DNA from: Cytophagales bacterium
GTDB taxonomy: Bacteria; Bacteroidota; Bacteroidia; Cytophagales; Cyclobacteriaceae
Length of the DNA stretch: 64,000 nucleotides
Assembly: GCA_025359125.1 (NCBI GenBank)
Contig: JANYHI010000046.1
Location: forward strand, 1 to 64,000
Direction of reading: 5' to 3'
This document shows positions 1 through 64,000 of this stretch, one piece after another. Made by a program: the position numbers and the translations under genes. The notes under the pieces were generated by a model. It made no database searches. It was not told the DNA's origin and saw only the letters and a program-made list of their open reading frames with translations. The first letter of the stretch is position 1. Each line of letters opens with the position of its first letter.

Positions 1-140
1 TTGTCTTGAAGAGTAAAGCCACTTTGTGATAACTTCACTTCGTTTTGGTTTTTCGCTACAACATCTTTCTTAGTTGAGGCAACAGTGAAAGACAAAAGTG
101 TAATAGCAGCAATAGCGATGATTATTAATTTTGTTTTCAT
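1..140 (-). CDS. secreted protein of unknown function, N-terminal part only
   Basis: The reverse strand opens with an ATG at 140 and reads without a stop to the window edge (46 codons). It begins with a clear signal peptide: two lysines, then a hydrophobic stretch (LIIIAIAAITLLSF) and a small-residue cleavage region (TVAS). The visible mature part is polar. It lies 25 bases downstream of the tiny lipoprotein gene on the same strand, so the two are probably co-transcribed. The function cannot be told because the gene runs off the window. Confidence 0.6.
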   Translation of the reverse strand, partial: MKTKLIIIAIAAITLLSFTVASTKKDVVAKNQNEVKLSQSGFTLQD

Positions 141-165
141 ATTGTTATACTTTTACTTAATTAAA

Positions 166-285
166 TTATTCTTTTATCGGACCAATTGTTCCACCAGCAT
201 TTGGTTTTACTTCTTCTTTAGTGCAAGAAGAAATAGCAAGTGATGTCACAATAAGCAGCATGAGGATGTAGAAGATTTTTTTCAT
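166..285 (-). CDS. very small lipoprotein (39 aa)
   Basis: This short reverse-strand frame starts with ATG at 285 and ends with TAA at 166-168. The product has a lysine-rich start, a hydrophobic core (FYILMLLIVTSLAIS) and a lipobox-like SSC with Cys21, followed by only 18 residues (TKEEVKPNAGGTIGPIKE). That is the pattern of a bacterial lipoprotein, so it is probably anchored to a membrane by a lipidated cysteine. The mature part is too short for a known domain. It precedes the secreted-protein gene on the same strand by 25 bases. Coding status rests only on the lipoprotein signature and operon-like spacing. Confidence 0.5.
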   Translation of the reverse strand: MKKIFYILMLLIVTSLAISSCTKEEVKPNAGGTIGPIKE

Positions 286-384
286 AATAATTGAAGGTTT
301 AGTTTTTATGTTTGTTTATTTATATGTTACAAGTTGTATTTTGGTGTTGCAAATATTGATTGGCGCTATTGATTTAAAATTCTA

Positions 385-2592
385 ATGTTGAATACTTGCT
401 TACCTGTGTATAGGTTTTTTCGTCAATGTCTAATAGTTGCATCAATCTCCTTATTTATCTTCATACCGATTTTCTCACAAGACGGAAAAAAAACTGATTC
501 CTTAAAAGCTCGCTTAACTAATTCCACTGCTGCCGAAAAGCTTAATATTCTAAATGATCTTTTTAAGGCTTATAACCAAGTAGATTATCAGATTGCCTTC
601 AACTACGCGATGGAGTTTGATAACCTTGCAAAGAAAATGGGCGATAGCGTTAAGATTGTTGAGGGTGGGCGAAAGATGGCCTATTCCTTAATGGATCTCG
701 GAAAAAATGATGAGGCTATCAAAATTTTAATTGAGATACTTAAAATCGCAGAAAGAAATAAGGAGCAATACCCCGAACTCAAAAAGCAAATTAAATTTAT
801 TCTTAATAATGCTGGGATAGCGTACAACTATCTAGGGAACTATGACAAAGCTTTAGAATATCATTATAAGTCTTTATTAATTCGTGAAGAAGAAGGTGAT
901 AAAAAATCCATTGGAACAGCTTTAAATAATTTAGGGATGGTCTTTTACGACCTTAAGGATCCCAATAAAGCAATTGAATATTATATTCGAGCAATTCAAA
1001 TAAAAATAGAATTGAGAGATAATAGCGATTTAGATAGGATATTTATTAATCTTGGAATTTGCTACAACCAGTTAGGGGATTTTAAATTAGCAACTAAGCA
1101 ATTTGATGAAGGGTTTAATGTTTGCAAAGAAAATTGTAGCGACAATGTTAAACGAGAAGGGTTATTAGGTCTTGGTATTGCTCACCTTGGAACCAAGAAT
1201 TTAGAGAAGGCTGAAAACTGTTTTTTACAATCTTTGGAAATTTCAAAGAAACAACACAACTCCATCTATCAAATCAATAATTATCATCAGCTAAGTCTGC
1301 TTGAGTCTTCTAGAGGAAATGATGAGAAAGCGCTCGCGTACTTAGAAGAAGAATTAGTTTTAGCTGAGGGCTCAGATTTTGTCGAACCACTCATTCAATT
1401 GTATGACCAGTTCGCCAAAATTTATTCTAAAGAGCACAATTATGAAAAAATGGCTTATTATCTCAATAAGTACACTCAATTGAAAGATAGTATTTACAGT
1501 GATGAACTAATAAAAAACCTAGCCAAGGTTCAAACCAACTATGCCGAGCGCGAGAATATTAAAACTATTTACGAGCAAGACCAGGTTCTTCAACTTAAGC
1601 AACAACTAATAGAGCGGCAGCGCAACCAATATATTTTTATTGTGGCCATCACGCTTTTGGTTTTGGGCTTAGCTACTGTTTTGTTAGTGGCTAATAGAAA
1701 GCAACAACGTGTAAGTGCTGAACTGTCTATGGCTAAAGTTAAAATTCAAGACCAGAATCAATTGCTGGCGGCACAGAACAAACAACTAGATAAACGCGTA
1801 AAAGATAAGACAGCCGATTTGAGCAAGACGAACTTGATGCTCACACAGGTGAACTCTGAGTTAGATAATTTTCTTTATAAAACTTCTCATGATATTCGCG
1901 GGCCGTTAATGACTCTTCAGGGCTTGTGTAATCTGGGTCTCATCGAATCAAAAGATCAAAAAGTAACAGAGATTTTAGGAAAGTTAGGTGTTCAGTCAGA
2001 AAAAATGGCGAACATCTTAAGCAGGCTTACTGCAGTTGGTAAGGTGAATCAATCCGTTTTGTCGCCTGTAAAAATTGATTTTAAAAAACTGTTAACAGAG
2101 ATATCACTCACAGAAGAAAAAAAGTGCAAAGAGAGTGGTGTTAATTTTTCTTATACTATCGATGCTAACGTAAGTGTCATTTCTGATTCGGAGCTGTTGA
2201 GAACTATTTTGGAAAACCTGATTGATAACGGAATAAAATTCTATAATAATTCGGTGAGAGTTTCACCTTTCGTAAGCGTCTCTGTATCACAAACTCCGGC
2301 ACACCTTTTAATTAAAGTAGAAGATAATGGAATCGGAATTTTGGACACCCCGACAGACGAAGTCTTTCATATGTTTATGCGGGCTTCAGAACGATCTGAA
2401 ACCGGGGGAGTTGGTTTGTATCTTTCCAAAATTTGCACCGATAAATTGGGCGGAGAGATTAAACTAGAGAAGACTTCAAAAGAAGGCACTCTGTTTTTGG
2501 TACAGTTACCATTAGATATTTCTGTTGTTATAGAAAAACGTAGACAACAAACAGAAGACATTAAAATGATTCAAGAGGAAATCTCCTCTTAA
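385..2592 (+). CDS. TPR-containing membrane sensor histidine kinase
   Basis: Residues 1-31 form a signal peptide ending near FSQ. Residues about 35-380 are a row of tetratricopeptide repeats (for example ALEYHYKSLLIREEEGDKK), predicted to lie in the periplasm. One membrane segment follows at about 413-437, then a coiled coil to about 490. The HisKA box SHDIRGPL carries the phospho-acceptor His502. The ATP-binding domain has an N box (ENLIDNGIKFYN, about 610-621), a G1 box (EDNGIGI, from 646) and a G2 box (GGVGLYLSK, from 674). This is the common Bacteroidota TPR-kinase layout. No response-regulator gene is adjacent, so the partner is encoded elsewhere or the kinase is an orphan. The signal it senses cannot be read from the sequence. 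Confidence 0.9.
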   Translation: MLNTCLPVYRFFRQCLIVASISLFIFIPIFSQDGKKTDSLKARLTNSTAAEKLNILNDLFKAYNQVDYQIAFNYAMEFDNLAKKMGDSVKIVEGGRKMAYSLMDLGKNDEAIKILIEILKIAERNKEQYPELKKQIKFILNNAGIAYNYLGNYDKALEYHYKSLLIREEEGDKKSIGTALNNLGMVFYDLKDPNKAIEYYIRAIQIKIELRDNSDLDRIFINLGICYNQLGDFKLATKQFDEGFNVCKENCSDNVKREGLLGLGIAHLGTKNLEKAENCFLQSLEISKKQHNSIYQINNYHQLSLLESSRGNDEKALAYLEEELVLAEGSDFVEPLIQLYDQFAKIYSKEHNYEKMAYYLNKYTQLKDSIYSDELIKNLAKVQTNYAERENIKTIYEQDQVLQLKQQLIERQRNQYIFIVAITLLVLGLATVLLVANRKQQRVSAELSMAKVKIQDQNQLLAAQNKQLDKRVKDKTADLSKTNLMLTQVNSELDNFLYKTSHDIRGPLMTLQGLCNLGLIESKDQKVTEILGKLGVQSEKMANILSRLTAVGKVNQSVLSPVKIDFKKLLTEISLTEEKKCKESGVNFSYTIDANVSVISDSELLRTILENLIDNGIKFYNNSVRVSPFVSVSVSQTPAHLLIKVEDNGIGILDTPTDEVFHMFMRASERSETGGVGLYLSKICTDKLGGEIKLEKTSKEGTLFLVQLPLDISVVIEKRRQQTEDIKMIQEEISS

Positions 2593-2632
2593 AAGCACTG
2601 ATTTTAACTCAATTTTTTATTCTACATTTTCT

Positions 2633-2640
2633 CATCTTTG
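2633..2640 (+). promoter_or_regulatory. probable -7 element upstream of metG
   Basis: CATCTTTG lies 17 bases before the metG ATG and matches the Bacteroidota -7 consensus TAnnTTTG at all fixed positions but the first. The T-rich stretch about 20 bases upstream could serve as a weak -33 element, but no clean TTTG is there. Confidence 0.4.
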
Positions 2641-2657
2641 CGCAGTTTTAAATAGCT

Positions 2658-4763
2658 ATGAGTAAAGATTTTAAAAGATATTTGATAACAGCAGCCTTGC
2701 CTTACGCAAATGGGCCGAAGCATATTGGGCATTTAGCGGGCGCTTACATCCCCTCTGATGTTTACGTTCGGTATTTGCGGTCGCTAGATAAGGATGTTGT
2801 TTTTGTTTGCGGAAGCGATGAGCATGGAACTGCTATTCCTAATCAGGCCTTAAAGGAGAACACTACTTCGCAGGCAATTATTGATAAGTACGATGCGCAA
2901 ATTAGGGATTGCTTCAAAAAGTTAGGTATGTCGTTCGATATTTATCATCGAACGAGTGAGCAAATTCATCACGAGACATCGCAAGAGATTTTTTTAAATC
3001 TTTATAACAAAGGTCTTTTAACTGAAGAAGTTTCTGAACAATATTTTGATGATAAGGCCAATGTATTTTTGGCTGACCGATACATTGTTGGCACTTGCCC
3101 AAAATGCGCTAATCCGAATGCTTATGGCGATCAGTGCGAACGATGCGGATCAACGCTGAGCCCGCGTGAATTAATTAATCCGAGATCAACGCTCACTGGC
3201 AATTCACCCGTCTTAAAAGAAACAAAGCATTGGTATTTACCATTGCAAAATTATGAAGGTTGGTTGAGTGATTGGATTTTAAAATCGCATAAAGACGATT
3301 GGAAAGTAAACGTATATGGCCAATGTAAATCATGGATTGATGCCGGGCTGCAACCCCGAGCGATGACACGCGATTTGGATTGGGGAATTAAAGTGCCATT
3401 GCCAAATGCAGAAGGCAAAGTTCTTTATGTTTGGTTCGATGCACCGATCGGCTACATTTCTGCAACACGTGCGTTGTTTAAGGAAATGGCAGAAGGCAAA
3501 CAAAAATTTTCTACACCCCAGCGTGAGTTTAAAAATATAACTGCCGCTGATTGGAAGCCTTATTGGCAGGACAAAGAAACTAAGTTGATTCATTTTGTTG
3601 GTAAGGATAACATTGTTTTTCACTGTATAATTTTCCCGATTATTCTTCACGCAGCGGGTGACTATATTTTACCTGATAATGTGCCGGCAAATGAATTTAT
3701 GAATTTGGAAGGCGATAAAATGTCGACAAGTCGTGGCTGGTCGATTGAGATGCATGAGTACTTAGAGGACTTTCCGGGCAAGCCCGATGTTTTGAGATAC
3801 GCCTTGCTAACAAATCTCCCTGAAACAAAAGACAGCGAATTTACTTGGAGAGATTTTCAATCGAAAAACAATAATGAGTTGGTCGCGATTTTTGGAAATT
3901 TTATGAATCGTGCTTTGGTACTCACTCAAAAATATTTTGAGAATAAGGTTCCCAATAGAGGAATCCTTCATCAAGTTGATAACGATTTGGTGAATCAATT
4001 AGGCGAGACTCAAGCTTTTTTGGGCATGGCTTTGGATGGCTATCGTTTTAGAGAGGCCACTGCTCATATGATGCAAATTGCCCGATTAGGAAATAAATAT
4101 TTGGCCGAAACAGAACCTTGGAAACTCGCTAAAACGGATATGGAGCGCGTTGGAACGATTCTCAACCTATCACTTCAAATTATTGCAAGACTCTCCGTAA
4201 TTGTAGAACCCTTTCTTCCATTTACAGCTCAAAAATTAAGGAAGCAGATTAATATAGATTCATTATCATGGAGTAGCGCTGACTCTGTTAACTTACTAAG
4301 GCCAAATCATTTGTTGAGCGAGCCTTCTTTGCTATTTGAAAAAATAGAAGATGACGTTATCAATGCCCAAATCAAAAAACTTACTGATTCAAAAAAAGAA
4401 ATGGAACTAGCCAATCAACCAGTAATTCCAGCCAAAGCAGAAATTAGTTTTGATGACTTTTCTAAAATGGATATCCGTGTGGGCACCATTTTATCTGCCG
4501 AGCGAGTAGAAAAATCTAAGAAGTTATTAAAACTCAATGTTGATACTGGCATAGATCATAGAACAGTAATGAGCGGGATAGCGGAGCATTTTTCGCCCGA
4601 GCAAATTATAGGCAAGCAGGTTTCGATTTTAATTAATCTTGCGCCCAGAAAAATTATGGGTGTAGAATCTCAAGGGATGATTTTAATGGCAGAAGACAAA
4701 GATGGTACGCTTAGACTCCTACAGCCAAATGAAATAGTAAGTGCGGGTTCTACTGTTAGCTGA
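2658..4763 (+). CDS. metG: methionyl-tRNA synthetase
   Basis: Class I aminoacyl-tRNA synthetase that charges tRNA-Met in the cytoplasm. The HIGH signature starts at His22 (HIGHLAGAY). The zinc knuckle has Cys147, Cys150, Cys160 and Cys163. The KMSKS loop appears as KMSTS from Lys354. The C-terminal ~105 residues (FSKMDIRVGTILSAERV and on) are the Trbp111/EMAP-type tRNA-binding domain that supports dimerisation. At 701 residues it matches the long MetG form of Bacteroidota and Gammaproteobacteria. The ATG start is supported by the nearby -7 element and by the N-terminal sequence running straight into the Rossmann fold. A GTT/AAC heptad palindrome follows the stop. Confidence 0.97.
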   Translation: MSKDFKRYLITAALPYANGPKHIGHLAGAYIPSDVYVRYLRSLDKDVVFVCGSDEHGTAIPNQALKENTTSQAIIDKYDAQIRDCFKKLGMSFDIYHRTSEQIHHETSQEIFLNLYNKGLLTEEVSEQYFDDKANVFLADRYIVGTCPKCANPNAYGDQCERCGSTLSPRELINPRSTLTGNSPVLKETKHWYLPLQNYEGWLSDWILKSHKDDWKVNVYGQCKSWIDAGLQPRAMTRDLDWGIKVPLPNAEGKVLYVWFDAPIGYISATRALFKEMAEGKQKFSTPQREFKNITAADWKPYWQDKETKLIHFVGKDNIVFHCIIFPIILHAAGDYILPDNVPANEFMNLEGDKMSTSRGWSIEMHEYLEDFPGKPDVLRYALLTNLPETKDSEFTWRDFQSKNNNELVAIFGNFMNRALVLTQKYFENKVPNRGILHQVDNDLVNQLGETQAFLGMALDGYRFREATAHMMQIARLGNKYLAETEPWKLAKTDMERVGTILNLSLQIIARLSVIVEPFLPFTAQKLRKQINIDSLSWSSADSVNLLRPNHLLSEPSLLFEKIEDDVINAQIKKLTDSKKEMELANQPVIPAKAEISFDDFSKMDIRVGTILSAERVEKSKKLLKLNVDTGIDHRTVMSGIAEHFSPEQIIGKQVSILINLAPRKIMGVESQGMILMAEDKDGTLRLLQPNEIVSAGSTVS

Positions 4764-4775
4764 AAAAAGGTATAA

Positions 4776-4853
4776 GTTATCAGTTAATAGCTATTGGAAT
4801 CTTTGCTTATTGCGTTTATACCAATAACGATTAACCGATAACTAATAACGAAG
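4776..4853. repeat. GTT/AAC heptad palindrome (metG / EamA gap)
   Basis: An imperfect inverted repeat pairs 4776-4797 with 4821-4842, 19 of 22 positions complementary. The left arm reads in 7-base units beginning GTT or GCT (GTTATCA, GTTAATA, GCTATTG). The right side is four 7-base units beginning AAC, from 4826 to 4853 (AACGATT, AACCGAT, AACTAAT, AACGAAG). The last unit ends one base before the TTG start at 4855. It belongs to a family found at several other gene boundaries in this window. Confidence 0.8.
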
Positions 4854-4854
4854 T

Positions 4855-5724
4855 TTGATAAAGAAATCAAGTCTCTCCTACTTATCAACAGGCTTAGTAT
4901 TCGCTCTGCTATGGGCTTCGGCTTCAACTGCTGGCAAGTTTGGATTGAAATCTGTTGAGCCACTTACCTTTTTTACACTCCGGTTTTTGATGGCAGGAGT
5001 CATCCTGTTGGTTGTTGCACATCTAATTAATAAAGATTTGTTCCCGAAAGGAAAAGAGTGGTGGCATATTACCGTATTCGGATTATTCAACACCGCACTT
5101 TACTTAGGCATTTTTATTTTGGCGTTAAAATATGTGGCTGCTGGTATTACCACTATGGCCATCGCATTGAATCCTTTAATGATCAGCATTCTTTCATCCG
5201 TGATATTGAAGCGAAAAGTTTTATTTCGCGAATGGATAAGTATTGTGATGGGAATGGTGGGAGTGGGGATTGCAACCTTTCCCTTGATTCGATCAGGTCA
5301 CTCAACTGTGGGTGGAGTGTTGTTGATTATTCTTTGCATGTTGATGTACTCCATCGGGTCAGTGTATTATGCCTCCGTTAAATGGAAACTTCAGCGCATA
5401 ACTATAAACGGCTGGCAGGTTTTCATTGGAGGAATGCTGCTGCTGCCTTTTGCGTGGCTACTCCATCAGGATGTAAATAATTTTGATTTAAGATTCTGGC
5501 TTTCGCTAACTTGGTTAATTATTCCAGTTTCTATTATAGCAGTGCAACTATGGCTGCGCCTATTGAAAGATGATGCCGTGCGTGCCTCGCTTTGGCTTTT
5601 CCTTTGCCCCGTATTTGGGTTTGCCTACGCTACGTTTTTACTTGATGAACCTTTTACAATTCATACTGCAATTGGTGCAATCTTAGTAGTAGCTGCTCTT
5701 TATTTGGGGCAGATAAAAAAATAA
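4855..5724 (+). CDS. EamA (DMT) family transporter
   Basis: A hydrophobic 289-residue protein with about ten membrane segments arranged as two halves, the pattern of the EamA/RhaT drug-metabolite transporter superfamily. Typical family features are visible: an early WASASTAGKFGLK segment, a GVILLVVAHL helix, the repeat-unit end MVGVGIATFPLI, and a second half ending in AIGAILVVAALYLGQ. Members export amino acids, metabolites or drugs across the inner membrane; the substrate cannot be inferred. The start is TTG (4855), directly after a heptad palindrome. Convergent with smc. Confidence 0.88.
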   Translation: MIKKSSLSYLSTGLVFALLWASASTAGKFGLKSVEPLTFFTLRFLMAGVILLVVAHLINKDLFPKGKEWWHITVFGLFNTALYLGIFILALKYVAAGITTMAIALNPLMISILSSVILKRKVLFREWISIVMGMVGVGIATFPLIRSGHSTVGGVLLIILCMLMYSIGSVYYASVKWKLQRITINGWQVFIGGMLLLPFAWLLHQDVNNFDLRFWLSLTWLIIPVSIIAVQLWLRLLKDDAVRASLWLFLCPVFGFAYATFLLDEPFTIHTAIGAILVVAALYLGQIKK

Positions 5725-5783
5725 ATGGTTATTAATTAATTATCAGGTAATACATCACAGACAACTAATAACCATTAACTGCT
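5724..5783. repeat. GTT/AAC heptad palindrome between EamA gene and smc
   Basis: A perfect 11-bp inverted repeat (AATGGTTATTA at 5724-5734, its complement at 5766-5776) flanks about 31 bases. The right side is three 7-base AACnnnn units (AACTAAT, AACCATT, AACTGCT; 5763-5783), and the last overlaps the smc stop codon (5782-5784). It lies between two convergent genes and could also act as a transcription terminator, though no long T-run follows. Confidence 0.7.
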
Positions 5784-8700
5784 ATGCCAACTCTCTCAAG
5801 TCAACCGGCACAACTCTCGAAATTCCTTTTTCTACCATGGTAATTCCGTAGATCACATCAGTGGTTGTCATCGTGCGTTTGTTGTGCGTAACAATCACAA
5901 ACTGACTATCCTTACTAAAGCTGCGAATGATGTTGTTGAACTTGTCAATGTTGGCATCGTCCAAGGGTGCATCTACCTCATCGAAAATACAGAACGGTGC
6001 AGGCTTTAATAAATACATGGAGAAAAGTAGAGCTGTTGCTGTAAGCGTCTTCTCTCCACCCGAAAGTTGGTTGATGGTAAGGGGTCTCTTCCCTTTGGGC
6101 TTAGCAATAATGTCAATCTCAGAATCTAGTGGTTTACTAGGGTCAACGAGTTTCAAATCGCAATCATCACCTTCGTTGAATAGTGATCGGAATACTTTGA
6201 CAAAGTGTTCTTTGATTTGTTGAAATGCCTGCATAAACGTTTCGCTGGCAACTCCTTCAATTTCATTGATCGTGCTAAACAAAGATTCTTTTGCTTTCAA
6301 TAAATCTTCTTTCTGCGCGATGATAAAATCATTACGTTGTTTAATTTCATTGTACGCTTCCATTGCCATGGGATTGATCGGCCCCATGTTATCTAGCTTC
6401 TCGCGAATCTTGCTTACATCTGAACGAAGTTTCTCATCATCTGCTTTTTCGAAAATTTCTACTTCTTCAGGCGTTGGTTCGCCAATAACAGAATCTAAAT
6501 CAATATTAAACTCAACAGATAATCTTTCTTTTACAGAGTTCAATTGAAGTTTACTTTCGTTCAATTGATTTTGCAATTCCATCAAAATGGAATCAATGTT
6601 CTGGCGTTGATGTTGAGTTTCGCGTAAGTCTTTGTCGTACTGATCAATTTCTCCTCTTCCCGAATAATATTCTTTCTCCGCTTCGCTCAACCCTTTTTCC
6701 ATTTCATCTTTCTCGGTGTACATAGCAATCAAATCCACATCATTGCTCTGTGTAGTCTCGATGATGGTTTTTGCCTCTTCGTCATTCTTCTTCAGCTCTT
6801 CGGCATTCACATCAATGCGTAGTGTACTTTGCTCCATCGATTCTTGTTTGAATCGAATTTCCTGCTCCACACTTTTTACACGGTTCTCCTGTTGATGAAA
6901 GAAAATGTTTTGCTCATTAAAAGCTGCTGACTTCTGGCTTAGTAATTCGTTTTGTGTTGTCAGGTCAAGAACCAGCTTCTTTAATCTTTCGTCATGCTGT
7001 TTAGATTCAACAAATGCTAATTCTGATTTTGGCTTAATTTCTTCAATCTCTTTTGTTAGCGTATCTATTTTCTCCAGAATATCTTCTCTTCGTAAATCGG
7101 CACTGTTCAGCATGGTAGAGAATTGCTCTTGCTTGGTGCGAACAGAAATAGATTCATCATTCACCAACTTGATAGAATTTTGAGCTTCTTCAATTTGCTG
7201 CTTCAGTGTATTATTTCTAAGTCTCTCTAGCTCACGCTGACGATCCATTAAGGAATGGCGGATGTCATCCACTTTCTTAGTCAGGTCTTTGATCTCTTTA
7301 TCTAACTTCTCTAGATTTTTTGCACGGCCAATTTTCTTCCCTTCAAATAACCCAACCGAGCCGCCTGATAAACTGAATTTACGTTTGGTAATTTTTCCAT
7401 TCTTGGTGATAAATACAACATCGCCATCAGACGACATGGTTTTCACGTCTCCCTCTGCGATGTACACTTTATCTAAGATAAAAGACATCAGCTTCGTGTA
7501 CTTCGGATCGAACTCAATGATCTGCGTAGCAGGGAAAGCGTTGCTGTACATTTGAATAGGAGACGAGGAGAATTTCTCGAATGAATCCAAAATAAAAAAA
7601 TTCGCCTTTCCTTTGCTGGCATCACTTAAAATATTGATGGCTTCATAAGCTTCTGCTTCGTGCTCAACAATATAGTAATTGAGATAAGGCTCCAGATAAT
7701 TCTCAATCGATACACGATACTCTTCACTGGTAGAAAGAATGTCAGACAGGAGCGGAGCATTTTTAGTCCATCCTACATTTTTCTTTAAGAATTTGATGGC
7801 TTCCGGAAACCCCTCTAGGTTTTCAACTAACGATTTGGTAAGCTGATATTCATTTTGACGCGCATCTAACTTTCGGCCATGCTCCGTCATCTCATCGCGA
7901 ATCATTTCTATTGTCTTCTCCAGCGACCCGATGCGCTGAAAAGTATCTTCTTCTTCGCGTTTTAGTTTATCGAGATATGAATTTTTCTGGCTGATTTCGT
8001 CATTCAACAAAACAAGTTTCTTTTCAAACTCAGCAAGACTTGAACTTTGTTGGTTAGTGTCGGTTGTGGTGCGCTCTAGTTCCTGCGTGAAAGAAGAGAT
8101 TTGAATTTCACGAATCTCCAAATCTTTATTCAATTGAAAAGATTCTTCTTGCTTTGCGCGATGCGCTTGTCTTAATGCATCTGATTCTCCTTGTAACGTA
8201 TATGTGGCAGCTTTCTGAGCATCAAACTCACTACGCAAAGCTTCTACCTTATCGGATATTTCTTTTAAGATGCTGTGAGCTGATTCTTTTTCTGTTTCTA
8301 AGCTTTGAATGCTAAAGCGAGCGCGCTCATTACTTTTCTTGTCCTGATCAATTTGATCTTTTAAATTTAGAATCCGATCATTCAAAAAGCGAAGACGTTC
8401 ATTTTTAATCTGTTTGTCGCTTTCGTACTTTCTAATGTTTGAAACAAACTCATTAATCGCTTTTTGCCTGGAAGAAAGGGTTTTCTCTTTCAAGATCAAT
8501 TCCGATTTTGATTTCTCGATTAGTGCTTCTTTCTCCGCTATTTCAGCAGTCAGTTTTGTTTTACGATCGTTCTCTGATTCAGATTGTTTATTCAACACGC
8601 TGAATTTATCTTTTTGCTTATTCACCACTACTTTGGCGAGGTGAATGCTTTTCTCTTTATAGTCTTCTTTGATTTTATAATACTGCTCTGTTTGTTTTGC

Positions 8701-9324
8701 CTGTTTCTCAAGGCTCTTCATGTTTTTTTCAATCTCAAAAAGTAAATCTTCCACACGCTCTAAGTCTGCATCGGTATCTTCTAATTTTTTGAGTGTTTCT
8801 TTTTTACGCTTTTTAAATTTAGAAATTCCGGCAGCCTCTTCGAATAACATTCTTCTGGAGTTATCACGATCGTTTAGTAGATCGTCTACCATTCCTAATT
8901 CGATGATGGCATAACTGTTGGATGCAACGCCTGTATCTAAAAATAAATTCGTGATGTCTTTCAATCGGCAGGCAACTCCGTTCAAAAGATATTCGCTTTC
9001 ACCCGATCTGTAAAGTCTTCGTGTAATGGTGATTTGAGAATATTCTGTAGGTAGAATATTTTTTGTGTTATTAATCGTGAGGGAAACCTCGGCCATTTGT
9101 TGAGCAGATCGCTGGCTGGTGCCATTGAAAATGACGTTCTCCATCTTCTCTGACCGGAGCGCACTAGTTTTTTGTTCGCCCAATACCCATCTGATTGAAT
9201 CCACCACATTGGATTTACCACAACCATTTGGCCCAACAATTCCAGTAATCCCTTCGTCAAAATTGATTACGATTTTATCCGCAAAGCTTTTAAATCCTTT
9301 AATCTCCAGTTTCGATAATTGCAT
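5782..9324 (-). CDS. smc: chromosome segregation protein SMC
   Basis: SMC ATPase of the bacterial condensin, which organises and segregates the chromosome. The 1180 residues follow the SMC plan. The N-terminal ATPase half has Walker A GPNGCGKSN (about 32-40). A long coiled coil follows, then a hinge around 500-650 (FPEAIKFLKKNVGW, glycine-rich LSGGSVGLFEGKKIG), then a second coiled coil. The C-terminal half carries the ABC signature LSGGEKTLTATALL and Walker B CIFDEVDAPLDDANI. Length matches the family. ScpA and ScpB genes are not in this window. The gene stands alone, convergent with the transporter and divergent from the next gene. Confidence 0.97.
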   Translation of the reverse strand: MQLSKLEIKGFKSFADKIVINFDEGITGIVGPNGCGKSNVVDSIRWVLGEQKTSALRSEKMENVIFNGTSQRSAQQMAEVSLTINNTKNILPTEYSQITITRRLYRSGESEYLLNGVACRLKDITNLFLDTGVASNSYAIIELGMVDDLLNDRDNSRRMLFEEAAGISKFKKRKKETLKKLEDTDADLERVEDLLFEIEKNMKSLEKQAKQTEQYYKIKEDYKEKSIHLAKVVVNKQKDKFSVLNKQSESENDRKTKLTAEIAEKEALIEKSKSELILKEKTLSSRQKAINEFVSNIRKYESDKQIKNERLRFLNDRILNLKDQIDQDKKSNERARFSIQSLETEKESAHSILKEISDKVEALRSEFDAQKAATYTLQGESDALRQAHRAKQEESFQLNKDLEIREIQISSFTQELERTTTDTNQQSSSLAEFEKKLVLLNDEISQKNSYLDKLKREEEDTFQRIGSLEKTIEMIRDEMTEHGRKLDARQNEYQLTKSLVENLEGFPEAIKFLKKNVGWTKNAPLLSDILSTSEEYRVSIENYLEPYLNYYIVEHEAEAYEAINILSDASKGKANFFILDSFEKFSSSPIQMYSNAFPATQIIEFDPKYTKLMSFILDKVYIAEGDVKTMSSDGDVVFITKNGKITKRKFSLSGGSVGLFEGKKIGRAKNLEKLDKEIKDLTKKVDDIRHSLMDRQRELERLRNNTLKQQIEEAQNSIKLVNDESISVRTKQEQFSTMLNSADLRREDILEKIDTLTKEIEEIKPKSELAFVESKQHDERLKKLVLDLTTQNELLSQKSAAFNEQNIFFHQQENRVKSVEQEIRFKQESMEQSTLRIDVNAEELKKNDEEAKTIIETTQSNDVDLIAMYTEKDEMEKGLSEAEKEYYSGRGEIDQYDKDLRETQHQRQNIDSILMELQNQLNESKLQLNSVKERLSVEFNIDLDSVIGEPTPEEVEIFEKADDEKLRSDVSKIREKLDNMGPINPMAMEAYNEIKQRNDFIIAQKEDLLKAKESLFSTINEIEGVASETFMQAFQQIKEHFVKVFRSLFNEGDDCDLKLVDPSKPLDSEIDIIAKPKGKRPLTINQLSGGEKTLTATALLFSMYLLKPAPFCIFDEVDAPLDDANIDKFNNIIRSFSKDSQFVIVTHNKRTMTTTDVIYGITMVEKGISRVVPVDLRELA

Positions 9325-9454
9325 GAGTCGCTCGTATTAGTGGTTTTAAAAAAAATAAGACGGCAAAGATAACTTTCAACTTGGCATTTGGAAAGGCACC
9401 TATTCTCATTTCATACACATTTTATCCATGTCGAAATTTGGGGTGGAAAGTCAA

Positions 9455-9480
9455 TATTTTTGAAAAATTCAATATATTTG
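9455..9480 (+). promoter_or_regulatory. two candidate -7 elements upstream of the 173-aa gene
   Basis: Two exact TAnnTTTG matches precede the ATG at 9487: TATTTTTG at 9455-9462 and TATATTTG at 9473-9480. A TTTG at 9437-9440 is 14 bases before the first, shorter than the usual 19. The upstream copy is the more plausible promoter because the downstream one would leave almost no leader. Confidence 0.4.
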
Positions 9481-9486
9481 AGCTGA

Positions 9487-10008
9487 ATGGATAATATTCA
9501 ATTTTGGATTTGGCTGATCGTAATCGTGGTTACGTTTCTGGCAAGGGGTAAAAAGAAAAAACCTCAAGACGAGCCTACATCATATAATGAGCGGACGAAT
9601 ACCCCACCAGAATCCTCTAAACCCATTTCTTTTGAAGATTTGCTAAGAGAAATTCAATCTTCAAAGGTTCCAATGCCTGCTCCAATAATAGATAAGAAGC
9701 AAGAGTACATTGATTATGACGATGATTTAGAGGAAGAAGAGGCTGTTGTTGAGAAAGTAGATTACAGGCAACGAGATCAGGATAAAACTTTTGAAACGTA
9801 TGAGAAAGCGAAGCAAGCCGCCTTCAATCGTCCATCTTTAGAAGAAACCATGAAGGTGGAAGATACGGTAGTCAGGTTTGGACAGTTTAAAAGCTATGAG
9901 CAAGATAATCAGGTTATTCCGGCATTGGCTTATGTAAAGGATTTACAAAACCCTGAAGGTTTTAAGAAGGCATTTATACTGAGTGAAATACTGACACGAA
10001 AATTTTAA
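9487..10008 (+). CDS. hypothetical protein with an N-terminal membrane anchor
   Basis: The 173-residue product begins with one hydrophobic segment (IQFWIWLIVIVVTFLA), followed at once by a positive patch (RGKKKKPQ), which predicts a single anchor with the rest in the cytoplasm. The middle (about 70-115) is very acidic (YDDDLEEEEAVVEK) and likely disordered. The last ~50 residues (VKDLQNPEGFKKAFILSEILTRKF) look folded. This resembles small Bacteroidota anchored proteins of unknown function. No enzyme motif is visible. It is followed by a possible terminator. Confidence 0.75.
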   Translation: MDNIQFWIWLIVIVVTFLARGKKKKPQDEPTSYNERTNTPPESSKPISFEDLLREIQSSKVPMPAPIIDKKQEYIDYDDDLEEEEAVVEKVDYRQRDQDKTFETYEKAKQAAFNRPSLEETMKVEDTVVRFGQFKSYEQDNQVIPALAYVKDLQNPEGFKKAFILSEILTRKF

Positions 10009-10049
10009 AAGTCATTTTTTGATATAAATATTACTTAGATGGGTAAAGC

Positions 10050-10074
10050 CAGCTTTTCAAAAGGCTGATTTTTT
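10050..10074 (+). terminator. possible intrinsic terminator after the 173-aa gene
   Basis: CAGCTTTT is followed by AAAAGGCTG (one bulged G) and then a run of six Ts. The stem is short, so this is a modest candidate. Confidence 0.4.
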
Positions 10075-10169
10075 GGGAATAGCTCATCTTTACATGATTT
10101 ATTGGGTTACTATACTTTTTTGAGCATTATGTATAATGGATTGTTTTTGATTAACCAATAATTACTCGA

Positions 10170-10508
10170 GTGAATAGCATTTTACTTTTCATTGCCCTAA
10201 TCTTCTTTCAGCCTGACTGCTCAGAGATAGATTGCACAAATCAAATCAAATTGAAGTCGAAAACAGAAGCGGGTCGCTCAGTTTTATTCTCGATTGAAAT
10301 TGATTCGAAAGATGATTTTGAGTATGTTCTTTTCAAGAACTGTTCGGGTGTGTTGACTGAATTAAGAAGATCGACAGGAGCTGGTAGGCTTACCTTGTCA
10401 TTTGACGAGCCAAAATTGGTTGATTGTCAGTATCGGGTGACTGTTGAGTTTAAAAAGGAAGAATCATTTATTTGCCGAAAGAAATCAATAGAGTTAGATG
10501 AAAATTAA
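10170..10508 (+). CDS. small secreted cysteine-containing protein, unknown
   Basis: The 112-residue frame starts with GTG at 10170. Residues 1-15 (NSILLFIALIFFQP) look like a short signal peptide. The mature part contains five cysteines (in SEIDCTNQ, FKNCSGV, VDCQYR, FICRKK and near the N terminus) and reads like a beta-rich domain. The gene ends 14 bases before the giant adhesin start, so the two are probably one operon. I recognise no family; it could be a helper or partner of the adhesin. The GTG is the earliest start that keeps the whole signal peptide. Confidence 0.6.
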   Translation: MNSILLFIALIFFQPDCSEIDCTNQIKLKSKTEAGRSVLFSIEIDSKDDFEYVLFKNCSGVLTELRRSTGAGRLTLSFDEPKLVDCQYRVTVEFKKEESFICRKKSIELDEN

Positions 10509-10522
10509 CGAGAGAAAGTCAA

Positions 10523-13500
10523 ATGGTTAAGCTTCGCGGTATTCGGATTTTACTCACTTGTCTAACACTTTTATGCGGTCAGCAGGTTTTCTCGCAACTA
10601 TCAGTTGTAGAAACGCACACAAACGTTTCGTGTTTTGGTGGTAATGATGGAGTCATTAATGTATCTATTTCAGCTACCGGTCCACTTGCCACTTCACCTT
10701 GGAGCGTAGAACTTCAATACCGATTTTTTGGAGGTGGATTTGTTACACTCGCTTTTTATTCAGGTGTTTCAACGACTAATTATCAATTTAAGACGGGTAA
10801 TTCATCTTTGAATCAACCTGGCGCAGATGCATTTGGTATTCCTGCCAATGCCCCCGGAGATGTCTATCGTGTTATCGTCAGTTCAGCAGGAACAGGAGGC
10901 TTTTTGCAGAGAAATAGATCGTTAGATATCACGATAACCGAGCCTCCACAATTGTCCATAACCATAAATTCATTGACGCCTGATTGTAATCCTTTATTTG
11001 CACCACCATCTGGGAACGCCAACGGGGCAATTAATCTTACTATCTCAGGTGGCACTGGTTCTTATAATGTAACCTGGCCAACTACGCCACCCTCTACCCC
11101 AATTACTGGTTCAACTCAGCCTAATGGGGCAACGGTCGTTTCTTCTAGTTTAGATGGTGGATCTTATACGGTAAATATTGTTGATGCAAATAATTGTAGC
11201 ATTGGTCAGAATATTTCTTTGCCAATTTCCACATTACCCAATGCCGGTGGTGATTTTGCTGTTTGCACATCGATGGCAGTTTTATCGGGTAATTCTCCCG
11301 GCCCATTGGAAACAGGAACTTGGACCGGACCCATTGGCGTTACATTCTCACCCAATGCAAATACACCCAATGCAACTGCATCTAATCTTTCTCTTGGCGT
11401 AAATACGCTGACTTGGACTATAACCACGGCTGGCTGTGCGGGGAATTCTGATGCTGTGGATATTACAAGAAATGCATTACCTGTTGTAAGTGCACCAATT
11501 GCCAATTTATGTATAGGTTCAACAGAGACTCTTAGCCCAACTACTGGTGGAACATGGATGAGTAGTAATCCGGCTTTTGCAACGGTTACAAATGCAGGAC
11601 TCGTTACGGCTATTTCTGCGGGTAGTGTTACCTTTACTTTTATGGATGCTGCTACTACATGTAGCAATACTACCTCATCTGTTACCGTTAATCCGAATAA
11701 CACGATTACGTTGAGTTCAGCAGTAGGCACAGATGTGCAGACAGTATGTGTGAACACAGCTATTACCAATATAACCTATAACACAACAGGAGCTACAGGC
11801 GCAACTTTCAGCGGCCTTCCAACCGGAGTAACAGGCAACTGGGTAGCGAACGTAGTTACGATCAGCGGTACTCCAACCACTGCGGTGGGCAGTCCGTTTA
11901 ATTACACGGTGACGTTAACAGGGGGCTGTGGTAGCATCACAGCCAACGGCACGATCACCGTTAATGCGAACAACACGATTGCGTTGAGTTCAGCGGCAGG
12001 TACGAATGCACAGACCGTTTGCGTAGGCACAGCGATCACTAATATTACCTATTCTACTACTGGTGCTACAGGAGCCACGTTCAGCGGTTTACCGACAGGA
12101 GTGAATGGAGTTTGGGCAGGGAATGTAGTAACGATCAGCGGTACTCCGACCACTGCGGTGGGCAGTCCGTTTAATTACACGGTGACGTTAACAGGGGGCT
12201 GTACAGGTGGCACGAATACAGCACCGGGTACAATTGCAGTTAAACCATCCCCAACGACTTCAGTCATTTCAGGGACTACCCCTGTTTGTGCAGGCTCAGT
12301 TGGAGTAAGTTATAGTGTTACCAATACAGCAGGAAGTACGTATGCATGGACGATCACCGGAGGAGTGCAATCAGGAGGTAATACAAATCCTAATATTACT
12401 GTCGATTGGGGTGTAACTTCGGGACCAGCTAATATAAAGGTAGTTGAAACCAATTCTGCGGGTTGTGCAGGAGCCCCTGTTAATTTGGCTGTTACCATAA
12501 ATGCATTGCCAACGGCAACTCTTACGGGAACATCTACCATTTGTGCAGGGTCGGGTACGAGCCTCACAGTAAATTTTACAGGAAATGCCCCATGGTTATT
12601 TAAATATTCAGATGGAACAACAACTTCAGCTAATATCAATTCGAACTTTAGCACGTTCACTATTCCAGTTAACCCCGGAACTACTACAACTTATTCTTTG
12701 GTGTCAGTTTCTGATGCTAATTGTACAGGGATCATTGCCGGATCTTCTGCGATTGTAACCGTTGATAATCCTCCTAACGCTACACTAGCAGTTAGTGCTG
12801 CCGTGAGCCCTCTTTGCAATGGAGGCTCTACTACTATAGATGTTGCCAATTCGGAAGTGGGTGTGAGCTATCAATTAAGGAATGGGATAACGGTAGTTGG
12901 TTCAGTAGTTAATGGAACAGGATCTACCATAAATTTGACAACAGGTGTATTGGCTGTAACTACTACTTTCAATGTGTTGGCGACAAGAGGAGTTTGTACA
13001 CCCGTTCAGTTAAACAATACAGCAACGGTAACTGTGGCTGGAACTATCAATTCAGGATTGACAGTAACTGTGCAAACTAATCCTGTTTGTTCAGGAAGTG
13101 CTACAAATATTCAAATAGCCGCGTCTGAAGTTGGAGTAAATTATCAGCTAAGAGATGCGAGCAATTCAACTATAGGTTCAATTGTTTCGGGCACAGGTGT
13201 GTCAATAAATTTACCGACAGGGAATCTAATCGCAACTCAAACTTTTAATGTTTTGGCTTCGAATGGAACATGTTCAGTTCAACTAACTACCACTCCAACT
13301 GTAAATGTTGATATCAATCCGAATCCGGCATTGACAGTTACGTCTAGTATCAATCCACTTTGTACCGGAGGGTCTACTACAATTACTGTGGCGGCATCTG
13401 AAGTAGGTGTATCTTATCAATTAAGAGATGCAACCAATGCTTTAGTTGGTAGCGCGGTAGTTGGTAGTGGTGGTACGATAAACTTGCCCACTGGTAATTT

Positions 13501-16500
13501 GGCGGCAACCACAACTTTTAACGTGTTGGCTACTGGAGGTGCAGCCTGCTCATCAGTACAGCTTTCAACAACGGTAACGGTAACTGTCTCAGGATCTATT
13601 AATGCCACACTAGCAGTTACGCCTCAAAGTTCCCCTATTTGCTCCGGCTCTTCTACTAATATTCAAGTTGCTGCATCCGAAGTTGGAGTAAATTATCAAC
13701 TCAGGGATAATTCAACTAATGCATTGATTGGAGGTGTTATTAATGGAACCGGGGCGACTATTAATTTACCTACGGGCAGTTTAGTATCAACTACTACCTT
13801 TAATATTCTTGCCTCAAATGGAACCTGCTCCGTTCAACTAAACTCGTTAGCCACAGTTACTATTAATGTTAATCCAAATTCAAGCCTGGCAACGGCAGCA
13901 TCTATTAACCCGGTTTGTTCGGGTGGAAGTAGCTCTATTACAGTATCAAATTCCGAAATAGGTGTATCATATCAATTAAGGGACGCATCTAATGCGAATA
14001 TTGGCTCTGCTGTAGCAGGAACAAGTGCAACCATTAATTTACCCACCGGGGTGTTAGCATCGAATACTACTTTTAATGTTTTAGCCACAAGTGGTGTTTG
14101 TACATCGGTACAATTAACAAGTACTGTTTCCATTACAGTTGGAGGATCTTTAAATACAGCATTAACTATTACTCCGCAGTCTGCGTCTATTTGTTCAGGC
14201 ACAGCCACAAATATTCAAATAGCAAATTCTGAAGTTGGAGTGACTTACCAGTTGAGAAACAATTCGAATAACTCGTTAATCGGTTCTACTGTAAATGGAA
14301 CCGGTGCAACCATCAATCTACCCACAGGTAATCTTGCTGCTAACACCACGTTTAATATTTTAGCTTCAAACGGCACATGTTCTATTATGATGTCAACATT
14401 GCCGAGCGTAACCGTAAATACACAACCCAACGTGGCGCTTGGAGTATCTGCTCAAAGTTCTGCTGTATGCACAGGAACAGGCACAAACATTCAAGTTGCA
14501 AATTCTGAGTTGGGCGTTTCTTACCAACTGAGAAATAATTCTGGCAATGTGTTAGTTGGTTCTTCAGTAAATGGAAATGGTGCTACTATTAATTTGCCGA
14601 CTGGTAATTTAGTCGCCTCAACTACATTCAATATTTTTGCTACCGGAGGCGGATCATGTTCTGCTCAATTAACAGCAACAGCAACTGTCAATGTTTTATT
14701 GGCAACAGATCCACTTTGTACTGGTGGCGGTGGAACGGGTACTTGTGCGACTGTTGTGATTACCCCCGTGCCAACGGCTGCGACTTGTACGCTTTCTAAT
14801 GGCGCAATCAATTTTAATATCAATCCTGCAACGCCTGCCGTAAATAATACGGGTGTAAAAATAACGATATCAGGTATCTCTACTACCAATTCAACAATAG
14901 CGAGAACGAATTTTAATAATCCTTCTTTCCCGGCTTTGCCAATAGGAGTTTATAATTATGTGATTGAATATGGTGACCCGAGTTGCACTAAAAATGGCCA
15001 AGTAACAATTGATCAATCTGGAACGGTTGGTACTCCAGTTGCATCTAATATTGTTGCACCTGTTTGTGCTGGCACTTCTACGGGTTCTTTACAGCTCGAT
15101 GTGGCAGGTGAGACGGGAAATTTACTTCAATGGTCTCTTGATGGAATCACCTTTACCAACTTTACGGCCGGGAATGTAATCACTGGAATTCCTGCTGGAG
15201 CTGCGCCATCTTTTCAACGGGTAATTAGTGTTAGAAGAAATTCTTCAGATCCTTGTTTTGCAGCTGTAACAGTTACCATTCAAGATGCTAATCCGGCTAT
15301 TACAACTATACTAACTCCAACTGCTGCCTCTTGTGCCAATAATGATGGATCAATTTTAGTGGGAACTGTATCTGGTGGAGTAACGCCTTATACGTATCAG
15401 TTAAACGGGGTCTCTGTAGTATTGCCGGGCAATAACACATTAAAGGCATTGAGTGGTGGTAATTATATATTGTCTGTGATTGACTCAAAAGGCTGTCAGG
15501 CTAATTTCAATACTACGGTTAATTTTCCTGGCTTAGTCAACCACTCAACCTCTATTAGTAATCCAAGCTGTTTTTCAAATGGAACAGATGGTGCCGTGGT
15601 ATTAACTATATTGTCTTCAGGCACTTTTCAGGTAGGAATAACAACAGATCCTGTAAATCCGCCTACTACTATACAAAATGTGGTGTCATCAGGAAGTGCT
15701 ACCGTAACTTTTGGCGCACTCTCAAATGGAGGATATTATATTTCGATGACTCCAGTTGGCGCTGCTTGTTTCACTAAGAGTCCTAAAATTGATTTGATCG
15801 GTGGCCCAAGTGCTGTTGATTTTACTTTGGCGGCATCTAATATTTTATGTTTTGAAAATAAAGGTGGAGTGTCTCTCACTAACATCAAAGGTTCTAATCT
15901 TGTAAATTACAATTATGAGATCATTGATGGTAATGGAAATATAATTCTGGCAGCTACAGTTGCTCCAGTAAATCCAATTAATCAATTACAAGCATTGGGT
16001 ACAGTAAACTTAATAGGACTAGGTAAAGGAGATTATAAAGTTAGGCTGTATCAAGATCAATCTGTAACAACTGGCTGCGCGGTTCCAATTACTTCAGCCT
16101 TCAAGTCATTTACTATAGCTGGCCCTGTTGCTCCTTTGGATACTCTCTTTACAATCAGAAAAATTTCACTGCCGGATCTTGCAACGGGAAGCATGGTGAT
16201 TGGTATCAAAGAAAGTCAGAAAGAACCTTATGATATTCAGCTTGAGTTAAAGACTCCGTACATCACAGGACAGACTTTTATTTTGAATCCTCATGGGGTG
16301 CCGTCAAGAAATCCGCAGAGTCTGAAAATGGAGTACGAAGCAAAGAATTTGTTTGCTGGGCTTTATGATTTAAAGATTACAGATGCGTTGGGTTGCCAAA
16401 AGACATTCACCAACATTGAGATAAAAGTGGATACAGACATCTTTATTCCAAACGTTTTCACTCCCAATGGAGATAAGACTAATGACAATTTCTATGTCCG

Positions 16501-16681
16501 AAATCTACCAGATGGAACACAGGTAATTATTTCGAATCGTTGGGGTGCAGAGGTTTTCACCTCATCTAATTATAAAAATGATTGGACAGGAGGAAACAAT
16601 CCTGATGGAATCTACTTCTACCGGATAAGCGTAAGCGGAAAAGTATTTACAGGCTGGGTTGAAATTATTCGAGGACAATAA
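10523..16681 (+). CDS. giant T9SS-secreted adhesin-like protein with CHU_C C-terminal domain
   Basis: The 2052-residue product starts with a signal peptide (LLTCLTLLCGQQVFSQ) and ends with the gliding-motility-associated (CHU_C, type B sorting) domain, about the last 85 residues, with hallmarks FIPNVFTPNGDKTNDNF, ISNRWGAEVF and GIYFYRI. It is therefore predicted to cross the outer membrane by the type IX secretion system and stay at or leave the cell surface. Between lie SprB-like repeats, Ig/PKD-like modules, two near-identical ~91-residue units (about 393-570) and seven units of ~91 residues at about 750-1390, each with S-E-x-G-V-x-Y-Q-L-R. Composition is rich in Thr, Ser, Gly, Val and Asn and poor in Lys. 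Likely role is surface adhesion or gliding; no enzymatic motif is seen. Confidence 0.9.
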   Translation: MVKLRGIRILLTCLTLLCGQQVFSQLSVVETHTNVSCFGGNDGVINVSISATGPLATSPWSVELQYRFFGGGFVTLAFYSGVSTTNYQFKTGNSSLNQPGADAFGIPANAPGDVYRVIVSSAGTGGFLQRNRSLDITITEPPQLSITINSLTPDCNPLFAPPSGNANGAINLTISGGTGSYNVTWPTTPPSTPITGSTQPNGATVVSSSLDGGSYTVNIVDANNCSIGQNISLPISTLPNAGGDFAVCTSMAVLSGNSPGPLETGTWTGPIGVTFSPNANTPNATASNLSLGVNTLTWTITTAGCAGNSDAVDITRNALPVVSAPIANLCIGSTETLSPTTGGTWMSSNPAFATVTNAGLVTAISAGSVTFTFMDAATTCSNTTSSVTVNPNNTITLSSAVGTDVQTVCVNTAITNITYNTTGATGATFSGLPTGVTGNWVANVVTISGTPTTAVGSPFNYTVTLTGGCGSITANGTITVNANNTIALSSAAGTNAQTVCVGTAITNITYSTTGATGATFSGLPTGVNGVWAGNVVTISGTPTTAVGSPFNYTVTLTGGCTGGTNTAPGTIAVKPSPTTSVISGTTPVCAGSVGVSYSVTNTAGSTYAWTITGGVQSGGNTNPNITVDWGVTSGPANIKVVETNSAGCAGAPVNLAVTINALPTATLTGTSTICAGSGTSLTVNFTGNAPWLFKYSDGTTTSANINSNFSTFTIPVNPGTTTTYSLVSVSDANCTGIIAGSSAIVTVDNPPNATLAVSAAVSPLCNGGSTTIDVANSEVGVSYQLRNGITVVGSVVNGTGSTINLTTGVLAVTTTFNVLATRGVCTPVQLNNTATVTVAGTINSGLTVTVQTNPVCSGSATNIQIAASEVGVNYQLRDASNSTIGSIVSGTGVSINLPTGNLIATQTFNVLASNGTCSVQLTTTPTVNVDINPNPALTVTSSINPLCTGGSTTITVAASEVGVSYQLRDATNALVGSAVVGSGGTINLPTGNLAATTTFNVLATGGAACSSVQLSTTVTVTVSGSINATLAVTPQSSPICSGSSTNIQVAASEVGVNYQLRDNSTNALIGGVINGTGATINLPTGSLVSTTTFNILASNGTCSVQLNSLATVTINVNPNSSLATAASINPVCSGGSSSITVSNSEIGVSYQLRDASNANIGSAVAGTSATINLPTGVLASNTTFNVLATSGVCTSVQLTSTVSITVGGSLNTALTITPQSASICSGTATNIQIANSEVGVTYQLRNNSNNSLIGSTVNGTGATINLPTGNLAANTTFNILASNGTCSIMMSTLPSVTVNTQPNVALGVSAQSSAVCTGTGTNIQVANSELGVSYQLRNNSGNVLVGSSVNGNGATINLPTGNLVASTTFNIFATGGGSCSAQLTATATVNVLLATDPLCTGGGGTGTCATVVITPVPTAATCTLSNGAINFNINPATPAVNNTGVKITISGISTTNSTIARTNFNNPSFPALPIGVYNYVIEYGDPSCTKNGQVTIDQSGTVGTPVASNIVAPVCAGTSTGSLQLDVAGETGNLLQWSLDGITFTNFTAGNVITGIPAGAAPSFQRVISVRRNSSDPCFAAVTVTIQDANPAITTILTPTAASCANNDGSILVGTVSGGVTPYTYQLNGVSVVLPGNNTLKALSGGNYILSVIDSKGCQANFNTTVNFPGLVNHSTSISNPSCFSNGTDGAVVLTILSSGTFQVGITTDPVNPPTTIQNVVSSGSATVTFGALSNGGYYISMTPVGAACFTKSPKIDLIGGPSAVDFTLAASNILCFENKGGVSLTNIKGSNLVNYNYEIIDGNGNIILAATVAPVNPINQLQALGTVNLIGLGKGDYKVRLYQDQSVTTGCAVPITSAFKSFTIAGPVAPLDTLFTIRKISLPDLATGSMVIGIKESQKEPYDIQLELKTPYITGQTFILNPHGVPSRNPQSLKMEYEAKNLFAGLYDLKITDALGCQKTFTNIEIKVDTDIFIPNVFTPNGDKTNDNFYVRNLPDGTQVIISNRWGAEVFTSSNYKNDWTGGNNPDGIYFYRISVSGKVFTGWVEIIRGQ
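11858..12202 (+). repeat. near-perfect 72-bp direct repeat inside the adhesin gene
   Basis: Bases 11858-11929 and 12131-12202 are identical except for one third-codon position (CCA versus CCG). They are 273 bases (91 codons) apart and are the conserved ends of two adjacent repeat modules. The rest of the two modules is less alike at the DNA level, which suggests recent duplication or gene conversion limited to this stretch. Confidence 0.85.
12773..14700 (+). repeat. seven tandem ~91-residue modules in the adhesin
   Basis: Seven consecutive modules share S-E-(V/I/L)-G-V-x-Y-Q-L-R, then an I-N-L-(P/T)-T-G turn, then T-F-N-(V/I)-(L/F)-A and a cysteine-containing end (GTCSVQL in several copies). 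The spacing is close to 91 codons. The modules are diverged in DNA but uniform in protein, consistent with old tandem duplications kept by selection. Confidence 0.8.
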
Positions 16682-16690
16682 TAAATTTAT

Positions 16691-16737
16691 AGGTTTAAGC
16701 TCAATTACTAACTCTGAACTTAAAACTTTGAACTTAA
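16691..16737. repeat. GTT/AAC heptad element between adhesin and acyl-CoA reductase genes
   Basis: Four consecutive AACnnnn units run from 16710 to 16737 (AACTCTG, AACTTAA, AACTTTG, AACTTAA). They pair imperfectly with GTTTAAG and its flanks on the left (16691-16703 against 16715-16727, 11 of 13 positions). The element covers the stop codon and the last codons of the reverse-strand gene ending at 16720, so the heptads encode its final residues. Confidence 0.65.
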
Positions 16738-17733
16738 AAATTCAACTGTGTCTACTTGGTCTGCGTAATCCCAAAGTTTAGGTAGTTGTGTGGTTCCGAA
16801 TGGAATACTTTCTTTAAGCCATCCCTTTGCAGAAGCAATGCATTGAATTTTATCTGTATGCATAGCAATTTTAGAACTCAAATCTTCTAATGATTGGTAA
16901 TACTCAAAATATAAAACTGAAATAGGTGAAACTAAGTTTTCACTTTCGAGGAGTAATAAAAATCCATTATCATAATAGTTGTCGCCATTCACCAAAAAAA
17001 TTGATTTACGGTAATCATAGTTATTCACGTATTTATTCTGGTGAATGATTTCTTTATACTGTTCAATTGGCTCCATCAGATTTTTGATTTCGTATCCGAT
17101 TGGAATATATATCTTAGAGATATTTCTACAACCCAGTCCGAAGTAGCTAAAAATATCTGATCCGAGTTTTATGATTTCAGTCGGATCTTCTGCTCCCATG
17201 ATTACTCCGCAAGACGACCTATTTTTGCGAATGATGTGTGGAATATTTCTAAAGTAATATTCAAAATAGCGCGATGTGTTATCACTTCCCGTTGCAATCA
17301 TCGCATCTATATTTTTCAGCCTTTCTTCAAACAAAATCTTGGTAGAGAATTCTTTATTGATTTTTTTTAATAACTCAGCAATGTATTGCATCAGTACAGT
17401 GTCTTGCGAACTTAGTTTTGCTACGAGTGTGTGCCCAGCAATCAATACACATAACATGTCGTGAAAACCAACCATCGGAATATTGCCGGCCATTGCTACG
17501 CCAATTCTCTTTTCTGACAATGATGATAAATCATAATTGCTTACCCATTGTTTGATGGATTCTGGCTGCAACATATAAGCGATCCCTTGAATGGATAAAA
17601 CAACTGATTCGTGTGTAAACCAAGGATTTTCGGATCTGGCTTTGTAACTAAGATCTTCTAATCCTACGCTTGTTAGATTCTTTAGTTGGCTTCCTAATTT
17701 CAAAAACGCTTCAATTCTCTCTTCTAAATTCAT
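16720..17733 (-). CDS. acyl-CoA reductase (LuxC family)
   Basis: 337 residues of the LuxC-type acyl-CoA reductase family, ALDH-superfamily enzymes that reduce acyl-CoA or acyl thioesters to aldehydes with NADPH. The active-site nucleophile is seen in FGLGCRNISKIY (Cys202). Other family features are the MAGNIPMVGFHDML segment near 80-93 and SSCGVIMGAEDPTEI in the cofactor region. There are no other lux genes, so luminescence is not implied; the substrate is probably a fatty acyl thioester used in lipid or pigment metabolism (inference). It is divergent from the ferredoxin gene, with 130 bases between them. The last codons overlap a heptad repeat, so its C terminus may vary between relatives. 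Confidence 0.85.
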   Translation of the reverse strand: MNLEERIEAFLKLGSQLKNLTSVGLEDLSYKARSENPWFTHESVVLSIQGIAYMLQPESIKQWVSNYDLSSLSEKRIGVAMAGNIPMVGFHDMLCVLIAGHTLVAKLSSQDTVLMQYIAELLKKINKEFSTKILFEERLKNIDAMIATGSDNTSRYFEYYFRNIPHIIRKNRSSCGVIMGAEDPTEIIKLGSDIFSYFGLGCRNISKIYIPIGYEIKNLMEPIEQYKEIIHQNKYVNNYDYRKSIFLVNGDNYYDNGFLLLLESENLVSPISVLYFEYYQSLEDLSSKIAMHTDKIQCIASAKGWLKESIPFGTTQLPKLWDYADQVDTVEFLSSKF

Positions 17734-17792
17734 TTATTGATATTTTGGGCACTTGTTTTAATTTCCTTAAACTTTTGAATACTAACCTGTGT

Positions 17793-17823
17793 TTTGAACA
17801 TTGCCCATTGGGGCGTACTTTTG
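17793..17823 (+). promoter_or_regulatory. consensus Bacteroidota promoter of the ferredoxin gene
   Basis: TTTG at 17793-17796, a 19-base spacer, then TACTTTTG at 17816-17823: an exact match to TTTG-N19-TAnnTTTG. The ferredoxin ATG is 40 bases downstream, leaving room for a normal leader. This is the clearest promoter in the window. Confidence 0.8.
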
Positions 17824-17863
17824 CAGATAATTCAAATTTAAAGTTGATTGAAAGAAAGCTATT

Positions 17864-18223
17864 ATGGCTATAAAGATAACAGATGAGTGTATTAATTGTG
17901 GTGCATGCGAGCCGGAGTGCCCAAATACTGCCATTTATGAAGGTGGACGTGAATGGACTTGGGCTGGCGGAACGGCTTTAATTCAAGTAAAGCAAGAAGA
18001 TGGGGGCATAAGCGATGCAAAACTTTTGCAAAGCCCTGTCTCTGATGAATTTTATTATATCGTGTCGGGAAAGTGTACTGAATGCACAGGATTTCATGAA
18101 GAGCCGCAGTGTGCTGCCGTATGCCCTGTAGATTGCTGTGTGCCAGATCCTGATCACGTAGAATCTAAAGATGTATTAATGGCACGTAAGGCGTATCTTC
18201 ACAATGAACAACTCCAATCTTAG
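17864..18223 (+). CDS. 2[4Fe-4S] ferredoxin, dicluster type
   Basis: A 119-residue electron carrier. The first cluster motif is at Cys9, Cys12, Cys15 and Cys19 ([12 protein letters not shown]). The second half has CTECTG, an eight-residue insert and [10 protein letters not shown], the spacing found in Bacteroidota and proteobacterial long ferredoxins, where the second CxxC is followed by a loop before CxxxCP. It acts in the cytoplasm as a low-potential electron donor. It is driven by a consensus promoter and is divergent from the acyl-CoA reductase, so a shared redox pathway is possible. Its stop is one base from the end of the convergent DUF58 gene. Confidence 0.92.
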
Positions 18224-18224
18224 A

Positions 18225-19133
18225 TTATCTCATTTTCGATCTTTTAATTAAGTAGGCCTGAAGCACATCAAAGTAACTACTCTTAGAATTTACCGGAATG
18301 AGATCTAATTTAAGTTGATTGCATTTCATCTTCAATTGGGCGTGCAATTTCGTGAGCTGTTCTTCATATTGAGTTCGAATTTCACTCGGGTGAAGTTTTA
18401 GTTTCTCGCCACTTTCCAAATCAATAAATTCATAAGGCCTTTCGGCAAAATTAAAATTTAGTTCTGTGTCATGATCGGTAACATGAAAAAGCAGCACTTC
18501 GTGTTTGTTGTGTTTAAGATGTTGGAGGGCTTTAAAAATTTCCTCTAGGTTTTCTCCACTATCAAACATATCGCTGAATAAAATGACAAGCGAACGCTTA
18601 TGGATTTTTTCAGCAATCTCATGCAATACATTTACTGCATTTGTTTTCTTAGGCTGATTCGAATTATTTAGTATTTGATTTTCTAATAGCGTGAAAAGTT
18701 TATTTAAATGTGCCGAAGAAGATTTTATTTGGGTGAGCACTTCAATTTGATTGCTAAACAAAGAAATACCAACCGCATCGCGTTGCTTGTGTAGCAAATA
18801 TGCCAATGCAGATGCTGCATATACGCTGAATTTTATTTTAGCCAAATCTCCTTTTGGGTAATACATGGATGATGAACAATCCATTACAATAAGGCACCTA
18901 AGGTTAGTCTCCTCTTCGTATTGTTTAGTATAAAGCCGATCGGTTCGCGCAAAAACTTTCCAATCGATATGCCTAGTGCTTTGCCCTTCATTATATAGCC
19001 TGTGTTCTGCAAATTCAACTGAAAAGCCGTGGTAAGGAGACTTGTGCAAACCTGTAATAAACCCTTCAACGAGTTGCTTGGCCAATAGCTCTAGGCTGCC
19101 CGATTGCTTAATATCTTCAAATGTAGATTTCAT
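18225..19133 (-). CDS. DUF58 / von Willebrand A-like protein
   Basis: The 302 residues match the DUF58 family. The family motif with a metal-site DxSxS is seen as IVMDCSSSMYYPKG. The preceding STRHIDWKVFARTDRLYTKQY segment is the conserved DUF58 core (R-x-I-D-W-x-x-x-A-R), and LVILFSDMFDSGENLEEIF is the second VWA strand and loop. Such proteins usually work with a MoxR-type AAA+ ATPase and membrane VWA proteins (aerotolerance-type operons). None of those partners is next to it here. The product has no signal peptide and is predicted cytoplasmic. Its biochemical role is unknown. Confidence 0.88.
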   Translation of the reverse strand: MKSTFEDIKQSGSLELLAKQLVEGFITGLHKSPYHGFSVEFAEHRLYNEGQSTRHIDWKVFARTDRLYTKQYEEETNLRCLIVMDCSSSMYYPKGDLAKIKFSVYAASALAYLLHKQRDAVGISLFSNQIEVLTQIKSSSAHLNKLFTLLENQILNNSNQPKKTNAVNVLHEIAEKIHKRSLVILFSDMFDSGENLEEIFKALQHLKHNKHEVLLFHVTDHDTELNFNFAERPYEFIDLESGEKLKLHPSEIRTQYEEQLTKLHAQLKMKCNQLKLDLIPVNSKSSYFDVLQAYLIKRSKMR

Positions 19134-19177
19134 TTAAACCTAAAGAAACGTAAAGCCCTTAAAAAATGTATGTTCTT

Positions 19178-19208
19178 TTTGCATTAAATTTTTAAAATAC
19201 TACCTTCG
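19178..19208 (+). promoter_or_regulatory. promoter of the PUR-domain gene
   Basis: TTTG at 19178-19181, a 19-base spacer, then TACCTTCG at 19201-19208. It has one mismatch to TTTG-N19-TAnnTTTG. The GTG start follows 34 bases later. Confidence 0.65.
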
Positions 19209-19242
19209 GTTTACCTAAACCCTAACCTAAACCTAACATTCT

Positions 19243-19599
19243 GTGGAAGAGCTAAAGAATAACAACCGTGAAGAGATTTATTCTGAGAAAGTAAAGGCCG
19301 GAAAACGCACTTATTTTTTTGACGTAAAGTCTACCCGATCAAACGATTATTATTTGACGATTACGGAAAGTAAAAAGCGTTTTAACAAAGATGATGAAGG
19401 GTTTACCTACGAAAAGCATAAGATATTCTTATATAAAGAAGATTTTAATAAGTTTTTAGAAGCATTGAACAATACAGTTAATCATGTTAAAAACGAATTG
19501 ATGCCAGAAGTGGATTTCTCTTCATTTGATCATGTGCGTGAAGAAAGAGAATCTGATGTAAAACCTGCGACAGTTGATTCTGAGCTGAAGTGGGATTAA
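19243..19599 (+). CDS. PUR-domain (DUF3276) nucleic-acid-binding protein
   Basis: A 118-residue protein with the Bacteroidota PUR-alpha-like fold (DUF3276; relatives include Borrelia BpuR, which binds single-stranded DNA and RNA). The core reads YSEKVKAGKRTYFFDVKSTR, then DYYLTITESKKRF, then HKIFLYKEDFNKFLEAL: a beta-beta-beta-alpha unit rich in basic and aromatic residues. The start is GTG (19243). It stands alone behind a near-consensus promoter and a GAAA-tetraloop terminator follows, so it is probably a monocistronic, well-expressed gene. Role: likely post-transcriptional or nucleoid-associated regulation (inference from the family). Confidence 0.85.
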   Translation: MEELKNNNREEIYSEKVKAGKRTYFFDVKSTRSNDYYLTITESKKRFNKDDEGFTYEKHKIFLYKEDFNKFLEALNNTVNHVKNELMPEVDFSSFDHVREERESDVKPATVDSELKWD

Positions 19600-19624
19600 G
19601 ACTTTACCTATACCTAAACTGGAG

Positions 19625-19650
19625 AAGGCCTTGGTGAAAACCGAGGCTTT
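19625..19650 (+). terminator. intrinsic terminator with GAAA tetraloop
   Basis: GCCTTGGT and ACCGAGGC (19628-19635 and 19640-19647) pair over eight positions with one G-U. They are closed by a GAAA tetraloop and flanked by A/T pairs, and a long T-rich run follows. This is the strongest intrinsic terminator in the window and ends the PUR gene. Confidence 0.85.
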
Positions 19651-19673
19651 TTCTTTTTTTATTAATTTCTTGG

Positions 19674-19707
19674 CGTATACGTATAAGATTATTATTTTTG
19701 TCGTATA
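19674..19707 (+). promoter_or_regulatory. candidate operator/promoter of the toxin-antitoxin pair
   Basis: CGTATA occurs at 19674-19679, again immediately at 19680-19685, and a third time at 19702-19707. The first two create the perfect palindrome TATACGTATA (19676-19685). A -7 element TATTTTTG (19693-19700) sits between copies two and three. The layout suits an antitoxin-bound autoregulatory operator over its own promoter (inference). Confidence 0.5.
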
Positions 19708-19721
19708 ATTTTAAATGTGTT

Positions 19722-19979
19722 ATGGACGCAAAAATTACGCTAAGTTTTAATGAGGATGTTATCGGCAAAGCGAAAAAATTTGCTGAGGATAACAACATCA
19801 GCTTGTCTCGGCTTACTGAATTTTTGTACAGCAAAATTACTAGCGGTCATTACCAACAATTGGAAGATTTGCCCGTAGCGAATTGGGTGAACCAAATAGC
19901 CGAGGGCGAGGTAGTCTATCAAACCAAAGTGAGTACGCGCAAAAGTTTAAAAAAAGAGTACTACAAATCTAGAAAGTGA
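19722..19979 (+). CDS. DUF6364 family antitoxin
   Basis: The 85-residue product (ATG at 19722) reads MDAKITLSFNEDVIGKAKKF and then DNNISLSRLTEFLYSKI, a ribbon-helix-helix-like start as in the DUF6364 family, followed by a basic, likely flexible tail (KVSTRKSLKKEYYKSRK). Family members pair with PIN-domain toxins. The next gene, a PIN protein, overlaps its end by four bases (GTGA), the usual antitoxin-first order. An upstream in-frame TTG at 19698 is unlikely because it overlaps the putative -7 element. Predicted role: neutralise the toxin and repress the operon. Confidence 0.8.
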   Translation: MDAKITLSFNEDVIGKAKKFAEDNNISLSRLTEFLYSKITSGHYQQLEDLPVANWVNQIAEGEVVYQTKVSTRKSLKKEYYKSRK

Positions 19980-20395
19980 AAATATTTTTGGACGCTAATA
20001 TTTTAGTTTCAGTGCTAAACAAAGAATATCCACTGTTTACCTATTCGTCTCGTGTACTTAGTTTAGCAGATGTTAATACATTTCAACTTTTCACTTCACC
20101 TATTTGCTTGGCCATTGCCTTTTACTTTGCAGAAAAGAAATGCGGGACAGTACTGGCTAAAACTAAAATAGAGCTGCTTTGCAATAAGTTAAAGATAGCC
20201 CCTACAGATAAGGTTACTGTGATGAAAGCAATCCAAAATAAAAATATCCACGATTTTGAAGATGGGCTTGAGTACTATTCTGCGGAAGCAGCCAATTGCA
20301 AGTGCATTGTTACCGAGGATAGGGATGATTTCTTTTTTTCTAAGATTGAGGTATTGAATTCACAGGGATTTCTGAAAAAATATAGGATGGCTTAA
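19976..20395 (+). CDS. PIN-domain toxin (VapC-like endoribonuclease)
   Basis: A 139-residue PIN protein starting with GTG overlapping the antitoxin stop. Acidic PIN residues are visible: Asp6 in KIFLDANILVS, an acidic stretch around IHDFEDGLEYYSA, and VTEDRDDFFFS near the end, arranged as in VapC toxins that cleave RNA with Mg2+. DFEDGL followed by A-x-C-x-C-I-V-T-x-D is characteristic of the PIN group that pairs with DUF6364. The pair is intact. The target RNA is unknown. Its small size and location between housekeeping genes fit a mobile accessory cassette. Confidence 0.82.
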   Translation: MKIFLDANILVSVLNKEYPLFTYSSRVLSLADVNTFQLFTSPICLAIAFYFAEKKCGTVLAKTKIELLCNKLKIAPTDKVTVMKAIQNKNIHDFEDGLEYYSAEAANCKCIVTEDRDDFFFSKIEVLNSQGFLKKYRMA

Positions 20396-20502
20396 ATTCA
20401 TTTTTCTGAGACATTTCTTAGCCTTTGGCTTTTCTAAGTCACCTTTCCTTAAAAGGAAAAAAGAAAGCTTTTTATAGTTGTCCTTAATCCTAAAATCTAA
20501 TT

Positions 20503-20510
20503 TATCTTTG
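20503..20510 (+). promoter_or_regulatory. -7 element of ychF
   Basis: TATCTTTG is an exact TAnnTTTG match 20 bases before the ychF ATG. A GTTG at 20477-20480 is 22 bases upstream and is a loose -33 candidate. Confidence 0.55.
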
Positions 20511-20530
20511 TCGCCTTAAAAACTGAATAC

Positions 20531-21628
20531 ATGGGATTAAAATGTGGTATTGTGGGGCTACCCAATGTTGGAAAATCGACCTTATTCAATGCGATTTCAA
20601 ATAATAAAGCGGAAGCTGCAAATTTCCCTTTTTGTACGATTGAACCTAACGTGGGGGTTATTTCAGTTCCTGACGAACGCCTTAAAATATTAGAAAGCCT
20701 GGTGAACCCACAAAAAGTATTACCTACCGCTTTTGAGTTTGTGGACATTGCCGGATTAGTGAAAGGCGCCAGCAAAGGCGAAGGTCTGGGCAATCAGTTT
20801 TTGGCCAACATCAGAGAAGTGGATGCCATTGCCCATGTGGTTCGCTGCTTTGATAATGATAACATCATTCATGTAGGAGGAAAAGTAGATCCTATTTCTG
20901 ACAAAGAAATTATCGACACGGAACTGCAATTGAAAGATCTCGAATCAATCGAGAAAAAAATCAACAAAGTTGAGCGAACCGCTAAGAGTGGAGACGTGAA
21001 GGCGAGAAAGGAATTAGCTACACTGGTTGCATACAAAGAAACTTTGTTGGCTGGAAAGAATGCCAGAAGCTTACAGGTAGAACCAGAAGATAAGAAGGCA
21101 GTGGAAGATTTATTACTCTTAACAGATAAGCCTGTTATTTATGTTGCCAATGTAGATGAAGGATCTATCCATACCGGTAATGCGCATGTTGAGGCACTAA
21201 AAAAATTAGTGAAAGAAGAGGGAGCAGAGGTAGTAATTGTTTGTGCCGCAATAGAAGCGCAGATTGCCGAATTAGAAAGTGAAGAAGATAGAACAGTATT
21301 TTTGGACGAATACGGTTTAAAGGAATCTGGATTAAGTAGATTGATTCGTGCTGCCTACACCTTACTCGACTTGATCACTTATTTCACAGCCGGAGAAAAG
21401 GAAGTTCGGGCATGGACCATACATAAAGGCTGGAGAGCACCGCAGGCTGCAGGCGTTATTCATACAGATTTCGAAAAAGGATTTATACGGGCTGAGGTTA
21501 TCAAAATACCTGATTATCAAAAGTATAAGACCGAGGCAGGCTGCAAAGAGGTGGGCAAACTAGCGGTAGAGGGCAAAGAATATGTAGTTCAGGATGGAGA
21601 TGTTATGCATTTTCGCTTCAATGTTTGA
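20531..21628 (+). CDS. ychF: redox-regulated ribosome-binding ATPase YchF
   Basis: OBG-family P-loop protein (365 residues) that binds the ribosome and prefers ATP over GTP. G1 is GLPNVGKST (8-16). Switch II is [14 protein letters not shown]. The G4 position reads YVANVDE rather than NKxD, the change that gives ATP specificity in YchF. A helical insert ([23 protein letters not shown]) and a C-terminal TGS domain ([20 protein letters not shown]) follow. Length and order match the family exactly. It stands alone; cas6 follows 114 bases later. Confidence 0.97.
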
Positions 21629-21742
21629 TTTTTCCTTACAAGCCCATTTCGATTTATCTGATTTTTAGTACTTTAGCTATCCGCAACCTAATTTTTTTGA
21701 TGCGGTATCGTTAACTGGCTATTTTTTTTAGCGTAAAGAATC

Positions 21743-22543
21743 GTGAGAACCAGAATCGTCTTTTCTTTAAAAAACAGAGGAGCCTATGTGCCCTTTCATC
21801 ACCAGTTTTTGTTGGCTCAAACCATCAAAGGGCTGATTATGCTGGGCAAGAAGCCCGAGTTTTTCAATTATACTCAGTACAATTTTTCGGGCTTAAAAGG
21901 CCAAATCAAGATTAGCAGAAAGGGACTTCATTTTTACTCGTCAAGAGTTACACTTGTATTCTCATCATCCGACAAGACTTTTTTGGATTATTTCATTTCA
22001 ATCTTATTAGAGCAAAAAGAATTATTAATTGGCAGTTTGCAATTAGTGCCAGAAGCGACTGAGTTAGAAGAACCCGTTACAATTAATGATTCTGTAAAAT
22101 TTCTTTGCATTTCGCCAATTGTTTTGTTGCCATCCTCTTTTAACGATGAAAAAAGTAAGCGATTTATTGTACCCGAAACAGATGAGTTTTCAGATTTGCT
22201 CTATGATAATACCATTGAGAGAATGGTCGCCAGTAAAAAATTTACCGATCAGCAGATTGCTGATTTTTATAAATTTCAATTAGTAGCTGATAAAGAATAC
22301 ATCGATCGTATTCAATCTTCTCATAAAAAGTTTGCTCGCATTTATCCTCTCTATGATTCTGATGTGAAGTATGAAGTTCGTGGATATACTTTCCCATTTA
22401 CACTTTATGCACCTCAACCCGTTCAGCAATTTATTTACGAAAATGGGTTAGGTTATTTTTCGCACAAAGGATTTGGAATGGTAGACATAGCGGGAGCGAA
22501 CACGCAAAAGCGCGAGGCCGATTTGGAGGCTACTTACGCTTAG
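21743..22543 (+). CDS. cas6: CRISPR-associated endoribonuclease Cas6, stand-alone
   Basis: The 266-residue product matches Cas6, the RAMP-fold nuclease that cuts CRISPR RNA repeats. The N terminus (MRTRIVFSLKNRG, then VPFHHQFLLAQTI) follows the first ferredoxin-like fold of Pyrococcus Cas6, ISPIVLLPSSF is the family's inner strand, and the C terminus carries the glycine-rich loop GLGYFSHKGFGMV (235-247). Aligned by eye, the Pyrococcus catalytic Tyr31/His46/Lys52 positions are not obviously kept. GTG at 21743 is the first start after an in-frame stop at 21734. No array or other cas genes are in the 64 kb, so it would act in trans on a distant array or has another RNA substrate. Its stop is shared with the convergent DUF5103 gene. 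Confidence 0.85.
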   Translation: MRTRIVFSLKNRGAYVPFHHQFLLAQTIKGLIMLGKKPEFFNYTQYNFSGLKGQIKISRKGLHFYSSRVTLVFSSSDKTFLDYFISILLEQKELLIGSLQLVPEATELEEPVTINDSVKFLCISPIVLLPSSFNDEKSKRFIVPETDEFSDLLYDNTIERMVASKKFTDQQIADFYKFQLVADKEYIDRIQSSHKKFARIYPLYDSDVKYEVRGYTFPFTLYAPQPVQQFIYENGLGYFSHKGFGMVDIAGANTQKREADLEATYA

Positions 22544-23913
22544 CGCGGATTTACCGGCATTAAATAATAGCCAATTAATAAATCTGCATTTGGCCGAAAT
22601 GGATGATTGTAGATTAACACTTCATACACATTTTCTGTTTGATAATGACTTCCTTCTATAAAAGTTGCGGATTTAGTTTTTGAAATCACTTCATATTGAT
22701 AATTGTATAATCCCTGCTTGAGAAACTGTCTATTTTCGTAGTAGCCTGTAGAATTATATTTCATTTTATTTTCTTCAAGGTGTTGATAATTATTGAATGC
22801 ACCGATGATATACACTTCGCCATCTATCGGCTGAGGCGATTTAAGATAAAAGCTTGTATAGATATAATTTCCGGTTAGGGTTGGTTCGCCTACATCTAAA
22901 TTTTCGATCAGGTAATTTCCATTTAGATCTGGATAGAGTGCATATGCATAGGAATCAAAAGATTTAGGAACATCTAGCGCAACATATAATTCGTAAGGCT
23001 TTACATTCTTAACTATTTTTCCCGTGTTTTGGCCAGGATAATTTAACGATCGAAAGTCTACGAATCTAAATTCATTTCCTCCGTCAAATTGTTTTTCGGT
23101 ATCCAGAAAACGATATTCTAATTTACGTTCGCTGTCGCGAAGAAAACTTGGCTGAAGATTAAATTTTGCGTTGTCCCATCGCTGATTTTGCCGAAGTGTA
23201 ACGTGTACAGTTTCTAAAGGATTGAGAATTTCTAAATTGGAATAGTCCAAATCAAAATTAAATTGTTGTTTAGCTGAATTTAAATTACCCGCGCCAATAA
23301 AGAAATTATCTTTCACCATCCCAATTTGATTGTCATAAATCATCATGCGTTTGCTTAAGACTAAATCAGATTTATCATTTCGGTAAACAATCAATAAATA
23401 ATTGCCAGGAAGTTTTACGGGCTGAACGGGATATCGATAGTGAATGTAGCGTGAGTGTGTGTTGATTGAGAAAGTGTAATCGGTAATGGGATTTTCATTA
23501 AAGTTTTCCAGAAAATCTAAATCCATTAGGACTGATTTAGTCCAATCGTAATTGCAATGAATGAGCTTTACGTAGTAGTTGTTTCTATTGTCTTGCAGAT
23601 CGTCAAACTCTAAAATCAGATTTTGTTCTTGCATTGGTGCTGCCGGAGATTGTAAATAATCGCGTGTGCCACCAAAGTTGGGGAAGAGTTGTACGGTGCG
23701 AATTTGTTGTTCGTATGTTTTATCGGTGTAGCTAAGTGTTTTTTGTGCTTCAGTAGGGAACCAACAAAATACGGTTATCCAAATGACGATCGATTTTAAA
23801 TAATCGGTTTGAGATATTTGCCTGCGTTGCAGATCAAAGTGCTTGCCAAGCCGTAAGTAAATATCCCGAAAGGCTGCAAAAAGTATATTTGTTGCTCTTT
23901 TTGAATTACACAT
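22540..23913 (-). CDS. DUF5103 protein (T9SS plug-type)
   Basis: A 457-residue protein of the DUF5103 family found across Bacteroidota; a member was described as the Plug that blocks the SprA translocon of the type IX secretion system. After a hydrophobic segment (SIVIWITVFCWFPTEAQ, about 40-57), read here as the signal peptide, comes a beta-rich protein: FPNFGGTRDYLQSP, LILEFDDLQDNRNNYYVKLIHC (split by loops) and a typical C-terminal EVLIYNHPFRPNADLL. The N terminus is about 35 residues longer than a normal signal peptide, with no internal ATG, GTG or TTG in good position, so the true start is uncertain. The two CHU_C proteins in the window are probable T9SS substrates. Confidence 0.78.
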   Translation of the reverse strand: MCNSKRATNILFAAFRDIYLRLGKHFDLQRRQISQTDYLKSIVIWITVFCWFPTEAQKTLSYTDKTYEQQIRTVQLFPNFGGTRDYLQSPAAPMQEQNLILEFDDLQDNRNNYYVKLIHCNYDWTKSVLMDLDFLENFNENPITDYTFSINTHSRYIHYRYPVQPVKLPGNYLLIVYRNDKSDLVLSKRMMIYDNQIGMVKDNFFIGAGNLNSAKQQFNFDLDYSNLEILNPLETVHVTLRQNQRWDNAKFNLQPSFLRDSERKLEYRFLDTEKQFDGGNEFRFVDFRSLNYPGQNTGKIVKNVKPYELYVALDVPKSFDSYAYALYPDLNGNYLIENLDVGEPTLTGNYIYTSFYLKSPQPIDGEVYIIGAFNNYQHLEENKMKYNSTGYYENRQFLKQGLYNYQYEVISKTKSATFIEGSHYQTENVYEVLIYNHPFRPNADLLIGYYLMPVNPR

Positions 23914-24227
23914 TATTCAAATCTAACGTAAATATTAACTCAATTTGTATTCCAGCATTTAGTTGAGATCAGATGTAAAAAATGTATACAAAGTTCATGC
24001 TAAGCGAAAAAGAGATTATTGAAGGCTGAGTTCAGTTATAAATTTACCAATCACGATCAATTTTTTTTACTTCTTGGGTTACGTTATGGCCTTAATTCAG
24101 TATTGAAGGATTGTCTGTAGCATTGGCTTTCGTCTAAAAGTATTTTTTTTAAATCGAATTAAAAGGAAGTTCCTTTTAAACCCGAACGATTTTTAATTAT
24201 CAAAGAATATACCTAGACACCAATAAT
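23914..24227. other. 314-bp intergenic stretch without a supported gene
   Basis: AT-rich sequence upstream of the DUF5103 start. I see only tiny frames (up to about 15 codons), no clear hairpin-plus-T-run, and no heptad repeat. It probably holds the DUF5103 promoter on the reverse strand. Confidence 0.5.
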
Positions 24228-24323
24228 ATGTTCTTCTTAAGATTCCTTTTGTTGCAGCTTGTTTTCGGAGTGGCATGGCTTATTTGTAGCGTTTGCTTTG
24301 GAAAGAAAGACCTTTATTCTTGA
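24228..24323 (+). CDS. possible 31-aa membrane peptide
   Basis: A short ATG frame ending in TGA just before the convergent ABC-F stop. The product is almost wholly hydrophobic (FFLRFLLLQLVFGVAWLICS) and then VCFGKKDLYS, so it would be a single membrane helix with a basic cytoplasmic tail. No family is recognised and no promoter is clear. It may be a real small membrane protein or chance. Confidence 0.25.
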   Translation: MFFLRFLLLQLVFGVAWLICSVCFGKKDLYS

Positions 24324-24328
24324 AGAAT

Positions 24329-26239
24329 TTAGCTTTTTTCAAGCTCTTCAATCTCTAAAGCAATAGCTTCCCACTTCTTGTTCTCTTCTTCTAGTTTAAA
24401 GTCAACCTTCTCAAACGATTGCTGGAACTCGTTTAGTTTTTCGAAATTAGAAAATACTTCGGGTTTGCTCATTTCAAGCTCAATTTTTTCTTTCTCTTTT
24501 TGAATTTGATGAATGGCATCTTCTACCTTTTTTAATTCTTTATTTAAGTCGGCAATCTTTTTTGTATTGGTAGGCGTAGAAGTTTTTTCTTGTTTTGGTT
24601 TTGCTCCCTGTTTCTTGGCTGGAGCGACCTCTACGGGCGCAGCTTCATTTTTCTTGCGCCAGTATTCGTATTCATCATAGGTGCCGGGATACACTTTGAT
24701 TTGATGATTATCGATATACCAGATTTTATTTGCTACCTGACTTACAAAGTGCCTGTTGTGCGAAACCACTATAAAAGTACCTTGATACTGTTGAAGTGCC
24801 TGGATTAAAATATTTTCTGAAATAAAATCCAAATGGTTGGTAGGCTCATCCAATAACAAAAAATTTGCTTCTGATATTAGTGTCTTTGCTAATGCCACGC
24901 GAGATTTCTCACCGCCCGAAAGAACTTTTATTTTTTTGAAGACGTCTTCATCGGTAAATAAAAAGCAGCCAAGCACATTTCGGAGCTCTTGTTCTGTCTT
25001 GCCGCTGCCTGCTTGTTTTAGTTCATCTAAGATTTCATTATTAACTTTTAACGATTCTAATTGATGTTGCGCATAAAATCCGTAAATCACGTTGTACCCT
25101 ATCGTTCTGTCGCCTTGAACATCTTCACCATTGGCAATAATGCGCAGAAGAGTTGACTTTCCTTTTCCGTTGGCTCCAATCAAAGCGATTTTATCTCCAC
25201 GTTCAATAACTGCGCTTGTGTTCTTTAAAATATCAAGCGGCCCATAGGCTTTCGAGATATCCTTCATCGTTATCACATGCCGACCCGATGTTTGCTTGAA
25301 GGTGAATCTAAAATTGACTTCGGCTGTATCATTTACAACTTCTTCAATCTTGTCCATTCTATCGAGTGCTTTTACCCGCGATTGAACTTGTTTGGATTTA
25401 GTTGCTTTCGCGCGAAAGCGTTCAATAAATCGTTCGGTCTGTCTGATTTTTGCTTGTTGATTTTCGTATGCACCCTGTTGTATCTCTTCGCGCATCTCTT
25501 TCTCTTGAAGGTAGAAAGTGTAATTTCCCTCGTAGGTGATGAGTTGCTCTTGCGTAACCTCCACCGTTTTGCTGGCTACGTTATCTAAAAAAGTACGATC
25601 GTGAGAAACGATAACAACTGCACCTTCATAATTGCGTAAATAATTTTCTACCCATTCGATGGAAGGAAGATCTAAGTGATTGGTAGGCTCATCTAACATG
25701 AGGCAGGAGGGCTTCTCTAATAATAGCTTCGCTAACATCACACGCATTCGCCAACCTCCTGAGAACTCACGCAAAGGCCTGTGCAGGTCTTTGGTAGAAA
25801 AACCAATGCCTTCCAAAACTTCTTCGGCCTTGGATTGCATAGTGTAACCGTCTAGTTGTTCAAACTTCTCTTGCAGATTGGTTAGCTTGTTTACCAACTC
25901 ATCTGAATATTCTGTTTCTAATTGATGAATTACTTTTTCTAATTGGCGTTGCGTATCAACGGCTTCTTTAAACGCACCCATTGCCACGGTTAAAATGGCA
26001 TCGTCTGTTTGATACGACAATAAATCTTGATTTAGAAAACCAATGGTGCAATCTTTTGCTTTGCTGATAGAGCCGGCATCAATGCGAATATCTCCGTTAA
26101 TGATTTTTAATAGCGTAGATTTTCCTCGCCCGTTTAATCCAATCAGCCCGATTTTATCATTTGGTTTAATGAACATCGAAGCATTTTGGTAGAGGGCTCG
26201 CCCTCCGATAAAGTAGGAAATATTAGAAACTGAGACCAT
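24329..26239 (-). CDS. ABC-F family ATPase (ribosome-associated)
   Basis: A 636-residue soluble protein with two ABC domains in tandem and no membrane segments, the ABC-F plan. Domain 1 has Walker A GLNGRGKST (about 34-42), signature FSGGWRMRVMLAKLL and LMLDEPTNHLD. The interdomain linker around 240-300 is the ABC-F P-site tRNA-interaction motif region (NQQAKIRQTERFIERFRAKA). Domain 2 has GANGKGKST, LSGGEKSRVALAKTL and LLLDEPTNHLD. A charged coiled-coil tail (KKIADLNKELKKVEDAI and on) closes the protein, as in Uup/YdiF-type members. Such proteins act on the ribosome; resistance is possible but cannot be inferred. Confidence 0.93.
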   Translation of the reverse strand: MVSVSNISYFIGGRALYQNASMFIKPNDKIGLIGLNGRGKSTLLKIINGDIRIDAGSISKAKDCTIGFLNQDLLSYQTDDAILTVAMGAFKEAVDTQRQLEKVIHQLETEYSDELVNKLTNLQEKFEQLDGYTMQSKAEEVLEGIGFSTKDLHRPLREFSGGWRMRVMLAKLLLEKPSCLMLDEPTNHLDLPSIEWVENYLRNYEGAVVIVSHDRTFLDNVASKTVEVTQEQLITYEGNYTFYLQEKEMREEIQQGAYENQQAKIRQTERFIERFRAKATKSKQVQSRVKALDRMDKIEEVVNDTAEVNFRFTFKQTSGRHVITMKDISKAYGPLDILKNTSAVIERGDKIALIGANGKGKSTLLRIIANGEDVQGDRTIGYNVIYGFYAQHQLESLKVNNEILDELKQAGSGKTEQELRNVLGCFLFTDEDVFKKIKVLSGGEKSRVALAKTLISEANFLLLDEPTNHLDFISENILIQALQQYQGTFIVVSHNRHFVSQVANKIWYIDNHQIKVYPGTYDEYEYWRKKNEAAPVEVAPAKKQGAKPKQEKTSTPTNTKKIADLNKELKKVEDAIHQIQKEKEKIELEMSKPEVFSNFEKLNEFQQSFEKVDFKLEEENKKWEAIALEIEELEKS

Positions 26240-26328
26240 TTTAGAAGAAATTCCTGTAAAGATAATTTGATTTTGGTATTATGAGATTGTTTAATTCTTC
26301 CAATGTCAATTTGATTTAGATTGCGTTC

Positions 26329-27099
26329 ATGAATTTTCTATTTTCTAAACAAGAGATCAAGGCTATTTCTTTTAAGCCCGCATTCGTATTGATCATGGTT
26401 GCGTTTTGCCTGACAGGCGCATATTTTCTATCGGCTTCATCAATTTTTGAACAGTATCAACAATTATTTTATGTGCTGGGGTTTCAAAATTTGTATGACA
26501 AGCTTCAATATATTCTTACCAAAAGCGAGTTGAAGCAATTCTATCAGTTGCTTTATTGGGTATTTCATCTTCTCATTTTTTATGTAGTCATCCCGTTTTT
26601 GTCAATCAGATTTATTTTAAAAGAACGGATCAAGGATTACGGATTAAAATTTAAAGGGATGTTTTCATGCTATCAGTACTATTTACTTGCTTTTGTATTG
26701 ATATTTCCAATTGTACTCATCGCCTCGTATTCATCTGCTTTTCAGATTACGTATCCATTCTTTGTTCCGTTAGATAAGGCAGATATAGTTCCCTACTTCG
26801 TTATTTGGGAGTTAGCCTATGTTCTTCAGTTTTTTGCGTTAGAATTTTTCTTTCGGGGTTTTATAGTACAAGGGCTAAAAACACAAATGGGTATCTACTC
26901 AGTTTTTGTAATGGTGGTGCCTTATTGTATGATTCATTTTTCTAAGCCGCTGCCCGAATGTATCGGTTCTATTTTTGCAGGAGTATTTTTGGGATTGATG
27001 AGTTACCGAACAAATTCTGTTTGGTTAGGAGCTTTTTTGCATGTAGGTGTTGCGGTTAGTATGGATTTGTTAAGCCTTTGGCACAAAGGCTACTTCTAG
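26329..27099 (+). CDS. CPBP-family intramembrane protease
   Basis: A 256-residue membrane protein with about seven hydrophobic segments and the CPBP (Abi/CAAX) motif region: LEFFFRGFIVQGL gives E-x-x-x-R with a single glutamate rather than the common EE, and IHFSKP gives the family histidine in the next helix. LGLMSYRTNSVWLGAFLHVGV is the third conserved motif with its own histidine. Members are glutamate intramembrane proteases acting on prenylated or small membrane proteins. The substrate here is unknown. It is divergent from the ABC-F gene and followed by the sugar dehydrogenase gene. Confidence 0.85.
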   Translation: MNFLFSKQEIKAISFKPAFVLIMVAFCLTGAYFLSASSIFEQYQQLFYVLGFQNLYDKLQYILTKSELKQFYQLLYWVFHLLIFYVVIPFLSIRFILKERIKDYGLKFKGMFSCYQYYLLAFVLIFPIVLIASYSSAFQITYPFFVPLDKADIVPYFVIWELAYVLQFFALEFFFRGFIVQGLKTQMGIYSVFVMVVPYCMIHFSKPLPECIGSIFAGVFLGLMSYRTNSVWLGAFLHVGVAVSMDLLSLWHKGYF

Positions 27100-27198
27100 T
27101 TTACCGCTTATCTTCTTCAAAACTTATTTCAAACAAAAATTTCCGTTTTGGCCTTTAATAAGTAGTAATTTTAAATTCACATTTATTCCATTGCCAAC

Positions 27199-28359
27199 AT
27201 GAAATCAACTAAGTCCATTTTCTCTTTAAGCCTTTTAACATTGGCTTTATGTTGTAATAATACTTCTAAGAAGGCCATGCCTAGCGATGCCATGCCTGCA
27301 ATTACCGAGGCAAGCGCAAGTTTGCCATTAGATTTAATAAAACTCCCGAAAGGTTTTAGTATTAGCGTTTACGCTGAAGTGGAAGACGCCCGCTCGATGG
27401 CTCTATCACCTAGTGGCACTTTGTTTATTGGAAACAGAAGTGAAGATAAGGTGTACGCGGTAAAAGATACAGATGGAGATTTTAAAGCGGATAAGAAATG
27501 GGTTATTGCATCGGGTTTAAATATGCCTAATGGAGTTGCCTTTAGAAATGGCGACTTATATGTAGCAGAGGTCAACCAAATTCATAAGTTTGCAGGTATT
27601 GAAGCTAAGCTAGATAACCCAGGGAAGTCTCAGATTATTTATGATAAATTTCCTACCGAGAAACATCATGGCTGGAAGTATATCGCATTTGGCCCAGATG
27701 GAAAGTTGTATGTTCCTATTGGTGCCCCTTGTAATATTTGTGAATCGAAGGATCAAATTTTTGCTTCTATCCACCGAATGAATGCAGACGGAACGGGTTT
27801 GGAATTATTTGCGAGTGGGGTAAGAAATACTGTTGGTTTTACTTGGCATCCACAAACTAAAAATATTTGGTTTACAGATAATGGAAGAGACATGATGGGC
27901 GATGATCTGCCTCCTTGCGAATTGAACACAGCACCAAAAGCAGGAATGCATTTTGGGTATCCATATTGCCATGGCGGAACGATTTCAGATCCGGAATTCG
28001 GCAACAAGCGTCCATGCACTGATTTTACAAAGCCTGCACAAAACTTAGGCGCGCATGTGGCACCACTTGGTTTGAAATTCTATACAGGAAAGATGTTTCC
28101 TGCCGAATATCAGAATCAAATTATTTTAGCCGAACACGGATCGTGGAATCGCTCTAAGAAAAACGGATACAAACTTGGATTAGCAAAAATGGATGCAATG
28201 GGAAAAGTAACTAGCTACACTACCTTTGCTACTGGTTGGATGGACGATGCTACTCAAAAAGTTTGGGGTAGGCCTGTTGATGTTTTGGTGATGCCGGATG
28301 GTTCTATGCTGGTGTCGGACGATCAGGCAGGTGTTATTTATAGAATCAGTTATAAATAA
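27199..28359 (+). CDS. PQQ-type sugar/sorbosone dehydrogenase lipoprotein
   Basis: The 386-residue product is a lipoprotein: FSLSLLTLALCC gives the lipobox, so it is anchored on the periplasmic side or outer membrane. The mature part is a six-bladed beta-propeller of the glucose/sorbosone dehydrogenase family, with FSISVYAEVEDARSMALSPSG at the start of blade one, KHHGWKYIAFGPDGKLYVPIG, FTWHPQTKNIWFTDNGRDMMGD and ILAEHGSWNRSKKNGYK. These blades bind pyrroloquinoline quinone and Ca2+ in characterised relatives. It probably oxidises a sugar or aldose in the periplasm. No PQQ synthesis genes are nearby. A heptad palindrome follows the stop. Confidence 0.86.
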   Translation: MKSTKSIFSLSLLTLALCCNNTSKKAMPSDAMPAITEASASLPLDLIKLPKGFSISVYAEVEDARSMALSPSGTLFIGNRSEDKVYAVKDTDGDFKADKKWVIASGLNMPNGVAFRNGDLYVAEVNQIHKFAGIEAKLDNPGKSQIIYDKFPTEKHHGWKYIAFGPDGKLYVPIGAPCNICESKDQIFASIHRMNADGTGLELFASGVRNTVGFTWHPQTKNIWFTDNGRDMMGDDLPPCELNTAPKAGMHFGYPYCHGGTISDPEFGNKRPCTDFTKPAQNLGAHVAPLGLKFYTGKMFPAEYQNQIILAEHGSWNRSKKNGYKLGLAKMDAMGKVTSYTTFATGWMDDATQKVWGRPVDVLVMPDGSMLVSDDQAGVIYRISYK

Positions 28360-28365
28360 ATACTT

Positions 28366-28420
28366 ATTGGTTAATTGTTATCAGTTGATGGTAACATCTT
28401 ACTGATAATTATTAACTGAT
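28366..28420. repeat. GTT/AAC heptad palindrome after the sugar dehydrogenase gene
   Basis: Left arm 28366-28385 and right arm 28401-28420 are complementary at 16 of 20 positions around a 15-base loop. The left arm reads GTTAATT, GTTATCA, GTTGATG in 7-base steps from 28370. The right arm ends in AACTGAT. It sits between two convergent genes. Confidence 0.75.
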
Positions 28421-28427
28421 CCCCGAC

Positions 28428-28928
28428 CTAGAAGTCATCAGCAATAGCTTCTATCTTCTTGCCTTTGTCGATGAACATCATTTTGCGAACGGGTACGCTT
28501 CGGTAGCTTAATTCTATTTTTTTCGGGTGGCCTTTATATACTAGACTTAGCGTATCGGTGGCGCGCCAATAAAAACGTTCATCGCGAATGCTGTAGATTG
28601 CTTTGCCATAAGATTTTTCTAAGGCTTTCATTATCTGCGGATCTTTTTCGGTACTCACCTTGATCTCATAAATCAATCCATTATAAACCTTTAATTCTAT
28701 TTCCTTTACGCTAACGGTTCCGATCTTATCATAATCGCGATGTTGTACTTCATACAACTTGGCAGGAAACTCCTTCAGTTCAATAAACTCTTTTTTGAAG
28801 ATCGCTCCCTTAATGCTGTCAACCGGATGGCCAAGTTTAATGTCTTTGAAGCCATTTCTTTTTGCTAATTCACTTTGCGCGTTTGATTGTAGAAATGAGA
28901 TTGCTAATAGTAAAATGACTAATCGCAT
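28428..28928 (-). CDS. small secreted protein of unknown function
   Basis: The ATG at 28928 gives a 166-residue product with a textbook signal peptide (MRLVILLLAISFLQSNAQ). A longer frame runs back to 29174, but that would overlap the deaminase gene by about 100 bases and lacks a signal sequence at its end, so the internal ATG is preferred. The mature part contains GFKDIKLGHPVDSIKG, a pattern common in Bacteroidota periplasmic proteins with a repeated beta domain, and then KIELSYRSVPVRKMMFIDKG. No known enzyme motif. Predicted periplasmic. It is divergent from the deaminase gene. Confidence 0.7.
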   Translation of the reverse strand: MRLVILLLAISFLQSNAQSELAKRNGFKDIKLGHPVDSIKGAIFKKEFIELKEFPAKLYEVQHRDYDKIGTVSVKEIELKVYNGLIYEIKVSTEKDPQIMKALEKSYGKAIYSIRDERFYWRATDTLSLVYKGHPKKIELSYRSVPVRKMMFIDKGKKIEAIADDF

Positions 28929-29068
28929 AGTATTATTTAAGTTCGGTGCATGAGTGAAAAATGTGTCACTGTTTTTATTTGCAAAAATCATCTCATTATC
29001 AATTGATAGCGAATATAAGAATTTGATTGCAATCTGTATTTTTACACATCTTGATAAATCCCTAACCC

Positions 29069-29557
29069 ATGCCTTCAATAAAACCTGCTTTTGATGATAT
29101 CTATATGGAGCTGGCCGTGAATTTAGCCAAGCGCTCTCATTGCATAAAGCGGCATGTGGGCGCGGTGCTAACAAAAGACACCCGAATTATCTCTATTGGA
29201 TATAATGGCCCCCCCTCGGGAACTCACAATTGCGATGAAGAATGGGCAGAGGTTGGTTGCCCCAGAGATTCTAAAGGTGGTTGCTCATTAGCCATTCATG
29301 CCGAGCAAAATGCAATATTGTATGCCGTAAAAAATAAAACCTCTGTAGATGGAGCAACTCTGTATGTTACACTGTCCCCTTGCTTGGCTTGTTCGCGAAT
29401 TATTTTTAGTATGGGTATTCGCAAAGTGATTTATTTGAACTCTTATGCTCAATTCAAAAACCTACCGACTGATGAAGGTGTTGACTTCCTAAATAAGTTT
29501 GGCGTAGAGTGTACCCGATATCACGGCACCATATCGAGTGTAACACATATGATCTAA
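29069..29557 (+). CDS. dCMP/cytidine deaminase family protein (ComEB-like)
   Basis: A 162-residue zinc deaminase. The catalytic motif is H77-A-E79 with the metal ligands Cys105 and Cys108 in SPCLACSRI. An N-terminal helix with KRHVGAVLTKD and a Cys-rich insert (NCDEEWAEVGCPRD, GGCSLAIHAEQ) matches the ComEB/dCMP deaminase group, which turns dCMP into dUMP to feed thymidylate synthase. thyA is in the same window but not adjacent. The insert cysteines suggest a second, structural zinc, as in T4 dCMP deaminase. Followed by a weak terminator. Confidence 0.92.
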   Translation: MPSIKPAFDDIYMELAVNLAKRSHCIKRHVGAVLTKDTRIISIGYNGPPSGTHNCDEEWAEVGCPRDSKGGCSLAIHAEQNAILYAVKNKTSVDGATLYVTLSPCLACSRIIFSMGIRKVIYLNSYAQFKNLPTDEGVDFLNKFGVECTRYHGTISSVTHMI

Positions 29558-29566
29558 AAAAAGAAA

Positions 29567-29587
29567 GCCAGATCAACTGGCCTTTTT
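29567..29587 (+). terminator. weak intrinsic terminator after the deaminase gene
   Basis: GCCAG and CTGGC pair around an ATCAA loop and are followed by CTTTTT. The stem is only five pairs, so termination strength is uncertain. It lies between convergent genes. Confidence 0.45.
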
Positions 29588-29606
29588 CCTTATTTCAATT
29601 TTGAGA

Positions 29607-29930
29607 TTACTTTTTTATTGCCTTTTCAATATCGGCAACAAACTTAGCAGTAATTCCTTTTGTCTTCTTAGCCAACTCAGATTGAAAGAAGATAATCGCT
29701 CTTTCTCCTGTTTGAATAAGTCCAACAGGATTTTTATCATGGCTGTAACTACCCAAACACCATTCAATCTCAGATTGAAGTTGTGGCTCTGCATTCAAAG
29801 ATTTAAGTTTCTCCAATATGCTTATCGAAACTTTTTCTATATCTACAGTTTGGGTAGCAGTGGCACGTTTAGCGGGTGCTTTCTTAGCAACAGGTTTTTC
29901 TATTTTAGTTTTGGCGATAGTTTTAGCCAT
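29607..29930 (-). CDS. hypothetical protein with a Lys/Ala-rich N terminus
   Basis: The 107-residue product starts MAKTIAKTKIEKPVAKKAPAK, a lysine/alanine/proline-rich basic tail like the ends of histone H1 and some DNA-binding proteins. After it comes a compact helical part (about 32-107) with SILEKLKSLN, QSEIEWCLGSYSHDKNPVG and a helical C terminus. I recognise no named family. The basic tail suggests nucleic-acid binding (inference). The 21-residue lysine-rich gene lies 284 bases upstream on the same strand. Confidence 0.65.
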   Translation of the reverse strand: MAKTIAKTKIEKPVAKKAPAKRATATQTVDIEKVSISILEKLKSLNAEPQLQSEIEWCLGSYSHDKNPVGLIQTGERAIIFFQSELAKKTKGITAKFVADIEKAIKK

Positions 29931-30164
29931 AATTTGTTTTTTGTTTCTACAAAGTTAAACGCATCTTAAGATGGCAAACAAGAATCAAACACACAATATT
30001 TACGCAACCGATACCTGAAAAATGATTCTCGCTACTGATTGCAATGCGTTTTAACTATGAAAATAGCTATTTCAATAGAACTGAATTTATAAATTGAGAT
30101 TGATCGAGTGGATGATGAGGTAAATTTTTCTGAAGAGAGATTTCAGATTTCAGCTAAAAAAGAA

Positions 30165-30191
30165 AAGGGAAGTGATCTAATCACTTCCCTT
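30165..30191 (-). terminator. strong intrinsic terminator, reverse strand
   Basis: AAGGGAAGTGA and TCACTTCCCTT pair over 11 positions (plus one inner T-A) around a CTA loop. On the reverse strand they are followed by TTTTCTTTTTT. It ends the lysine-rich mini-gene. Nothing else supported lies between 29931 and 30165. Confidence 0.8.
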
Positions 30192-30213
30192 GTAAGCATC
30201 AAGCTTTGCTTGA

Positions 30214-30279
30214 TTACTTTTTCTTCTTAGCAGCTTTCTTTACTTTCTTAGCTGCTTTCTTAGCGGGTTTTTTTGCCAT
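30214..30279 (-). CDS. 21-residue lysine/alanine-rich basic peptide
   Basis: A short ATG frame (30279) ending in TAA (30214-30216) encodes 21 residues made only of Lys, Ala, Val, Pro and the first Met: MAKKPAKKAAKKV then KKAAKKKK. This is a histone H1-tail-like composition. The strong terminator 23 bases after its stop shows a transcript really ends here, and a second hairpin (ATCAAGC/GCTTGAT) overlaps the stop. It resembles the basic tail of the 107-residue protein downstream. Predicted to bind DNA or RNA by charge (inference). It could also be a transcript whose main product is an RNA. Confidence 0.5.
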   Translation of the reverse strand: MAKKPAKKAAKKVKKAAKKKK

Positions 30280-30420
30280 AGCGTTTTATATTTTAGTTTA
30301 AAACTTACGAAATGTATAACAAAAAATTAATCTACAAAAATATTTTGCTAAATATTTTTTTATGATCGAAGAAATTCATGTTCAACATTTTTTCAATTGG
30401 GGCCATAACTTCACTTTTTC

Positions 30421-31446
30421 TCATTCAATAATATTTACTTCTGCTGTAAGTGTGATGTTGAATTTCTCTTTCACGCTCGCTTGAATTTTCATCGCGAGGT
30501 CAAAAATTTCTTTTCCATTTCCATTTCCATAATTCACTAACACAAGAGCTTGATGTGCGTGAACACCTACTTCATTTATTTTTTTTCCTTTCCATCCGCA
30601 TTGTTCAATGAGCCAACCTGCTGGAATTTTAACTTCTTGATTTACAGAAGGGTAAGATGGTATAGTTAGATAACTTTTTTGCAGTGATTGATAGTGATCA
30701 AGCGTGATAGAAGGATTTTTAAAGAAGCTTCCTGCATTACCAATAACTTTCGGATCAGGTAGTTTGCTCTCACGAATTTTTATTACTGCTTCACTCACCG
30801 ATTGAATTGTTGGAGTGACTATGTTTAGTTGTTTCAGTGTGTCTTGAATAGCTCCGTAGGTTGTATTTAGTCGATGACTTTTCTTAGTAAGAGTTAAAGT
30901 AACACTTGAAATAAAAATTTTTTCCTTCCACTCATGTTTAAATATACTTTCTCTATATCCGAAGGCACATTCATCATTTGAAAATGAAATTGATCTACCT
31001 GATTTTAGTTCAATGCCATCTACTTTTTTGATCACATCTTTTATCTCTACACCATATGCACCTATGTTTTGTATAGGAGCAGCACCACTAGTACCAGGTA
31101 TAAGAGATAGATTTTCTACTCCGCCCCAATTATTTCTTACACAATAGAGCACAGTACTGTGCCAACTCTCTCCCGAAGCAACCTCAATAGTAATGTACTC
31201 GTCACTTTCTTCCACAATCTTAATTCCGTTCAGGTCAACTTTAAGAATCAGCCCGTCAAAATCATTTTTGAATAGCATATTGCTACCTCCGCCCAGTATT
31301 AACGACTTATTCTGCTTGTATAAATCGCTTTGAAGAATTTCTTTTAGATCGTTTACAGAAGAAATGGAAACAAAGAGTGAAGCTTTCGCATTAATTCCGA
31401 AAGTGTTGAGGTGTTTTAAACTTTTGTTGTGTTCGATCTCTATCAT
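30421..31446 (-). CDS. murB: UDP-N-acetylenolpyruvoylglucosamine reductase
   Basis: A 341-residue MurB of the E. coli length class, the NADPH/FAD enzyme that makes UDP-MurNAc for peptidoglycan. Features seen: HLNTFGINAKASLFVSI at the N terminus, the FAD-binding LILGGGSNMLF, SLIPGTSGAAPIQNIGAYG, the catalytic Ser region GNAGSFFKNP, and the closing LTAEVNIIE with the proton-relay Glu. It is a single cytoplasmic enzyme. Divergent from the HMG-CoA lyase gene, 118 bases away. Confidence 0.95.
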   Translation of the reverse strand: MIEIEHNKSLKHLNTFGINAKASLFVSISSVNDLKEILQSDLYKQNKSLILGGGSNMLFKNDFDGLILKVDLNGIKIVEESDEYITIEVASGESWHSTVLYCVRNNWGGVENLSLIPGTSGAAPIQNIGAYGVEIKDVIKKVDGIELKSGRSISFSNDECAFGYRESIFKHEWKEKIFISSVTLTLTKKSHRLNTTYGAIQDTLKQLNIVTPTIQSVSEAVIKIRESKLPDPKVIGNAGSFFKNPSITLDHYQSLQKSYLTIPSYPSVNQEVKIPAGWLIEQCGWKGKKINEVGVHAHQALVLVNYGNGNGKEIFDLAMKIQASVKEKFNITLTAEVNIIE

Positions 31447-31564
31447 AAACTAAGAGCAAGGAATGAAAAACGAATGAAATAAGAAAGCAAAAACAAAACC
31501 TGCTTGACTTACACATTTTACTTTTATGAATAATTGACTGAAATTTGAGTTTACCTTTTGATAA

Positions 31565-32416
31565 ATGAAAATAATTGAATGCCCCCGAGATGCCATGCAA
31601 GGGTTAACCGAGTTTATACCTACCGAGCAAAAGGCGAAATACATCAATCAATTGCTTAAAGTTGGGTTTGATACCATTGACTTCGGAAGTTTTGTTTCTC
31701 CAAAGGCAATACCTCAGCTGCGCGATACGGCTGAAGTGTTATCTCAACTTGATTTAACCAACACGAAATCTAAACTTTTGGCCATTGTTGCCAATACGCG
31801 TGGTGCAGAAGAAGCATCGAAACATGAGACCATCACTTACCTAGGATTTCCGCTTTCTATCTCCGAAATCTTTCAACAGCGCAATACCAACAAGTCTATT
31901 TCAAAAGCACTGGATTCTATACAAGAGATTCAATCTATGTGTAATAGCAGTAATAAAATACTTGTTACGTACATCAGCATGGGCTTTGGCAATCCCTATA
32001 AAGATCCTTACAACGTAAAAGTGGTGGAGGAATTTATAGATATATTAGCGACACTTGATGTTAAGATTATTTCTTTGGCCGATACGATTGGCGTTTCTAT
32101 GCCAAATCAAATTCAATTTTTATTTACCTCGCTTACTAAAAAATTTCCTTCTATTGAGTTTGGCATGCATTTGCATTCTAACCCGGCAACAGCCATAGAA
32201 AAAATAGAAGCTGCTTATTTATCCGGGTGCCAACGATTTGATGGAGCCCTTAAAGGATTTGGTGGATGCCCAATGGCAGAAGATGAATTGGTAGGAAACT
32301 TAGCTACTGAAACTGTTCTTACTTATCTAGATTCGAAAGATGCTTCTCCCAAATTAGATAGAAATGCTTTTCAGGAAGCGATGTTGTTGGCAAATCAAAT
32401 TTTTCCCAGCCATTGA
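31565..32416 (+). CDS. hydroxymethylglutaryl-CoA lyase family protein
   Basis: A 283-residue DRE-TIM metallolyase. The N-terminal catalytic Arg8-Asp9 are in ECPRDAMQG. The metal-binding HxH is in FGMHLHSNPATA, and the lid-loop cysteine signature reads GGCPMAEDELVGNLATE. HMG-CoA lyase splits HMG-CoA into acetoacetate and acetyl-CoA at the end of leucine degradation; length and motifs fit that enzyme better than citramalate or isopropylmalate synthases. Other leucine-degradation genes are not adjacent. It ends one base before the convergent dprA stop. Confidence 0.87.
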   Translation: MKIIECPRDAMQGLTEFIPTEQKAKYINQLLKVGFDTIDFGSFVSPKAIPQLRDTAEVLSQLDLTNTKSKLLAIVANTRGAEEASKHETITYLGFPLSISEIFQQRNTNKSISKALDSIQEIQSMCNSSNKILVTYISMGFGNPYKDPYNVKVVEEFIDILATLDVKIISLADTIGVSMPNQIQFLFTSLTKKFPSIEFGMHLHSNPATAIEKIEAAYLSGCQRFDGALKGFGGCPMAEDELVGNLATETVLTYLDSKDASPKLDRNAFQEAMLLANQIFPSH

Positions 32417-32417
32417 T

Positions 32418-33530
32418 TTAATTTGTTAAAGCAAATAATTTCCCCGGAAGGGTTTTTACAATATTTTTAAATTCTAACCCGAGTAGGAGTGAGGCCAGCA
32501 GACTAGGTGATAGAGAAGATTTAATAGTAAGCTCATCAATCGCCATCGGTGCTTTCTTTTCTAATAATAGTTCTACCACAAGCCGCTCGTTGGGTTCAAA
32601 TTGATTTAAATCGATACTACTCGATTTTATTTTTCTCTGTAAATTATCTTGAGCCGACCAATTCATGATATATTCTAAATCTTTCACGGAAGTGTATAGA
32701 TTCGCCTTGTTCGTCTTGATTAGTTTATTACAACCTTCTGAAAACGTTTCTCCAATGCTGCCTGGTATTGCAAAAACATCTTTGTTATACGAGTTGGCAA
32801 TTTCTGCTGTAATCAATGCACCGCCCTTCTCAGCCGCTTCCACCACAATTAAGGCATCGCACAATCCTGCTATGATACGATTACGTGCCGGAAAATTATG
32901 CGCATCTGGTTTTGTGCCAAAACTATTTTCGGTAAGTAATCCTCCTAGCTCCAACATTTTCTTTGCTGTCTCTTTATGTGCAGCAGGGTAAACAACATCC
33001 ATACCGCTTCCCATAATACCGAGGGTAGGCAAATCACATTTTAAAGAATGCTTATGCGCATGAATATCGATTCCGTAAGCAAGACCACTAATAATTAACG
33101 GCTGATGTGGTGCCAATTCGTTAATTATTCGCTCTACAATATCTTTACCGTACGTAGTTGCTTGTCGGGTGCCAACAATGCCTACCGTTTTGGCATGATT
33201 TAAATTAGCGGTGCCTTGAAAGTAAAGTAGAACAGGTGCATCTTCTATTTGTTTTAACCGGCTCGGATATTTTGAATCGGTATAAAATAAAATTTCCGTG
33301 TTGCTTTTATGCGCTTTCGTTAATTCCTTTTCTGCCTTATCAAAAGATTTCCCCTTTAGAATGGCTTCGGCTGTTACTTCGCCAATGCCGGGAATTTTTA
33401 GGAGCTTACCTTTTGGAGTTTTAAAAACCTGATCGGCTGATCCGCAGTAACTGACGAGTTGTTTTAAAAGCAAATCGCCAATTCCATTCAAACTATGTAG
33501 TGCAAGAAAAGAAAGCCGTTCTTGATCCAT
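32418..33530 (-). CDS. dprA: DNA-processing protein DprA
   Basis: A 370-residue DprA/Smf, which loads RecA on incoming single-stranded DNA during transformation. An N-terminal helix-hairpin-helix part (LNGIGDLLLKQLVSYCG, KIPGIGEVTAEAIL) is followed by the Rossmann-like core with TVGIVGTRQATTYG, ISGLAYGIDIHAHK, GIMGSGMDVVYPAAHKE and ENSFGTKPDAHNFPARNRII. The C-terminal winged helix (about 305-370) is the DprA domain 3. All family parts are present. It shares its direction with the MerR gene upstream but has an inverted repeat between them. Confidence 0.94.
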   Translation of the reverse strand: MDQERLSFLALHSLNGIGDLLLKQLVSYCGSADQVFKTPKGKLLKIPGIGEVTAEAILKGKSFDKAEKELTKAHKSNTEILFYTDSKYPSRLKQIEDAPVLLYFQGTANLNHAKTVGIVGTRQATTYGKDIVERIINELAPHQPLIISGLAYGIDIHAHKHSLKCDLPTLGIMGSGMDVVYPAAHKETAKKMLELGGLLTENSFGTKPDAHNFPARNRIIAGLCDALIVVEAAEKGGALITAEIANSYNKDVFAIPGSIGETFSEGCNKLIKTNKANLYTSVKDLEYIMNWSAQDNLQRKIKSSSIDLNQFEPNERLVVELLLEKKAPMAIDELTIKSSLSPSLLASLLLGLEFKNIVKTLPGKLFALTN

Positions 33531-33534
33531 AAAT

Positions 33535-33599
33535 TAATTTGATAAGTCGTTGATTCGGTAATTAAGATTGCACCCGAAAATCATCACATTATCGAATTA
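33535..33599. repeat. imperfect inverted repeat between merR-like gene and dprA
   Basis: 33535-33555 and 33579-33599 are complementary at 16 of 21 positions around a 23-base loop. It resembles the heptad palindromes in size and place, but the 7-base GTT/AAC rhythm is not clear, so membership is uncertain. It fills most of the gap between the two reverse-strand genes. Confidence 0.45.
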
Positions 33600-33616
33600 G
33601 CAAATAAACGAGTTGA

Positions 33617-33955
33617 TCAGGAAAGTTTTTCTCGTACTTCAACCATAAAGGCGCGCACTTTTTTTAACGAATCGAGGAGATCCATTTTATCGCGCACCGA
33701 TTGAGTGTCATTCTTCAACATTTCTTTGGCACCTTGTAATGTAAATCCTTTTTCCTTTACCAAGTGATAAATGGTACGAACGTGGTCAATATCTTCTTTA
33801 GTAAATTGGCGATTACCTTTTCTATTCTTCTTTGGCTGAATCAGATCGAATTCCGTTTCCCAAAAACGGATAAGAGATGGGGCTACATTAAACTGCTCAG
33901 CGACTTCACCGATCGAGTAATAAAGCTTCTCAATTTCTTTTTCTTTGTATGCCAT
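33617..33955 (-). CDS. MerR-family transcriptional regulator
   Basis: A 112-residue protein: only the winged helix-turn-helix and the start of the dimer helix are present (YSIGEVAEQFNVAPSLIRFWE, then GNRQFTKEDIDHVRTIYHLV). This short form without an effector domain is usual in Bacteroidota. No ligand pocket is visible. It probably binds a promoter as a dimer; the target is unknown. It is the first gene of a reverse-strand run that continues into dprA, across an inverted repeat. Confidence 0.9.
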   Translation of the reverse strand: MAYKEKEIEKLYYSIGEVAEQFNVAPSLIRFWETEFDLIQPKKNRKGNRQFTKEDIDHVRTIYHLVKEKGFTLQGAKEMLKNDTQSVRDKMDLLDSLKKVRAFMVEVREKLS

Positions 33956-34067
33956 GAAGTAGGTTAGGCCTGAATAAGTCAGCTGGTTAACTGAACATCA
34001 TGCAAAGTAATAATTCTTTAAACTGTAAGCAATGGTGCTGAATTTTTTTATTGACTGATTAAAGGAT

Positions 34068-35111
34068 TCATTTCACAAGGTGTTTTACGTTGCCATTATC
34101 ATCAATTTCAATTTGACTTTCCGGGAAATCTTGCCTTGTTAGTTGCTGAATGCGCTTTAAAACCTTCTTTTCATCGTCTATTGTAACAGGCCTATAAAAA
34201 GTTTGCTTGGTAGAAGTTATTTCTGCACGATAAAACTCTCCGATAGAGCTGGTAAAAACTTTTATGATGGGAGATAAGCCATTGATGCCCGAAACATTTA
34301 TGCCTCCGTAAGTGCAAAAGTTGCCAAGACTATAGCTGATAAACTTATTTTTGTACACTTCTACTGCGCGTGTAACATGCGGACCATGTCCGAATACAAC
34401 ATCGGCACCTACATCAATTAACTGATGTGCGAATTGATACACATCGCCTCGGTTTTCCCCATAAAAAATCTCGTTTTTGCGCGGCACGTGTTCGTGCTGT
34501 GGGCCTTCAGCTCCGCCATGAAAGGAAACAATCACAATATCGACAGTTGAATCAAGCTTAGCGATGGTTCTTCTTGCTTCTTTTAAATCATTAATACTGG
34601 CACAGCCTGCATTGGGCGCAAAGGCTGCAACACCAAAGGTGATTCCTTCTTTTTCAAAAATAACGTACGGTTTAGTACTTTGGCCGGCTTGCCGTATTCC
34701 AACTTCTTCAAGTGCTTTTATGCTGCTTCTTTTTCCAAGCTCTCCGAAATCGCCAGAATGATTATTTGCGAGACTCATCACATCAAATCCGGCATTTACT
34801 AAATTCTGCACATACTTTTCAGGACTTCTGAAAACGTAGCATACTTTCGGATCTCTGCATGTTTTTGCGGTGCCACCATCGTTCAGTAATACGCCTTCTA
34901 AATTTCCGAATGTTACATCGGCATTTTTCAAAATGTATTCTACTTCTTTCATTAGATCGAGCCCATCATTGGGCGGAAGATTGCCTCCATTCGGATAATT
35001 ACTGCCCATCATCATATCGCCCACGCCAATTATGCTAACTGTATCTTTTTTTGTTTGAGCTTTTAGATTTTGAATAGCAAAGATTAAAACGGCAAGTAAA
35101 AGAAAGCGCAT
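34068..35111 (-). CDS. CapA/PgsA-type metallophosphatase-like protein
   Basis: A 347-residue secreted protein with signal peptide MRFLLLAVLIFAIQNLKAQ. The rest matches the PGA_cap (CapA) family: SIIGVGDMMMGSNYPNG with metal-binding Asp, VTFGNLEGVLLNDGG, SLANNHSGDFGELG with the conserved NNH, IVSFHGGAEGPQHEHVPR, and GHGPHVTRAVEVYKNKFISYSLGN. Relatives are calcineurin-like enzymes linked to poly-gamma-glutamate capsules, but here no capsule genes are near, so a capsule role is not implied. Predicted periplasmic. It is followed on the reverse strand by the merR-like gene and preceded by the two M23 peptidase genes. Confidence 0.87.
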   Translation of the reverse strand: MRFLLLAVLIFAIQNLKAQTKKDTVSIIGVGDMMMGSNYPNGGNLPPNDGLDLMKEVEYILKNADVTFGNLEGVLLNDGGTAKTCRDPKVCYVFRSPEKYVQNLVNAGFDVMSLANNHSGDFGELGKRSSIKALEEVGIRQAGQSTKPYVIFEKEGITFGVAAFAPNAGCASINDLKEARRTIAKLDSTVDIVIVSFHGGAEGPQHEHVPRKNEIFYGENRGDVYQFAHQLIDVGADVVFGHGPHVTRAVEVYKNKFISYSLGNFCTYGGINVSGINGLSPIIKVFTSSIGEFYRAEITSTKQTFYRPVTIDDEKKVLKRIQQLTRQDFPESQIEIDDNGNVKHLVK

Positions 35112-35164
35112 GGGCGTAGATAATTTAATTCACTGAGGGCTGTAAAAATTAGAAAATGAAAAGG

Positions 35165-36121
35165 TTAGTCTAAAGAAGTGCTTGACTGGCTGCCAAGTTC
35201 TATCAGCTTTTCGTATTCTTTATTACTAAGATCGCGCTGAAAGAAGTTGATGGGATTGATTGCGATATTTTTGTAATGCACTTCGTAATGTAAATGCGGG
35301 CCTGACGATAAACCAGTATTACCAACATAGCCAATAATTTGTCCTCTTTTAATTACCTGACCAGGCTCTACAATGTATTTGGTAAGATGCGCGTAACGTG
35401 TTTCAAATCCGAAACCATGATCGAGATAAATTACATTTCCATAGGTAGAATATCCGGTGTAGATCACTACTGCATCTCCTGTGGCATAAACAGGCGAACC
35501 ATGTGGCGCTGTAAAATCTAAACCATTGTGCGGCCGAACATATCCTAAAATTGGATGCATACGCATTCCAAAAATAGTGTGTAGTTGTTTTAAGTCTTTG
35601 TTGTTGATAGGTTGAATGGCGGGGCGAGAAGCCCACATGCGTTGCTTCTTGGATAACTCATTTTTTAACTGTTGCAAAGATTGAACTTCAATATCCAAAC
35701 GGTTTTTAATTTTTTCAATTTTTTCATATGCTCTTTTAATCAAAGGATAAATAATAGAAGCACTTTCTTTTTCCCTACCTCCCACACCCGCTTCGCGCTG
35801 CGAAGAAGATAAAGGTTCCAGATCTAAAATGATTCTGTAATTATGATCGTCATTTTTTTCAATAACAGTTAATTGATCGGAGCTTCTGGCCAGTTGCTTA
35901 TTTAACACCTGCCACTCCGCCTTCAGTTGAGTATTCTCTACTTTTTGCAGAGTCTCATCTAGGTATGGATATTGAAAATGGAAATAAATGCTTCCTGCTA
36001 ATCCTATCAAAAAAGAAAATGCTAAAAACCGAAGTGCCTTTTTCCCAAAGTCTTTAGGCGTTACGATGATTGGCTCGAACTTGCAGGTTTCTGGATTATA
36101 TGTGTACCGGATTTTCGCCAT
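35165..36121 (-). CDS. membrane-anchored M23 peptidase (second of pair)
   Basis: A 318-residue protein with a hydrophobic segment at about 30-50 (ALRFLAFSFLIGLAGSIYF), a coiled-coil linker, and a C-terminal LytM/M23 zinc peptidase domain. The metal ligands are in RPHNGLDF (His, Asp) and GPHLHYEVHY (HxH). The domain is complete, so it could cut peptidoglycan cross-bridges. It overlaps the stop of the upstream paralogue by one base (TAATG), so the two are translated as a coupled pair. Confidence 0.9.
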   Translation of the reverse strand: MAKIRYTYNPETCKFEPIIVTPKDFGKKALRFLAFSFLIGLAGSIYFHFQYPYLDETLQKVENTQLKAEWQVLNKQLARSSDQLTVIEKNDDHNYRIILDLEPLSSSQREAGVGGREKESASIIYPLIKRAYEKIEKIKNRLDIEVQSLQQLKNELSKKQRMWASRPAIQPINNKDLKQLHTIFGMRMHPILGYVRPHNGLDFTAPHGSPVYATGDAVVIYTGYSTYGNVIYLDHGFGFETRYAHLTKYIVEPGQVIKRGQIIGYVGNTGLSSGPHLHYEVHYKNIAINPINFFQRDLSNKEYEKLIELGSQSSTSLD

Positions 36122-37089
36122 TAATCCAATGATTGGTTTTCTTTTTTACTATTGTCGACCAGCCATTGATAATCAGTGCTACTCAATCCGCCAATAATAT
36201 AATGAACAGGGTTTACATTTTTACCCTTCTTTATAACTTCATAATGAAGATGTGGAGCAATTGATCCGCCACTCGATCCTACCAAAGCAATTGTGTGACC
36301 TTTCGAAACTTTTTGACCGTATCGTGTTTTCAAATCTCCTAAGTGGGCATATTTTGTGATGATTCCGTTGCCATGGTCGATCTCAATATAGTTTCCAAAG
36401 CCGGCTACTAAAGAACTTTGATTGGCTGCTATCACTGTTCCTGCCGCTGGCGAAACCACTTCGGTGCCAACGGGCATAGAAATATCAATACCATCATGGT
36501 GATAAAGGCCTTTGTGAAATGGATTTATTCTTCTGCCGAAACCCGATACCAGTTTATCGACTTCAAAATCTTTAACCGGGGGCAATGTGGGCAAATTCTG
36601 AAGAAGCTTTAAATCACTCTTATTAATGTGAGCTGTTTCACTAAACGTATAATTATATAGCTTGGCCTTTTCTATTAGCTTACTAGATTGTTCGCGCGTG
36701 GCAAGCTCCCAATTGGCGAATAAATCTGATTCTGCCGCCAAAATTTCTTCCTTATCTACTTTTGAATGAGGAGGAGCAATCTTTTTGGTTTCAAAAAGCT
36801 GTTCGTACAAAGCTCTGTCTTGTTCATCTAACACAGTCATGCGCTCATTCGATTCTTGCAGCATTGAGGCTAAAGTAACTTTATATCCACTCAATGCATT
36901 GTTTTCGGCTCGCAGCGATTTCTCTAAAGGCGTTTCAATTATAAGATTTTGAAGTACGACTAATCCAACAAAAAATAGAGCTCCGAAAGTGATGTATCCA
37001 AATGTATTAAGGGCAATAGTTAATACAGATATGCTTACGCGTTCGTAACGAAGCGTTTTAGTATTATATCTGAATTTAACTTCTGCCAT
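36121..37089 (-). CDS. membrane-anchored M23 peptidase (first of pair)
   Basis: A 322-residue paralogue of the next gene, with the same plan: N-terminal basic stretch, a membrane segment near 30-50 (TFGYITFGALFFVGLVVL), a coiled coil, and a C-terminal M23 domain with YHHDGIDI and APHLHYEVIKK as zinc ligands. The shared start (MAEVKFRYNTKTLRYE versus MAKIRYTYNPETCKFE) shows they arose by duplication. Divergent from alaS with 132 bases between. Likely role is cell-wall remodelling in division or growth (inference). Confidence 0.9.
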   Translation of the reverse strand: MAEVKFRYNTKTLRYERVSISVLTIALNTFGYITFGALFFVGLVVLQNLIIETPLEKSLRAENNALSGYKVTLASMLQESNERMTVLDEQDRALYEQLFETKKIAPPHSKVDKEEILAAESDLFANWELATREQSSKLIEKAKLYNYTFSETAHINKSDLKLLQNLPTLPPVKDFEVDKLVSGFGRRINPFHKGLYHHDGIDISMPVGTEVVSPAAGTVIAANQSSLVAGFGNYIEIDHGNGIITKYAHLGDLKTRYGQKVSKGHTIALVGSSGGSIAPHLHYEVIKKGKNVNPVHYIIGGLSSTDYQWLVDNSKKENQSLD

Positions 37090-37221
37090 TCTTATTAACC
37101 TTTTGCTCGTTTCCTTTTATTATGACTCTAATGCGATTAATTTTGACGGTTTGTGGTGCTTTGAACTGATAAATATATAGAAAAAGTACTGTCTACAAAT
37201 ATTAAAACCCGCTAAAGCGAC

Positions 37222-39930
37222 ATGGATTCAGGTTTAATACGCAAAAAGTTCCTCGATTTCTTCGAAAGCAAAGGTCATAAAATAGTGCCTTCAGCGCCTT
37301 TGGTGCTGAAAAATGACCCCTCTTTGCTGTTTACCAACTCGGGCATGGTTCAATTCAAAGATTTTTTTCTAGGAAATGCTATTTCCCCCAACAAGCGTAT
37401 TGCCGATACCCAAAAGTGCCTTCGCGTAAGCGGAAAGCATAACGATTTAGAGGATGTTGGGCTAGATACCTACCACCATACCATGTTTGAGATGCTCGGC
37501 AATTGGAGTTTTGGCGATTATTTTAAAAAGGAGGCTATCACCTGGGCTTGGGAACTTCTCACGGAAGTTTATCAGCTACCAAAAGACAGACTTTATGTAA
37601 CTGTGTTTGGTGGAGATGCAAAAGACAACCTTCCGGTAGATGAAGAGGCGAAAGATCTTTGGAAGAAATTTGTTCCTACTGAGCGCATTCTTCACGGAAG
37701 TAAAAAAGACAATTTTTGGGAAATGGGCGAGAGTGGCCCTTGTGGGCCATGTTCAGAAATTCATATCGATTTGCGAACTGCGGAAGAAATCAGTAAAAAG
37801 CCAGGCAAGGATTTAGTGAATAGCGATCACCCACAGGTGGTAGAAATTTGGAATCTAGTTTTTATCCAATTCAATAGACTTGCATCAGGAGCATTAGAAC
37901 CACTGCCCGACAAGCATGTTGACACCGGCATGGGCTTCGAGCGGTTGTGCATGGCCATTCAAGGCAAGACTTCGAATTACGACACGGATGTTTTTATGCC
38001 GCTAATCAATCATATTTCAGCAATGACTCACTTTAGATACGGTGCGGCCAAGGAAACGGATATTGCAATAAGGGTCATCGCGGATCATATCAGAGCGGTA
38101 AGTTTTGCAATTGCTGATGGACAGTTACCATCAAACAATGGAGCGGGTTATGTTATTAGAAGAATATTAAGACGAGCTATTAGATATGGATATTCTAGCT
38201 TGAATCAGAAGAATCCTTTTATATGTAATTTGGTTAATTCTCTTGCGCAGCAGTTTCAAGGTGTCTTCCCAGAATTATTTAATCAGAAGGATTTTGTTTT
38301 CAATGTAATTCTTGAGGAGGAGAAAGCATTCCTCTTGACTCTTGAAAAGGGCTTAAAAAAAATTGAGTTCTTTTTTGAATCTGTAAAGGAGATAATTCAA
38401 TTCCAAAACCCTAATCATCAAAAATTTATTTCAGGTGAACAAGCTTTTGAGCTTTACGATACGTTCGGATTTCCATTTGATTTAACTTCTTTAATTGCTC
38501 GTGAACGAGGATTTACAGTTGACGAAAAGGGTTTCAATGAAGAAATGGCTAAGCAAAAGTCTCGCTCCAAAGCTGATGCTAAAAAAGAAACTGGAGACTG
38601 GGTAACCATTGAAGATGAGAAAATGGAACTTCTCACGGATGATCCACGCCACTTTGATAAAGAAAATGCCTTTGTTGGTTTTGAAAAAAAGGATCATAAA
38701 ACTCAAATTATAAAAACTAGATCGGTAGTAAAAAAAGGTGAAGAATTTCTTGAGGTTGTTTTGAAAGAAACTCCTTTTTATGGCGAATCTGGAGGTCAGG
38801 TTGGCGATACAGGTTTTATAGAATTGACTAACGGAACAAAACTTGATGTTTTGGATACTAAAAAAGAAAACGGCTTAACTGTTCATTATGTTAAAGCTAA
38901 GAGTAGCGGCTTACCGAACATAACGGCTGATTTAACTTCTGATGTATTGGCCTCAGTTAATGTGCAGAGAAGGAAACTGATCATGAGCAATCACTCGGCC
39001 ACCCATTTATTACATGCCGCCCTCCGCCAAGTGTTGGGCAAACATGTGGAGCAGAAAGGGTCTTTGGTAAACGAAAAAATATTGCGCTTCGATTTTTCGC
39101 ATTTTGCTGCCATGAGCACAGAAGAGATTTTTAAAGTAGAAACGATCGTAAACGAAAAAATTCGTGAAAATATTCAGATGAACGAGCAGCGTAACGTGCC
39201 TATTGAAAAAGCAAAATCGCTTGGTGCGATGGCATTGTTTGGCGAGAAGTATGGAGAGTTTGTTCGCGTGATTACATTCGATCCTAAATTTTCTGTTGAG
39301 TTGTGCGGAGGCACGCACGTAAAAGCCACTGGCAATATTGGTTTGTTAAAAATAATTTCTGAAAGTTCGGTAGCGGCAGGTGTAAGAAGAATTGAAGCGG
39401 TAACGGCAGAAGGTGCGCAACAATACATGAATCAATCGCTCGCGGTTTTAAATGAGGTGAAAACCTTATTGAAGAATCCGAAAGATGTTGTGGCTTCCGT
39501 TCAAACCTTGGCAGAAGAAAAACATGCGCTAGAGAAAAAATTGGAAATCATATATCAGCAACAAGCAAACGCATTGAAAGATATTTTGGCAACAAAAGCA
39601 ATCAAGTCAAGCGACTATACATTGATCAATGAAAGAGTTGTTGTGCCAAATGCCGATGCATTAAAAAATATTGCCTATGCATTGCGCAATCAATTTGATG
39701 ACTTGCTAATGATACTTGCTGCTGAAGTAGATGGCAAGCCACAAGTAGCAGTTATGCTGGGCGAGAAATTAGAAGCCACTAAAAAATTTCATGCAGGCAA
39801 TATGGTAAAGGAGTTAGCGAAAGAAATTGATGGAGGTGGAGGAGGGCAGCCTTTCTTTGCTACTGCCGGTGGAAAAAATTTGAATGGGTTAGATGCTGTT
39901 TTAGTGAAGGCCAAAAGTTTAGTGAACTAA
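37222..39930 (+). CDS. alaS: alanyl-tRNA synthetase
   Basis: A 902-residue class II synthetase. Motif 1 and 2 regions are seen in HHTMFEMLGNWSFGDYF, ESGPCGPCSEIH and VDTGMGFERLCMA. The editing domain has the zinc site NHSATHLLHAALRQ with CGGTHVKATG. The C-Ala/DHHA1 part ends with GGGGGQPFFATAGGK. It charges tRNA-Ala and clears mischarged Ser or Gly. It is the first gene of a tight series with gatB (3 bases) and the TlpA-like gene (4-base overlap). Length matches the family. Confidence 0.97.
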   Translation: MDSGLIRKKFLDFFESKGHKIVPSAPLVLKNDPSLLFTNSGMVQFKDFFLGNAISPNKRIADTQKCLRVSGKHNDLEDVGLDTYHHTMFEMLGNWSFGDYFKKEAITWAWELLTEVYQLPKDRLYVTVFGGDAKDNLPVDEEAKDLWKKFVPTERILHGSKKDNFWEMGESGPCGPCSEIHIDLRTAEEISKKPGKDLVNSDHPQVVEIWNLVFIQFNRLASGALEPLPDKHVDTGMGFERLCMAIQGKTSNYDTDVFMPLINHISAMTHFRYGAAKETDIAIRVIADHIRAVSFAIADGQLPSNNGAGYVIRRILRRAIRYGYSSLNQKNPFICNLVNSLAQQFQGVFPELFNQKDFVFNVILEEEKAFLLTLEKGLKKIEFFFESVKEIIQFQNPNHQKFISGEQAFELYDTFGFPFDLTSLIARERGFTVDEKGFNEEMAKQKSRSKADAKKETGDWVTIEDEKMELLTDDPRHFDKENAFVGFEKKDHKTQIIKTRSVVKKGEEFLEVVLKETPFYGESGGQVGDTGFIELTNGTKLDVLDTKKENGLTVHYVKAKSSGLPNITADLTSDVLASVNVQRRKLIMSNHSATHLLHAALRQVLGKHVEQKGSLVNEKILRFDFSHFAAMSTEEIFKVETIVNEKIRENIQMNEQRNVPIEKAKSLGAMALFGEKYGEFVRVITFDPKFSVELCGGTHVKATGNIGLLKIISESSVAAGVRRIEAVTAEGAQQYMNQSLAVLNEVKTLLKNPKDVVASVQTLAEEKHALEKKLEIIYQQQANALKDILATKAIKSSDYTLINERVVVPNADALKNIAYALRNQFDDLLMILAAEVDGKPQVAVMLGEKLEATKKFHAGNMVKELAKEIDGGGGGQPFFATAGGKNLNGLDAVLVKAKSLVN

Positions 39931-39933
39931 AAA

Positions 39934-41388
39934 GTGAAGACTTTTTTAGAAAAATACAAAGTAGTCATTGGCTTAGAAGTTCACGCACAACTTCTCACTA
40001 ACAGCAAGATTTTTAATTCAGATGTGGCCAGTTACGGAAGCCCAGCAAATACAAATGTTGGCGTAATTACATTGGCACATCCCGGTACGTTACCTAAGCT
40101 AAATAAAAGAGCTATTGAGTTTGCCATTAAAATGGGATTGGCGTGCCGATCTAAGATTTCTCAATTTCAGATTTTCGATCGTAAAAATTATTTTTATCCT
40201 GATCTTCCAAAAGGCTATCAGCTTACACAAGACAGAACTCCGATTTGTGTGGGCGGTACAATCACCATCCGAAATAAAGAAGGAATTGAAAAGGATATTG
40301 TTCTTAACCGAATACACCTAGAAGAAGATGCCGGAAAATCTATTCACTTAGATGGAGAAATCGATACGTTGGTTGATTATAATAGAGCGGGAGTTCCGCT
40401 TATTGAAATTGTTACCGAGCCTGTAATTCAATTGTCAGAAGATGCTGGTGCAGTGATGGGCGAAATTCGAAAATTAGTTCGCTATCTCGAAATCTGTGAT
40501 GGCAACATGGAAGAGGGTTCACTTCGGTGCGATGCCAATGTTTCACTGATGTTGAAAGATGCTACGCAATTAGGAAAGAAGGTGGAGGTTAAGAACATGA
40601 ACTCCATCCGCAATATTCAACAGGCGATTGATTATGAAATAGAAAGACAGGCTTCCATTCTCGATAGAGGCTTTGAAGTTGTTTCTGAAACAAGAACGTT
40701 CAATGCCGCAGATGGAAAAACCTATGGCATGCGTACCAAAGAAGAGCTAAATGACTATCGCTATTTTCCAGATCCGGATTTAAGTCCATTAAAAATTTCT
40801 GATGAGTGGCTGAATAATATTCGTACTAAGATGCCCGCACTCGCTAGTGAGTTGTATCATAAATTTATTACCGTGTACCAGTTGCCAGCTTATGATGCAG
40901 AAGTACTAACTGAAACAAAAGAGATTGCTCAATACTTTAAAGAGATAACAATTCACACAAAAAATTATAAGGCTGCCTCTAATTGGGTAATGGGACCGAT
41001 TAAATCATATTTAAATGATGCCGGAGTGGAGATGAAAGATTTTCCGGTCGCGGCCAATACAATAGCTTTATTAATTCAGTTGCTTGATTCGGGAAAAATT
41101 AACTTTGCGACATCCTCGCAAAAATTATTTCCAGAGTTAATTAAGAACCCGACTAAATCGCCTGTGCAATTAGCAGAGGAACTAAATTTGATTCAGGATA
41201 GTAGTGTGGAAGGAATTTTGCCAATTATACAAGAGGTAATAAAAGCTTTCCCTGATAAAGTGCTGGAATATAAGAAAGGAAAGAAAGTGATAGTGACCAT
41301 GTTTATGGGCGAAGTGATGAAACGGAGTAAAGGAAAAGCCGATCCTAAATTGGCAACCGAATTAATAATACAAGAACTTGTTAAATGA
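39934..41388 (+). CDS. gatB: aspartyl/glutamyl-tRNA amidotransferase subunit B
   Basis: 484 residues of GatB, which activates the side-chain carboxylate of misacylated Glu-tRNA-Gln or Asp-tRNA-Asn. IGLEVHAQLLT is the family N-terminal hallmark. PDLPKGYQLTQ, EEDAGKS, DYNRAGVPLIEIVTEP and the C-terminal YqeY-like tRNA-binding domain (ending MGEVMKRSKGKADPKLATEL) follow. GatA and GatC are not in this window. The start is GTG at 39934, three bases after the alaS stop; this is the first start before the IGLEVHAQL motif. Confidence 0.95.
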   Translation: MKTFLEKYKVVIGLEVHAQLLTNSKIFNSDVASYGSPANTNVGVITLAHPGTLPKLNKRAIEFAIKMGLACRSKISQFQIFDRKNYFYPDLPKGYQLTQDRTPICVGGTITIRNKEGIEKDIVLNRIHLEEDAGKSIHLDGEIDTLVDYNRAGVPLIEIVTEPVIQLSEDAGAVMGEIRKLVRYLEICDGNMEEGSLRCDANVSLMLKDATQLGKKVEVKNMNSIRNIQQAIDYEIERQASILDRGFEVVSETRTFNAADGKTYGMRTKEELNDYRYFPDPDLSPLKISDEWLNNIRTKMPALASELYHKFITVYQLPAYDAEVLTETKEIAQYFKEITIHTKNYKAASNWVMGPIKSYLNDAGVEMKDFPVAANTIALLIQLLDSGKINFATSSQKLFPELIKNPTKSPVQLAEELNLIQDSSVEGILPIIQEVIKAFPDKVLEYKKGKKVIVTMFMGEVMKRSKGKADPKLATELIIQELVK

Positions 41389-42545
41389 ATTTTAAAATGA
41401 AGCTTATGATGATGTGGATTAATTTATTATTGACAGGTTTTTTATTTGCAGACTGTTCATCGACTAAGAAGGAGGAAATTAAAGATGGTGGTTGGGATAT
41501 TGTACTGAGCGGAAAAGTGGGCTTTCCACAACCAGGTCAAATTTTTATTCAAGAAATTAAACAAGATGGCTCGGGCAAAAGAGATACTATTCAGTTGCGT
41601 AAAGATTATTCATTTGCGAAAAAGATTCATTTGCTTGAACCGGGATTTTACAATGTAAATTTTTACGGAAAGCAGGCAGTTAACATTATGCTTGACAAAA
41701 GCAATTTTGAATTAAATGTAGACGGAAACAATCAACAGGGTTTTGTAGAAATAAAAGGCTCTCCCGATCATGATTTGATCAACACCGTTCAGCGTATGAT
41801 GAGCGAATCGCAAGGTGGCCAGGAGATGATGGCATTACAAGCAGAGTTCGAGAAAGCTGTTAATGCAAAAAACGATGCCAGAGTTTCTGAACTACAGAGT
41901 AAAGCGTTAACTCTCATTGAAAATGGTAAATTAAATTTAGTTGCTCTTCTTAAACAGCAGCCTGCTTCTTTAGCCTTGTTTAATTTATTGCAAGACCCCA
42001 ACCTGATTGATAAAGACAAGAATGCGGATTTATTTATAATAGCCACAGATAAATTTAAAAAGGATTGGCCAACTTCTCATTTTACAAAAGAGCTAAGCGC
42101 CATGACAGAGAAAATTAAAATCACCGCAGTTGGCCAGTTAGCGCCAGAGATTGCACTTGCAAATCCGAACGGACAAATTGTAAAACTTTCTTCCTTGCGT
42201 GGTAAATATGTACTAATTGATTTTTGGGCAAAATGGTGCGGCCCTTGTCGCAGAGAAAATCCTAATGTGGTAAAAGCCTACAAGCGTTTTAAAGACAAGG
42301 GGTTTGAAGTGTATGGAGTTTCGTTAGATAGAAATAAAGAAGATTGGACGAAGGCCATTGCCGAAGACGGGTTGACATGGACGCACGTTTCAGATCTTAA
42401 ATATTTTGATTCGCAAGCAGCCCACGATTACAATATCAACGCTATTCCGTTTTCTATTTTGTTAGATAAAACCGGAAAGATCATTGCAAAGAATTTGCGC
42501 GGGGCGGCATTAGAACAAAAGTTAGAAGAAGTATTAGGTAAGTAA
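41385..42545 (+). CDS. TlpA-like thioredoxin lipoprotein with DUF4369-type N-terminal domain
   Basis: A 386-residue lipoprotein. TGFLFADCSS gives the lipobox with Cys24. The N-terminal half (about 30-230) is a beta sandwich of the Bacteroidota DUF4369 type (GKVGFPQPGQIFIQEIKQDG, FDLNV-like turns). The C-terminal part is a thioredoxin fold with the redox pair Cys285 and Cys288 in WAKWCGPCRREN. It probably reduces or isomerises thiols in the periplasm. Its ATG overlaps the gatB stop by four bases, but there is no functional link to tRNA amidation. An in-frame second Met at codon 5 is also possible. Confidence 0.88.
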   Translation: MNFKMKLMMMWINLLLTGFLFADCSSTKKEEIKDGGWDIVLSGKVGFPQPGQIFIQEIKQDGSGKRDTIQLRKDYSFAKKIHLLEPGFYNVNFYGKQAVNIMLDKSNFELNVDGNNQQGFVEIKGSPDHDLINTVQRMMSESQGGQEMMALQAEFEKAVNAKNDARVSELQSKALTLIENGKLNLVALLKQQPASLALFNLLQDPNLIDKDKNADLFIIATDKFKKDWPTSHFTKELSAMTEKIKITAVGQLAPEIALANPNGQIVKLSSLRGKYVLIDFWAKWCGPCRRENPNVVKAYKRFKDKGFEVYGVSLDRNKEDWTKAIAEDGLTWTHVSDLKYFDSQAAHDYNINAIPFSILLDKTGKIIAKNLRGAALEQKLEEVLGK

Positions 42546-42570
42546 TACTTCTTCTGTTTGATTTAGGATT

Positions 42571-44037
42571 TTATCCGAGTTTAAATTGTATTGGCAATAC
42601 TATCTTTTGCCTTACTATTTTGCCTTTATGAATGGCGGGTTTCCATTGGTTATTCAACTGGTAGATAGTACGCATGGCTTCTGTATCTAAACTTTCTTCT
42701 ACTCCTTTTAATACTTTGAGATCTGAAATGCTCCCATCAGTTTCAATAATGAATTCTAGAAACACTTTGCCCTCAAGACCTTTTTTTCTTGCCTCTTCCG
42801 GATACTTGAGTGTTTCAGCAATATTTCCATAATAGACTTCCATTCCGGAAATTGGAGTGGCCATTTCATCTACTTGAGTAAAAACTTCAGATTCGTTTTT
42901 TGGTAACTGTTCAAAAATCCCGTTTGGTTCAACAAAGAGGTAGCTTTTAGAGTTGCCATCATTTCTTACAACTACCCACGAAGTGATGTAAGCTTTTGGA
43001 TTTTCTTTAATAAAATTATCTGCTTCGGTTGGGCTAAAAATAAAAACCTGAAAATTACTTTTGGGTGATTCAAGTCTTAGTCGGTTAAGCTTTAAACTTA
43101 CTTGTGGAGGCAGATCTTTTATCTGCTGATCAGTCAAAGCTTCTGTTTTAATCATCTGATCCTGACAAGCTATTATCATAAAAGCAATAAATGTTGCGAT
43201 CAGCATTACGCCCATTTTCCAAGTCTTGATTTTCTGCTTCATAGTTTTCATCATAGTGATGCGTTTAAGTGTTAGAGAATGATTGAAATGATTGGCGAGT
43301 GGGTAGTTGATTTTTTGCAAAGCTACTTTGGCCAGCAGTCCGCAGTATTGCTCTATATCTTTATTCTCCACCGATTTTGAGTCTGCCTCGAATTCATGCA
43401 GTAGGACTAAATTCCTTTTATAAATTTTGATGATGGGATTAAACCAACAAGCAACGCCTACTAAATGGATCAAGGCAATGTCTATAGAATGTCTTTGCTT
43501 AACGTGAACAACTTCGTGCAAAAGAATTTCTTCTTTTTCGGATTTGTTTAACAAGTGTGACTGGCCTATGAATATGAAGTTGAAAAATGAAAAGGTCGGT
43601 TTCTCTTCGTGCGATTCGGCTACTAGGCAATTTTGCCATTTGTATTTTTCAGATTGTAACATTAAACTCACAATATTAAAAATCCGAATCATAAAAAGAG
43701 CGAGTAAACAGAAGGCAATTGACAGATAACAAATTTTGATTACCTCCCAAATTCCAGTTGCAGCTTTTGATTCAGTGCCTGCTGCTTCACCTCCGTTGAG
43801 GTAGACTGGCGGAAGCCATGAAGTTGGCACAACTTGATCTACCGATGGGATGAGTATTTGTGAAAACCCATAAGAGAAATGGATTAGTGGAAAAGTAAGT
43901 GAAAATAAAATTGCTGAAAGCAAATAAATCCGTTTGAAAACGAATTGATTCTCTCTTCTAAGCAACGCCCAATAAATTAGCATGAATAAAATCATGCTAA
44001 TGTTAACCTCAAGTAAATAGTTGAAGAAATTGTTCAT
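42571..44037 (-). CDS. M56/BlaR1-type membrane peptidase with C-terminal TonB domain
   Basis: A 488-residue protein with four N-terminal membrane segments (about 1-125), the M56 zinc motif HEVVH (174-178) in EILLHEVVHVKQRHSID, a further membrane segment around 270-290 (MGVMLIATFIAFMIIACQ), and a TonB-type C-terminal domain (YPEEARKKGLEGKVFLEF to the end). It has no penicillin-binding domain as in BlaR1, so a beta-lactam trigger is not supported. It forms an operon with the BlaI-type repressor and should cleave it after a signal. The TonB domain may sense or contact an outer-membrane partner (inference). Confidence 0.88.
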   Translation of the reverse strand: MNNFFNYLLEVNISMILFMLIYWALLRRENQFVFKRIYLLSAILFSLTFPLIHFSYGFSQILIPSVDQVVPTSWLPPVYLNGGEAAGTESKAATGIWEVIKICYLSIAFCLLALFMIRIFNIVSLMLQSEKYKWQNCLVAESHEEKPTFSFFNFIFIGQSHLLNKSEKEEILLHEVVHVKQRHSIDIALIHLVGVACWFNPIIKIYKRNLVLLHEFEADSKSVENKDIEQYCGLLAKVALQKINYPLANHFNHSLTLKRITMMKTMKQKIKTWKMGVMLIATFIAFMIIACQDQMIKTEALTDQQIKDLPPQVSLKLNRLRLESPKSNFQVFIFSPTEADNFIKENPKAYITSWVVVRNDGNSKSYLFVEPNGIFEQLPKNESEVFTQVDEMATPISGMEVYYGNIAETLKYPEEARKKGLEGKVFLEFIIETDGSISDLKVLKGVEESLDTEAMRTIYQLNNQWKPAIHKGKIVRQKIVLPIQFKLG

Positions 44038-44405
44038 GGCTTTTGCTTTTTTAGTTCTTCTAATTGTTTTACCAGTAAATCAATATCATTCAAATCCATT
44101 TTATTTTCAGCAGCAAAAAATGAAACTAAACTTTGAAAAGATCCACCGAAATATCCTTTCACTAGATTGTTGAGATAGAACTTGGTGTATTTTTCCTTTG
44201 CTATAATTGCATAATACTCGTGCGTTTTTCCAAATGCATGGTATCCTACAAATCCTTTTTTTTCAAGAATTCTTACAATGGTTGAAACGGTATTGTAAGC
44301 AGGCTTAGGATTGGGCAGCTGATCAACAATATCTTTTACAAATGCTTTTTTAAGCGTCCATAAAACTTGCATGATTTGATCTTCCGCTTTCGTTAATTCC
44401 TTCAT
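44034..44405 (-). CDS. BlaI/MecI-family transcriptional repressor
   Basis: A 123-residue winged-helix protein of the Penicillinase repressor family. The DNA-binding part reads LTKAEDQIMQVLWTLKKAFVKDI, then YNTVSTIVRILEKKGFVGYHAFGK, the family's wHTH. The C-terminal dimerisation helices (about 80-120) follow. It overlaps the start of the M56 gene by four bases, the normal blaI-blaR order. A palindrome (44426-44441) just upstream is a candidate site for its own repression. There is no beta-lactamase gene in the window. Confidence 0.9.
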   Translation of the reverse strand: MKELTKAEDQIMQVLWTLKKAFVKDIVDQLPNPKPAYNTVSTIVRILEKKGFVGYHAFGKTHEYYAIIAKEKYTKFYLNNLVKGYFGGSFQSLVSFFAAENKMDLNDIDLLVKQLEELKKQKP

Positions 44406-44441
44406 AACTAATAATTACGTTGTAAAACTAAGTATTTAGTT
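44406..44441 (-). promoter_or_regulatory. candidate BlaI-type operator
   Basis: AACTAA-GTAT-TTAGTT (44426-44441) is a perfect dyad with six-base arms and a self-complementary centre. A further half-site AACTAAT is at 44406-44412, and TTACGTTGTAA lies between them. It is immediately upstream of the repressor start (44405), where BlaI-family proteins bind in characterised systems. The exact family operator in Bacteroidota is not known to me. Confidence 0.5.
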
Positions 44442-44487
44442 ATAAAAAGCAATATCAGAGTAGATTATTTTATTAGACAACTGTAAA

Positions 44488-45150
44488 TCAATTATTTGTA
44501 AAGCAAAAAGAGATGATGTTAGCTCCCATTTTTAGAGCTTGCTGGCGCTTTTCTTCTGGGTCGTTATGAATTCGTGCATCTTCCCAGCCATTACCCAGAT
44601 CACACTCGTATGAATAATAAACAACCATCCTTCCTTGGTAAAATAATCCAAATCCCTGTGCAGGCTTTCCGTCATGCTCATGAATTTTGGGAAGGCCAGC
44701 TGTGAAATTAAATTTTTGATGGTAGACAGCGTGCGTAAAGGGTATTTCAACTAACTCCAATTCTGGAAATACTTTTTTTAATTCTAGCCTGATAAATTTA
44801 TCAAGCCCATAATTATCATCAATATGTAAAAACCCTCCGCCTATTAAATAATTTCTGAGATTGGTAGCTTCATCTGTCGAGAACAAAACATTACCATGGC
44901 CAGTCATATAAATATATGCATAATCAAATAGCGCTGGGCTTCCCACTTCTACTATGCTTTCTTCTTCGTCCAGATTAGTTGCTAACTCCTTGTTGCAGAA
45001 GTTTATGAGATTAGGAAGCGCAGTTTTATTGGCATACCAATCACCGCCTCCATTATACTTTAATTTGGCAATTTTAAGCTGAGCTATAAGCCCAGTGGTT
45101 ACAAAACCAAGTAGACAAGTAATACAGATAAGTCTTTTCAATTGTTTCAC
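44488..45150 (-). CDS. DUF4159 secreted protein
   Basis: A 220-residue protein with signal peptide (ICITCLLGFVTTGLIAQ). The mature part matches the DUF4159 family: LKYNGGGDWYANKTALPNLI, SPALFDYAYIYMTGHGNVLFS, LIGGGFLHIDDNYGLDKF, IPFTHAVYHQKFNF and GLFYQGRMVVYYSYECDLGNGWED. The fold is related to ThuA/glutamine-amidotransferase-like domains. In other Bacteroidota it is found near MoxR and DUF58 genes; here the DUF58 gene is 25 kb away. Predicted periplasmic, function unknown. Confidence 0.85.
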   Translation of the reverse strand: MKQLKRLICITCLLGFVTTGLIAQLKIAKLKYNGGGDWYANKTALPNLINFCNKELATNLDEEESIVEVGSPALFDYAYIYMTGHGNVLFSTDEATNLRNYLIGGGFLHIDDNYGLDKFIRLELKKVFPELELVEIPFTHAVYHQKFNFTAGLPKIHEHDGKPAQGFGLFYQGRMVVYYSYECDLGNGWEDARIHNDPEEKRQQALKMGANIISFCFTNN

Positions 45151-45262
45151 TCCCTTAAAAAACGATTAAATTCTTCAGAAAATAAAGATTTAAGATTTTT
45201 TTGTTTGCGGGTTAAACCTTGAACAGACATTAACCTCTAAGAAACCAAATAAATTTAAACCC

Positions 45263-46198
45263 ATGAAAACAACGAAAAATGCCTTTACTCTAAAAAGCGT
45301 AGCAAGCTTATTGATTGCTTTTGTATTGATCTTAGGATCTTGTAGCAAGACAGATACACCAGTTAGCGACAATCAGCTAAATGTTACAGCTGAATCTTCA
45401 GAAGATTCTTACCACAGCGATGCAGATGATTTGTCAAATTCTGCCTCTTCACAGTCTGATGTAACTCTTACTGGCCGAACTGAGGGATGGGTAGATAACC
45501 GCATTTGCTCTACTACTAAAATCACTTTAAAGAAGTTAGATAATACAAATACAGACACTCTTACTATTGATTTTGGTGCAGCTGGTTGCACAGATGCCAA
45601 AGGAAATATTAGATCTGGTAAAATCATTGTTATTTTCAGTGCTGGTAAACGTTTATATCCTGGGTTTTCAAACACCGTTACATTTGCTGACTTTAAAATT
45701 AATGGCGTGAAGGTAGAAGGCACTAGAACAGTAAAGAATGTTTCGCCAAATTTAGATGGTGATATTACCTATGAAATAACACTGGCAGGAGGTAAGCTCA
45801 CATTCCCCGATGGCACTACGGCCACAAGAGAGACACATCATTTCCGTCAATGGTTTAGAAACGGAACTCCACTTGTTTTATCTGACGATCAACAAAAGAT
45901 TCTTGCTAGTTTCACTGCACCTAATTCAACTTCATCAACTTCTACAGCTTCAGGTACTAACAGAAAAGGTTATTCTTATCAAATGCAAGTAACCAAGGAT
46001 ATTGTTTACAAGGGTTCTTGTTTAGAAACTAAAATCTTTATTCCGGTTTCAGGTACTAAAACACTAACGGTAACAAAAGGAACTAACTCGGCTCAGATAA
46101 CTGTAGATTATGGCGATGGCACTTGCGATAAAATTGTAACAATTACTGTAAACGGAAAAACGGAAACAGTAACAGTATCAAGAGACGATAACGGTTAG
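45263..46198 (+). CDS. lipoprotein of unknown function
   Basis: A 311-residue product with a lipobox (LIAFVLILGSCSK) giving a lipidated Cys about residue 27. The mature region has a Ser/Asp-rich linker (about 35-65), then two similar beta-rich halves, each with a WVDNRICSTTKITLK-like or SCLETKIFIPVSGTKTLTV strand and a C-terminal D-x-G-x-x-x-C (DFGAAGCTD, DYGDGTCDK). It looks like a tandem repeat of one domain. No family name is recognised. The gene is monocistronic, with a strong terminator after the stop. Confidence 0.75.
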   Translation: MKTTKNAFTLKSVASLLIAFVLILGSCSKTDTPVSDNQLNVTAESSEDSYHSDADDLSNSASSQSDVTLTGRTEGWVDNRICSTTKITLKKLDNTNTDTLTIDFGAAGCTDAKGNIRSGKIIVIFSAGKRLYPGFSNTVTFADFKINGVKVEGTRTVKNVSPNLDGDITYEITLAGGKLTFPDGTTATRETHHFRQWFRNGTPLVLSDDQQKILASFTAPNSTSSTSTASGTNRKGYSYQMQVTKDIVYKGSCLETKIFIPVSGTKTLTVTKGTNSAQITVDYGDGTCDKIVTITVNGKTETVTVSRDDNG

Positions 46199-46226
46199 TT
46201 ATTAAATTTTTCACCATGATCTAAAG

Positions 46227-46248
46227 CCCCGCCTCAAAGCGGGGTTTT
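46227..46248 (+). terminator. intrinsic terminator after the lipoprotein gene
   Basis: CCCCGC and GCGGGG (46227-46232 and 46239-46244) form a six-pair G/C stem around CTCAAA, followed by TTTTATTTTTT. A strong, typical terminator. Confidence 0.85.
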
Positions 46249-46308
46249 ATTTTTTAAACGAGTTTGAGAATGGCGCATCGTTTTCTTTCTTTGCTTTAAA
46301 TTTAGGAG

Positions 46309-47103
46309 ATGCGTCAGTATTTAGATTTAATGAAAGAAGTTCTTGAAAAGGGAACCTCTAAAACAGATAGAACAGGAACCGGAACACTTTCAGTTTTTGG
46401 AAGGCAACTGCGATTTGATCTCGCAGAAGGATTCCCACTAGTAACTACCAAAAAACTGCACCTGCGATCTATTATACATGAGCTCCTTTGGTTTTTAAAA
46501 GGAGACACTAATATCAAATACTTAAAAGATAATGGCGTTAGTATTTGGGACGAGTGGGCAGATGAAAATGGTGACTTAGGTCCGGTGTATGGCTCTCAAT
46601 GGCGGAGTTGGCCAGCACCAGATGGCAGACATATTGATCAGATTACTAATGTGATCAACCAAATTAAATCGAAGCCAGATTCGCGCAGGCATATTGTAAG
46701 CGCATGGAATCCGGCAGAAGTAGATAACATGGCGTTACCTCCCTGCCATGCGTTATTTCAATTTTACGTGGCAGACGGAAAATTATCCTGTCAGTTGTAC
46801 CAAAGATCTGCTGATTATTTTTTAGGAGTTCCCTTCAACATTGCTAGTTATGCTTTGCTTACTCACCTATTTGCACAACAATGTGATTTAGAGCCAGGAG
46901 AATTTGTTTGGACGGGTGGCGATGTGCACTTGTACTCCAATCACATCGATCAGGTAAAGTTGCAATTATCTAGAGATACTTTCCCGCTTCCACAATTAAA
47001 CATCAAGCGAAAGCCCAATTCTATTTTTGAGTATGAATTTCAGGATGTTGAAATTCTAAATTATCAATCACATCCTTCTATTAAAGCACCGATTGCCGTT
47101 TAG
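46309..47103 (+). CDS. thyA: thymidylate synthase
   Basis: 264 residues, the same length as E. coli ThyA. It makes dTMP from dUMP with methylene-tetrahydrofolate. The catalytic Cys146 is in [10 protein letters not shown]. The folate and phosphate loops are seen in SDRTGTG-like [59 protein letters not shown] and [10 protein letters not shown]. No dihydrofolate reductase gene is adjacent. The ATG at 46309 begins the conserved [15 protein letters not shown]. Confidence 0.97.
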
Positions 47104-47213
47104 TTGCTGTCACTTAAATCCTATTTTACGATTTGTAATAAATACCTAAGGATGGTGATAGAAATACCTCCGAACCACATCCTTTTTCATGTTTCTTGCG
47201 TTAGTTAGCCCGT

Positions 47214-47891
47214 ATGTCTGAAAAAAGCAGCGTTTTTGATATGATTGGACCCATTATGATTGGACCTTCCAGCTCACATACCGCAGGCGTGGTGCGCATA
47301 GCCAAAGCTGCTATCAAAGTTTTGGGCACTGTACCAGATGAAGCGGAGATCATTTTCTATAATTCATTCGCTAGAACTTATGAAGGCCATGGAAGTGATA
47401 GGGCAATTCTTGCCGGGCTCATGGATTTTAATACAGATGACAAAAGAATTAAAGATGCTATTGATATAGCCGGTCATGCCGGATTGAAATATCATTTTAA
47501 ATCCGTGGGGAATGCCTCTACACTCCACCCCAACTCTATTCGGTTGACTTTAAAGAAAGGCGATAAGTCTGTTGAGGTTTTGGCTGAGAGTAGAGGAGGA
47601 GGGATGATTAATATTGCAGAAGTGAATGGATTTAAAGCAGATTTTACGGCTAACCTTCACACTATTATTATTTTTGCTGATGATGTGAAGGGAAGTATTG
47701 CTTTTATAGCAGATGTAATTGCACATGACGATTGTAATATTGCAACCATGTCGGTATCCCGCAAAGGAAAAAACGATTTAGCTTGTCAGGTAATTGAAAT
47801 GGATTCTGGCATTAAGCCTGTAACATTTGATTATCTCAGGAGTCTCAGTTGGATAAAAGAAATTATTTATATTCCAGATATTAATCGCTGA
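47214..47891 (+). CDS. L-serine dehydratase, iron-sulfur type, beta subunit
   Basis: 225 residues matching the beta (SdaAB) subunit of the iron-sulfur L-serine dehydratase: FDMIGPIMIGPSSSHTAGVV at the start, YNSFARTYEGHGSDRAILAG, HPNSIRLTLKKGDK, and a C-terminal ACT-like domain (TIIIFADDVKGSIAFIADVI). The enzyme turns serine to pyruvate. The catalytic alpha subunit (SdaAA) is not next to it, unlike in many Firmicutes, so it must be encoded elsewhere. The TolC gene begins one base after its stop. Confidence 0.9.
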   Translation: MSEKSSVFDMIGPIMIGPSSSHTAGVVRIAKAAIKVLGTVPDEAEIIFYNSFARTYEGHGSDRAILAGLMDFNTDDKRIKDAIDIAGHAGLKYHFKSVGNASTLHPNSIRLTLKKGDKSVEVLAESRGGGMINIAEVNGFKADFTANLHTIIIFADDVKGSIAFIADVIAHDDCNIATMSVSRKGKNDLACQVIEMDSGIKPVTFDYLRSLSWIKEIIYIPDINR

Positions 47892-47892
47892 T

Positions 47893-49350
47893 ATGATTAG
47901 AAGATTACTTTCCGCTTTTTTATTGTTTTTGTTCTTCATTCCTTCATTTGCACAAAACTCAAGTGATAAAAAGGTATATACCTTAAAGGAATGCATAGAC
48001 ATAGCCCTTCAAAATAATTTGACTGTAAAGCGAAGTGCACTTGGTTTAAAGAGCGCTAATATTACGTTAGATCAATCGAGATATACAATGCTGCCAACGC
48101 TGAATCTTTCAGGTTCAACAGGCTCTAATTATGGTCGCTCTATTGACCCTACAACGAATAGTTTCATTGATCAAAAAATTGATAATGCAAATATCAATGC
48201 TAACGCAAGTTTATTGTTATTCAATGCATTTCGCGTAATGAATGGAATTCGCCAAAGTGTAAATGATAAAGCCGCGTCAGAAAATGATTACACAAAAGCA
48301 AAAAATGATGTGATCTTAAATGTCATTACTCTCTACACCTCAGTAATTTTTAATCAAGAACTATTGCAAAATGCAGAATTTCAATTAAAGACTACTCAAC
48401 AGCAACTAGAGCGTACCAAAAAACTGGAGCAAGCTGGTTCAGTTCCTCTTGGTAATGTACTTGATCTGGAGGCTCAGAATGCGACAAACGAATTAAACCA
48501 AATTCAAAGAGAGAATACCTATAAACTCTCGCTTCTTCAATTAAAACAGTCAATGCAACTTCCAGCCTCCACGCAAGTAGAAGTTGAAGTTCCAGCACTC
48601 AGTGTTGAGGATGTGGTTTTGGATAAAACAACAGAGCAAATTTATGACATTGCTAGGCAAAATATGCCTGAAATTAGGGCGGCAGTATTTAGAACAGAAA
48701 GTGCGGCTTATGGATTAAAATCAGCACGTGGAAATCTTTTTCCACGATTAAGTTTAAACGCTGGTGCCTTCACTAATTATTCTAGTGCAGCAAAAATTGC
48801 TTCAAGCTATCTAATAACAGATCCAAATCCGCAAATTGGATATGTTGGCACTGACCCAACGACTACGGATCCTACTTTGCAAGTAAAATCGTTAATTCCA
48901 ACTGTTAAAGTTTCAACTAAAGAGAAAGCTTTCAGCGATCAATTTTCAGATAACGTTTCTAAAAGCCTTTCACTTTCATTAACAATACCGGTTTTTAATA
49001 GTTACTCTGCTCGCGCAAGTGTTTTACGAGCCAAAGTAACCAGAGAGACAGCTCAGATTAATCTTACCGATGCTGAGAATAAACTTCGCCAGGCAATCGA
49101 AACAGCACATAACGATGCTACCTCTGCAGGTAAAACGTACAACTCAACTATAAAAGCAGTGAAGGCGCGCGAGGAGGCTTTTAGAATGACAAAGCAACGC
49201 TATGATGCAGGGGCAACTAATTATGTAGATTATCAGGTATCTGAAAATAATTTATTCCAAGCTAAATCAGATCAGGTAAGAGCTAAATACGATTTGATTT
49301 TTAAAAAGAAAGTTCTCGATTTTTACCAAGGCAAACCAATAGACTATTAA
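47893..49350 (+). CDS. TolC-family outer-membrane efflux protein
   Basis: A 485-residue protein with signal peptide (FLLFLFFIPSFAQ) and two copies of the OEP helix-hairpin repeat: YTLKECIDIALQNNLTVKRS early and AYGLKSARGNLFPRLSLNAG, with ETAHNDATSAGKTYNSTIKA in the second half. A trimer of such a protein forms a channel through the outer membrane. It is followed 12 bases later by the periplasmic adaptor gene, the usual pairing. No pump gene follows in this window. Confidence 0.92.
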   Translation: MIRRLLSAFLLFLFFIPSFAQNSSDKKVYTLKECIDIALQNNLTVKRSALGLKSANITLDQSRYTMLPTLNLSGSTGSNYGRSIDPTTNSFIDQKIDNANINANASLLLFNAFRVMNGIRQSVNDKAASENDYTKAKNDVILNVITLYTSVIFNQELLQNAEFQLKTTQQQLERTKKLEQAGSVPLGNVLDLEAQNATNELNQIQRENTYKLSLLQLKQSMQLPASTQVEVEVPALSVEDVVLDKTTEQIYDIARQNMPEIRAAVFRTESAAYGLKSARGNLFPRLSLNAGAFTNYSSAAKIASSYLITDPNPQIGYVGTDPTTTDPTLQVKSLIPTVKVSTKEKAFSDQFSDNVSKSLSLSLTIPVFNSYSARASVLRAKVTRETAQINLTDAENKLRQAIETAHNDATSAGKTYNSTIKAVKAREEAFRMTKQRYDAGATNYVDYQVSENNLFQAKSDQVRAKYDLIFKKKVLDFYQGKPIDY

Positions 49351-49362
49351 TACTTTTCACGA

Positions 49363-50745
49363 ATGGCTAAACAAAAGAAAAAATCCAACAAGCTCCTTTA
49401 CTGGGGAATCGGTGTCGTAATTTTTTTAATCCTATTTCTAATCGTTGGCAAATCACAGGGCTGGATTGGTAAATCTCGCGACCTTGAAGTCGACTTTGCA
49501 AAAGCAAAAAAGACTTCGATTACCGAAAAGGTAAGTGCATCAGGCACAGTTCAACCAGTTATTGAAGTTAAGTTGGCTCCTGAAGTTTCGGGCGAGATCA
49601 TTTCGTTAAATGTAGAAGATGGAGATTCTGTAAAAGCAGGTCAGGTGCTGGTAAAAATTCGTCCTGATGTCTGGAACAGTCAGTTGGAAAGATCAGAGGC
49701 TGCTCTCAGTCAACAAAAAGCAAATTTAGAATCATCTCGTGCTGCCCTATCACGCTCACAAGCAACTTTTACACGTGCCGAGCAGGACTATAAACGCCAA
49801 GAAAAACTTTGGAATCAAAAAGTAATTTCAGAATCTGACTGGCAACTAGCGCAACAAAATTTTATAGTCGCTCAAAACGATTTGAAATCGGCTAACCAAA
49901 CGCTTGAGGCTGCCAGATTTGTAGTGAACAGCACCGATGCAAGCGTGCGTGAATCTCGCGCCAACGTGGCGAAGACTTCGGTGGTAGCACCAATGAAGGG
50001 GATTGTTTCTAAGCTTTTAGTTAAGAAGGGAGAACGCGTGGTAGGTGCCGCTACCATGACGGGTACAGAAATGATGCGCATTGCAGATCTTAATAAAATG
50101 GAAGTGCGTGTAAATGTAAATGAAAATGATATCGTTCGGGTGCATCTGAATGACAGTGTGATGATAGATGTGGACTCTTATGCCAGCGCAGATAAAAGTT
50201 TTAAAGGAATAGTAACCAATATTGCAAACACGGCTAAAGATAAAACCTCGGCCGATGCCATTACTGAATTTGAAGTGCGCATTTTAATTCTTCGTTCTTC
50301 TTACGAAGATTTGATTAAGAAGGGGAATAAGTTTCCGTTTCGCCCCGGTATGACAGCCAGTGTGGACATCATCACAACTAAAAAAGATAATGTTTTATCA
50401 GTGCCATTAACCGCAGTAACTACACGCAATCCTGAAAAAGAAAAAATGGGAAAGGGTGGTCCTCCGTCAAATAATGATGATGAGAAAAGACAAGTGACTG
50501 ATAATAAAGTTAAGGTTGAGAAAAAAGAAGATAAGATTGTGGTGTTTGTTAATAACAAAGGCGTTGCTAAAATGACTGAAGTTAAAACAGGCATAAGCGA
50601 TTACGATAATATCGAAATTATTTCCGGATTATCGGACAGTGTAGAAGTAGTTACTGGCCCATTTCTGGTAGTTTCAAAAAGACTAAAGGACGGTGACAAA
50701 ATTGTGCAGGCAAAGAAAGAAGAAAAGAAGCCTGAGAAGAATTAA
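49363..50745 (+). CDS. HlyD/RND-type periplasmic adaptor (membrane fusion protein)
   Basis: A 460-residue protein with one N-terminal membrane anchor (LLYWGIGVVIFLILFLIVGKS), a barrel-sandwich domain around 60-110 (VSGEIISLNVEDGDSVKAGQ), a long coiled hairpin, then KTSVVAPMKGIVSKLLVKKGE and a beta-barrel. This links an inner-membrane pump to TolC. The C-terminal half is unusually charged (KEKMGKGGPPSNNDDEKRQ insert). The pump itself (RND or MacB) is not adjacent. A heptad palindrome follows the stop. Confidence 0.9.
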   Translation: MAKQKKKSNKLLYWGIGVVIFLILFLIVGKSQGWIGKSRDLEVDFAKAKKTSITEKVSASGTVQPVIEVKLAPEVSGEIISLNVEDGDSVKAGQVLVKIRPDVWNSQLERSEAALSQQKANLESSRAALSRSQATFTRAEQDYKRQEKLWNQKVISESDWQLAQQNFIVAQNDLKSANQTLEAARFVVNSTDASVRESRANVAKTSVVAPMKGIVSKLLVKKGERVVGAATMTGTEMMRIADLNKMEVRVNVNENDIVRVHLNDSVMIDVDSYASADKSFKGIVTNIANTAKDKTSADAITEFEVRILILRSSYEDLIKKGNKFPFRPGMTASVDIITTKKDNVLSVPLTAVTTRNPEKEKMGKGGPPSNNDDEKRQVTDNKVKVEKKEDKIVVFVNNKGVAKMTEVKTGISDYDNIEIISGLSDSVEVVTGPFLVVSKRLKDGDKIVQAKKEEKKPEKN

Positions 50746-50749
50746 TTGA

Positions 50750-50806
50750 GTTACAGGTTCCCAGTTGCTGGTTGTACTAACAGGTAGCTGGTAACCGATA
50801 ACTATT
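50750..50806. repeat. GTT/AAC heptad palindrome between efflux adaptor gene and ppa
   Basis: The cleanest example of the family. The left arm has four 7-base units from 50750 (GTTACAG, GTTCCCA, GTTGCTG, GTTGTAC). The right side has four units from 50779 (AACAGGT, AGCTGGT, AACCGAT, AACTATT). Arms 50750-50773 and 50779-50802 are complementary at 16 of 24 positions around a 5-base loop. The period of exactly seven is kept on both sides. Confidence 0.85.
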
Positions 50807-50841
50807 TTTTTCTTCCTACCTTTCGTGTCTAATCTTACACT

Positions 50842-51378
50842 ATGATTAAACACCCTTGGCACGAGGCTCCTATTGGAACTAACCCGCCTGAATTCGTAAA
50901 CGGCATTATCGAAATTTCGACTGGTATGCGCACCAAGTACGAAGTTGATAAAGAGACGGGACTCTTGAAATTAGATCGCATTCTCTATTCAGCCGTATTC
51001 TATCCGGCTAATTATGGATTTATTCCTCAAACATTAGGCGATGATCACGACCCATTAGATATTATGATTCTTTGTCGTGAACCGATTCAACCTTTATGCC
51101 TGGTGCCTGCCAGAGTAGTGGGTGTGATGCGAATGGTAGATCAGGGTTTGGCAGATGATAAAATTCTGGCGGTTGCCGAAAATGATGCAAACACCAAACA
51201 CTTGCGCGACATTAGTGAGTTGGCTGCTCATTTTAAATTAGAGTTGAAAGAATTTTTCGAGAGCTACAAAAAGTTAGAAAACAAAGTCGTAACCGTTCCG
51301 GATTTTCAAGGAAAAGAAACAGCGTTAGAAATTATTACCAAGGCTGTCGGTTATTACAAATCCGAGTTTAAGAAGTAG
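50842..51378 (+). CDS. ppa: inorganic pyrophosphatase
   Basis: A 178-residue family I soluble pyrophosphatase that hydrolyses PPi and so pulls biosynthetic reactions forward. The metal-binding signature is in DDHDPLDIMIL. KYEVDKETGLLKLDRILYSA and FYPANYGFIPQTL precede it, all standard. It probably needs Mg2+. The next gene (glycosyltransferase 9) starts at the last base of its stop codon (TAGTG). Confidence 0.95.
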   Translation: MIKHPWHEAPIGTNPPEFVNGIIEISTGMRTKYEVDKETGLLKLDRILYSAVFYPANYGFIPQTLGDDHDPLDIMILCREPIQPLCLVPARVVGVMRMVDQGLADDKILAVAENDANTKHLRDISELAAHFKLELKEFFESYKKLENKVVTVPDFQGKETALEIITKAVGYYKSEFKK

Positions 51379-52367
51379 TGGAAAAGCAGCAGACGTTTTT
51401 AGTTATTCAAACTGCTTTTATTGGCGATGTAATTTTAACGACAGCATTAATAGAGAAACTTCATCAGTTCTATCCCGAAGCCTCAATAGATTTTCTCCTC
51501 CGAAAGGGAAATGAAACATTACTTCAAAATCATCCTCATCTAAGAGAAGTAATTGTTTTCGATAAGAAGAAAAAATATCGAAATTTATTTTTGCTCATAA
51601 AAAAAATTAGAGCAAGCCAGTACGATTTTGTTATCAATGTTCAGCGGTTTGCTACTACGGGTATTATGGTTATGCTCTCGAAAGGTAAAGTGCGCATAGG
51701 TTTTGATAAGAATCCACTTTCAGTATTTAACACAAAAATAATTCGGCATGAAGTAGGCGCCATTCATGAAGTTGACAGGAATCAAAAACTAATTGAATCG
51801 CTGACAGATTCTTCTTCGGCAAAGCCACGTTTGTATCCTTCACCATCGGCTTTCGAGAGAATAAAAATATATCAGATTGGGAATTATTATTGCATAGCAC
51901 CAACTTCTGTTTGGTTTACGAAGCAATGGCCAGTAGAAAAGTGGATTGAATTGATTCAATCCGTAGTAAATAAAGTTGATAAGATTTATCTTTTGGGTGC
52001 CCAATCAGATCATTCTACATGTGAAAGGATTCGAGCGGAGAGTAAAATTTCAAAAGTTATAAACTTATCAGGTCAATTAAGTTTTTTAGAATCTGCTGCT
52101 ATCATGAAAGGAGCAAAGATGAATTTTGTAAATGATTCTGCGCCTATGCATTTGGCTTCGGCCATGAATGCACCCGTTACTGCCATCTATTGTTCTACCG
52201 TTCCTTCTTTTGGATTTGGTCCATTATCAGATCAATCTTTTGTAATCGCAACCACACAGAAATTATCTTGTCGCCCTTGTGGGCTACATGGATTCAAAGC
52301 GTGCCCTCAACAGCATTTTAATTGTGCTAAGTCAATTTCTATAGCGCAGTTCTATACCATCAATTAG
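51378..52367 (+). CDS. glycosyltransferase family 9 (heptosyltransferase-like)
   Basis: 329 residues of the GT9 family, which add heptose or related sugars to lipopolysaccharide core. Family features: FLVIQTAFIGDVILTTALIEKL (N-terminal nucleotide fold), FLLRKGNETLLQNHP, CIAPTSVWFTKQWPVEKWI (sugar-nucleotide site) and NFVNDSAPMHLASAMNAPV with the conserved D-S-x-x-M-H. The start is GTG overlapping the ppa stop by one base, so the two genes are coupled. Its stop is shared with the convergent maf gene (TTAG). Confidence 0.86.
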   Translation: MEKQQTFLVIQTAFIGDVILTTALIEKLHQFYPEASIDFLLRKGNETLLQNHPHLREVIVFDKKKKYRNLFLLIKKIRASQYDFVINVQRFATTGIMVMLSKGKVRIGFDKNPLSVFNTKIIRHEVGAIHEVDRNQKLIESLTDSSSAKPRLYPSPSAFERIKIYQIGNYYCIAPTSVWFTKQWPVEKWIELIQSVVNKVDKIYLLGAQSDHSTCERIRAESKISKVINLSGQLSFLESAAIMKGAKMNFVNDSAPMHLASAMNAPVTAIYCSTVPSFGFGPLSDQSFVIATTQKLSCRPCGLHGFKACPQQHFNCAKSISIAQFYTIN

Positions 52368-53035
52368 AATTTTTGTAATTCTTGATAAACTCTGTGAATG
52401 GGTAATCCCATCACTGTAAAGTAAGAGCCGTTAATTTTTTCTACACCTATCATTCCCAGCCCTGCCTGCGAAGAGGAAATACTCTTGTCAATTAAATCTA
52501 ATTTGTGAATGCTTTCTAAGAAACTAATTTCTTCTTTTGAGCAGGGGTTCATGCCGGCAGGCAGACAATCTTGTGCGCCATATGCACCAGCTTTATCAAA
52601 AGGCTTGAACTTGTCAATGTAAAATTCTATTTCGGATGGAGCAAGTTTCGCAAAGGTTACCTCTGTTCGATCATCAAAGGAAATTATTTTCTTTTTACAC
52701 AACAGGCACACGCCTGTAATAACTAAATGCGTTTTACCACTAAGGGCAGTTAACATTTTTATTGCGTCATTTCTATCTACAGGTTTATTCAAAATAGCTT
52801 CTCCTAAAATTACAACCGTGTCAGAGGCTATAATAATCTCATCTTTTATTTTTGAAAGTAGAGCTTTTGCTTTTTTCTCTGCTAAATACATAGGCACCTC
52901 TTCTACTTTCATGCTAGCTGAAAAGGATTCATCAATGTTAGGCGGATCTACTTTAAAAGTAAAGCCAGCTTCCTTTAAAAGAAATTGTCTGCGAGGAGAG
53001 CTAGAAGCGAGAATAAGGGAGCGACTGAAATTCAC
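52364..53035 (-). CDS. maf: Maf-type nucleotide pyrophosphatase
   Basis: A 223-residue Maf/YceF-family protein: LILASSSPRRQFLLKEAGF at the start is the family signature (S-x-S-P-R-R), DTVVILGEAILNKPVDRNDA the second motif, and GAYGAQDCLPAGMN the loop region. Maf proteins hydrolyse non-canonical nucleotides such as dTTP/UTP or m7GTP. It overlaps the end of the convergent glycosyltransferase gene by four bases. Its 5' end overlaps the DUF1015 gene by 35 bases, so both probably belong to one transcript. Confidence 0.92.
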   Translation of the reverse strand: MNFSRSLILASSSPRRQFLLKEAGFTFKVDPPNIDESFSASMKVEEVPMYLAEKKAKALLSKIKDEIIIASDTVVILGEAILNKPVDRNDAIKMLTALSGKTHLVITGVCLLCKKKIISFDDRTEVTFAKLAPSEIEFYIDKFKPFDKAGAYGAQDCLPAGMNPCSKEEISFLESIHKLDLIDKSISSSQAGLGMIGVEKINGSYFTVMGLPIHRVYQELQKF

Positions 53036-54302
53036 TTTCGTTAATGGAGCTAAATAAAAATCCGCTAATTACTTTTGGATAAAAATATGTTGACTTTTGT
53101 GGCATCGTAAACCCGCTAGCGCAAACTTGTTTTATTTCTTCAATACTTACCTCTTGGGTGATAACAGCCATTTGAGCTTCGTCTTGATGTACCTTCTCCA
53201 AGCAGGAAGAAAAATTTCTCTCAAATGAAATTTTCTCAGATTCTCTTTGATCTTTGCCGAGTATTCCAAAAATCTTTTCGATGATGAAATAGTGAAGTAC
53301 AGTCAAATCAAGATTTTTAATTTCTTGCGGAAAGTGCCAGGTTATTTTATTTATGGATGCTGGCTTCAATCTTACTTTTAACGAATGATTTTTTAAGATG
53401 ATTCCGAAAGCCCACTTTTTGCCCATGATAATTTCATTGAGTGTGTCAGCATTTTCAAATACTTTCACATCAAAGTCGATTTCTAATTTTTTAATTACCT
53501 CTTTCTCACTAAAATTCTTAATTCCATGAATGAGCCGATGCGTTGGTAAAATTCGCAAATCGCCTGCTTCAGTGTTTGTCAAATACATTAAATGATAATT
53601 GTATCCTTCCTTACCAGTATGATTTGGATTTCGTGTTGCGTATTTTTCTTTCAGCACTAACGAACTTTCATATCGGTGATGACCGTCTGCTAAAATTATT
53701 TTAACAGGATCAATTAAATCAATAAAGCATTGAATAATCTTGGCATCCTGAATCACAGCCAACACATCTCGCACTCCTTGGTAATCTTCCGTTTCGTAAA
53801 GGGGAGTTTGAATAACCTCGTCCATGTACTTTTCCAATTCGAAGTTTGGATCCGTATAAAGTCCATGTGTTGGGCTTGCATGCAATTCCGTTTGCTCTAA
53901 TAATTCAATGCGATCATTTACAGATTTCGGAATAGTGTTTTCATGTCGAAGGATAACATTCTCTTTCCAATCGTAAGCTCGGATATGACAAACAAAACCT
54001 TTGCGACAATATTCTTTTGGCGAGCCCGCTAATTTAAAATATTGATAGTAGACGTAAATGCCGGGTATTACATCTTGTTCCAAAATCCCATTTCTCTTCC
54101 AGCTATCGAGTAATTGTTTTGCTTTTGCCGCGGGGTTTGATCCTTGCGGAACAGAGAGGTGTATTGAGTTGTATGGACTCTCATATAATTTTTGCCGTTG
54201 CTTATCAGACACTACATCAAAGAGTGGTGCGGTTAGTTCTTCAATTTTGTTTGCCAATGATGAGTTGTAGCGCCAGGCACGAATGGGTTTTATTTCGGCC
54301 AT
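53001..54302 (-). CDS. DUF1015 family protein
   Basis: From the preferred ATG at 54302 the product is 433 residues and begins MAEIKPIRAWRYN, the family-typical start, two bases after the accC stop. An upstream in-frame ATG at 54326 overlaps accC and is less likely. Family blocks seen: SPYNSIHLSVPQGSNPAAKA, ADGHHRYESSLVLKEKYA (conserved HHRYE) and YHLMYLTNTEAGDLRILPTHR. DUF1015 proteins are widespread, cytoplasmic and biochemically uncharacterised; some lie near 3-phosphoglycerate dehydrogenase genes. Here it follows accC in the same direction. Confidence 0.9.
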   Translation of the reverse strand: MAEIKPIRAWRYNSSLANKIEELTAPLFDVVSDKQRQKLYESPYNSIHLSVPQGSNPAAKAKQLLDSWKRNGILEQDVIPGIYVYYQYFKLAGSPKEYCRKGFVCHIRAYDWKENVILRHENTIPKSVNDRIELLEQTELHASPTHGLYTDPNFELEKYMDEVIQTPLYETEDYQGVRDVLAVIQDAKIIQCFIDLIDPVKIILADGHHRYESSLVLKEKYATRNPNHTGKEGYNYHLMYLTNTEAGDLRILPTHRLIHGIKNFSEKEVIKKLEIDFDVKVFENADTLNEIIMGKKWAFGIILKNHSLKVRLKPASINKITWHFPQEIKNLDLTVLHYFIIEKIFGILGKDQRESEKISFERNFSSCLEKVHQDEAQMAVITQEVSIEEIKQVCASGFTMPQKSTYFYPKVISGFLFSSINESEFQSLPYSRF

Positions 54303-54304
54303 CG

Positions 54305-55795
54305 TTACAATCTGTTTTTTTTCCAATTGCTTTCATTACCTATAGTTGCAGTTGCCTTAGAAGTATCAATTGTTGATGCTGAGAATGAAACCGCCAGCGC
54401 GGCAGCTAATTTTTCTACTTCAAGATCTTGTTCGCCCAATAAATATTCGGGCTTAAAATAATTTTCTATAAAACGCGTGTTGAAATTTCCAGAGCGGAAT
54501 GCTTCATGCATCATCACAAACTTACCAAAGCCGAGTGTTGTTTCTACACCCGTTATTTCGTAATCATTAATTGCGCGAATCATTTTGTCCATCGCAAGTT
54601 CTCTCGTTTCTGCATACACGATCAGCTTAGCAATAAGCGGATCATATTGAACGGGTATCGTCATGCCTTCTTCAAAGCCATCATCTACTCTTACACCATG
54701 GCCTTGTGGCCTGCGATAGGTTTTTAGCGTTCCAATGTCTGGTAAAAAGTTATTGCTTGGATCTTCGGCACAAACGCGCACCTCAATGGCGTGGCCGCGT
54801 ATGGTAAGTTGCTGTTGAGTAAAAGGCAGTTTTTCTCCTTCTGCTACTTTGATCTGAAGTTTTACCAGATCTAGTCCAGTGATTAGTTCAGTAACCGGAT
54901 GTTCTACCTGAAGGCGAGTATTCATTTCTAAAAAATAGAAACTCATGTCTTCATCTAAAATAAATTCGATAGTGCCTGCGTTATAATAATTCGCAGCCTT
55001 TGCAGCATTTACGGCAGCTTCACCCATTTTTTTTCTTAGCTCGGGAGTTAGAACCGGTGAAGGTGCTTCTTCTACAACTTTCTGATGTCTGCGTTGAATA
55101 GAACATTCTCTGTCAAATAAATGAACCACATTGCCATGCTGATCTCCAAATACTTGAAACTCGATGTGCCTTGGTTTAGCAATATATTTTTCGATAAAGA
55201 CAGCGCCATCTCCGAATGAAGCCGTTGCTTCACTAATGGCGCGTTCCATCTGACTCTGAAATTCATTTTCATTTTCTACCACACGCATTCCTTTTCCACC
55301 ACCACCAGCACTAGCCTTAATTAATATTGGGTAGCCTATTTTTTTGGCGACTGCTTTTGCTTCATCCACATTCGTGATGGGTGTGCTTGTACCCGGAACC
55401 AACGGCACGTTAAATTTAGCGACCGCTTCTTTGGCGGCAAGTTTACTTCCCATCACCCGCATCGAATCGCCTGAAGGGCCAACGAAAATAATTTCTTCTT
55501 TATTTACGAGGTCAGCAAAGTCCTCATTCTCTGAAAGGAAGCCATAGCCAGGATGGATGGCATTGGCACCGGATTTTTTTGCCACCTCAATGATTTTATC
55601 CATTCTAAGATAAGATTCAGAAGAAGGTGCAGGTCCAATGCAATAGGCTTCATCGGCAAACTTTACGTGCATGGCATTTCTATCAATCTCGCTGTAGACG
55701 GCTACAGTTTGAATTCCCATCTCTTTTGCGCTACGCATAATGCGTAAGGCAATCTCTCCACGATTGGCGATCAGTAATTTTTTAATTTTTGGCAT
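54305..55795 (-). CDS. accC: biotin carboxylase subunit (acetyl/acyl-CoA carboxylase)
   Basis: A 496-residue ATP-grasp biotin carboxylase. It has KLLIANRGEIALRIMRSAKE at the start, HPGYGFLSENEDFA, ASAGGGGKGMRVV (glycine-rich ATP loop), EKYIAKPRHIEFQVFGD and EMNTRLQVEHPVTELITG with the catalytic Glu/Arg. It is about 45 residues longer at the C terminus than E. coli AccC and lacks a fused biotin-carrier domain, so it needs a separate carrier protein. It could serve acetyl-CoA or a propionyl/methylcrotonyl-CoA carboxylase. The carrier and carboxyltransferase genes are not adjacent. Neighbouring 50-residue ORF is upstream on the same strand. Confidence 0.93.
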   Translation of the reverse strand: MPKIKKLLIANRGEIALRIMRSAKEMGIQTVAVYSEIDRNAMHVKFADEAYCIGPAPSSESYLRMDKIIEVAKKSGANAIHPGYGFLSENEDFADLVNKEEIIFVGPSGDSMRVMGSKLAAKEAVAKFNVPLVPGTSTPITNVDEAKAVAKKIGYPILIKASAGGGGKGMRVVENENEFQSQMERAISEATASFGDGAVFIEKYIAKPRHIEFQVFGDQHGNVVHLFDRECSIQRRHQKVVEEAPSPVLTPELRKKMGEAAVNAAKAANYYNAGTIEFILDEDMSFYFLEMNTRLQVEHPVTELITGLDLVKLQIKVAEGEKLPFTQQQLTIRGHAIEVRVCAEDPSNNFLPDIGTLKTYRRPQGHGVRVDDGFEEGMTIPVQYDPLIAKLIVYAETRELAMDKMIRAINDYEITGVETTLGFGKFVMMHEAFRSGNFNTRFIENYFKPEYLLGEQDLEVEKLAAALAVSFSASTIDTSKATATIGNESNWKKNRL

Positions 55796-55817
55796 TTAGT
55801 CGCAATTCAATTAGTTT

Positions 55818-55970
55818 TTAATTCTGTTGATCTAATCTTTTTGAATGCTCTTTAAATTGTTTTGCGTGTTCTATCAAAATAGCATGTGTTGATTTCAATT
55901 CGTCACTTGTTTGGTCGGTCTTTTTTAGGTACTCGGCCAATGACTCTATAATCCTATCTTCATTCTTCAT
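55818..55970 (-). CDS. small hypothetical protein (50 aa)
   Basis: A reverse-strand ATG frame (55970) ending in TAA (55818-55820). The product is charged and helical (NEDRIIESLAEYLKKTDQ, then KEHSKRLDQ), with no hydrophobic segment, so it should be a soluble coiled-coil-like protein. It lies 22 bases upstream of accC, fitting an operon leader gene. It occupies about half of the gap 55796-56125. No family is recognised. Confidence 0.5.
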   Translation of the reverse strand: MKNEDRIIESLAEYLKKTDQTSDELKSTHAILIEHAKQFKEHSKRLDQQN

Positions 55971-56074
55971 ATCATGAATCTATTTTACTGCAATTTATTA
56001 CTTTTTGGACACCGCCCCAGCCTCAAAATTCTTGCTAAATGAATTGCCGACTAATTCTTACTTGATTTTTTCAT

Positions 56075-56082
56075 TATTTTTG
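56075..56082 (+). promoter_or_regulatory. -7 element of the SPT-like gene
   Basis: TATTTTTG is an exact TAnnTTTG match 43 bases before the ATG. The correct distance for a -33 TTTG upstream is not occupied by a clean copy. Confidence 0.5.
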
Positions 56083-56125
56083 CGCCTGATTTATAAAACC
56101 GTCTTTTAGCTATTGAAAGCTTAAG

Positions 56126-57412
56126 ATGGAATCATCAAACAACAAAACGAAAAAAATAATGGTCGATTTATTTGAAAAACTGCGAATGGAAGAAGGCCCG
56201 CTGGCCAAATACTCTCACTTACCAGATGATTATTTCTTTTTCCCCAAGTTGGAGGGGGAGATAGGCCCACGCATGAAATTTAATGGAAAGACCGTTTTGA
56301 ACTGGAGTTTGAACAATTATTTAGGACTGGCCAACCATCCTGAAGTACGTAAGGCCGATACAGATGCGACTGAACAATATGGCTTGGCTGCGCCTATGGG
56401 AGCCCGCATGATGTCGGGGAATTCAGTCAACCACTTACTTTTTGAAAAGCAATTGGCAGAATTCGTAAAGAAAGAAGATGTCATGTTATTGAATTATGGC
56501 TACCAAGGTGTGCTTTCAATTATCGATGCTATCGTTAACAGAAAAGATGTAATCGTTTATGATTCAGAATCACATGCTTGTATTATAGATGGAGTTCGTT
56601 TGCACATGGGTAAGCGCTTTGTGTACCCACACAACAACATGGAAAATTTGGAGAAGCAGCTTCAGCGTGCTACCAAGTTAGCAAACGAAACAGGTGGAGG
56701 TATTCTAGTAATTACCGAAGGCGTTTTTGGTATGTCAGGCAACATGGGAGATTTGAAAGGCATTGTTGAACTGAAGAAGAAATACAATTTTAGATTATTA
56801 GTTGATGATGCACACGGCTTTGGAACAATGGGAGACACAGGCGCAGGAGTAGGCGAGGAGCAAGGCGTGCAAGATCAGATAGATTTATACTTCTCTACTT
56901 TTGCAAAGTCGATGGCGAGCATTGGTGCCTTTGTGGCGGGCGATAAAAAAATATTAAAATTCTTACGTTATTCCGTTCGTTCTCAGATTTACGCGAAGAG
57001 CCTGCCAATGCCATTGGTTGTTGGTGGCATGAAGCGTTTAGAGCTCGTAAAGAAACATCCAGAATATAGAGAGAACCTTAAAAAGATAATGGCTGCTATT
57101 AAAGGTGGATTATCTGACAGAGGCTTTGCCATTAATAAAACTCAAACTCCTCCAACCCCAGTATTATTTAAAGGGGGCGTAGGTGAGGCCGCTAACATGT
57201 CAATGGATTTGCGCGAAAATTATGGCATTTTCTGCTCTGTAGTGATCTATCCGGTTGTTCCTAAGGATGTTATCATGTTTAGAATTATACCTACTGCTTC
57301 GCATACTATGTCTGATGTGGAGGAGACTTTAACAGCCTTTTCTGCTCTAAAAACTAAGCTAGATAATGGTTTTTATAAGACAGAATCCCTTGTTTCTGTT
57401 ACTAAATTTTAA
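56126..57412 (+). CDS. alpha-oxoamine synthase, serine palmitoyltransferase-like
   Basis: A 428-residue PLP-dependent aminotransferase-fold enzyme. The PLP-binding Lys261 is in STFAKSMASIG, the aspartate of the cofactor site in LLVDDAHGFG (Asp227/228, His230), and His150 stacks on PLP (VYDSESHACI). NNYLGLANHPEVRK and GARMMSGNSVNHLLFEKQLA are class II alpha-oxoamine synthase blocks. It could be serine palmitoyltransferase, which starts sphingolipid synthesis in Bacteroidota, or glycine C-acetyltransferase. The long N-terminal extension (about 45 residues before the fold) and FPKLEGEIGPRM favour the SPT-like group; other lipid genes are absent here. Confidence 0.82.
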   Translation: MESSNNKTKKIMVDLFEKLRMEEGPLAKYSHLPDDYFFFPKLEGEIGPRMKFNGKTVLNWSLNNYLGLANHPEVRKADTDATEQYGLAAPMGARMMSGNSVNHLLFEKQLAEFVKKEDVMLLNYGYQGVLSIIDAIVNRKDVIVYDSESHACIIDGVRLHMGKRFVYPHNNMENLEKQLQRATKLANETGGGILVITEGVFGMSGNMGDLKGIVELKKKYNFRLLVDDAHGFGTMGDTGAGVGEEQGVQDQIDLYFSTFAKSMASIGAFVAGDKKILKFLRYSVRSQIYAKSLPMPLVVGGMKRLELVKKHPEYRENLKKIMAAIKGGLSDRGFAINKTQTPPTPVLFKGGVGEAANMSMDLRENYGIFCSVVIYPVVPKDVIMFRIIPTASHTMSDVEETLTAFSALKTKLDNGFYKTESLVSVTKF

Positions 57413-57500
57413 ATAAAATGGGTTTTTGATGTTTTTTAAAGGTTTTTAGCTAATTTGGCATTAATAAAGAAACACTCAATAAACTAAACATAACATAACA

Positions 57501-57683
57501 ATGAAAAGATTCGAAGAATTAAAGGCTTTGATCGCCTCTCTGGAGGGTGATGCTGACAAGTTTTATAACAAAGCAAATAGCGCAGCAGGAACGCGGGTTA
57601 GAAAAGGAATGCAAGACCTAAAGAATATTGCTCAAGCAATACGCGCGGAAGTTCAGGACTTAAAAAATAAAGAGGCTAAATAA
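57501..57683 (+). CDS. histone H1-like (Hc1) small protein
   Basis: A 60-residue protein: MKRFEELKALIASLEGDADKF begins the Bacteroidota Hc1/histone-H1-like group, with GTRVRKGMQDLKNIAQAIR as its second, conserved helix. It is mostly helical, with conserved Lys/Arg, and should bind DNA or RNA and help compact the nucleoid (inference from the family). It is followed by a strong bidirectional terminator that also ends the small basic-protein gene on the other strand. Confidence 0.85.
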   Translation: MKRFEELKALIASLEGDADKFYNKANSAAGTRVRKGMQDLKNIAQAIRAEVQDLKNKEAK

Positions 57684-57700
57684 TTTTAGCGGAAAGAAAA

Positions 57701-57729
57701 AAAAAGGGACTTAAAAAGTCCCTTTTTTT
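57701..57729. terminator. bidirectional intrinsic terminator
   Basis: GGGACT and AGTCCC (57706-57711 and 57717-57722) form the core stem around a TAAAA loop, flanked by A-runs on the left and T-runs on the right, so it works on both strands. It separates the convergent Hc1 and 49-residue basic-protein genes. Confidence 0.85.
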
Positions 57730-57877
57730 ATGCGCTTTTCTTAAAGCTCTTCTTAATTTCTTCGATATCAACCGCCTTGGCAACTGGTTTAAAGCCCTGA
57801 GTCTTCAAAGCTGTTCTTCTACGAGCTGACTTAGCTTTGTCTTTGCGATTCTTTCTTTTTAGTCTGGTTACTGACAT
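57728..57877 (-). CDS. small basic protein, conserved in Bacteroidota type
   Basis: A 49-residue product from ATG at 57877: MSVTRLKRKNRKDKAKSARR, then RTALKTQGFKPVAKAVDIEE and KKSFKKSA. The N-terminal half is very basic and the C-terminal half is a short helix. A longer in-frame start at 57925 would add a cysteine-containing piece that does not fit. The composition suggests RNA or ribosome binding (inference). Terminator shared with the Hc1 gene. Confidence 0.7.
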   Translation of the reverse strand: MSVTRLKRKNRKDKAKSARRRTALKTQGFKPVAKAVDIEEIKKSFKKSA

Positions 57878-57941
57878 GGTGTTGTTTGTTAAAAACGAGG
57901 GGCAAAAATAAGGATCATTTTCCATAATCCAAGTCTAAAGT

Positions 57942-58020
57942 GGTTTCTCATCGCTAGTTTCTTATCACATATTGCTAAAACCCTGTGGCGCCATCTGGTA
58001 ACTAGCCACTGAAAACCGTA
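57942..58020. repeat. GTT/AAC heptad palindrome upstream of hisS
   Basis: Arms 57942-57959 and 58000-58017 are complementary at 13 of 18 positions. The right arm reads AACTAGC, CACTGAA, AACCGTA in 7-base steps (58000-58020). The left arm carries GTTTCTC and GTTTCTT two periods apart. It ends 20 bases before the hisS ATG. Confidence 0.6.
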
Positions 58021-58039
58021 GATTTGGCGGTTTATAACA

Positions 58040-59410
58040 ATGGAAAAACCAAGTTTACCTAAAGGCACTCGCGACTTCGGCCCAGCGCAAATGGCTAAGC
58101 GTCAGTTTATTTTCGGCAACATAAAAAAAGTGTTTCAGAAATATGGCTTTCAGCCACTCGAAACTCCTGCCATGGAAAACCTTACCACCCTTACGGGGAA
58201 ATATGGGGAAGAGGGCGATCAGTTGTTGTTTAAGATTTTGAACTCTGGCGATTATCTTAAGGATGTAGAGGTAAGTAAACTAGAAACTAGAAGCTCGAAA
58301 CTGGTAACTTTTGATATCTCCGAAAAAGGTCTTCGCTACGACCTCACCGTTCCATTCGCGCGCTATGTAGTGATGAACCGCCACGAAATTACTTTTCCGT
58401 TTAAGCGCTATCAAATTCAACCCGTGTGGCGGGCAGATCGTCCACAGAAAGGAAGATATAGAGAATTTTATCAATGCGATGCAGACGTGGTAGGCACGGA
58501 CTCATTGATTTGTGAAGCCGACATTGTGTTGATGATCAAAGAAGTTTTTCAGTCTTTGGGAATTTTAGATTACACAATCAAAATCAATCACCGTGCAATT
58601 CTTTCTGGCTTAGCCGAATTAACGGGCACAGAAAATGAATCTTCTTTGTTTATTGCTATTGATAAGCTAGATAAGATTGGCGAAGAGAAAGTAAAAGAAG
58701 AGTTACGCTCGCGCGGATTTGAAGACAATGGCATTGATGCCGTTTTTCACATTTTAAATTTTAAAGGCACAACACAACAAAAAATAAATTTTCTTACCGA
58801 ACGTTTTTCAAATTCGGAAAAAGGAAAAAAGGGAGTTGCAGATTTTAAAGAAGTTTTGAATTTGCTCCAACACTATGGAGCAAGCCACGACAAAATTGAA
58901 TTTGATATTTCGCTGGCACGCGGATTAAGTTATTACACGGGCTGCATCTTCGAAGTAAAAATTAATAATGTTGCCATCGGTAGTGTTAGTGGTGGCGGTC
59001 GTTATGATAACTTAACTGGGGTATTTGGTTTGCCCGATGTTTCGGGAGTAGGAATTTCCTTTGGTGTAGATCGATTGTATGATGCCATGGAAGAACTGAA
59101 ATGCTTTCCTGAAGAGACGCAGATTTCCAGCAAAGTTATGATTGCGCATTTAGATGAAAGTAATTTTAACTATTCGCTCGGTGTAGCATATCAATTGCGC
59201 AATAACGGAATTGCTACAGAAGTATACCCAGAGGTAACTAAAATTAAAAAGCAATTGGATTATGCAAACAAGAAGATGATTCCATTTGTAATTGTAATTG
59301 GTAGCGATGAACAGAAGTCCGGTCTCTTATCTTTTAAAGACATGAAGAAAGGAGAGCAGCAGCAGATTTTAATTATGGATATTATTAAGTTGTTAGTTGC
59401 TAGTTGCTAG
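58040..59410 (+). CDS. hisS: histidyl-tRNA synthetase
   Basis: A 456-residue class II synthetase that charges tRNA-His. Motif 1 is in the YGFQPLETPAMEN region, motif 2 in PVWRADRPQKGRYREFYQCD, the HisA loop in ARGLSYYTGCIFEV, and motif 3 in GVGISFGVDRL. The C-terminal anticodon domain ends KSGLLSFKDMKKG. Two oddities: a loop at about 80-91 (KLETRSSKLVT) is encoded by AACnnnn heptads (58278-58309), and the last five residues (LLVASC) are encoded by a heptad arm overlapping the stop. The enzyme's essential motifs are all present. Confidence 0.96.
   Translation: MEKPSLPKGTRDFGPAQMAKRQFIFGNIKKVFQKYGFQPLETPAMENLTTLTGKYGEEGDQLLFKILNSGDYLKDVEVSKLETRSSKLVTFDISEKGLRYDLTVPFARYVVMNRHEITFPFKRYQIQPVWRADRPQKGRYREFYQCDADVVGTDSLICEADIVLMIKEVFQSLGILDYTIKINHRAILSGLAELTGTENESSLFIAIDKLDKIGEEKVKEELRSRGFEDNGIDAVFHILNFKGTTQQKINFLTERFSNSEKGKKGVADFKEVLNLLQHYGASHDKIEFDISLARGLSYYTGCIFEVKINNVAIGSVSGGGRYDNLTGVFGLPDVSGVGISFGVDRLYDAMEELKCFPEETQISSKVMIAHLDESNFNYSLGVAYQLRNNGIATEVYPEVTKIKKQLDYANKKMIPFVIVIGSDEQKSGLLSFKDMKKGEQQQILIMDIIKLLVASC
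58278..58309 (+). repeat. in-frame AACnnnn heptads inside hisS
   Basis: Four full 7-base units and part of a fifth are read in frame as protein: AACTAGA twice, AGCTCGA, AACTGGT, then AACT. They resemble the right arms of the palindromes at gene boundaries but have no opposing GTT arm nearby. They encode a loop that varies in length among Bacteroidota HisRS (from memory), so the insertion is likely tolerated. Confidence 0.65.
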
Positions 59411-59467
59411 TTATTGGTACATTAAACTACGAAGCAGCAGACTAACAACCACCAACTAACAACTAAT
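59388..59467. repeat. GTT/AAC heptad palindrome across the hisS end and up to hutH
   Basis: A perfect 12-bp inverted repeat (59388-59399 and 59453-59464), extending to 21 of 24 positions (59388-59411 and 59441-59464). The left side is four units from 59389 (GTTGTTA, GTTGCTA, GTTGCTA, GTTATTG); the right side ends AACTAAC, AACTAAT at 59467. The left arm is the end of the hisS coding region including its stop, and the right arm ends at the base before the TTG start of hutH. Confidence 0.85.
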
Positions 59468-60961
59468 TTGGAGAATACACATTACATATCTAACAAGCCA
59501 ATTACCTTTAGCGATCTAAATCGTGTGTTGCGTGGTCATACTAGAATTGCGTTATCAGAAGAATCAAAAAATAAAATAGCTAAGTGCCGCGGATACTTAG
59601 ATGAAAAAATAAAGTCTTCTTCAGCACCCATCTATGGAATCAATACGGGCTTTGGTTCTTTATACAATAAGCATATTCCGTCTGGCCAACTAGAACAACT
59701 TCAGGAAAACCTAGTGATGTCTCATGCCTGTGGCACAGGTGCGGAAGTGCCAAATGAGATAGTGCAATTAATGTTGATTCTAAAAGTGCAATCACTTGCC
59801 TATGGAAATTCAGGTGTGCAATTGAAAACTGCAGAGCGATTGGTAGAGATGTTTAACCTGCGCGTGCTTCCCAAAATTTATGAGATGGGTTCTTTAGGCG
59901 CATCTGGCGATCTCGCTCCGCTCGCACATTTGTCTTTATCCTTAATTGGAAAAGGAGAAGTTTATTATCAAGGAAAATCATATCAAAGTCAAGACATATT
60001 AAATCAATTAGGTTGGGATCGCATTCACTTTCGTGCGAAAGAAGGCTTGGCTCTGTTAAACGGAACTCAGTTTATGAGTGCGTATGGTGTGTGGTGTTTA
60101 CTTCATTCCAACAGGATTTTAAAACTCAGTAGTATTATCAGCGCATTATCGTTAGATGCATTTGATGGAAGAATAGAACCATTTCATGAATTGGTTCATC
60201 AAATCAGGCCACACAAAGGACAACTGCACATCGCAAAAGAAATTAAGAATCTGTTACAAGGAAGTGAGATTGTTACACAACCTAAAAAACATGTTCAAGA
60301 TCCATACTCTTTCCGCTGCATTCCGCAAGTGCATGGTGCCAGTTGGGATGCCATTCAATATGTTTCAAGTATTTTTTTAACAGAAATAAATTCTGTTTCA
60401 GATAATCCAAATGTTTTTCCGGAAGCAGATCAAATTATTTCAGCCGGAAACTTTCATGGGCAACCGTTAGCTCTTTCTTTGGATTTCTTAGCCATTGCAC
60501 TGGCCGAACTAGGCAGTATTTCTGAAAGAAGAACTTATCAATTGATTTCGGGTGCCAGAGATTTACCGAATTACTTAGTGGCGAATCCGGGTATTAACTC
60601 TGGATTGATGATTCCACAATACACCGCTGCTTCTTTAGTTAGTCAGAATAAACAACTCTGCACGCCCGCTTCTATTGATTCTATAGTTTCTAGTAACGGA
60701 CAAGAAGATCATGTGAGTATGGGGGCCAATGCTGCCACCAAAGCATATCGTATAGTAAATAATTTGTATTCTATTTTAGCTATTGAATTGATTACTGCAA
60801 CGCAGGCGTTGCATTTTAGAAAACCATTGCGCACTTCTCCTGCATTAGAAAAGTTTGTTAATACTTTTAGAACTAAAATTCCGTTTATTGAAAGCGATAA
60901 GGTTTTGCATAATGAGATGGTAAATGCAGAAATATTTTTAAAGCAAATTGATCTGGAGTGA
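59468..60961 (+). CDS. hutH: histidine ammonia-lyase
   Basis: A 497-residue MIO-enzyme. The Ala145-Ser146-Gly147 triad (GSLGASGDLAPLAHLSL) forms the prosthetic group. Ser85-His86 (ENLVMSHACGTG) is the selectivity site, and SH is the state of histidine, not tyrosine or phenylalanine, lyases. YGINTGFGSLYNK gives the catalytic Tyr loop and NFHGQPLALSLDFL the conserved core. It removes ammonia from histidine to give urocanate; the other Hut genes are not adjacent. The start is TTG at 59468, directly after a heptad arm. Confidence 0.9.
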   Translation: MENTHYISNKPITFSDLNRVLRGHTRIALSEESKNKIAKCRGYLDEKIKSSSAPIYGINTGFGSLYNKHIPSGQLEQLQENLVMSHACGTGAEVPNEIVQLMLILKVQSLAYGNSGVQLKTAERLVEMFNLRVLPKIYEMGSLGASGDLAPLAHLSLSLIGKGEVYYQGKSYQSQDILNQLGWDRIHFRAKEGLALLNGTQFMSAYGVWCLLHSNRILKLSSIISALSLDAFDGRIEPFHELVHQIRPHKGQLHIAKEIKNLLQGSEIVTQPKKHVQDPYSFRCIPQVHGASWDAIQYVSSIFLTEINSVSDNPNVFPEADQIISAGNFHGQPLALSLDFLAIALAELGSISERRTYQLISGARDLPNYLVANPGINSGLMIPQYTAASLVSQNKQLCTPASIDSIVSSNGQEDHVSMGANAATKAYRIVNNLYSILAIELITATQALHFRKPLRTSPALEKFVNTFRTKIPFIESDKVLHNEMVNAEIFLKQIDLE

Positions 60962-60971
60962 TCAAATCTGT

Positions 60972-62840
60972 ATGAATAGAATTATTTTTTTACTTCTTCT
61001 AATAACTCAGACGGCACAGGCTCAATATGTCAGCAGGCTTGGGCGGTTTAGGGTAGATGAAGTAAGAGGGTGCGCACCTTTCACAATAAATATTACCAGT
61101 ACAAATCTGACAGCAGCAACTTGTCCCTGTAACATGGATTACCTAGGCAACGGTAATAGCCAGCCTAATCTCTTAACATTTCAATACACTACACCAGGCA
61201 CCTATTTGCTTAAAGTCACTTACCCTAATGTGGGGATAGATGATATTGTTGTTACGGTAGATCCAAATATTCAACCTCCCTTTGATGTTTATACTTGCTC
61301 AGGTTCACAAGTTTCGATAAAAGTGACAGACAAATCGTATGATAGTTATGCGATTGATTTTGGAGATGGCTCGCCACTGGTACAAATTCCATCGGGAAAC
61401 AATCAGGTAGTTCAATACGGATATGGTTCTGTAGGCACAAGAAATATTAGTGTGAAGGGAAAGAAAATTAATGCAGCCACTAATTGCACTGCCAAGGTGC
61501 AGAATTTTACTGCCGTTGCTGTACTTCCACTTCCTCAGCCATCTACCCTAACTGCGGTTGATGCGTCCACTTTAAAATTAGATTTTGGACAACAGCCTAA
61601 TATTCAATACAAGTTAGAGATGGCTGTAAACAATGGAACCTTTTTGCAACTTCAAACTCTATATGGAGTAAACACGGTTTCTATTTCAAGTTTAAATCTG
61701 GATAATAATTTTTATTGCTTTCGATTGAGTTCATATGACCCTTGCACATTTCAGAATAATTATTCAGAAATAATCTGCAGCCATAAAATACAATTGACTA
61801 GTCAAAGCAATTTTGACCGAGTGGATTGGCAGACTAATACCGCCAAGATTGCAACAACAGACCTAAACCGAAATGGAACCCTTTACGGAACAAAGGCAGG
61901 CTCGCCTCTTACCTTTCCCGATCCAGATGTAGTTTGCAATACTGACTATTGCTACCAACTAGTAAGCAATTACAGTTGGGGAGGCAAAAGTTTTTCTTTA
62001 CAAAAATGTGGCAAGGCTTTTTCTTCTACAATACCTCCTGCAATCCTAAATACATCAACTGTATTTGATGACACAGGTTTAAAAATATCTTGGCAACAAG
62101 ATCCATTGTTCAAAGCAAGTGAATATAATTTGTTAAGATCCTTTCAAGGAAAGTTTGATTCATTTGCCAAGTCAACCACCACTAGTTATTTAGATCCTGC
62201 CTATATCACGGGCTTGGGTTTATGTTATAAAATAAATTATGTAGACCCTTGCGCAAATACGAGTCCACAAAGTTTGCCCATTTGCCCGGTAGAACTTCAA
62301 GGAAATATCAATGACGAAAATAAAGTTTCACTTTCGTGGAATGCTTATACCGGATGGAATATGGGCGTTAAAAATTACGTTTTAGAAAAGTTTGATAAAA
62401 ATGGGGTGCTCGTTAACACCATCGACTTGGGTATCAGTTTAACGTATGCAGAGACTGTTGCCGATCTGCAAAATCAAATTGTCTCTTATAAAATTACTGC
62501 TAAGCCAAATGAGGCAGGAGTTACTACTTCTATCTCAAATAAGATTACGCTTATGAAGAACATCAATTTATTTTACCCCACCGCATTTACCCCTGACGGT
62601 AAACCTCCTATAGCCAATGAAACATTTACAGTAAAAGGACAATTTATAACTAAGTTAGAGTTATCCGTTTTTGATCGGTGGGGAACGCTTATTTATTATA
62701 CAGATAAGAACGAACCTTGGGATGGAAATTTAGCCGGTCAACCAATGCCCATTTCTACCTATGTGTGGACGGCCAACATCATCGACATGTCAGGAAAATC
62801 TTATCATAGAAGTGGCACGGTAGTGCTGATGAGAAAGTAA
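60972..62840 (+). CDS. T9SS-secreted protein with CHU_C domain
   Basis: From the ATG at 60972 (an upstream in-frame start at 60948 lies inside hutH) the product is 622 residues. It has a signal peptide (IIFLLLLITQTAQAQ), a PKD-like domain (CAPFTINITS to YTTPGTYLLKVTYPN), fibronectin-like beta modules, and a C-terminal CHU_C/type B sorting domain with FYPTAFTPDGKPP, LSVFDRWGTLIYYTD and ISTYVWTANI. It is predicted to be exported by the type IX system. Function unknown; likely surface or extracellular. Confidence 0.86.
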   Translation: MNRIIFLLLLITQTAQAQYVSRLGRFRVDEVRGCAPFTINITSTNLTAATCPCNMDYLGNGNSQPNLLTFQYTTPGTYLLKVTYPNVGIDDIVVTVDPNIQPPFDVYTCSGSQVSIKVTDKSYDSYAIDFGDGSPLVQIPSGNNQVVQYGYGSVGTRNISVKGKKINAATNCTAKVQNFTAVAVLPLPQPSTLTAVDASTLKLDFGQQPNIQYKLEMAVNNGTFLQLQTLYGVNTVSISSLNLDNNFYCFRLSSYDPCTFQNNYSEIICSHKIQLTSQSNFDRVDWQTNTAKIATTDLNRNGTLYGTKAGSPLTFPDPDVVCNTDYCYQLVSNYSWGGKSFSLQKCGKAFSSTIPPAILNTSTVFDDTGLKISWQQDPLFKASEYNLLRSFQGKFDSFAKSTTTSYLDPAYITGLGLCYKINYVDPCANTSPQSLPICPVELQGNINDENKVSLSWNAYTGWNMGVKNYVLEKFDKNGVLVNTIDLGISLTYAETVADLQNQIVSYKITAKPNEAGVTTSISNKITLMKNINLFYPTAFTPDGKPPIANETFTVKGQFITKLELSVFDRWGTLIYYTDKNEPWDGNLAGQPMPISTYVWTANIIDMSGKSYHRSGTVVLMRK

Positions 62841-62897
62841 TTCTCGATTAACGCTTTACAAATTATTGCCTACGTATGATTAAGAACTGTTAAACAG

Positions 62898-62905
62898 TAA
62901 CTTTG
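62898..62905 (+). promoter_or_regulatory. -7 element of the YbaB gene
   Basis: TAACTTTG is an exact TAnnTTTG match. Transcription from it would begin near 62912, which makes an in-frame TTG at 62903 unusable and supports the ATG at 62927. Confidence 0.55.
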
Positions 62906-62926
62906 TCCTTCTTAAAATCTGACAGT

Positions 62927-63262
62927 ATGTTTGACATGATGAAAATGATGGGCAAAATGAAGGAGGTGCAAACCCGCCTAAAAGAAGCTCAAGACAGTTT
63001 AGTGAAAATTACTGCCACTGGAGAATCGGGAGGCGGGATGGTGAAAGCAACTGTGAACGGAAAAAAACAATTAGTGTATTTAGATATTGATGAAACGATA
63101 TTAAAATCAACTGATAAAGTATTGGTTCAGGATTTGGTGATTGCGGCTGTTAATACCGCTACTGAAAAGGCAGAAGTATTGGCTAAAGAAGAGTTAAAGA
63201 AAAGCACCGAAGGATTATTGCCAAACATTCCTGGAATGGATCTTAGTAGCCTAATGGGATGA
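62927..63262 (+). CDS. YbaB/EbfC family DNA-binding protein
   Basis: A 111-residue nucleoid-associated protein: MFDMMKMMGKMKEVQTRLKE (family N-terminal helix), then ATGESGGGMVKATVNGKKQL (the DNA-clamp strand) and AVNTATEKAEVLAKEELKKS. It forms a tweezer-like dimer that binds DNA. In many genomes it lies next to dnaX and recR; here neither is present. The next gene overlaps its stop by four bases (ATGA). Confidence 0.88.
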   Translation: MFDMMKMMGKMKEVQTRLKEAQDSLVKITATGESGGGMVKATVNGKKQLVYLDIDETILKSTDKVLVQDLVIAAVNTATEKAEVLAKEELKKSTEGLLPNIPGMDLSSLMG

Positions 63263-64000
63263 CGGAAGTAGCAGTCGTCATTCTTAATTTTAATGGTCAG
63301 AAATTTCTGAAACAATTTTTACCTGCAGTAATGCAACACAGTACGGGCGCAGATATTTTTGTGGCAGATAATGGATCGACTGATGGTTCGGTTGACTTTG
63401 TTCTAGAGAATTTTCCTCAAATACGATTAATTCAAATAAAAGAAAACAAAGGTTTTTGTGGAGGATATAATACGGCATTAAAAAAAATTGAGGCTACCTA
63501 CTATGTGCTTTTGAATTCTGATATTGAAGTTACAGCTAACTGGATTACTCCAGTAATTCAATTATTTAAATCAGATCTTTCCATTGGAGCGATTCAGCCC
63601 AAAATTCTTTCTTACAGAAATCAAACAGAGTTTGAATATGCAGGTGCGGGCGGAGGATGGTTGGATAGTTTAGGATATCCATTTTGCCGGGGTAGGATTT
63701 TTAATTCACTTGAAAAAGATACAGGGCAATATAATGACGCATCGCCCATATTTTGGGCAACAGGGGCATGCCATTTTGTTCGATCAGAATTATACCATCG
63801 ATTAAATGGCTTAGATGAAGATTACTTCGCCCACATGGAAGAAATAGATTTTTGCTGGCGCTTGCAGCGGGCAGGGTATAAAATCTATTATCAAGGTGAA
63901 AGTACCGTTTATCATGTGGGGGGAGGAACCCTTTCTGCGGTTAGCCCACGGAAGACTTATCTAAATTTCAGAAATGGGCTTAGTTTGATATTCAAGCACC
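63259..64000 (+). CDS. glycosyltransferase family 2, cut by the window edge
   Basis: The frame opens with ATG at 63259 overlapping the YbaB stop (ATGA) and continues to the window end (247 codons). It has the GT2 features VAVVILNFNGQKFLKQFL, the DxD-type VADNGSTDGS and LLNSDIEV, KENKGFCGGYNTAL, TGACHFVRSELYHRLNGLDE and HMEEIDFCWRLQRAGYKIYY (the ED-type catalytic box). This is the rhamnosyl/lipopolysaccharide-type GT2 layout. It moves sugars from nucleotide donors in envelope glycan synthesis. The C-terminal part is missing from the window. Confidence 0.9.
   Translation, partial: MTEVAVVILNFNGQKFLKQFLPAVMQHSTGADIFVADNGSTDGSVDFVLENFPQIRLIQIKENKGFCGGYNTALKKIEATYYVLLNSDIEVTANWITPVIQLFKSDLSIGAIQPKILSYRNQTEFEYAGAGGGWLDSLGYPFCRGRIFNSLEKDTGQYNDASPIFWATGACHFVRSELYHRLNGLDEDYFAHMEEIDFCWRLQRAGYKIYYQGESTVYHVGGGTLSAVSPRKTYLNFRNGLSLIFKH

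Follow-up and report, generated by a model that had tools for sequence, protein, structure and literature searches.

Several gene boundaries in a 64,000-nucleotide stretch from a Cytophagales bacterium (contig JANYHI010000046.1, hereafter the window) carry short sequences that advance in steps of seven bases, which raises the question of what these rows are and what might make or read them. The preliminary description listed seven such sites; all seven sequences are present, but only those at 4776, 50750 and 59388 conform to a strict facing pattern of at least two GTTnnnn units opposite at least two nnnnAAC units. In the tandem gap between methionyl-tRNA synthetase and an EamA transporter, 4776..4853 has GTTATCA GTTAATA (GCTATTG) opposite four nnnTAAC heptads; in the tandem gap between a HlyD-like gene and inorganic pyrophosphatase, 50750..50806 has GTTACAG GTTCCCA GTTGCTG GTTG facing TGGTAAC CGATAAC; and in the tandem gap between histidyl-tRNA synthetase (HisRS) and an aromatic amino acid lyase, 59388..59467 has GTTGTTA GTTGCTA GTTGCTA GTTATTG facing three nnnnAAC heptads, the left array beginning before the HisRS stop. 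Facing arrays also fill the whole convergent gap between the EamA transporter and a 1180-aa SMC-like protein (5724..5783), with two AAC heptads in the right arm and, by eye, a degenerate left arm with one GTT. At 28366..28420, a convergent gap after a GSDH/DUF7133 gene, a left array (GTTAATT GTTATCA GTTGATG) is combined with a degenerate right arm holding, by eye, one clean AAC; the ORF facing it (28428-29174) has no Pfam match. The array at 16691..16737, in a convergent gap before the end of the gene at 16720-17733, is one-sided and shows, by eye, three AACs seven bases apart and a single GTT. That at 57942..58020, upstream of HisRS, is weak, its GTTs lying 14 apart by eye, and GTTnnnn rows at this junction are clearer in relatives (L064, L065 and L075). 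No strand is assigned to any of these features, and no Rfam family matches the window at gathering score.

The earlier proposal to compare the sites with shuffled sequence gives an excess that is only suggestive in the window alone (3 strict facing places versus a mean of 0.33 and a maximum of 3 in 40 shuffles). For array counts we used 464 kb of the genome, chosen regardless of the repeat. A fuller-core pattern, GTTAnnnGTTAnnnGTTA, occurs there 15 times between genes and never within them, which bears out the location at gene boundaries, and its versions with spacing 6 or 8 are absent. Genome-wide it has 54 matches at the 7-base spacing and 0 at the 8-base spacing (the latter a second control except in genomes that use 8-base units), as against 5 for the reversed pattern, an excess far above chance. 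The reversed control (ATTGnnn) may itself match another unit family, as TTGAC rows are present in L069 and L147, so its counts of 405 in G054 and 51 in G027 are not clean noise. In a pattern-free lag test GTT pairs in gaps number 38, 23 and 20 at lags 7, 14 and 21, as against 4-13 at every remaining lag between 3 and 20; coding sequence shows no peak. With the GTT-only facing pattern used for the window, which is loose, the remaining 400 kb of the sample gives inward counts of 8, 5 and 4 at steps 7, 6 and 8, and outward counts of 2, 0 and 1. It is a rhythm that recurs, rather than one sequence, and it is over-represented both genome-wide and, at different sites, in related genomes.

The recurring unit consists of a short core and freer bases. 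In gaps of the same genome (34 loci or stretches) heptads beside a GTT....GTT seed have G at 0.62-0.67, T at 0.60-0.66, T at 0.59-0.68 and A at 0.59, and no base exceeds 0.51 at the three positions after this GTTA core, which is absent beside seeds at spacing 6 or 8. Spacer triplets in 124 arrays include ATA (58 units), ATC (56) and TCA (38). The order of the rows is fixed and inward: with GTTA rows on the left and TAAC rows on the right, seven of eight genomes have 11-41 matches and the eighth has 2; the opposite order (TAAC left, GTTA right) gives 0, 0, 0, 0, 0, 1, 3 and 0, and the reversed control finds 0-1 per genome except in G052, where its 4 exceed that genome's own 2. Over 125 arrays the free bases of adjacent units are less alike than in shuffled order (0.396 versus 0.422, sd 0.008), and hence rows are not simply copied from their neighbour; units two apart are more alike (0.464 versus 0.421). 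The unlikeness of neighbours comes from G000 and G003; G015 has it weakly, and G005 and G012 do not show it. Of 28 heptad elements, 23 have a 5' arm with more G than C, the corresponding division among other inverted repeats being 65 to 61, with orthologues included.

In the 464-kb sample, arrays occupy 8 of the 28 gaps between convergent genes, 10 of the 151 tandem gaps and 1 of the 52 divergent ones. Over 46 elements the median distance to a stop is 3 bp and that to a start 10 bp, in keeping with the reported proximity to start and stop codons; 54 element ends are stop-side and 38 start-side, and 13 of the 46 elements lie in convergent gaps, which have no start codon. The preliminary description had also placed sites between divergent genes and argued from these that the elements are not just terminators, an argument that falls: the ORF list puts none of the seven sites in a divergent gap (all are tandem or convergent), and arrays are scarcest between divergent genes. 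A few divergent elements do exist outside the window (5 of 46). The notion that a TAA every seven bases serves to supply stops in all three frames was dropped by eye, since other unit sequences give no stop in the corresponding arm.

The sites had been described as sharing an imperfect hairpin, which is not upheld as the conserved unit. Within a genome the two arms of a site are independent: own arms pair with a score of 13.84 (51 elements) versus 13.72 for arms swapped within the genome (272 pairings, p 0.34), and matched strings alone show no cognate excess. A pooled-genome test does give a cognate excess (0.507 versus 0.463, 0 of 1000 shuffles), which is gone per genome for free bases 5-7 (0.411 cognate, 0.420 swapped); per genome, unit position 4 retains a small excess (0.844 versus 0.824, equalled in 18 of 500 shuffles) and the best register gives 0.652 versus 0.633 (equalled in 51 of 500). 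As own arms match no better than swapped ones, the hairpin is a by-product. The same result weighs against an RNA hairpin that terminates transcription or stabilises 3' ends, a reading that we regard as unlikely, even though six of the seven window sites form more stable folds than their shuffled versions (z -2.0 to -7.0; the fold at 16691 is not stable, z -0.35), convergent gaps are enriched in arrays, and in L112 and L113 the 5724 junction has a T-tailed terminator-like hairpin instead. Terminator-like signals are also rarer in array gaps, in loci that were partly array-selected (convergent 3/17 versus 11/35, tandem 3/48 versus 31/235; in divergent gaps 1/6 versus 3/77). However, heptad elements in tandem gaps have 13 G-U and 22 A-C mismatches, as against 82 and 53 in other inverted repeats; the counts for convergent gaps (29 and 13) and for divergent gaps (2 and 14) have an arbitrary reading strand and count orthologues repeatedly. 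Further, no T run is seen by eye after the arms of the printed elements, the combination of G+C-rich stem and T run that defines an intrinsic terminator is not the form of these elements, and a terminator scan of 4700-5900 gave two hits, neither within the 4776 or the 5724 element.

Matching junctions in relatives carry other units. At the 4776 junction L112 has a short gap only, and L114 and L123 have TTCTAAx heptads; the 5724 junction has TTCAAGG/CTTGAAC heptads in L111, L114, L123 and L160, and relatives whose SMC is 89-94% identical differ in unit sequence at the shared junction. At locus L182 the cultured relative Chryseotalea sanaruensis has rows of AGTTGTT. Right arms at one junction number, by eye, 9, 6 and 4 units in L114, L160 and L123. 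Array length changes are mostly whole-unit, with indels of 14 bp (L160 versus L123) and 21 bp (L114 versus L160; L034 versus L038) between close relatives, but not every change is a whole unit, since L131 and L133 (97% identical) differ by 6 bp inside such an array. Aligned orthologues are mixed: the array is identical in L272/L263, changed at its left edge in L197/L259 and rewritten in L064/L065 and L267/L273. In three orthologous array pairs the core changed at 8 of 45 positions and the spacer at 18 of 60, a difference that is not significant (p 0.18). Several unit sequences share one step within G214 and, by eye, within the genome of the window, and long homogeneous arrays occur in L344 (31 units) and G214. 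The step itself differs between congeners, 10 of 112 gaps of G214 having lag 7 and 2 lag 8, and 6 of 35 gaps of G106 having lag 8 and none lag 7 (at least three of the five G106 stretches were picked by octad hits); across unit sequences, it is as if a trans-acting factor sets it. G012 has 68 matches and its relative G072 (91% at L062/L063) has 8, from which we claim no recent burst, as some G012 matches belong to a different repeat family and most orthologous stretches are unmatched. Among 39 inter-arm pieces from five genomes no exact word longer than 8 bases is common within a genome, and five 8-base words are (1.45 expected); hence whole elements are not copied.

We tentatively propose that these are rows of binding cores read by a putative array-forming protein, mainly at gene 3' ends. 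Each site consists of two independent rows in which a short core, here GTTA, recurs at a constant step of 7 bp, three freer bases separating one core from the next; the rows set out from the two flanking gene ends and point toward the middle of the gap. The protein may bind one core per unit and stack along double-stranded DNA, as the plasmid protein omega does on 7-bp repeats, and the coated stretch could form a two-way boundary, a roadblock or insulator. Rows grow and shrink, in most cases by one or more entire units, and the sequence and length of the unit would drift with the protein. There is precedent, in the accessible part of PMC9499535, for rows of 7-bp units, direct or inverted, in which each unit is bound by one dimer. 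The core with its freer spacer, the fixed order, the independent arms, the placement and the unlike neighbouring units favour such a reader. Against it stand the different unit at the junction beside a closely similar SMC, the lack of significantly stronger conservation in the core than in the spacer, arrays that resemble plain slippage products (L344, G214) and a neighbour effect limited to some genomes; given several unit sequences and the rewriting of junctions, several proteins, or a step set by a factor other than sequence, would be needed. The RRM protein RbpB was considered as reader and rejected, the accessible text of PMC11697453 and PMC12119571 giving no GUUA motif.

A functionless by-product is just as likely as a reader protein. 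On this view DNA-end repair, or template switching during replication, would start heptamer minisatellites at gene ends; they would spread as a few units are copied out of other arrays, grow by slippage and be tolerated in gaps free of promoters. The inward order would follow if the same strand were used to extend both broken 3' ends. The indels of two and three units, the stepwise right arms, the long homogeneous arrays, the mixture of unit sequences that share a step in G214 and the lag of 8 in G106, the scarcity in divergent gaps and the G-rich 5' arms are consistent with this; yet slippage alone fails to give core and freer spacer, unlike neighbours and inward order, and the 6-bp change and the lack of longer shared words among the inter-arm pieces speak against it. 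Were a telomerase-like reverse transcriptase to add repeats to both 3' ends of breaks, the inward order, independent arms, species-specific units and single step per genome would be explained, and bacterial enzymes can make tandem-repeat DNA, as the accessible text on DRT10 (PMC12632851) describes. We nevertheless hold this to be very improbable, because the freer spacer bases do not fit a single template and a search of 15 genomes for RVT_1 (PF00078), which very divergent enzymes could escape, gave no match in seven, among them G000, G214, G205 and G251 with 54, 108, 105 and 74 pattern matches. Miniature mobile elements of REP or MITE type, copied by a transposase, would account for the palindromic look, the location in gaps and at gene 3' ends, the uneven copy number among relatives and a 57-bp stretch with facing TTGAC-type arms that is in L147 and missing from L144 (alignment 77% identity). 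This is equally improbable, since the inter-arm pieces did not turn up as near-identical copies at several loci and the one placed gain, upstream of SMC, has by eye no clean edges.

The array pattern in this bacterium and its relatives is real. More doubtful than the proposed reader itself is the extension to a phylum-wide class of gene-boundary elements, with facing 4-base cores at a step of 7 (8 in some species) and species-specific units rewritten in place, whose putative array-forming reader would separate transcription units. A protein reading the rows would make them boundary elements of a new kind between genes in bacteria; should they be mere repeats, the constant inward order and the step of 7 in one congener and 8 in another would still point to an undescribed mutational process. 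On either reading, matching junctions with different units provide a comparative system.

Short tandemly repeated degenerate heptamers in gaps are known from cyanobacteria (STRR), with a consensus that differs from the arrays here. Omega (the ribbon-helix-helix ParB of pSM19035), in the accessible part of PMC9499535, likewise binds rows of non-palindromic 7-bp sites, one dimer per site, in direct or inverted order, but it serves plasmid partition on WATCACW sites over promoters, whereas the arrays are rare in divergent (promoter) gaps and their reader is putative. REPs (GTAG/CGTC), as presented in the accessible text of PMC3733652, resemble the arrays as short intergenic palindromes, many per genome and often 3' of genes; they are stem-loop sequence families with a tag, GTAG with a RAYT transposase, whereas the arrays lack a common element sequence and their arms pair no more than unit sharing gives. 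The class was thought possibly undescribed, and we did not find the facing form in the literature, in which subscription journals were thinly covered; intergenic heptamers as a kind had already been described by MacGregor 2015 (PMC4679880), whose accessible part reports TAACTGA direct repeats between genes of Beggiatoaceae, Cyanobacteria and five Bacteroidetes. Those repeats share with the arrays a 7-base unit, a TAAC core (reverse complement TCAGTTA), a position beside start codons and uneven occurrence among relatives; one Flexibacter set is reversed after a stop, and two close Cyanothece strains differ mostly by 7-nt indels, as close relatives do here apart from the 6-bp exception. They differ in being one exact heptamer in direct order, a single set of the 170 in the main genome being inverted, and in lying mostly before start codons; in Microcystis the positions vary more, 8 of the 24 sampled sets being located between stops. 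In the arrays the TCA spacer comes behind ATA and ATC, and stop-side ends outnumber start-side ones. Thus the arrays are distinguished from the TAACTGA repeats by degenerate units, rows that mostly face each other and lie mostly at gene 3' ends, many unit sequences per lineage and some 8-base units.

All seven sites proposed in the preliminary description (4776-4853, 5724-5783, 16691-16737, 28366-28420, 50750-50806, 57942-58020 and 59388-59467) are present in the window, which is bases 1-64000 of contig 36 of a 3.68 Mb genome in 87 contigs (G000), and the 7-base rhythm ascribed to them is not due to chance. In 464 kb of this genome picked regardless of repeats (the window and stretches L091-L110), GTT recurs in intergenic gaps 38, 23 and 20 times at lags 7, 14 and 21, against 4-13 times at the other lags from 3 to 20, with no peak at these three lags in the coding sequence of the same sample. 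An unbiased scan of all 3- and 4-mers in this sample placed GTTA at the top, with 21 lag-7 pairs against a mean of 1.0, followed by GTT and TAAC. Three GTTA at 7-base steps were counted 15 times across 42.9 kb of intergenic sequence and not once in 415 kb of coding sequence, and none at spacing 6 or 8 was found in either. Genome-wide there are 54 GTTA-pattern matches at spacing 7 versus none at spacing 8; a loose facing pattern of GTT alone has little power to discriminate, with 8 places at step 7 but also 5 at step 6 and 4 at step 8 over 400 kb.

The rhythm extends to relatives. These were retrieved with the window's 1180-aa protein, which from inspection of its sequence rather than a Pfam match we take to be SMC-like; the best 80 of 203 were kept, and comprise Cytophagales/Cyclobacteriaceae and similar MAGs or isolates, with a top identity of 94% (L111). 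In their 570 gaps, thus retrieved regardless of repeats, 4-mer identity at lags 7, 14 and 21 is 1076, 1073 and 892, versus 537-857 at the remaining lags, and the top 3-mer is AAC/GTT. The strong inverted repeats among them (score ≥11, arm ≥18) show identities of 0.406 at lag 7 and 0.395 at lag 14, the remaining lags between 3 and 15 giving 0.24-0.35.

In own-genome gaps the unit is GTTA followed by three freer bases. Rows, counted from three units upward, reach 8 units. The inward pattern GTTAnnnGTTA, 12-42 bases, TAACnnnTAAC gave 25, 17, 12, 11, 18, 16, 41 and 2 matches in G000, G003, G005, G012, G015, G045, G051 and G052, and the opposite order 0, 0, 0, 0, 0, 1, 3 and 0, these counts including overlaps, so that true site numbers are lower. 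Among 31 arrays picked regardless of partner in G000 and part of G012, a facing row accompanies 20 and a weak one 3, while 8 lack a partner; no array has an outward-facing one. At the seven window sites, 3 pass a strict two-plus-two facing pattern, 3 have one good arm, and 57942-58020 is weak. Neighbouring units tend to be unlike (0.396 versus 0.422 for shuffled order), an effect driven by G000 and G003. One array on contig 24 of G000 (L015/L256) reads GTTACTA GTTAAGG GTTACTA GTTAATG, with an exact unit repeat two steps on, a 14-base super-period.

The inward order is independent of gene orientation: 46 elements, placed out of 48 among the matches listed for five genomes (one was not found and one lies at a contig edge), comprise 28 tandem, 13 convergent and 5 divergent cases. 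The seven window sites had been said to include divergent gaps, yet by ORF positions 4 are tandem and 3 convergent. In the unselected own-genome sample, three GTT at step 7 are found in 8 of the 28 convergent gaps, 10 of the 151 tandem gaps and 1 of the 52 divergent gaps, the corresponding numbers being 0, 0 and 2 at step 6 and 0, 2 and 1 at step 8. This placement is compatible with gene 3' ends or with promoter avoidance. Rows do begin close to codons, as first proposed, with median distances of 3 bp to a stop codon and 10 bp to a start codon; array-bearing gaps have a median length of 82.5 bp, and terminator-like signals are somewhat scarcer in them, in loci partly selected for arrays. Pfam matches of 10 flanking window proteins, among them methionyl-tRNA synthetase, EamA transporter, inorganic pyrophosphatase, histidyl-tRNA synthetase and aromatic amino acid lyase, reveal no evident shared function.

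The hairpin itself is a by-product and not a conserved structure, as within genomes a site's own arms match no better (13.84, 51 elements) than swapped arms (13.72, n = 272; p 0.34). The match in free bases, per genome, is 0.411 for own and 0.420 for swapped arms, the small own-arm excess being confined to unit position 4; since the arms of a site do not match in their free bases, pairing is not what is selected. Six of the seven window sites fold better than shuffles because facing GTTA and TAAC rows necessarily pair. Mismatches in tandem gaps number 13 G-U and 22 A-C in heptad elements and 82 G-U and 53 A-C in other inverted repeats; heptad elements in convergent gaps, where strand is arbitrary, have 29 G-U and 13 A-C.

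Comparison of orthologous junctions revealed turnover of the unit. The EamA/SMC junction carries a GTTA element in G000, TTCAAGG/CTTGAAC heptads in L111, L114, L123 and L160, and a canonical T-tailed hairpin in L112 and L113. The gap 5' of EamA is short in L112 and contains TTCTAAx heptads in L114 and L123. Upstream of SMC, inspection by eye found five GTTnnnn units facing four units, three of these ending in AAC, in L114, L123 and L160, and no such rows in G000, L111, L112 or L113. GTTnnnn rows are kept upstream of histidyl-tRNA synthetase in G065 (L064), G025 (L065) and G070 (L075); there, G065 has a G+C-rich piece of ~150 bp between the rows and G025 lacks it, as though pieces could be gained or lost at an element's centre. 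Arms of close pairs differ in length by 14 and 21 bp, with one exception to whole-unit change of 6 bp (L131/L133). In three orthologous array pairs the core changed at 8 of 45 positions and the spacer at 18 of 60 (p 0.18), giving no significant support for selection on the core. By eye, elements of relatives also show other unit sequences, including 6- and 8-base units: strong inverted repeats with 6-base units lie 3' of a gene in L149 (gap from 13537) and L152 (gap from 17048), and L118 and L159 have 8-base units, so the step is not always seven.

Across the phylum, the 7-base GTTA pattern has at least one match in 108 of 198 genomes and the 8-base pattern in 66 of 198. Two genomes of a single genus contrast in step: G214 shows 108 seven-base and no eight-base matches, G106 no seven-base matches but 22 eight-base ones. 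Lag-7 and lag-8 signals occur in 10 and 2 of 112 gaps of G214 (257 kb, unselected; several unit sequences), and in 0 and 6 of 35 gaps of G106 (~99 kb, largely selected by octad matches). G112 has GTTAATnn octads, inward-facing in L328, L329 and L330 (selected for matches), alongside lag-7 repeats of different sequence. A separate repeat family in G012 (L267 at 1347, 6977 and 13529; L268 at 13674, 15895 and 17681) consists of TAACCATTAACGATTAAC or a close variant, with a similar C-rich stretch upstream and a GGGAAGAACGAG-like stretch downstream; its copies are separated by roughly 2-7 kb, many short contigs of G072 match parts of it, and it looks like the boundaries of a cassette-type array.

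The 39 inter-arm pieces contain no common word longer than 8 bases within a genome, and because the sites of a genome share only unit and step, a trans-acting cause must lie behind the pattern. We tentatively put first the possibility that the rows are read by a putative protein, which would contact one core at every 7- or 8-bp step and stack along the row. Such recognition fits the core with its freer spacer, the rigid step, the fixed order, the independent arms and the unlike neighbours, and is placed first because it better covers G000's own arrays. Level with it, and equally doubtful, we hold a functionless process that generates repeats, which accounts better for the whole-unit indels, the turnover of unit sequence and the homogeneous arrays. 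The latter are typified by G214 (L344, L347, L355, L360 and L363), where long 7-base arrays, built from several unit sequences and in one case 31 units long, adjoin genes and look like homogeneous slippage products; one step across several unit sequences in that genome likewise favors repeat-making. A telomerase-like reverse transcriptase as maker of the rows would account well for the inward order, but is disfavored because 7 of the 15 genomes searched, G000 included, have no RVT_1 match.

Heptamer intergenic repeats are known as a kind. In the literature searched we found no description of facing rows, core-and-spacer degeneracy, 3'-end placement, differing units at the same junctions or the 7/8 difference. 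PMC4679880 describes TAACTGA direct repeats from Beggiatoaceae, Cyanobacteria and five Bacteroidetes, where most of the indels that separate two closely related strains are of 7 nt; the likeness lies in the intergenic heptamers and in indels by the unit, here seen as the 14- and 21-bp arm differences. The recognition reading finds its parallel in omega, which, according to PMC9499535, stacks on rows of 7-bp sites, the corresponding reader protein being hypothetical here.
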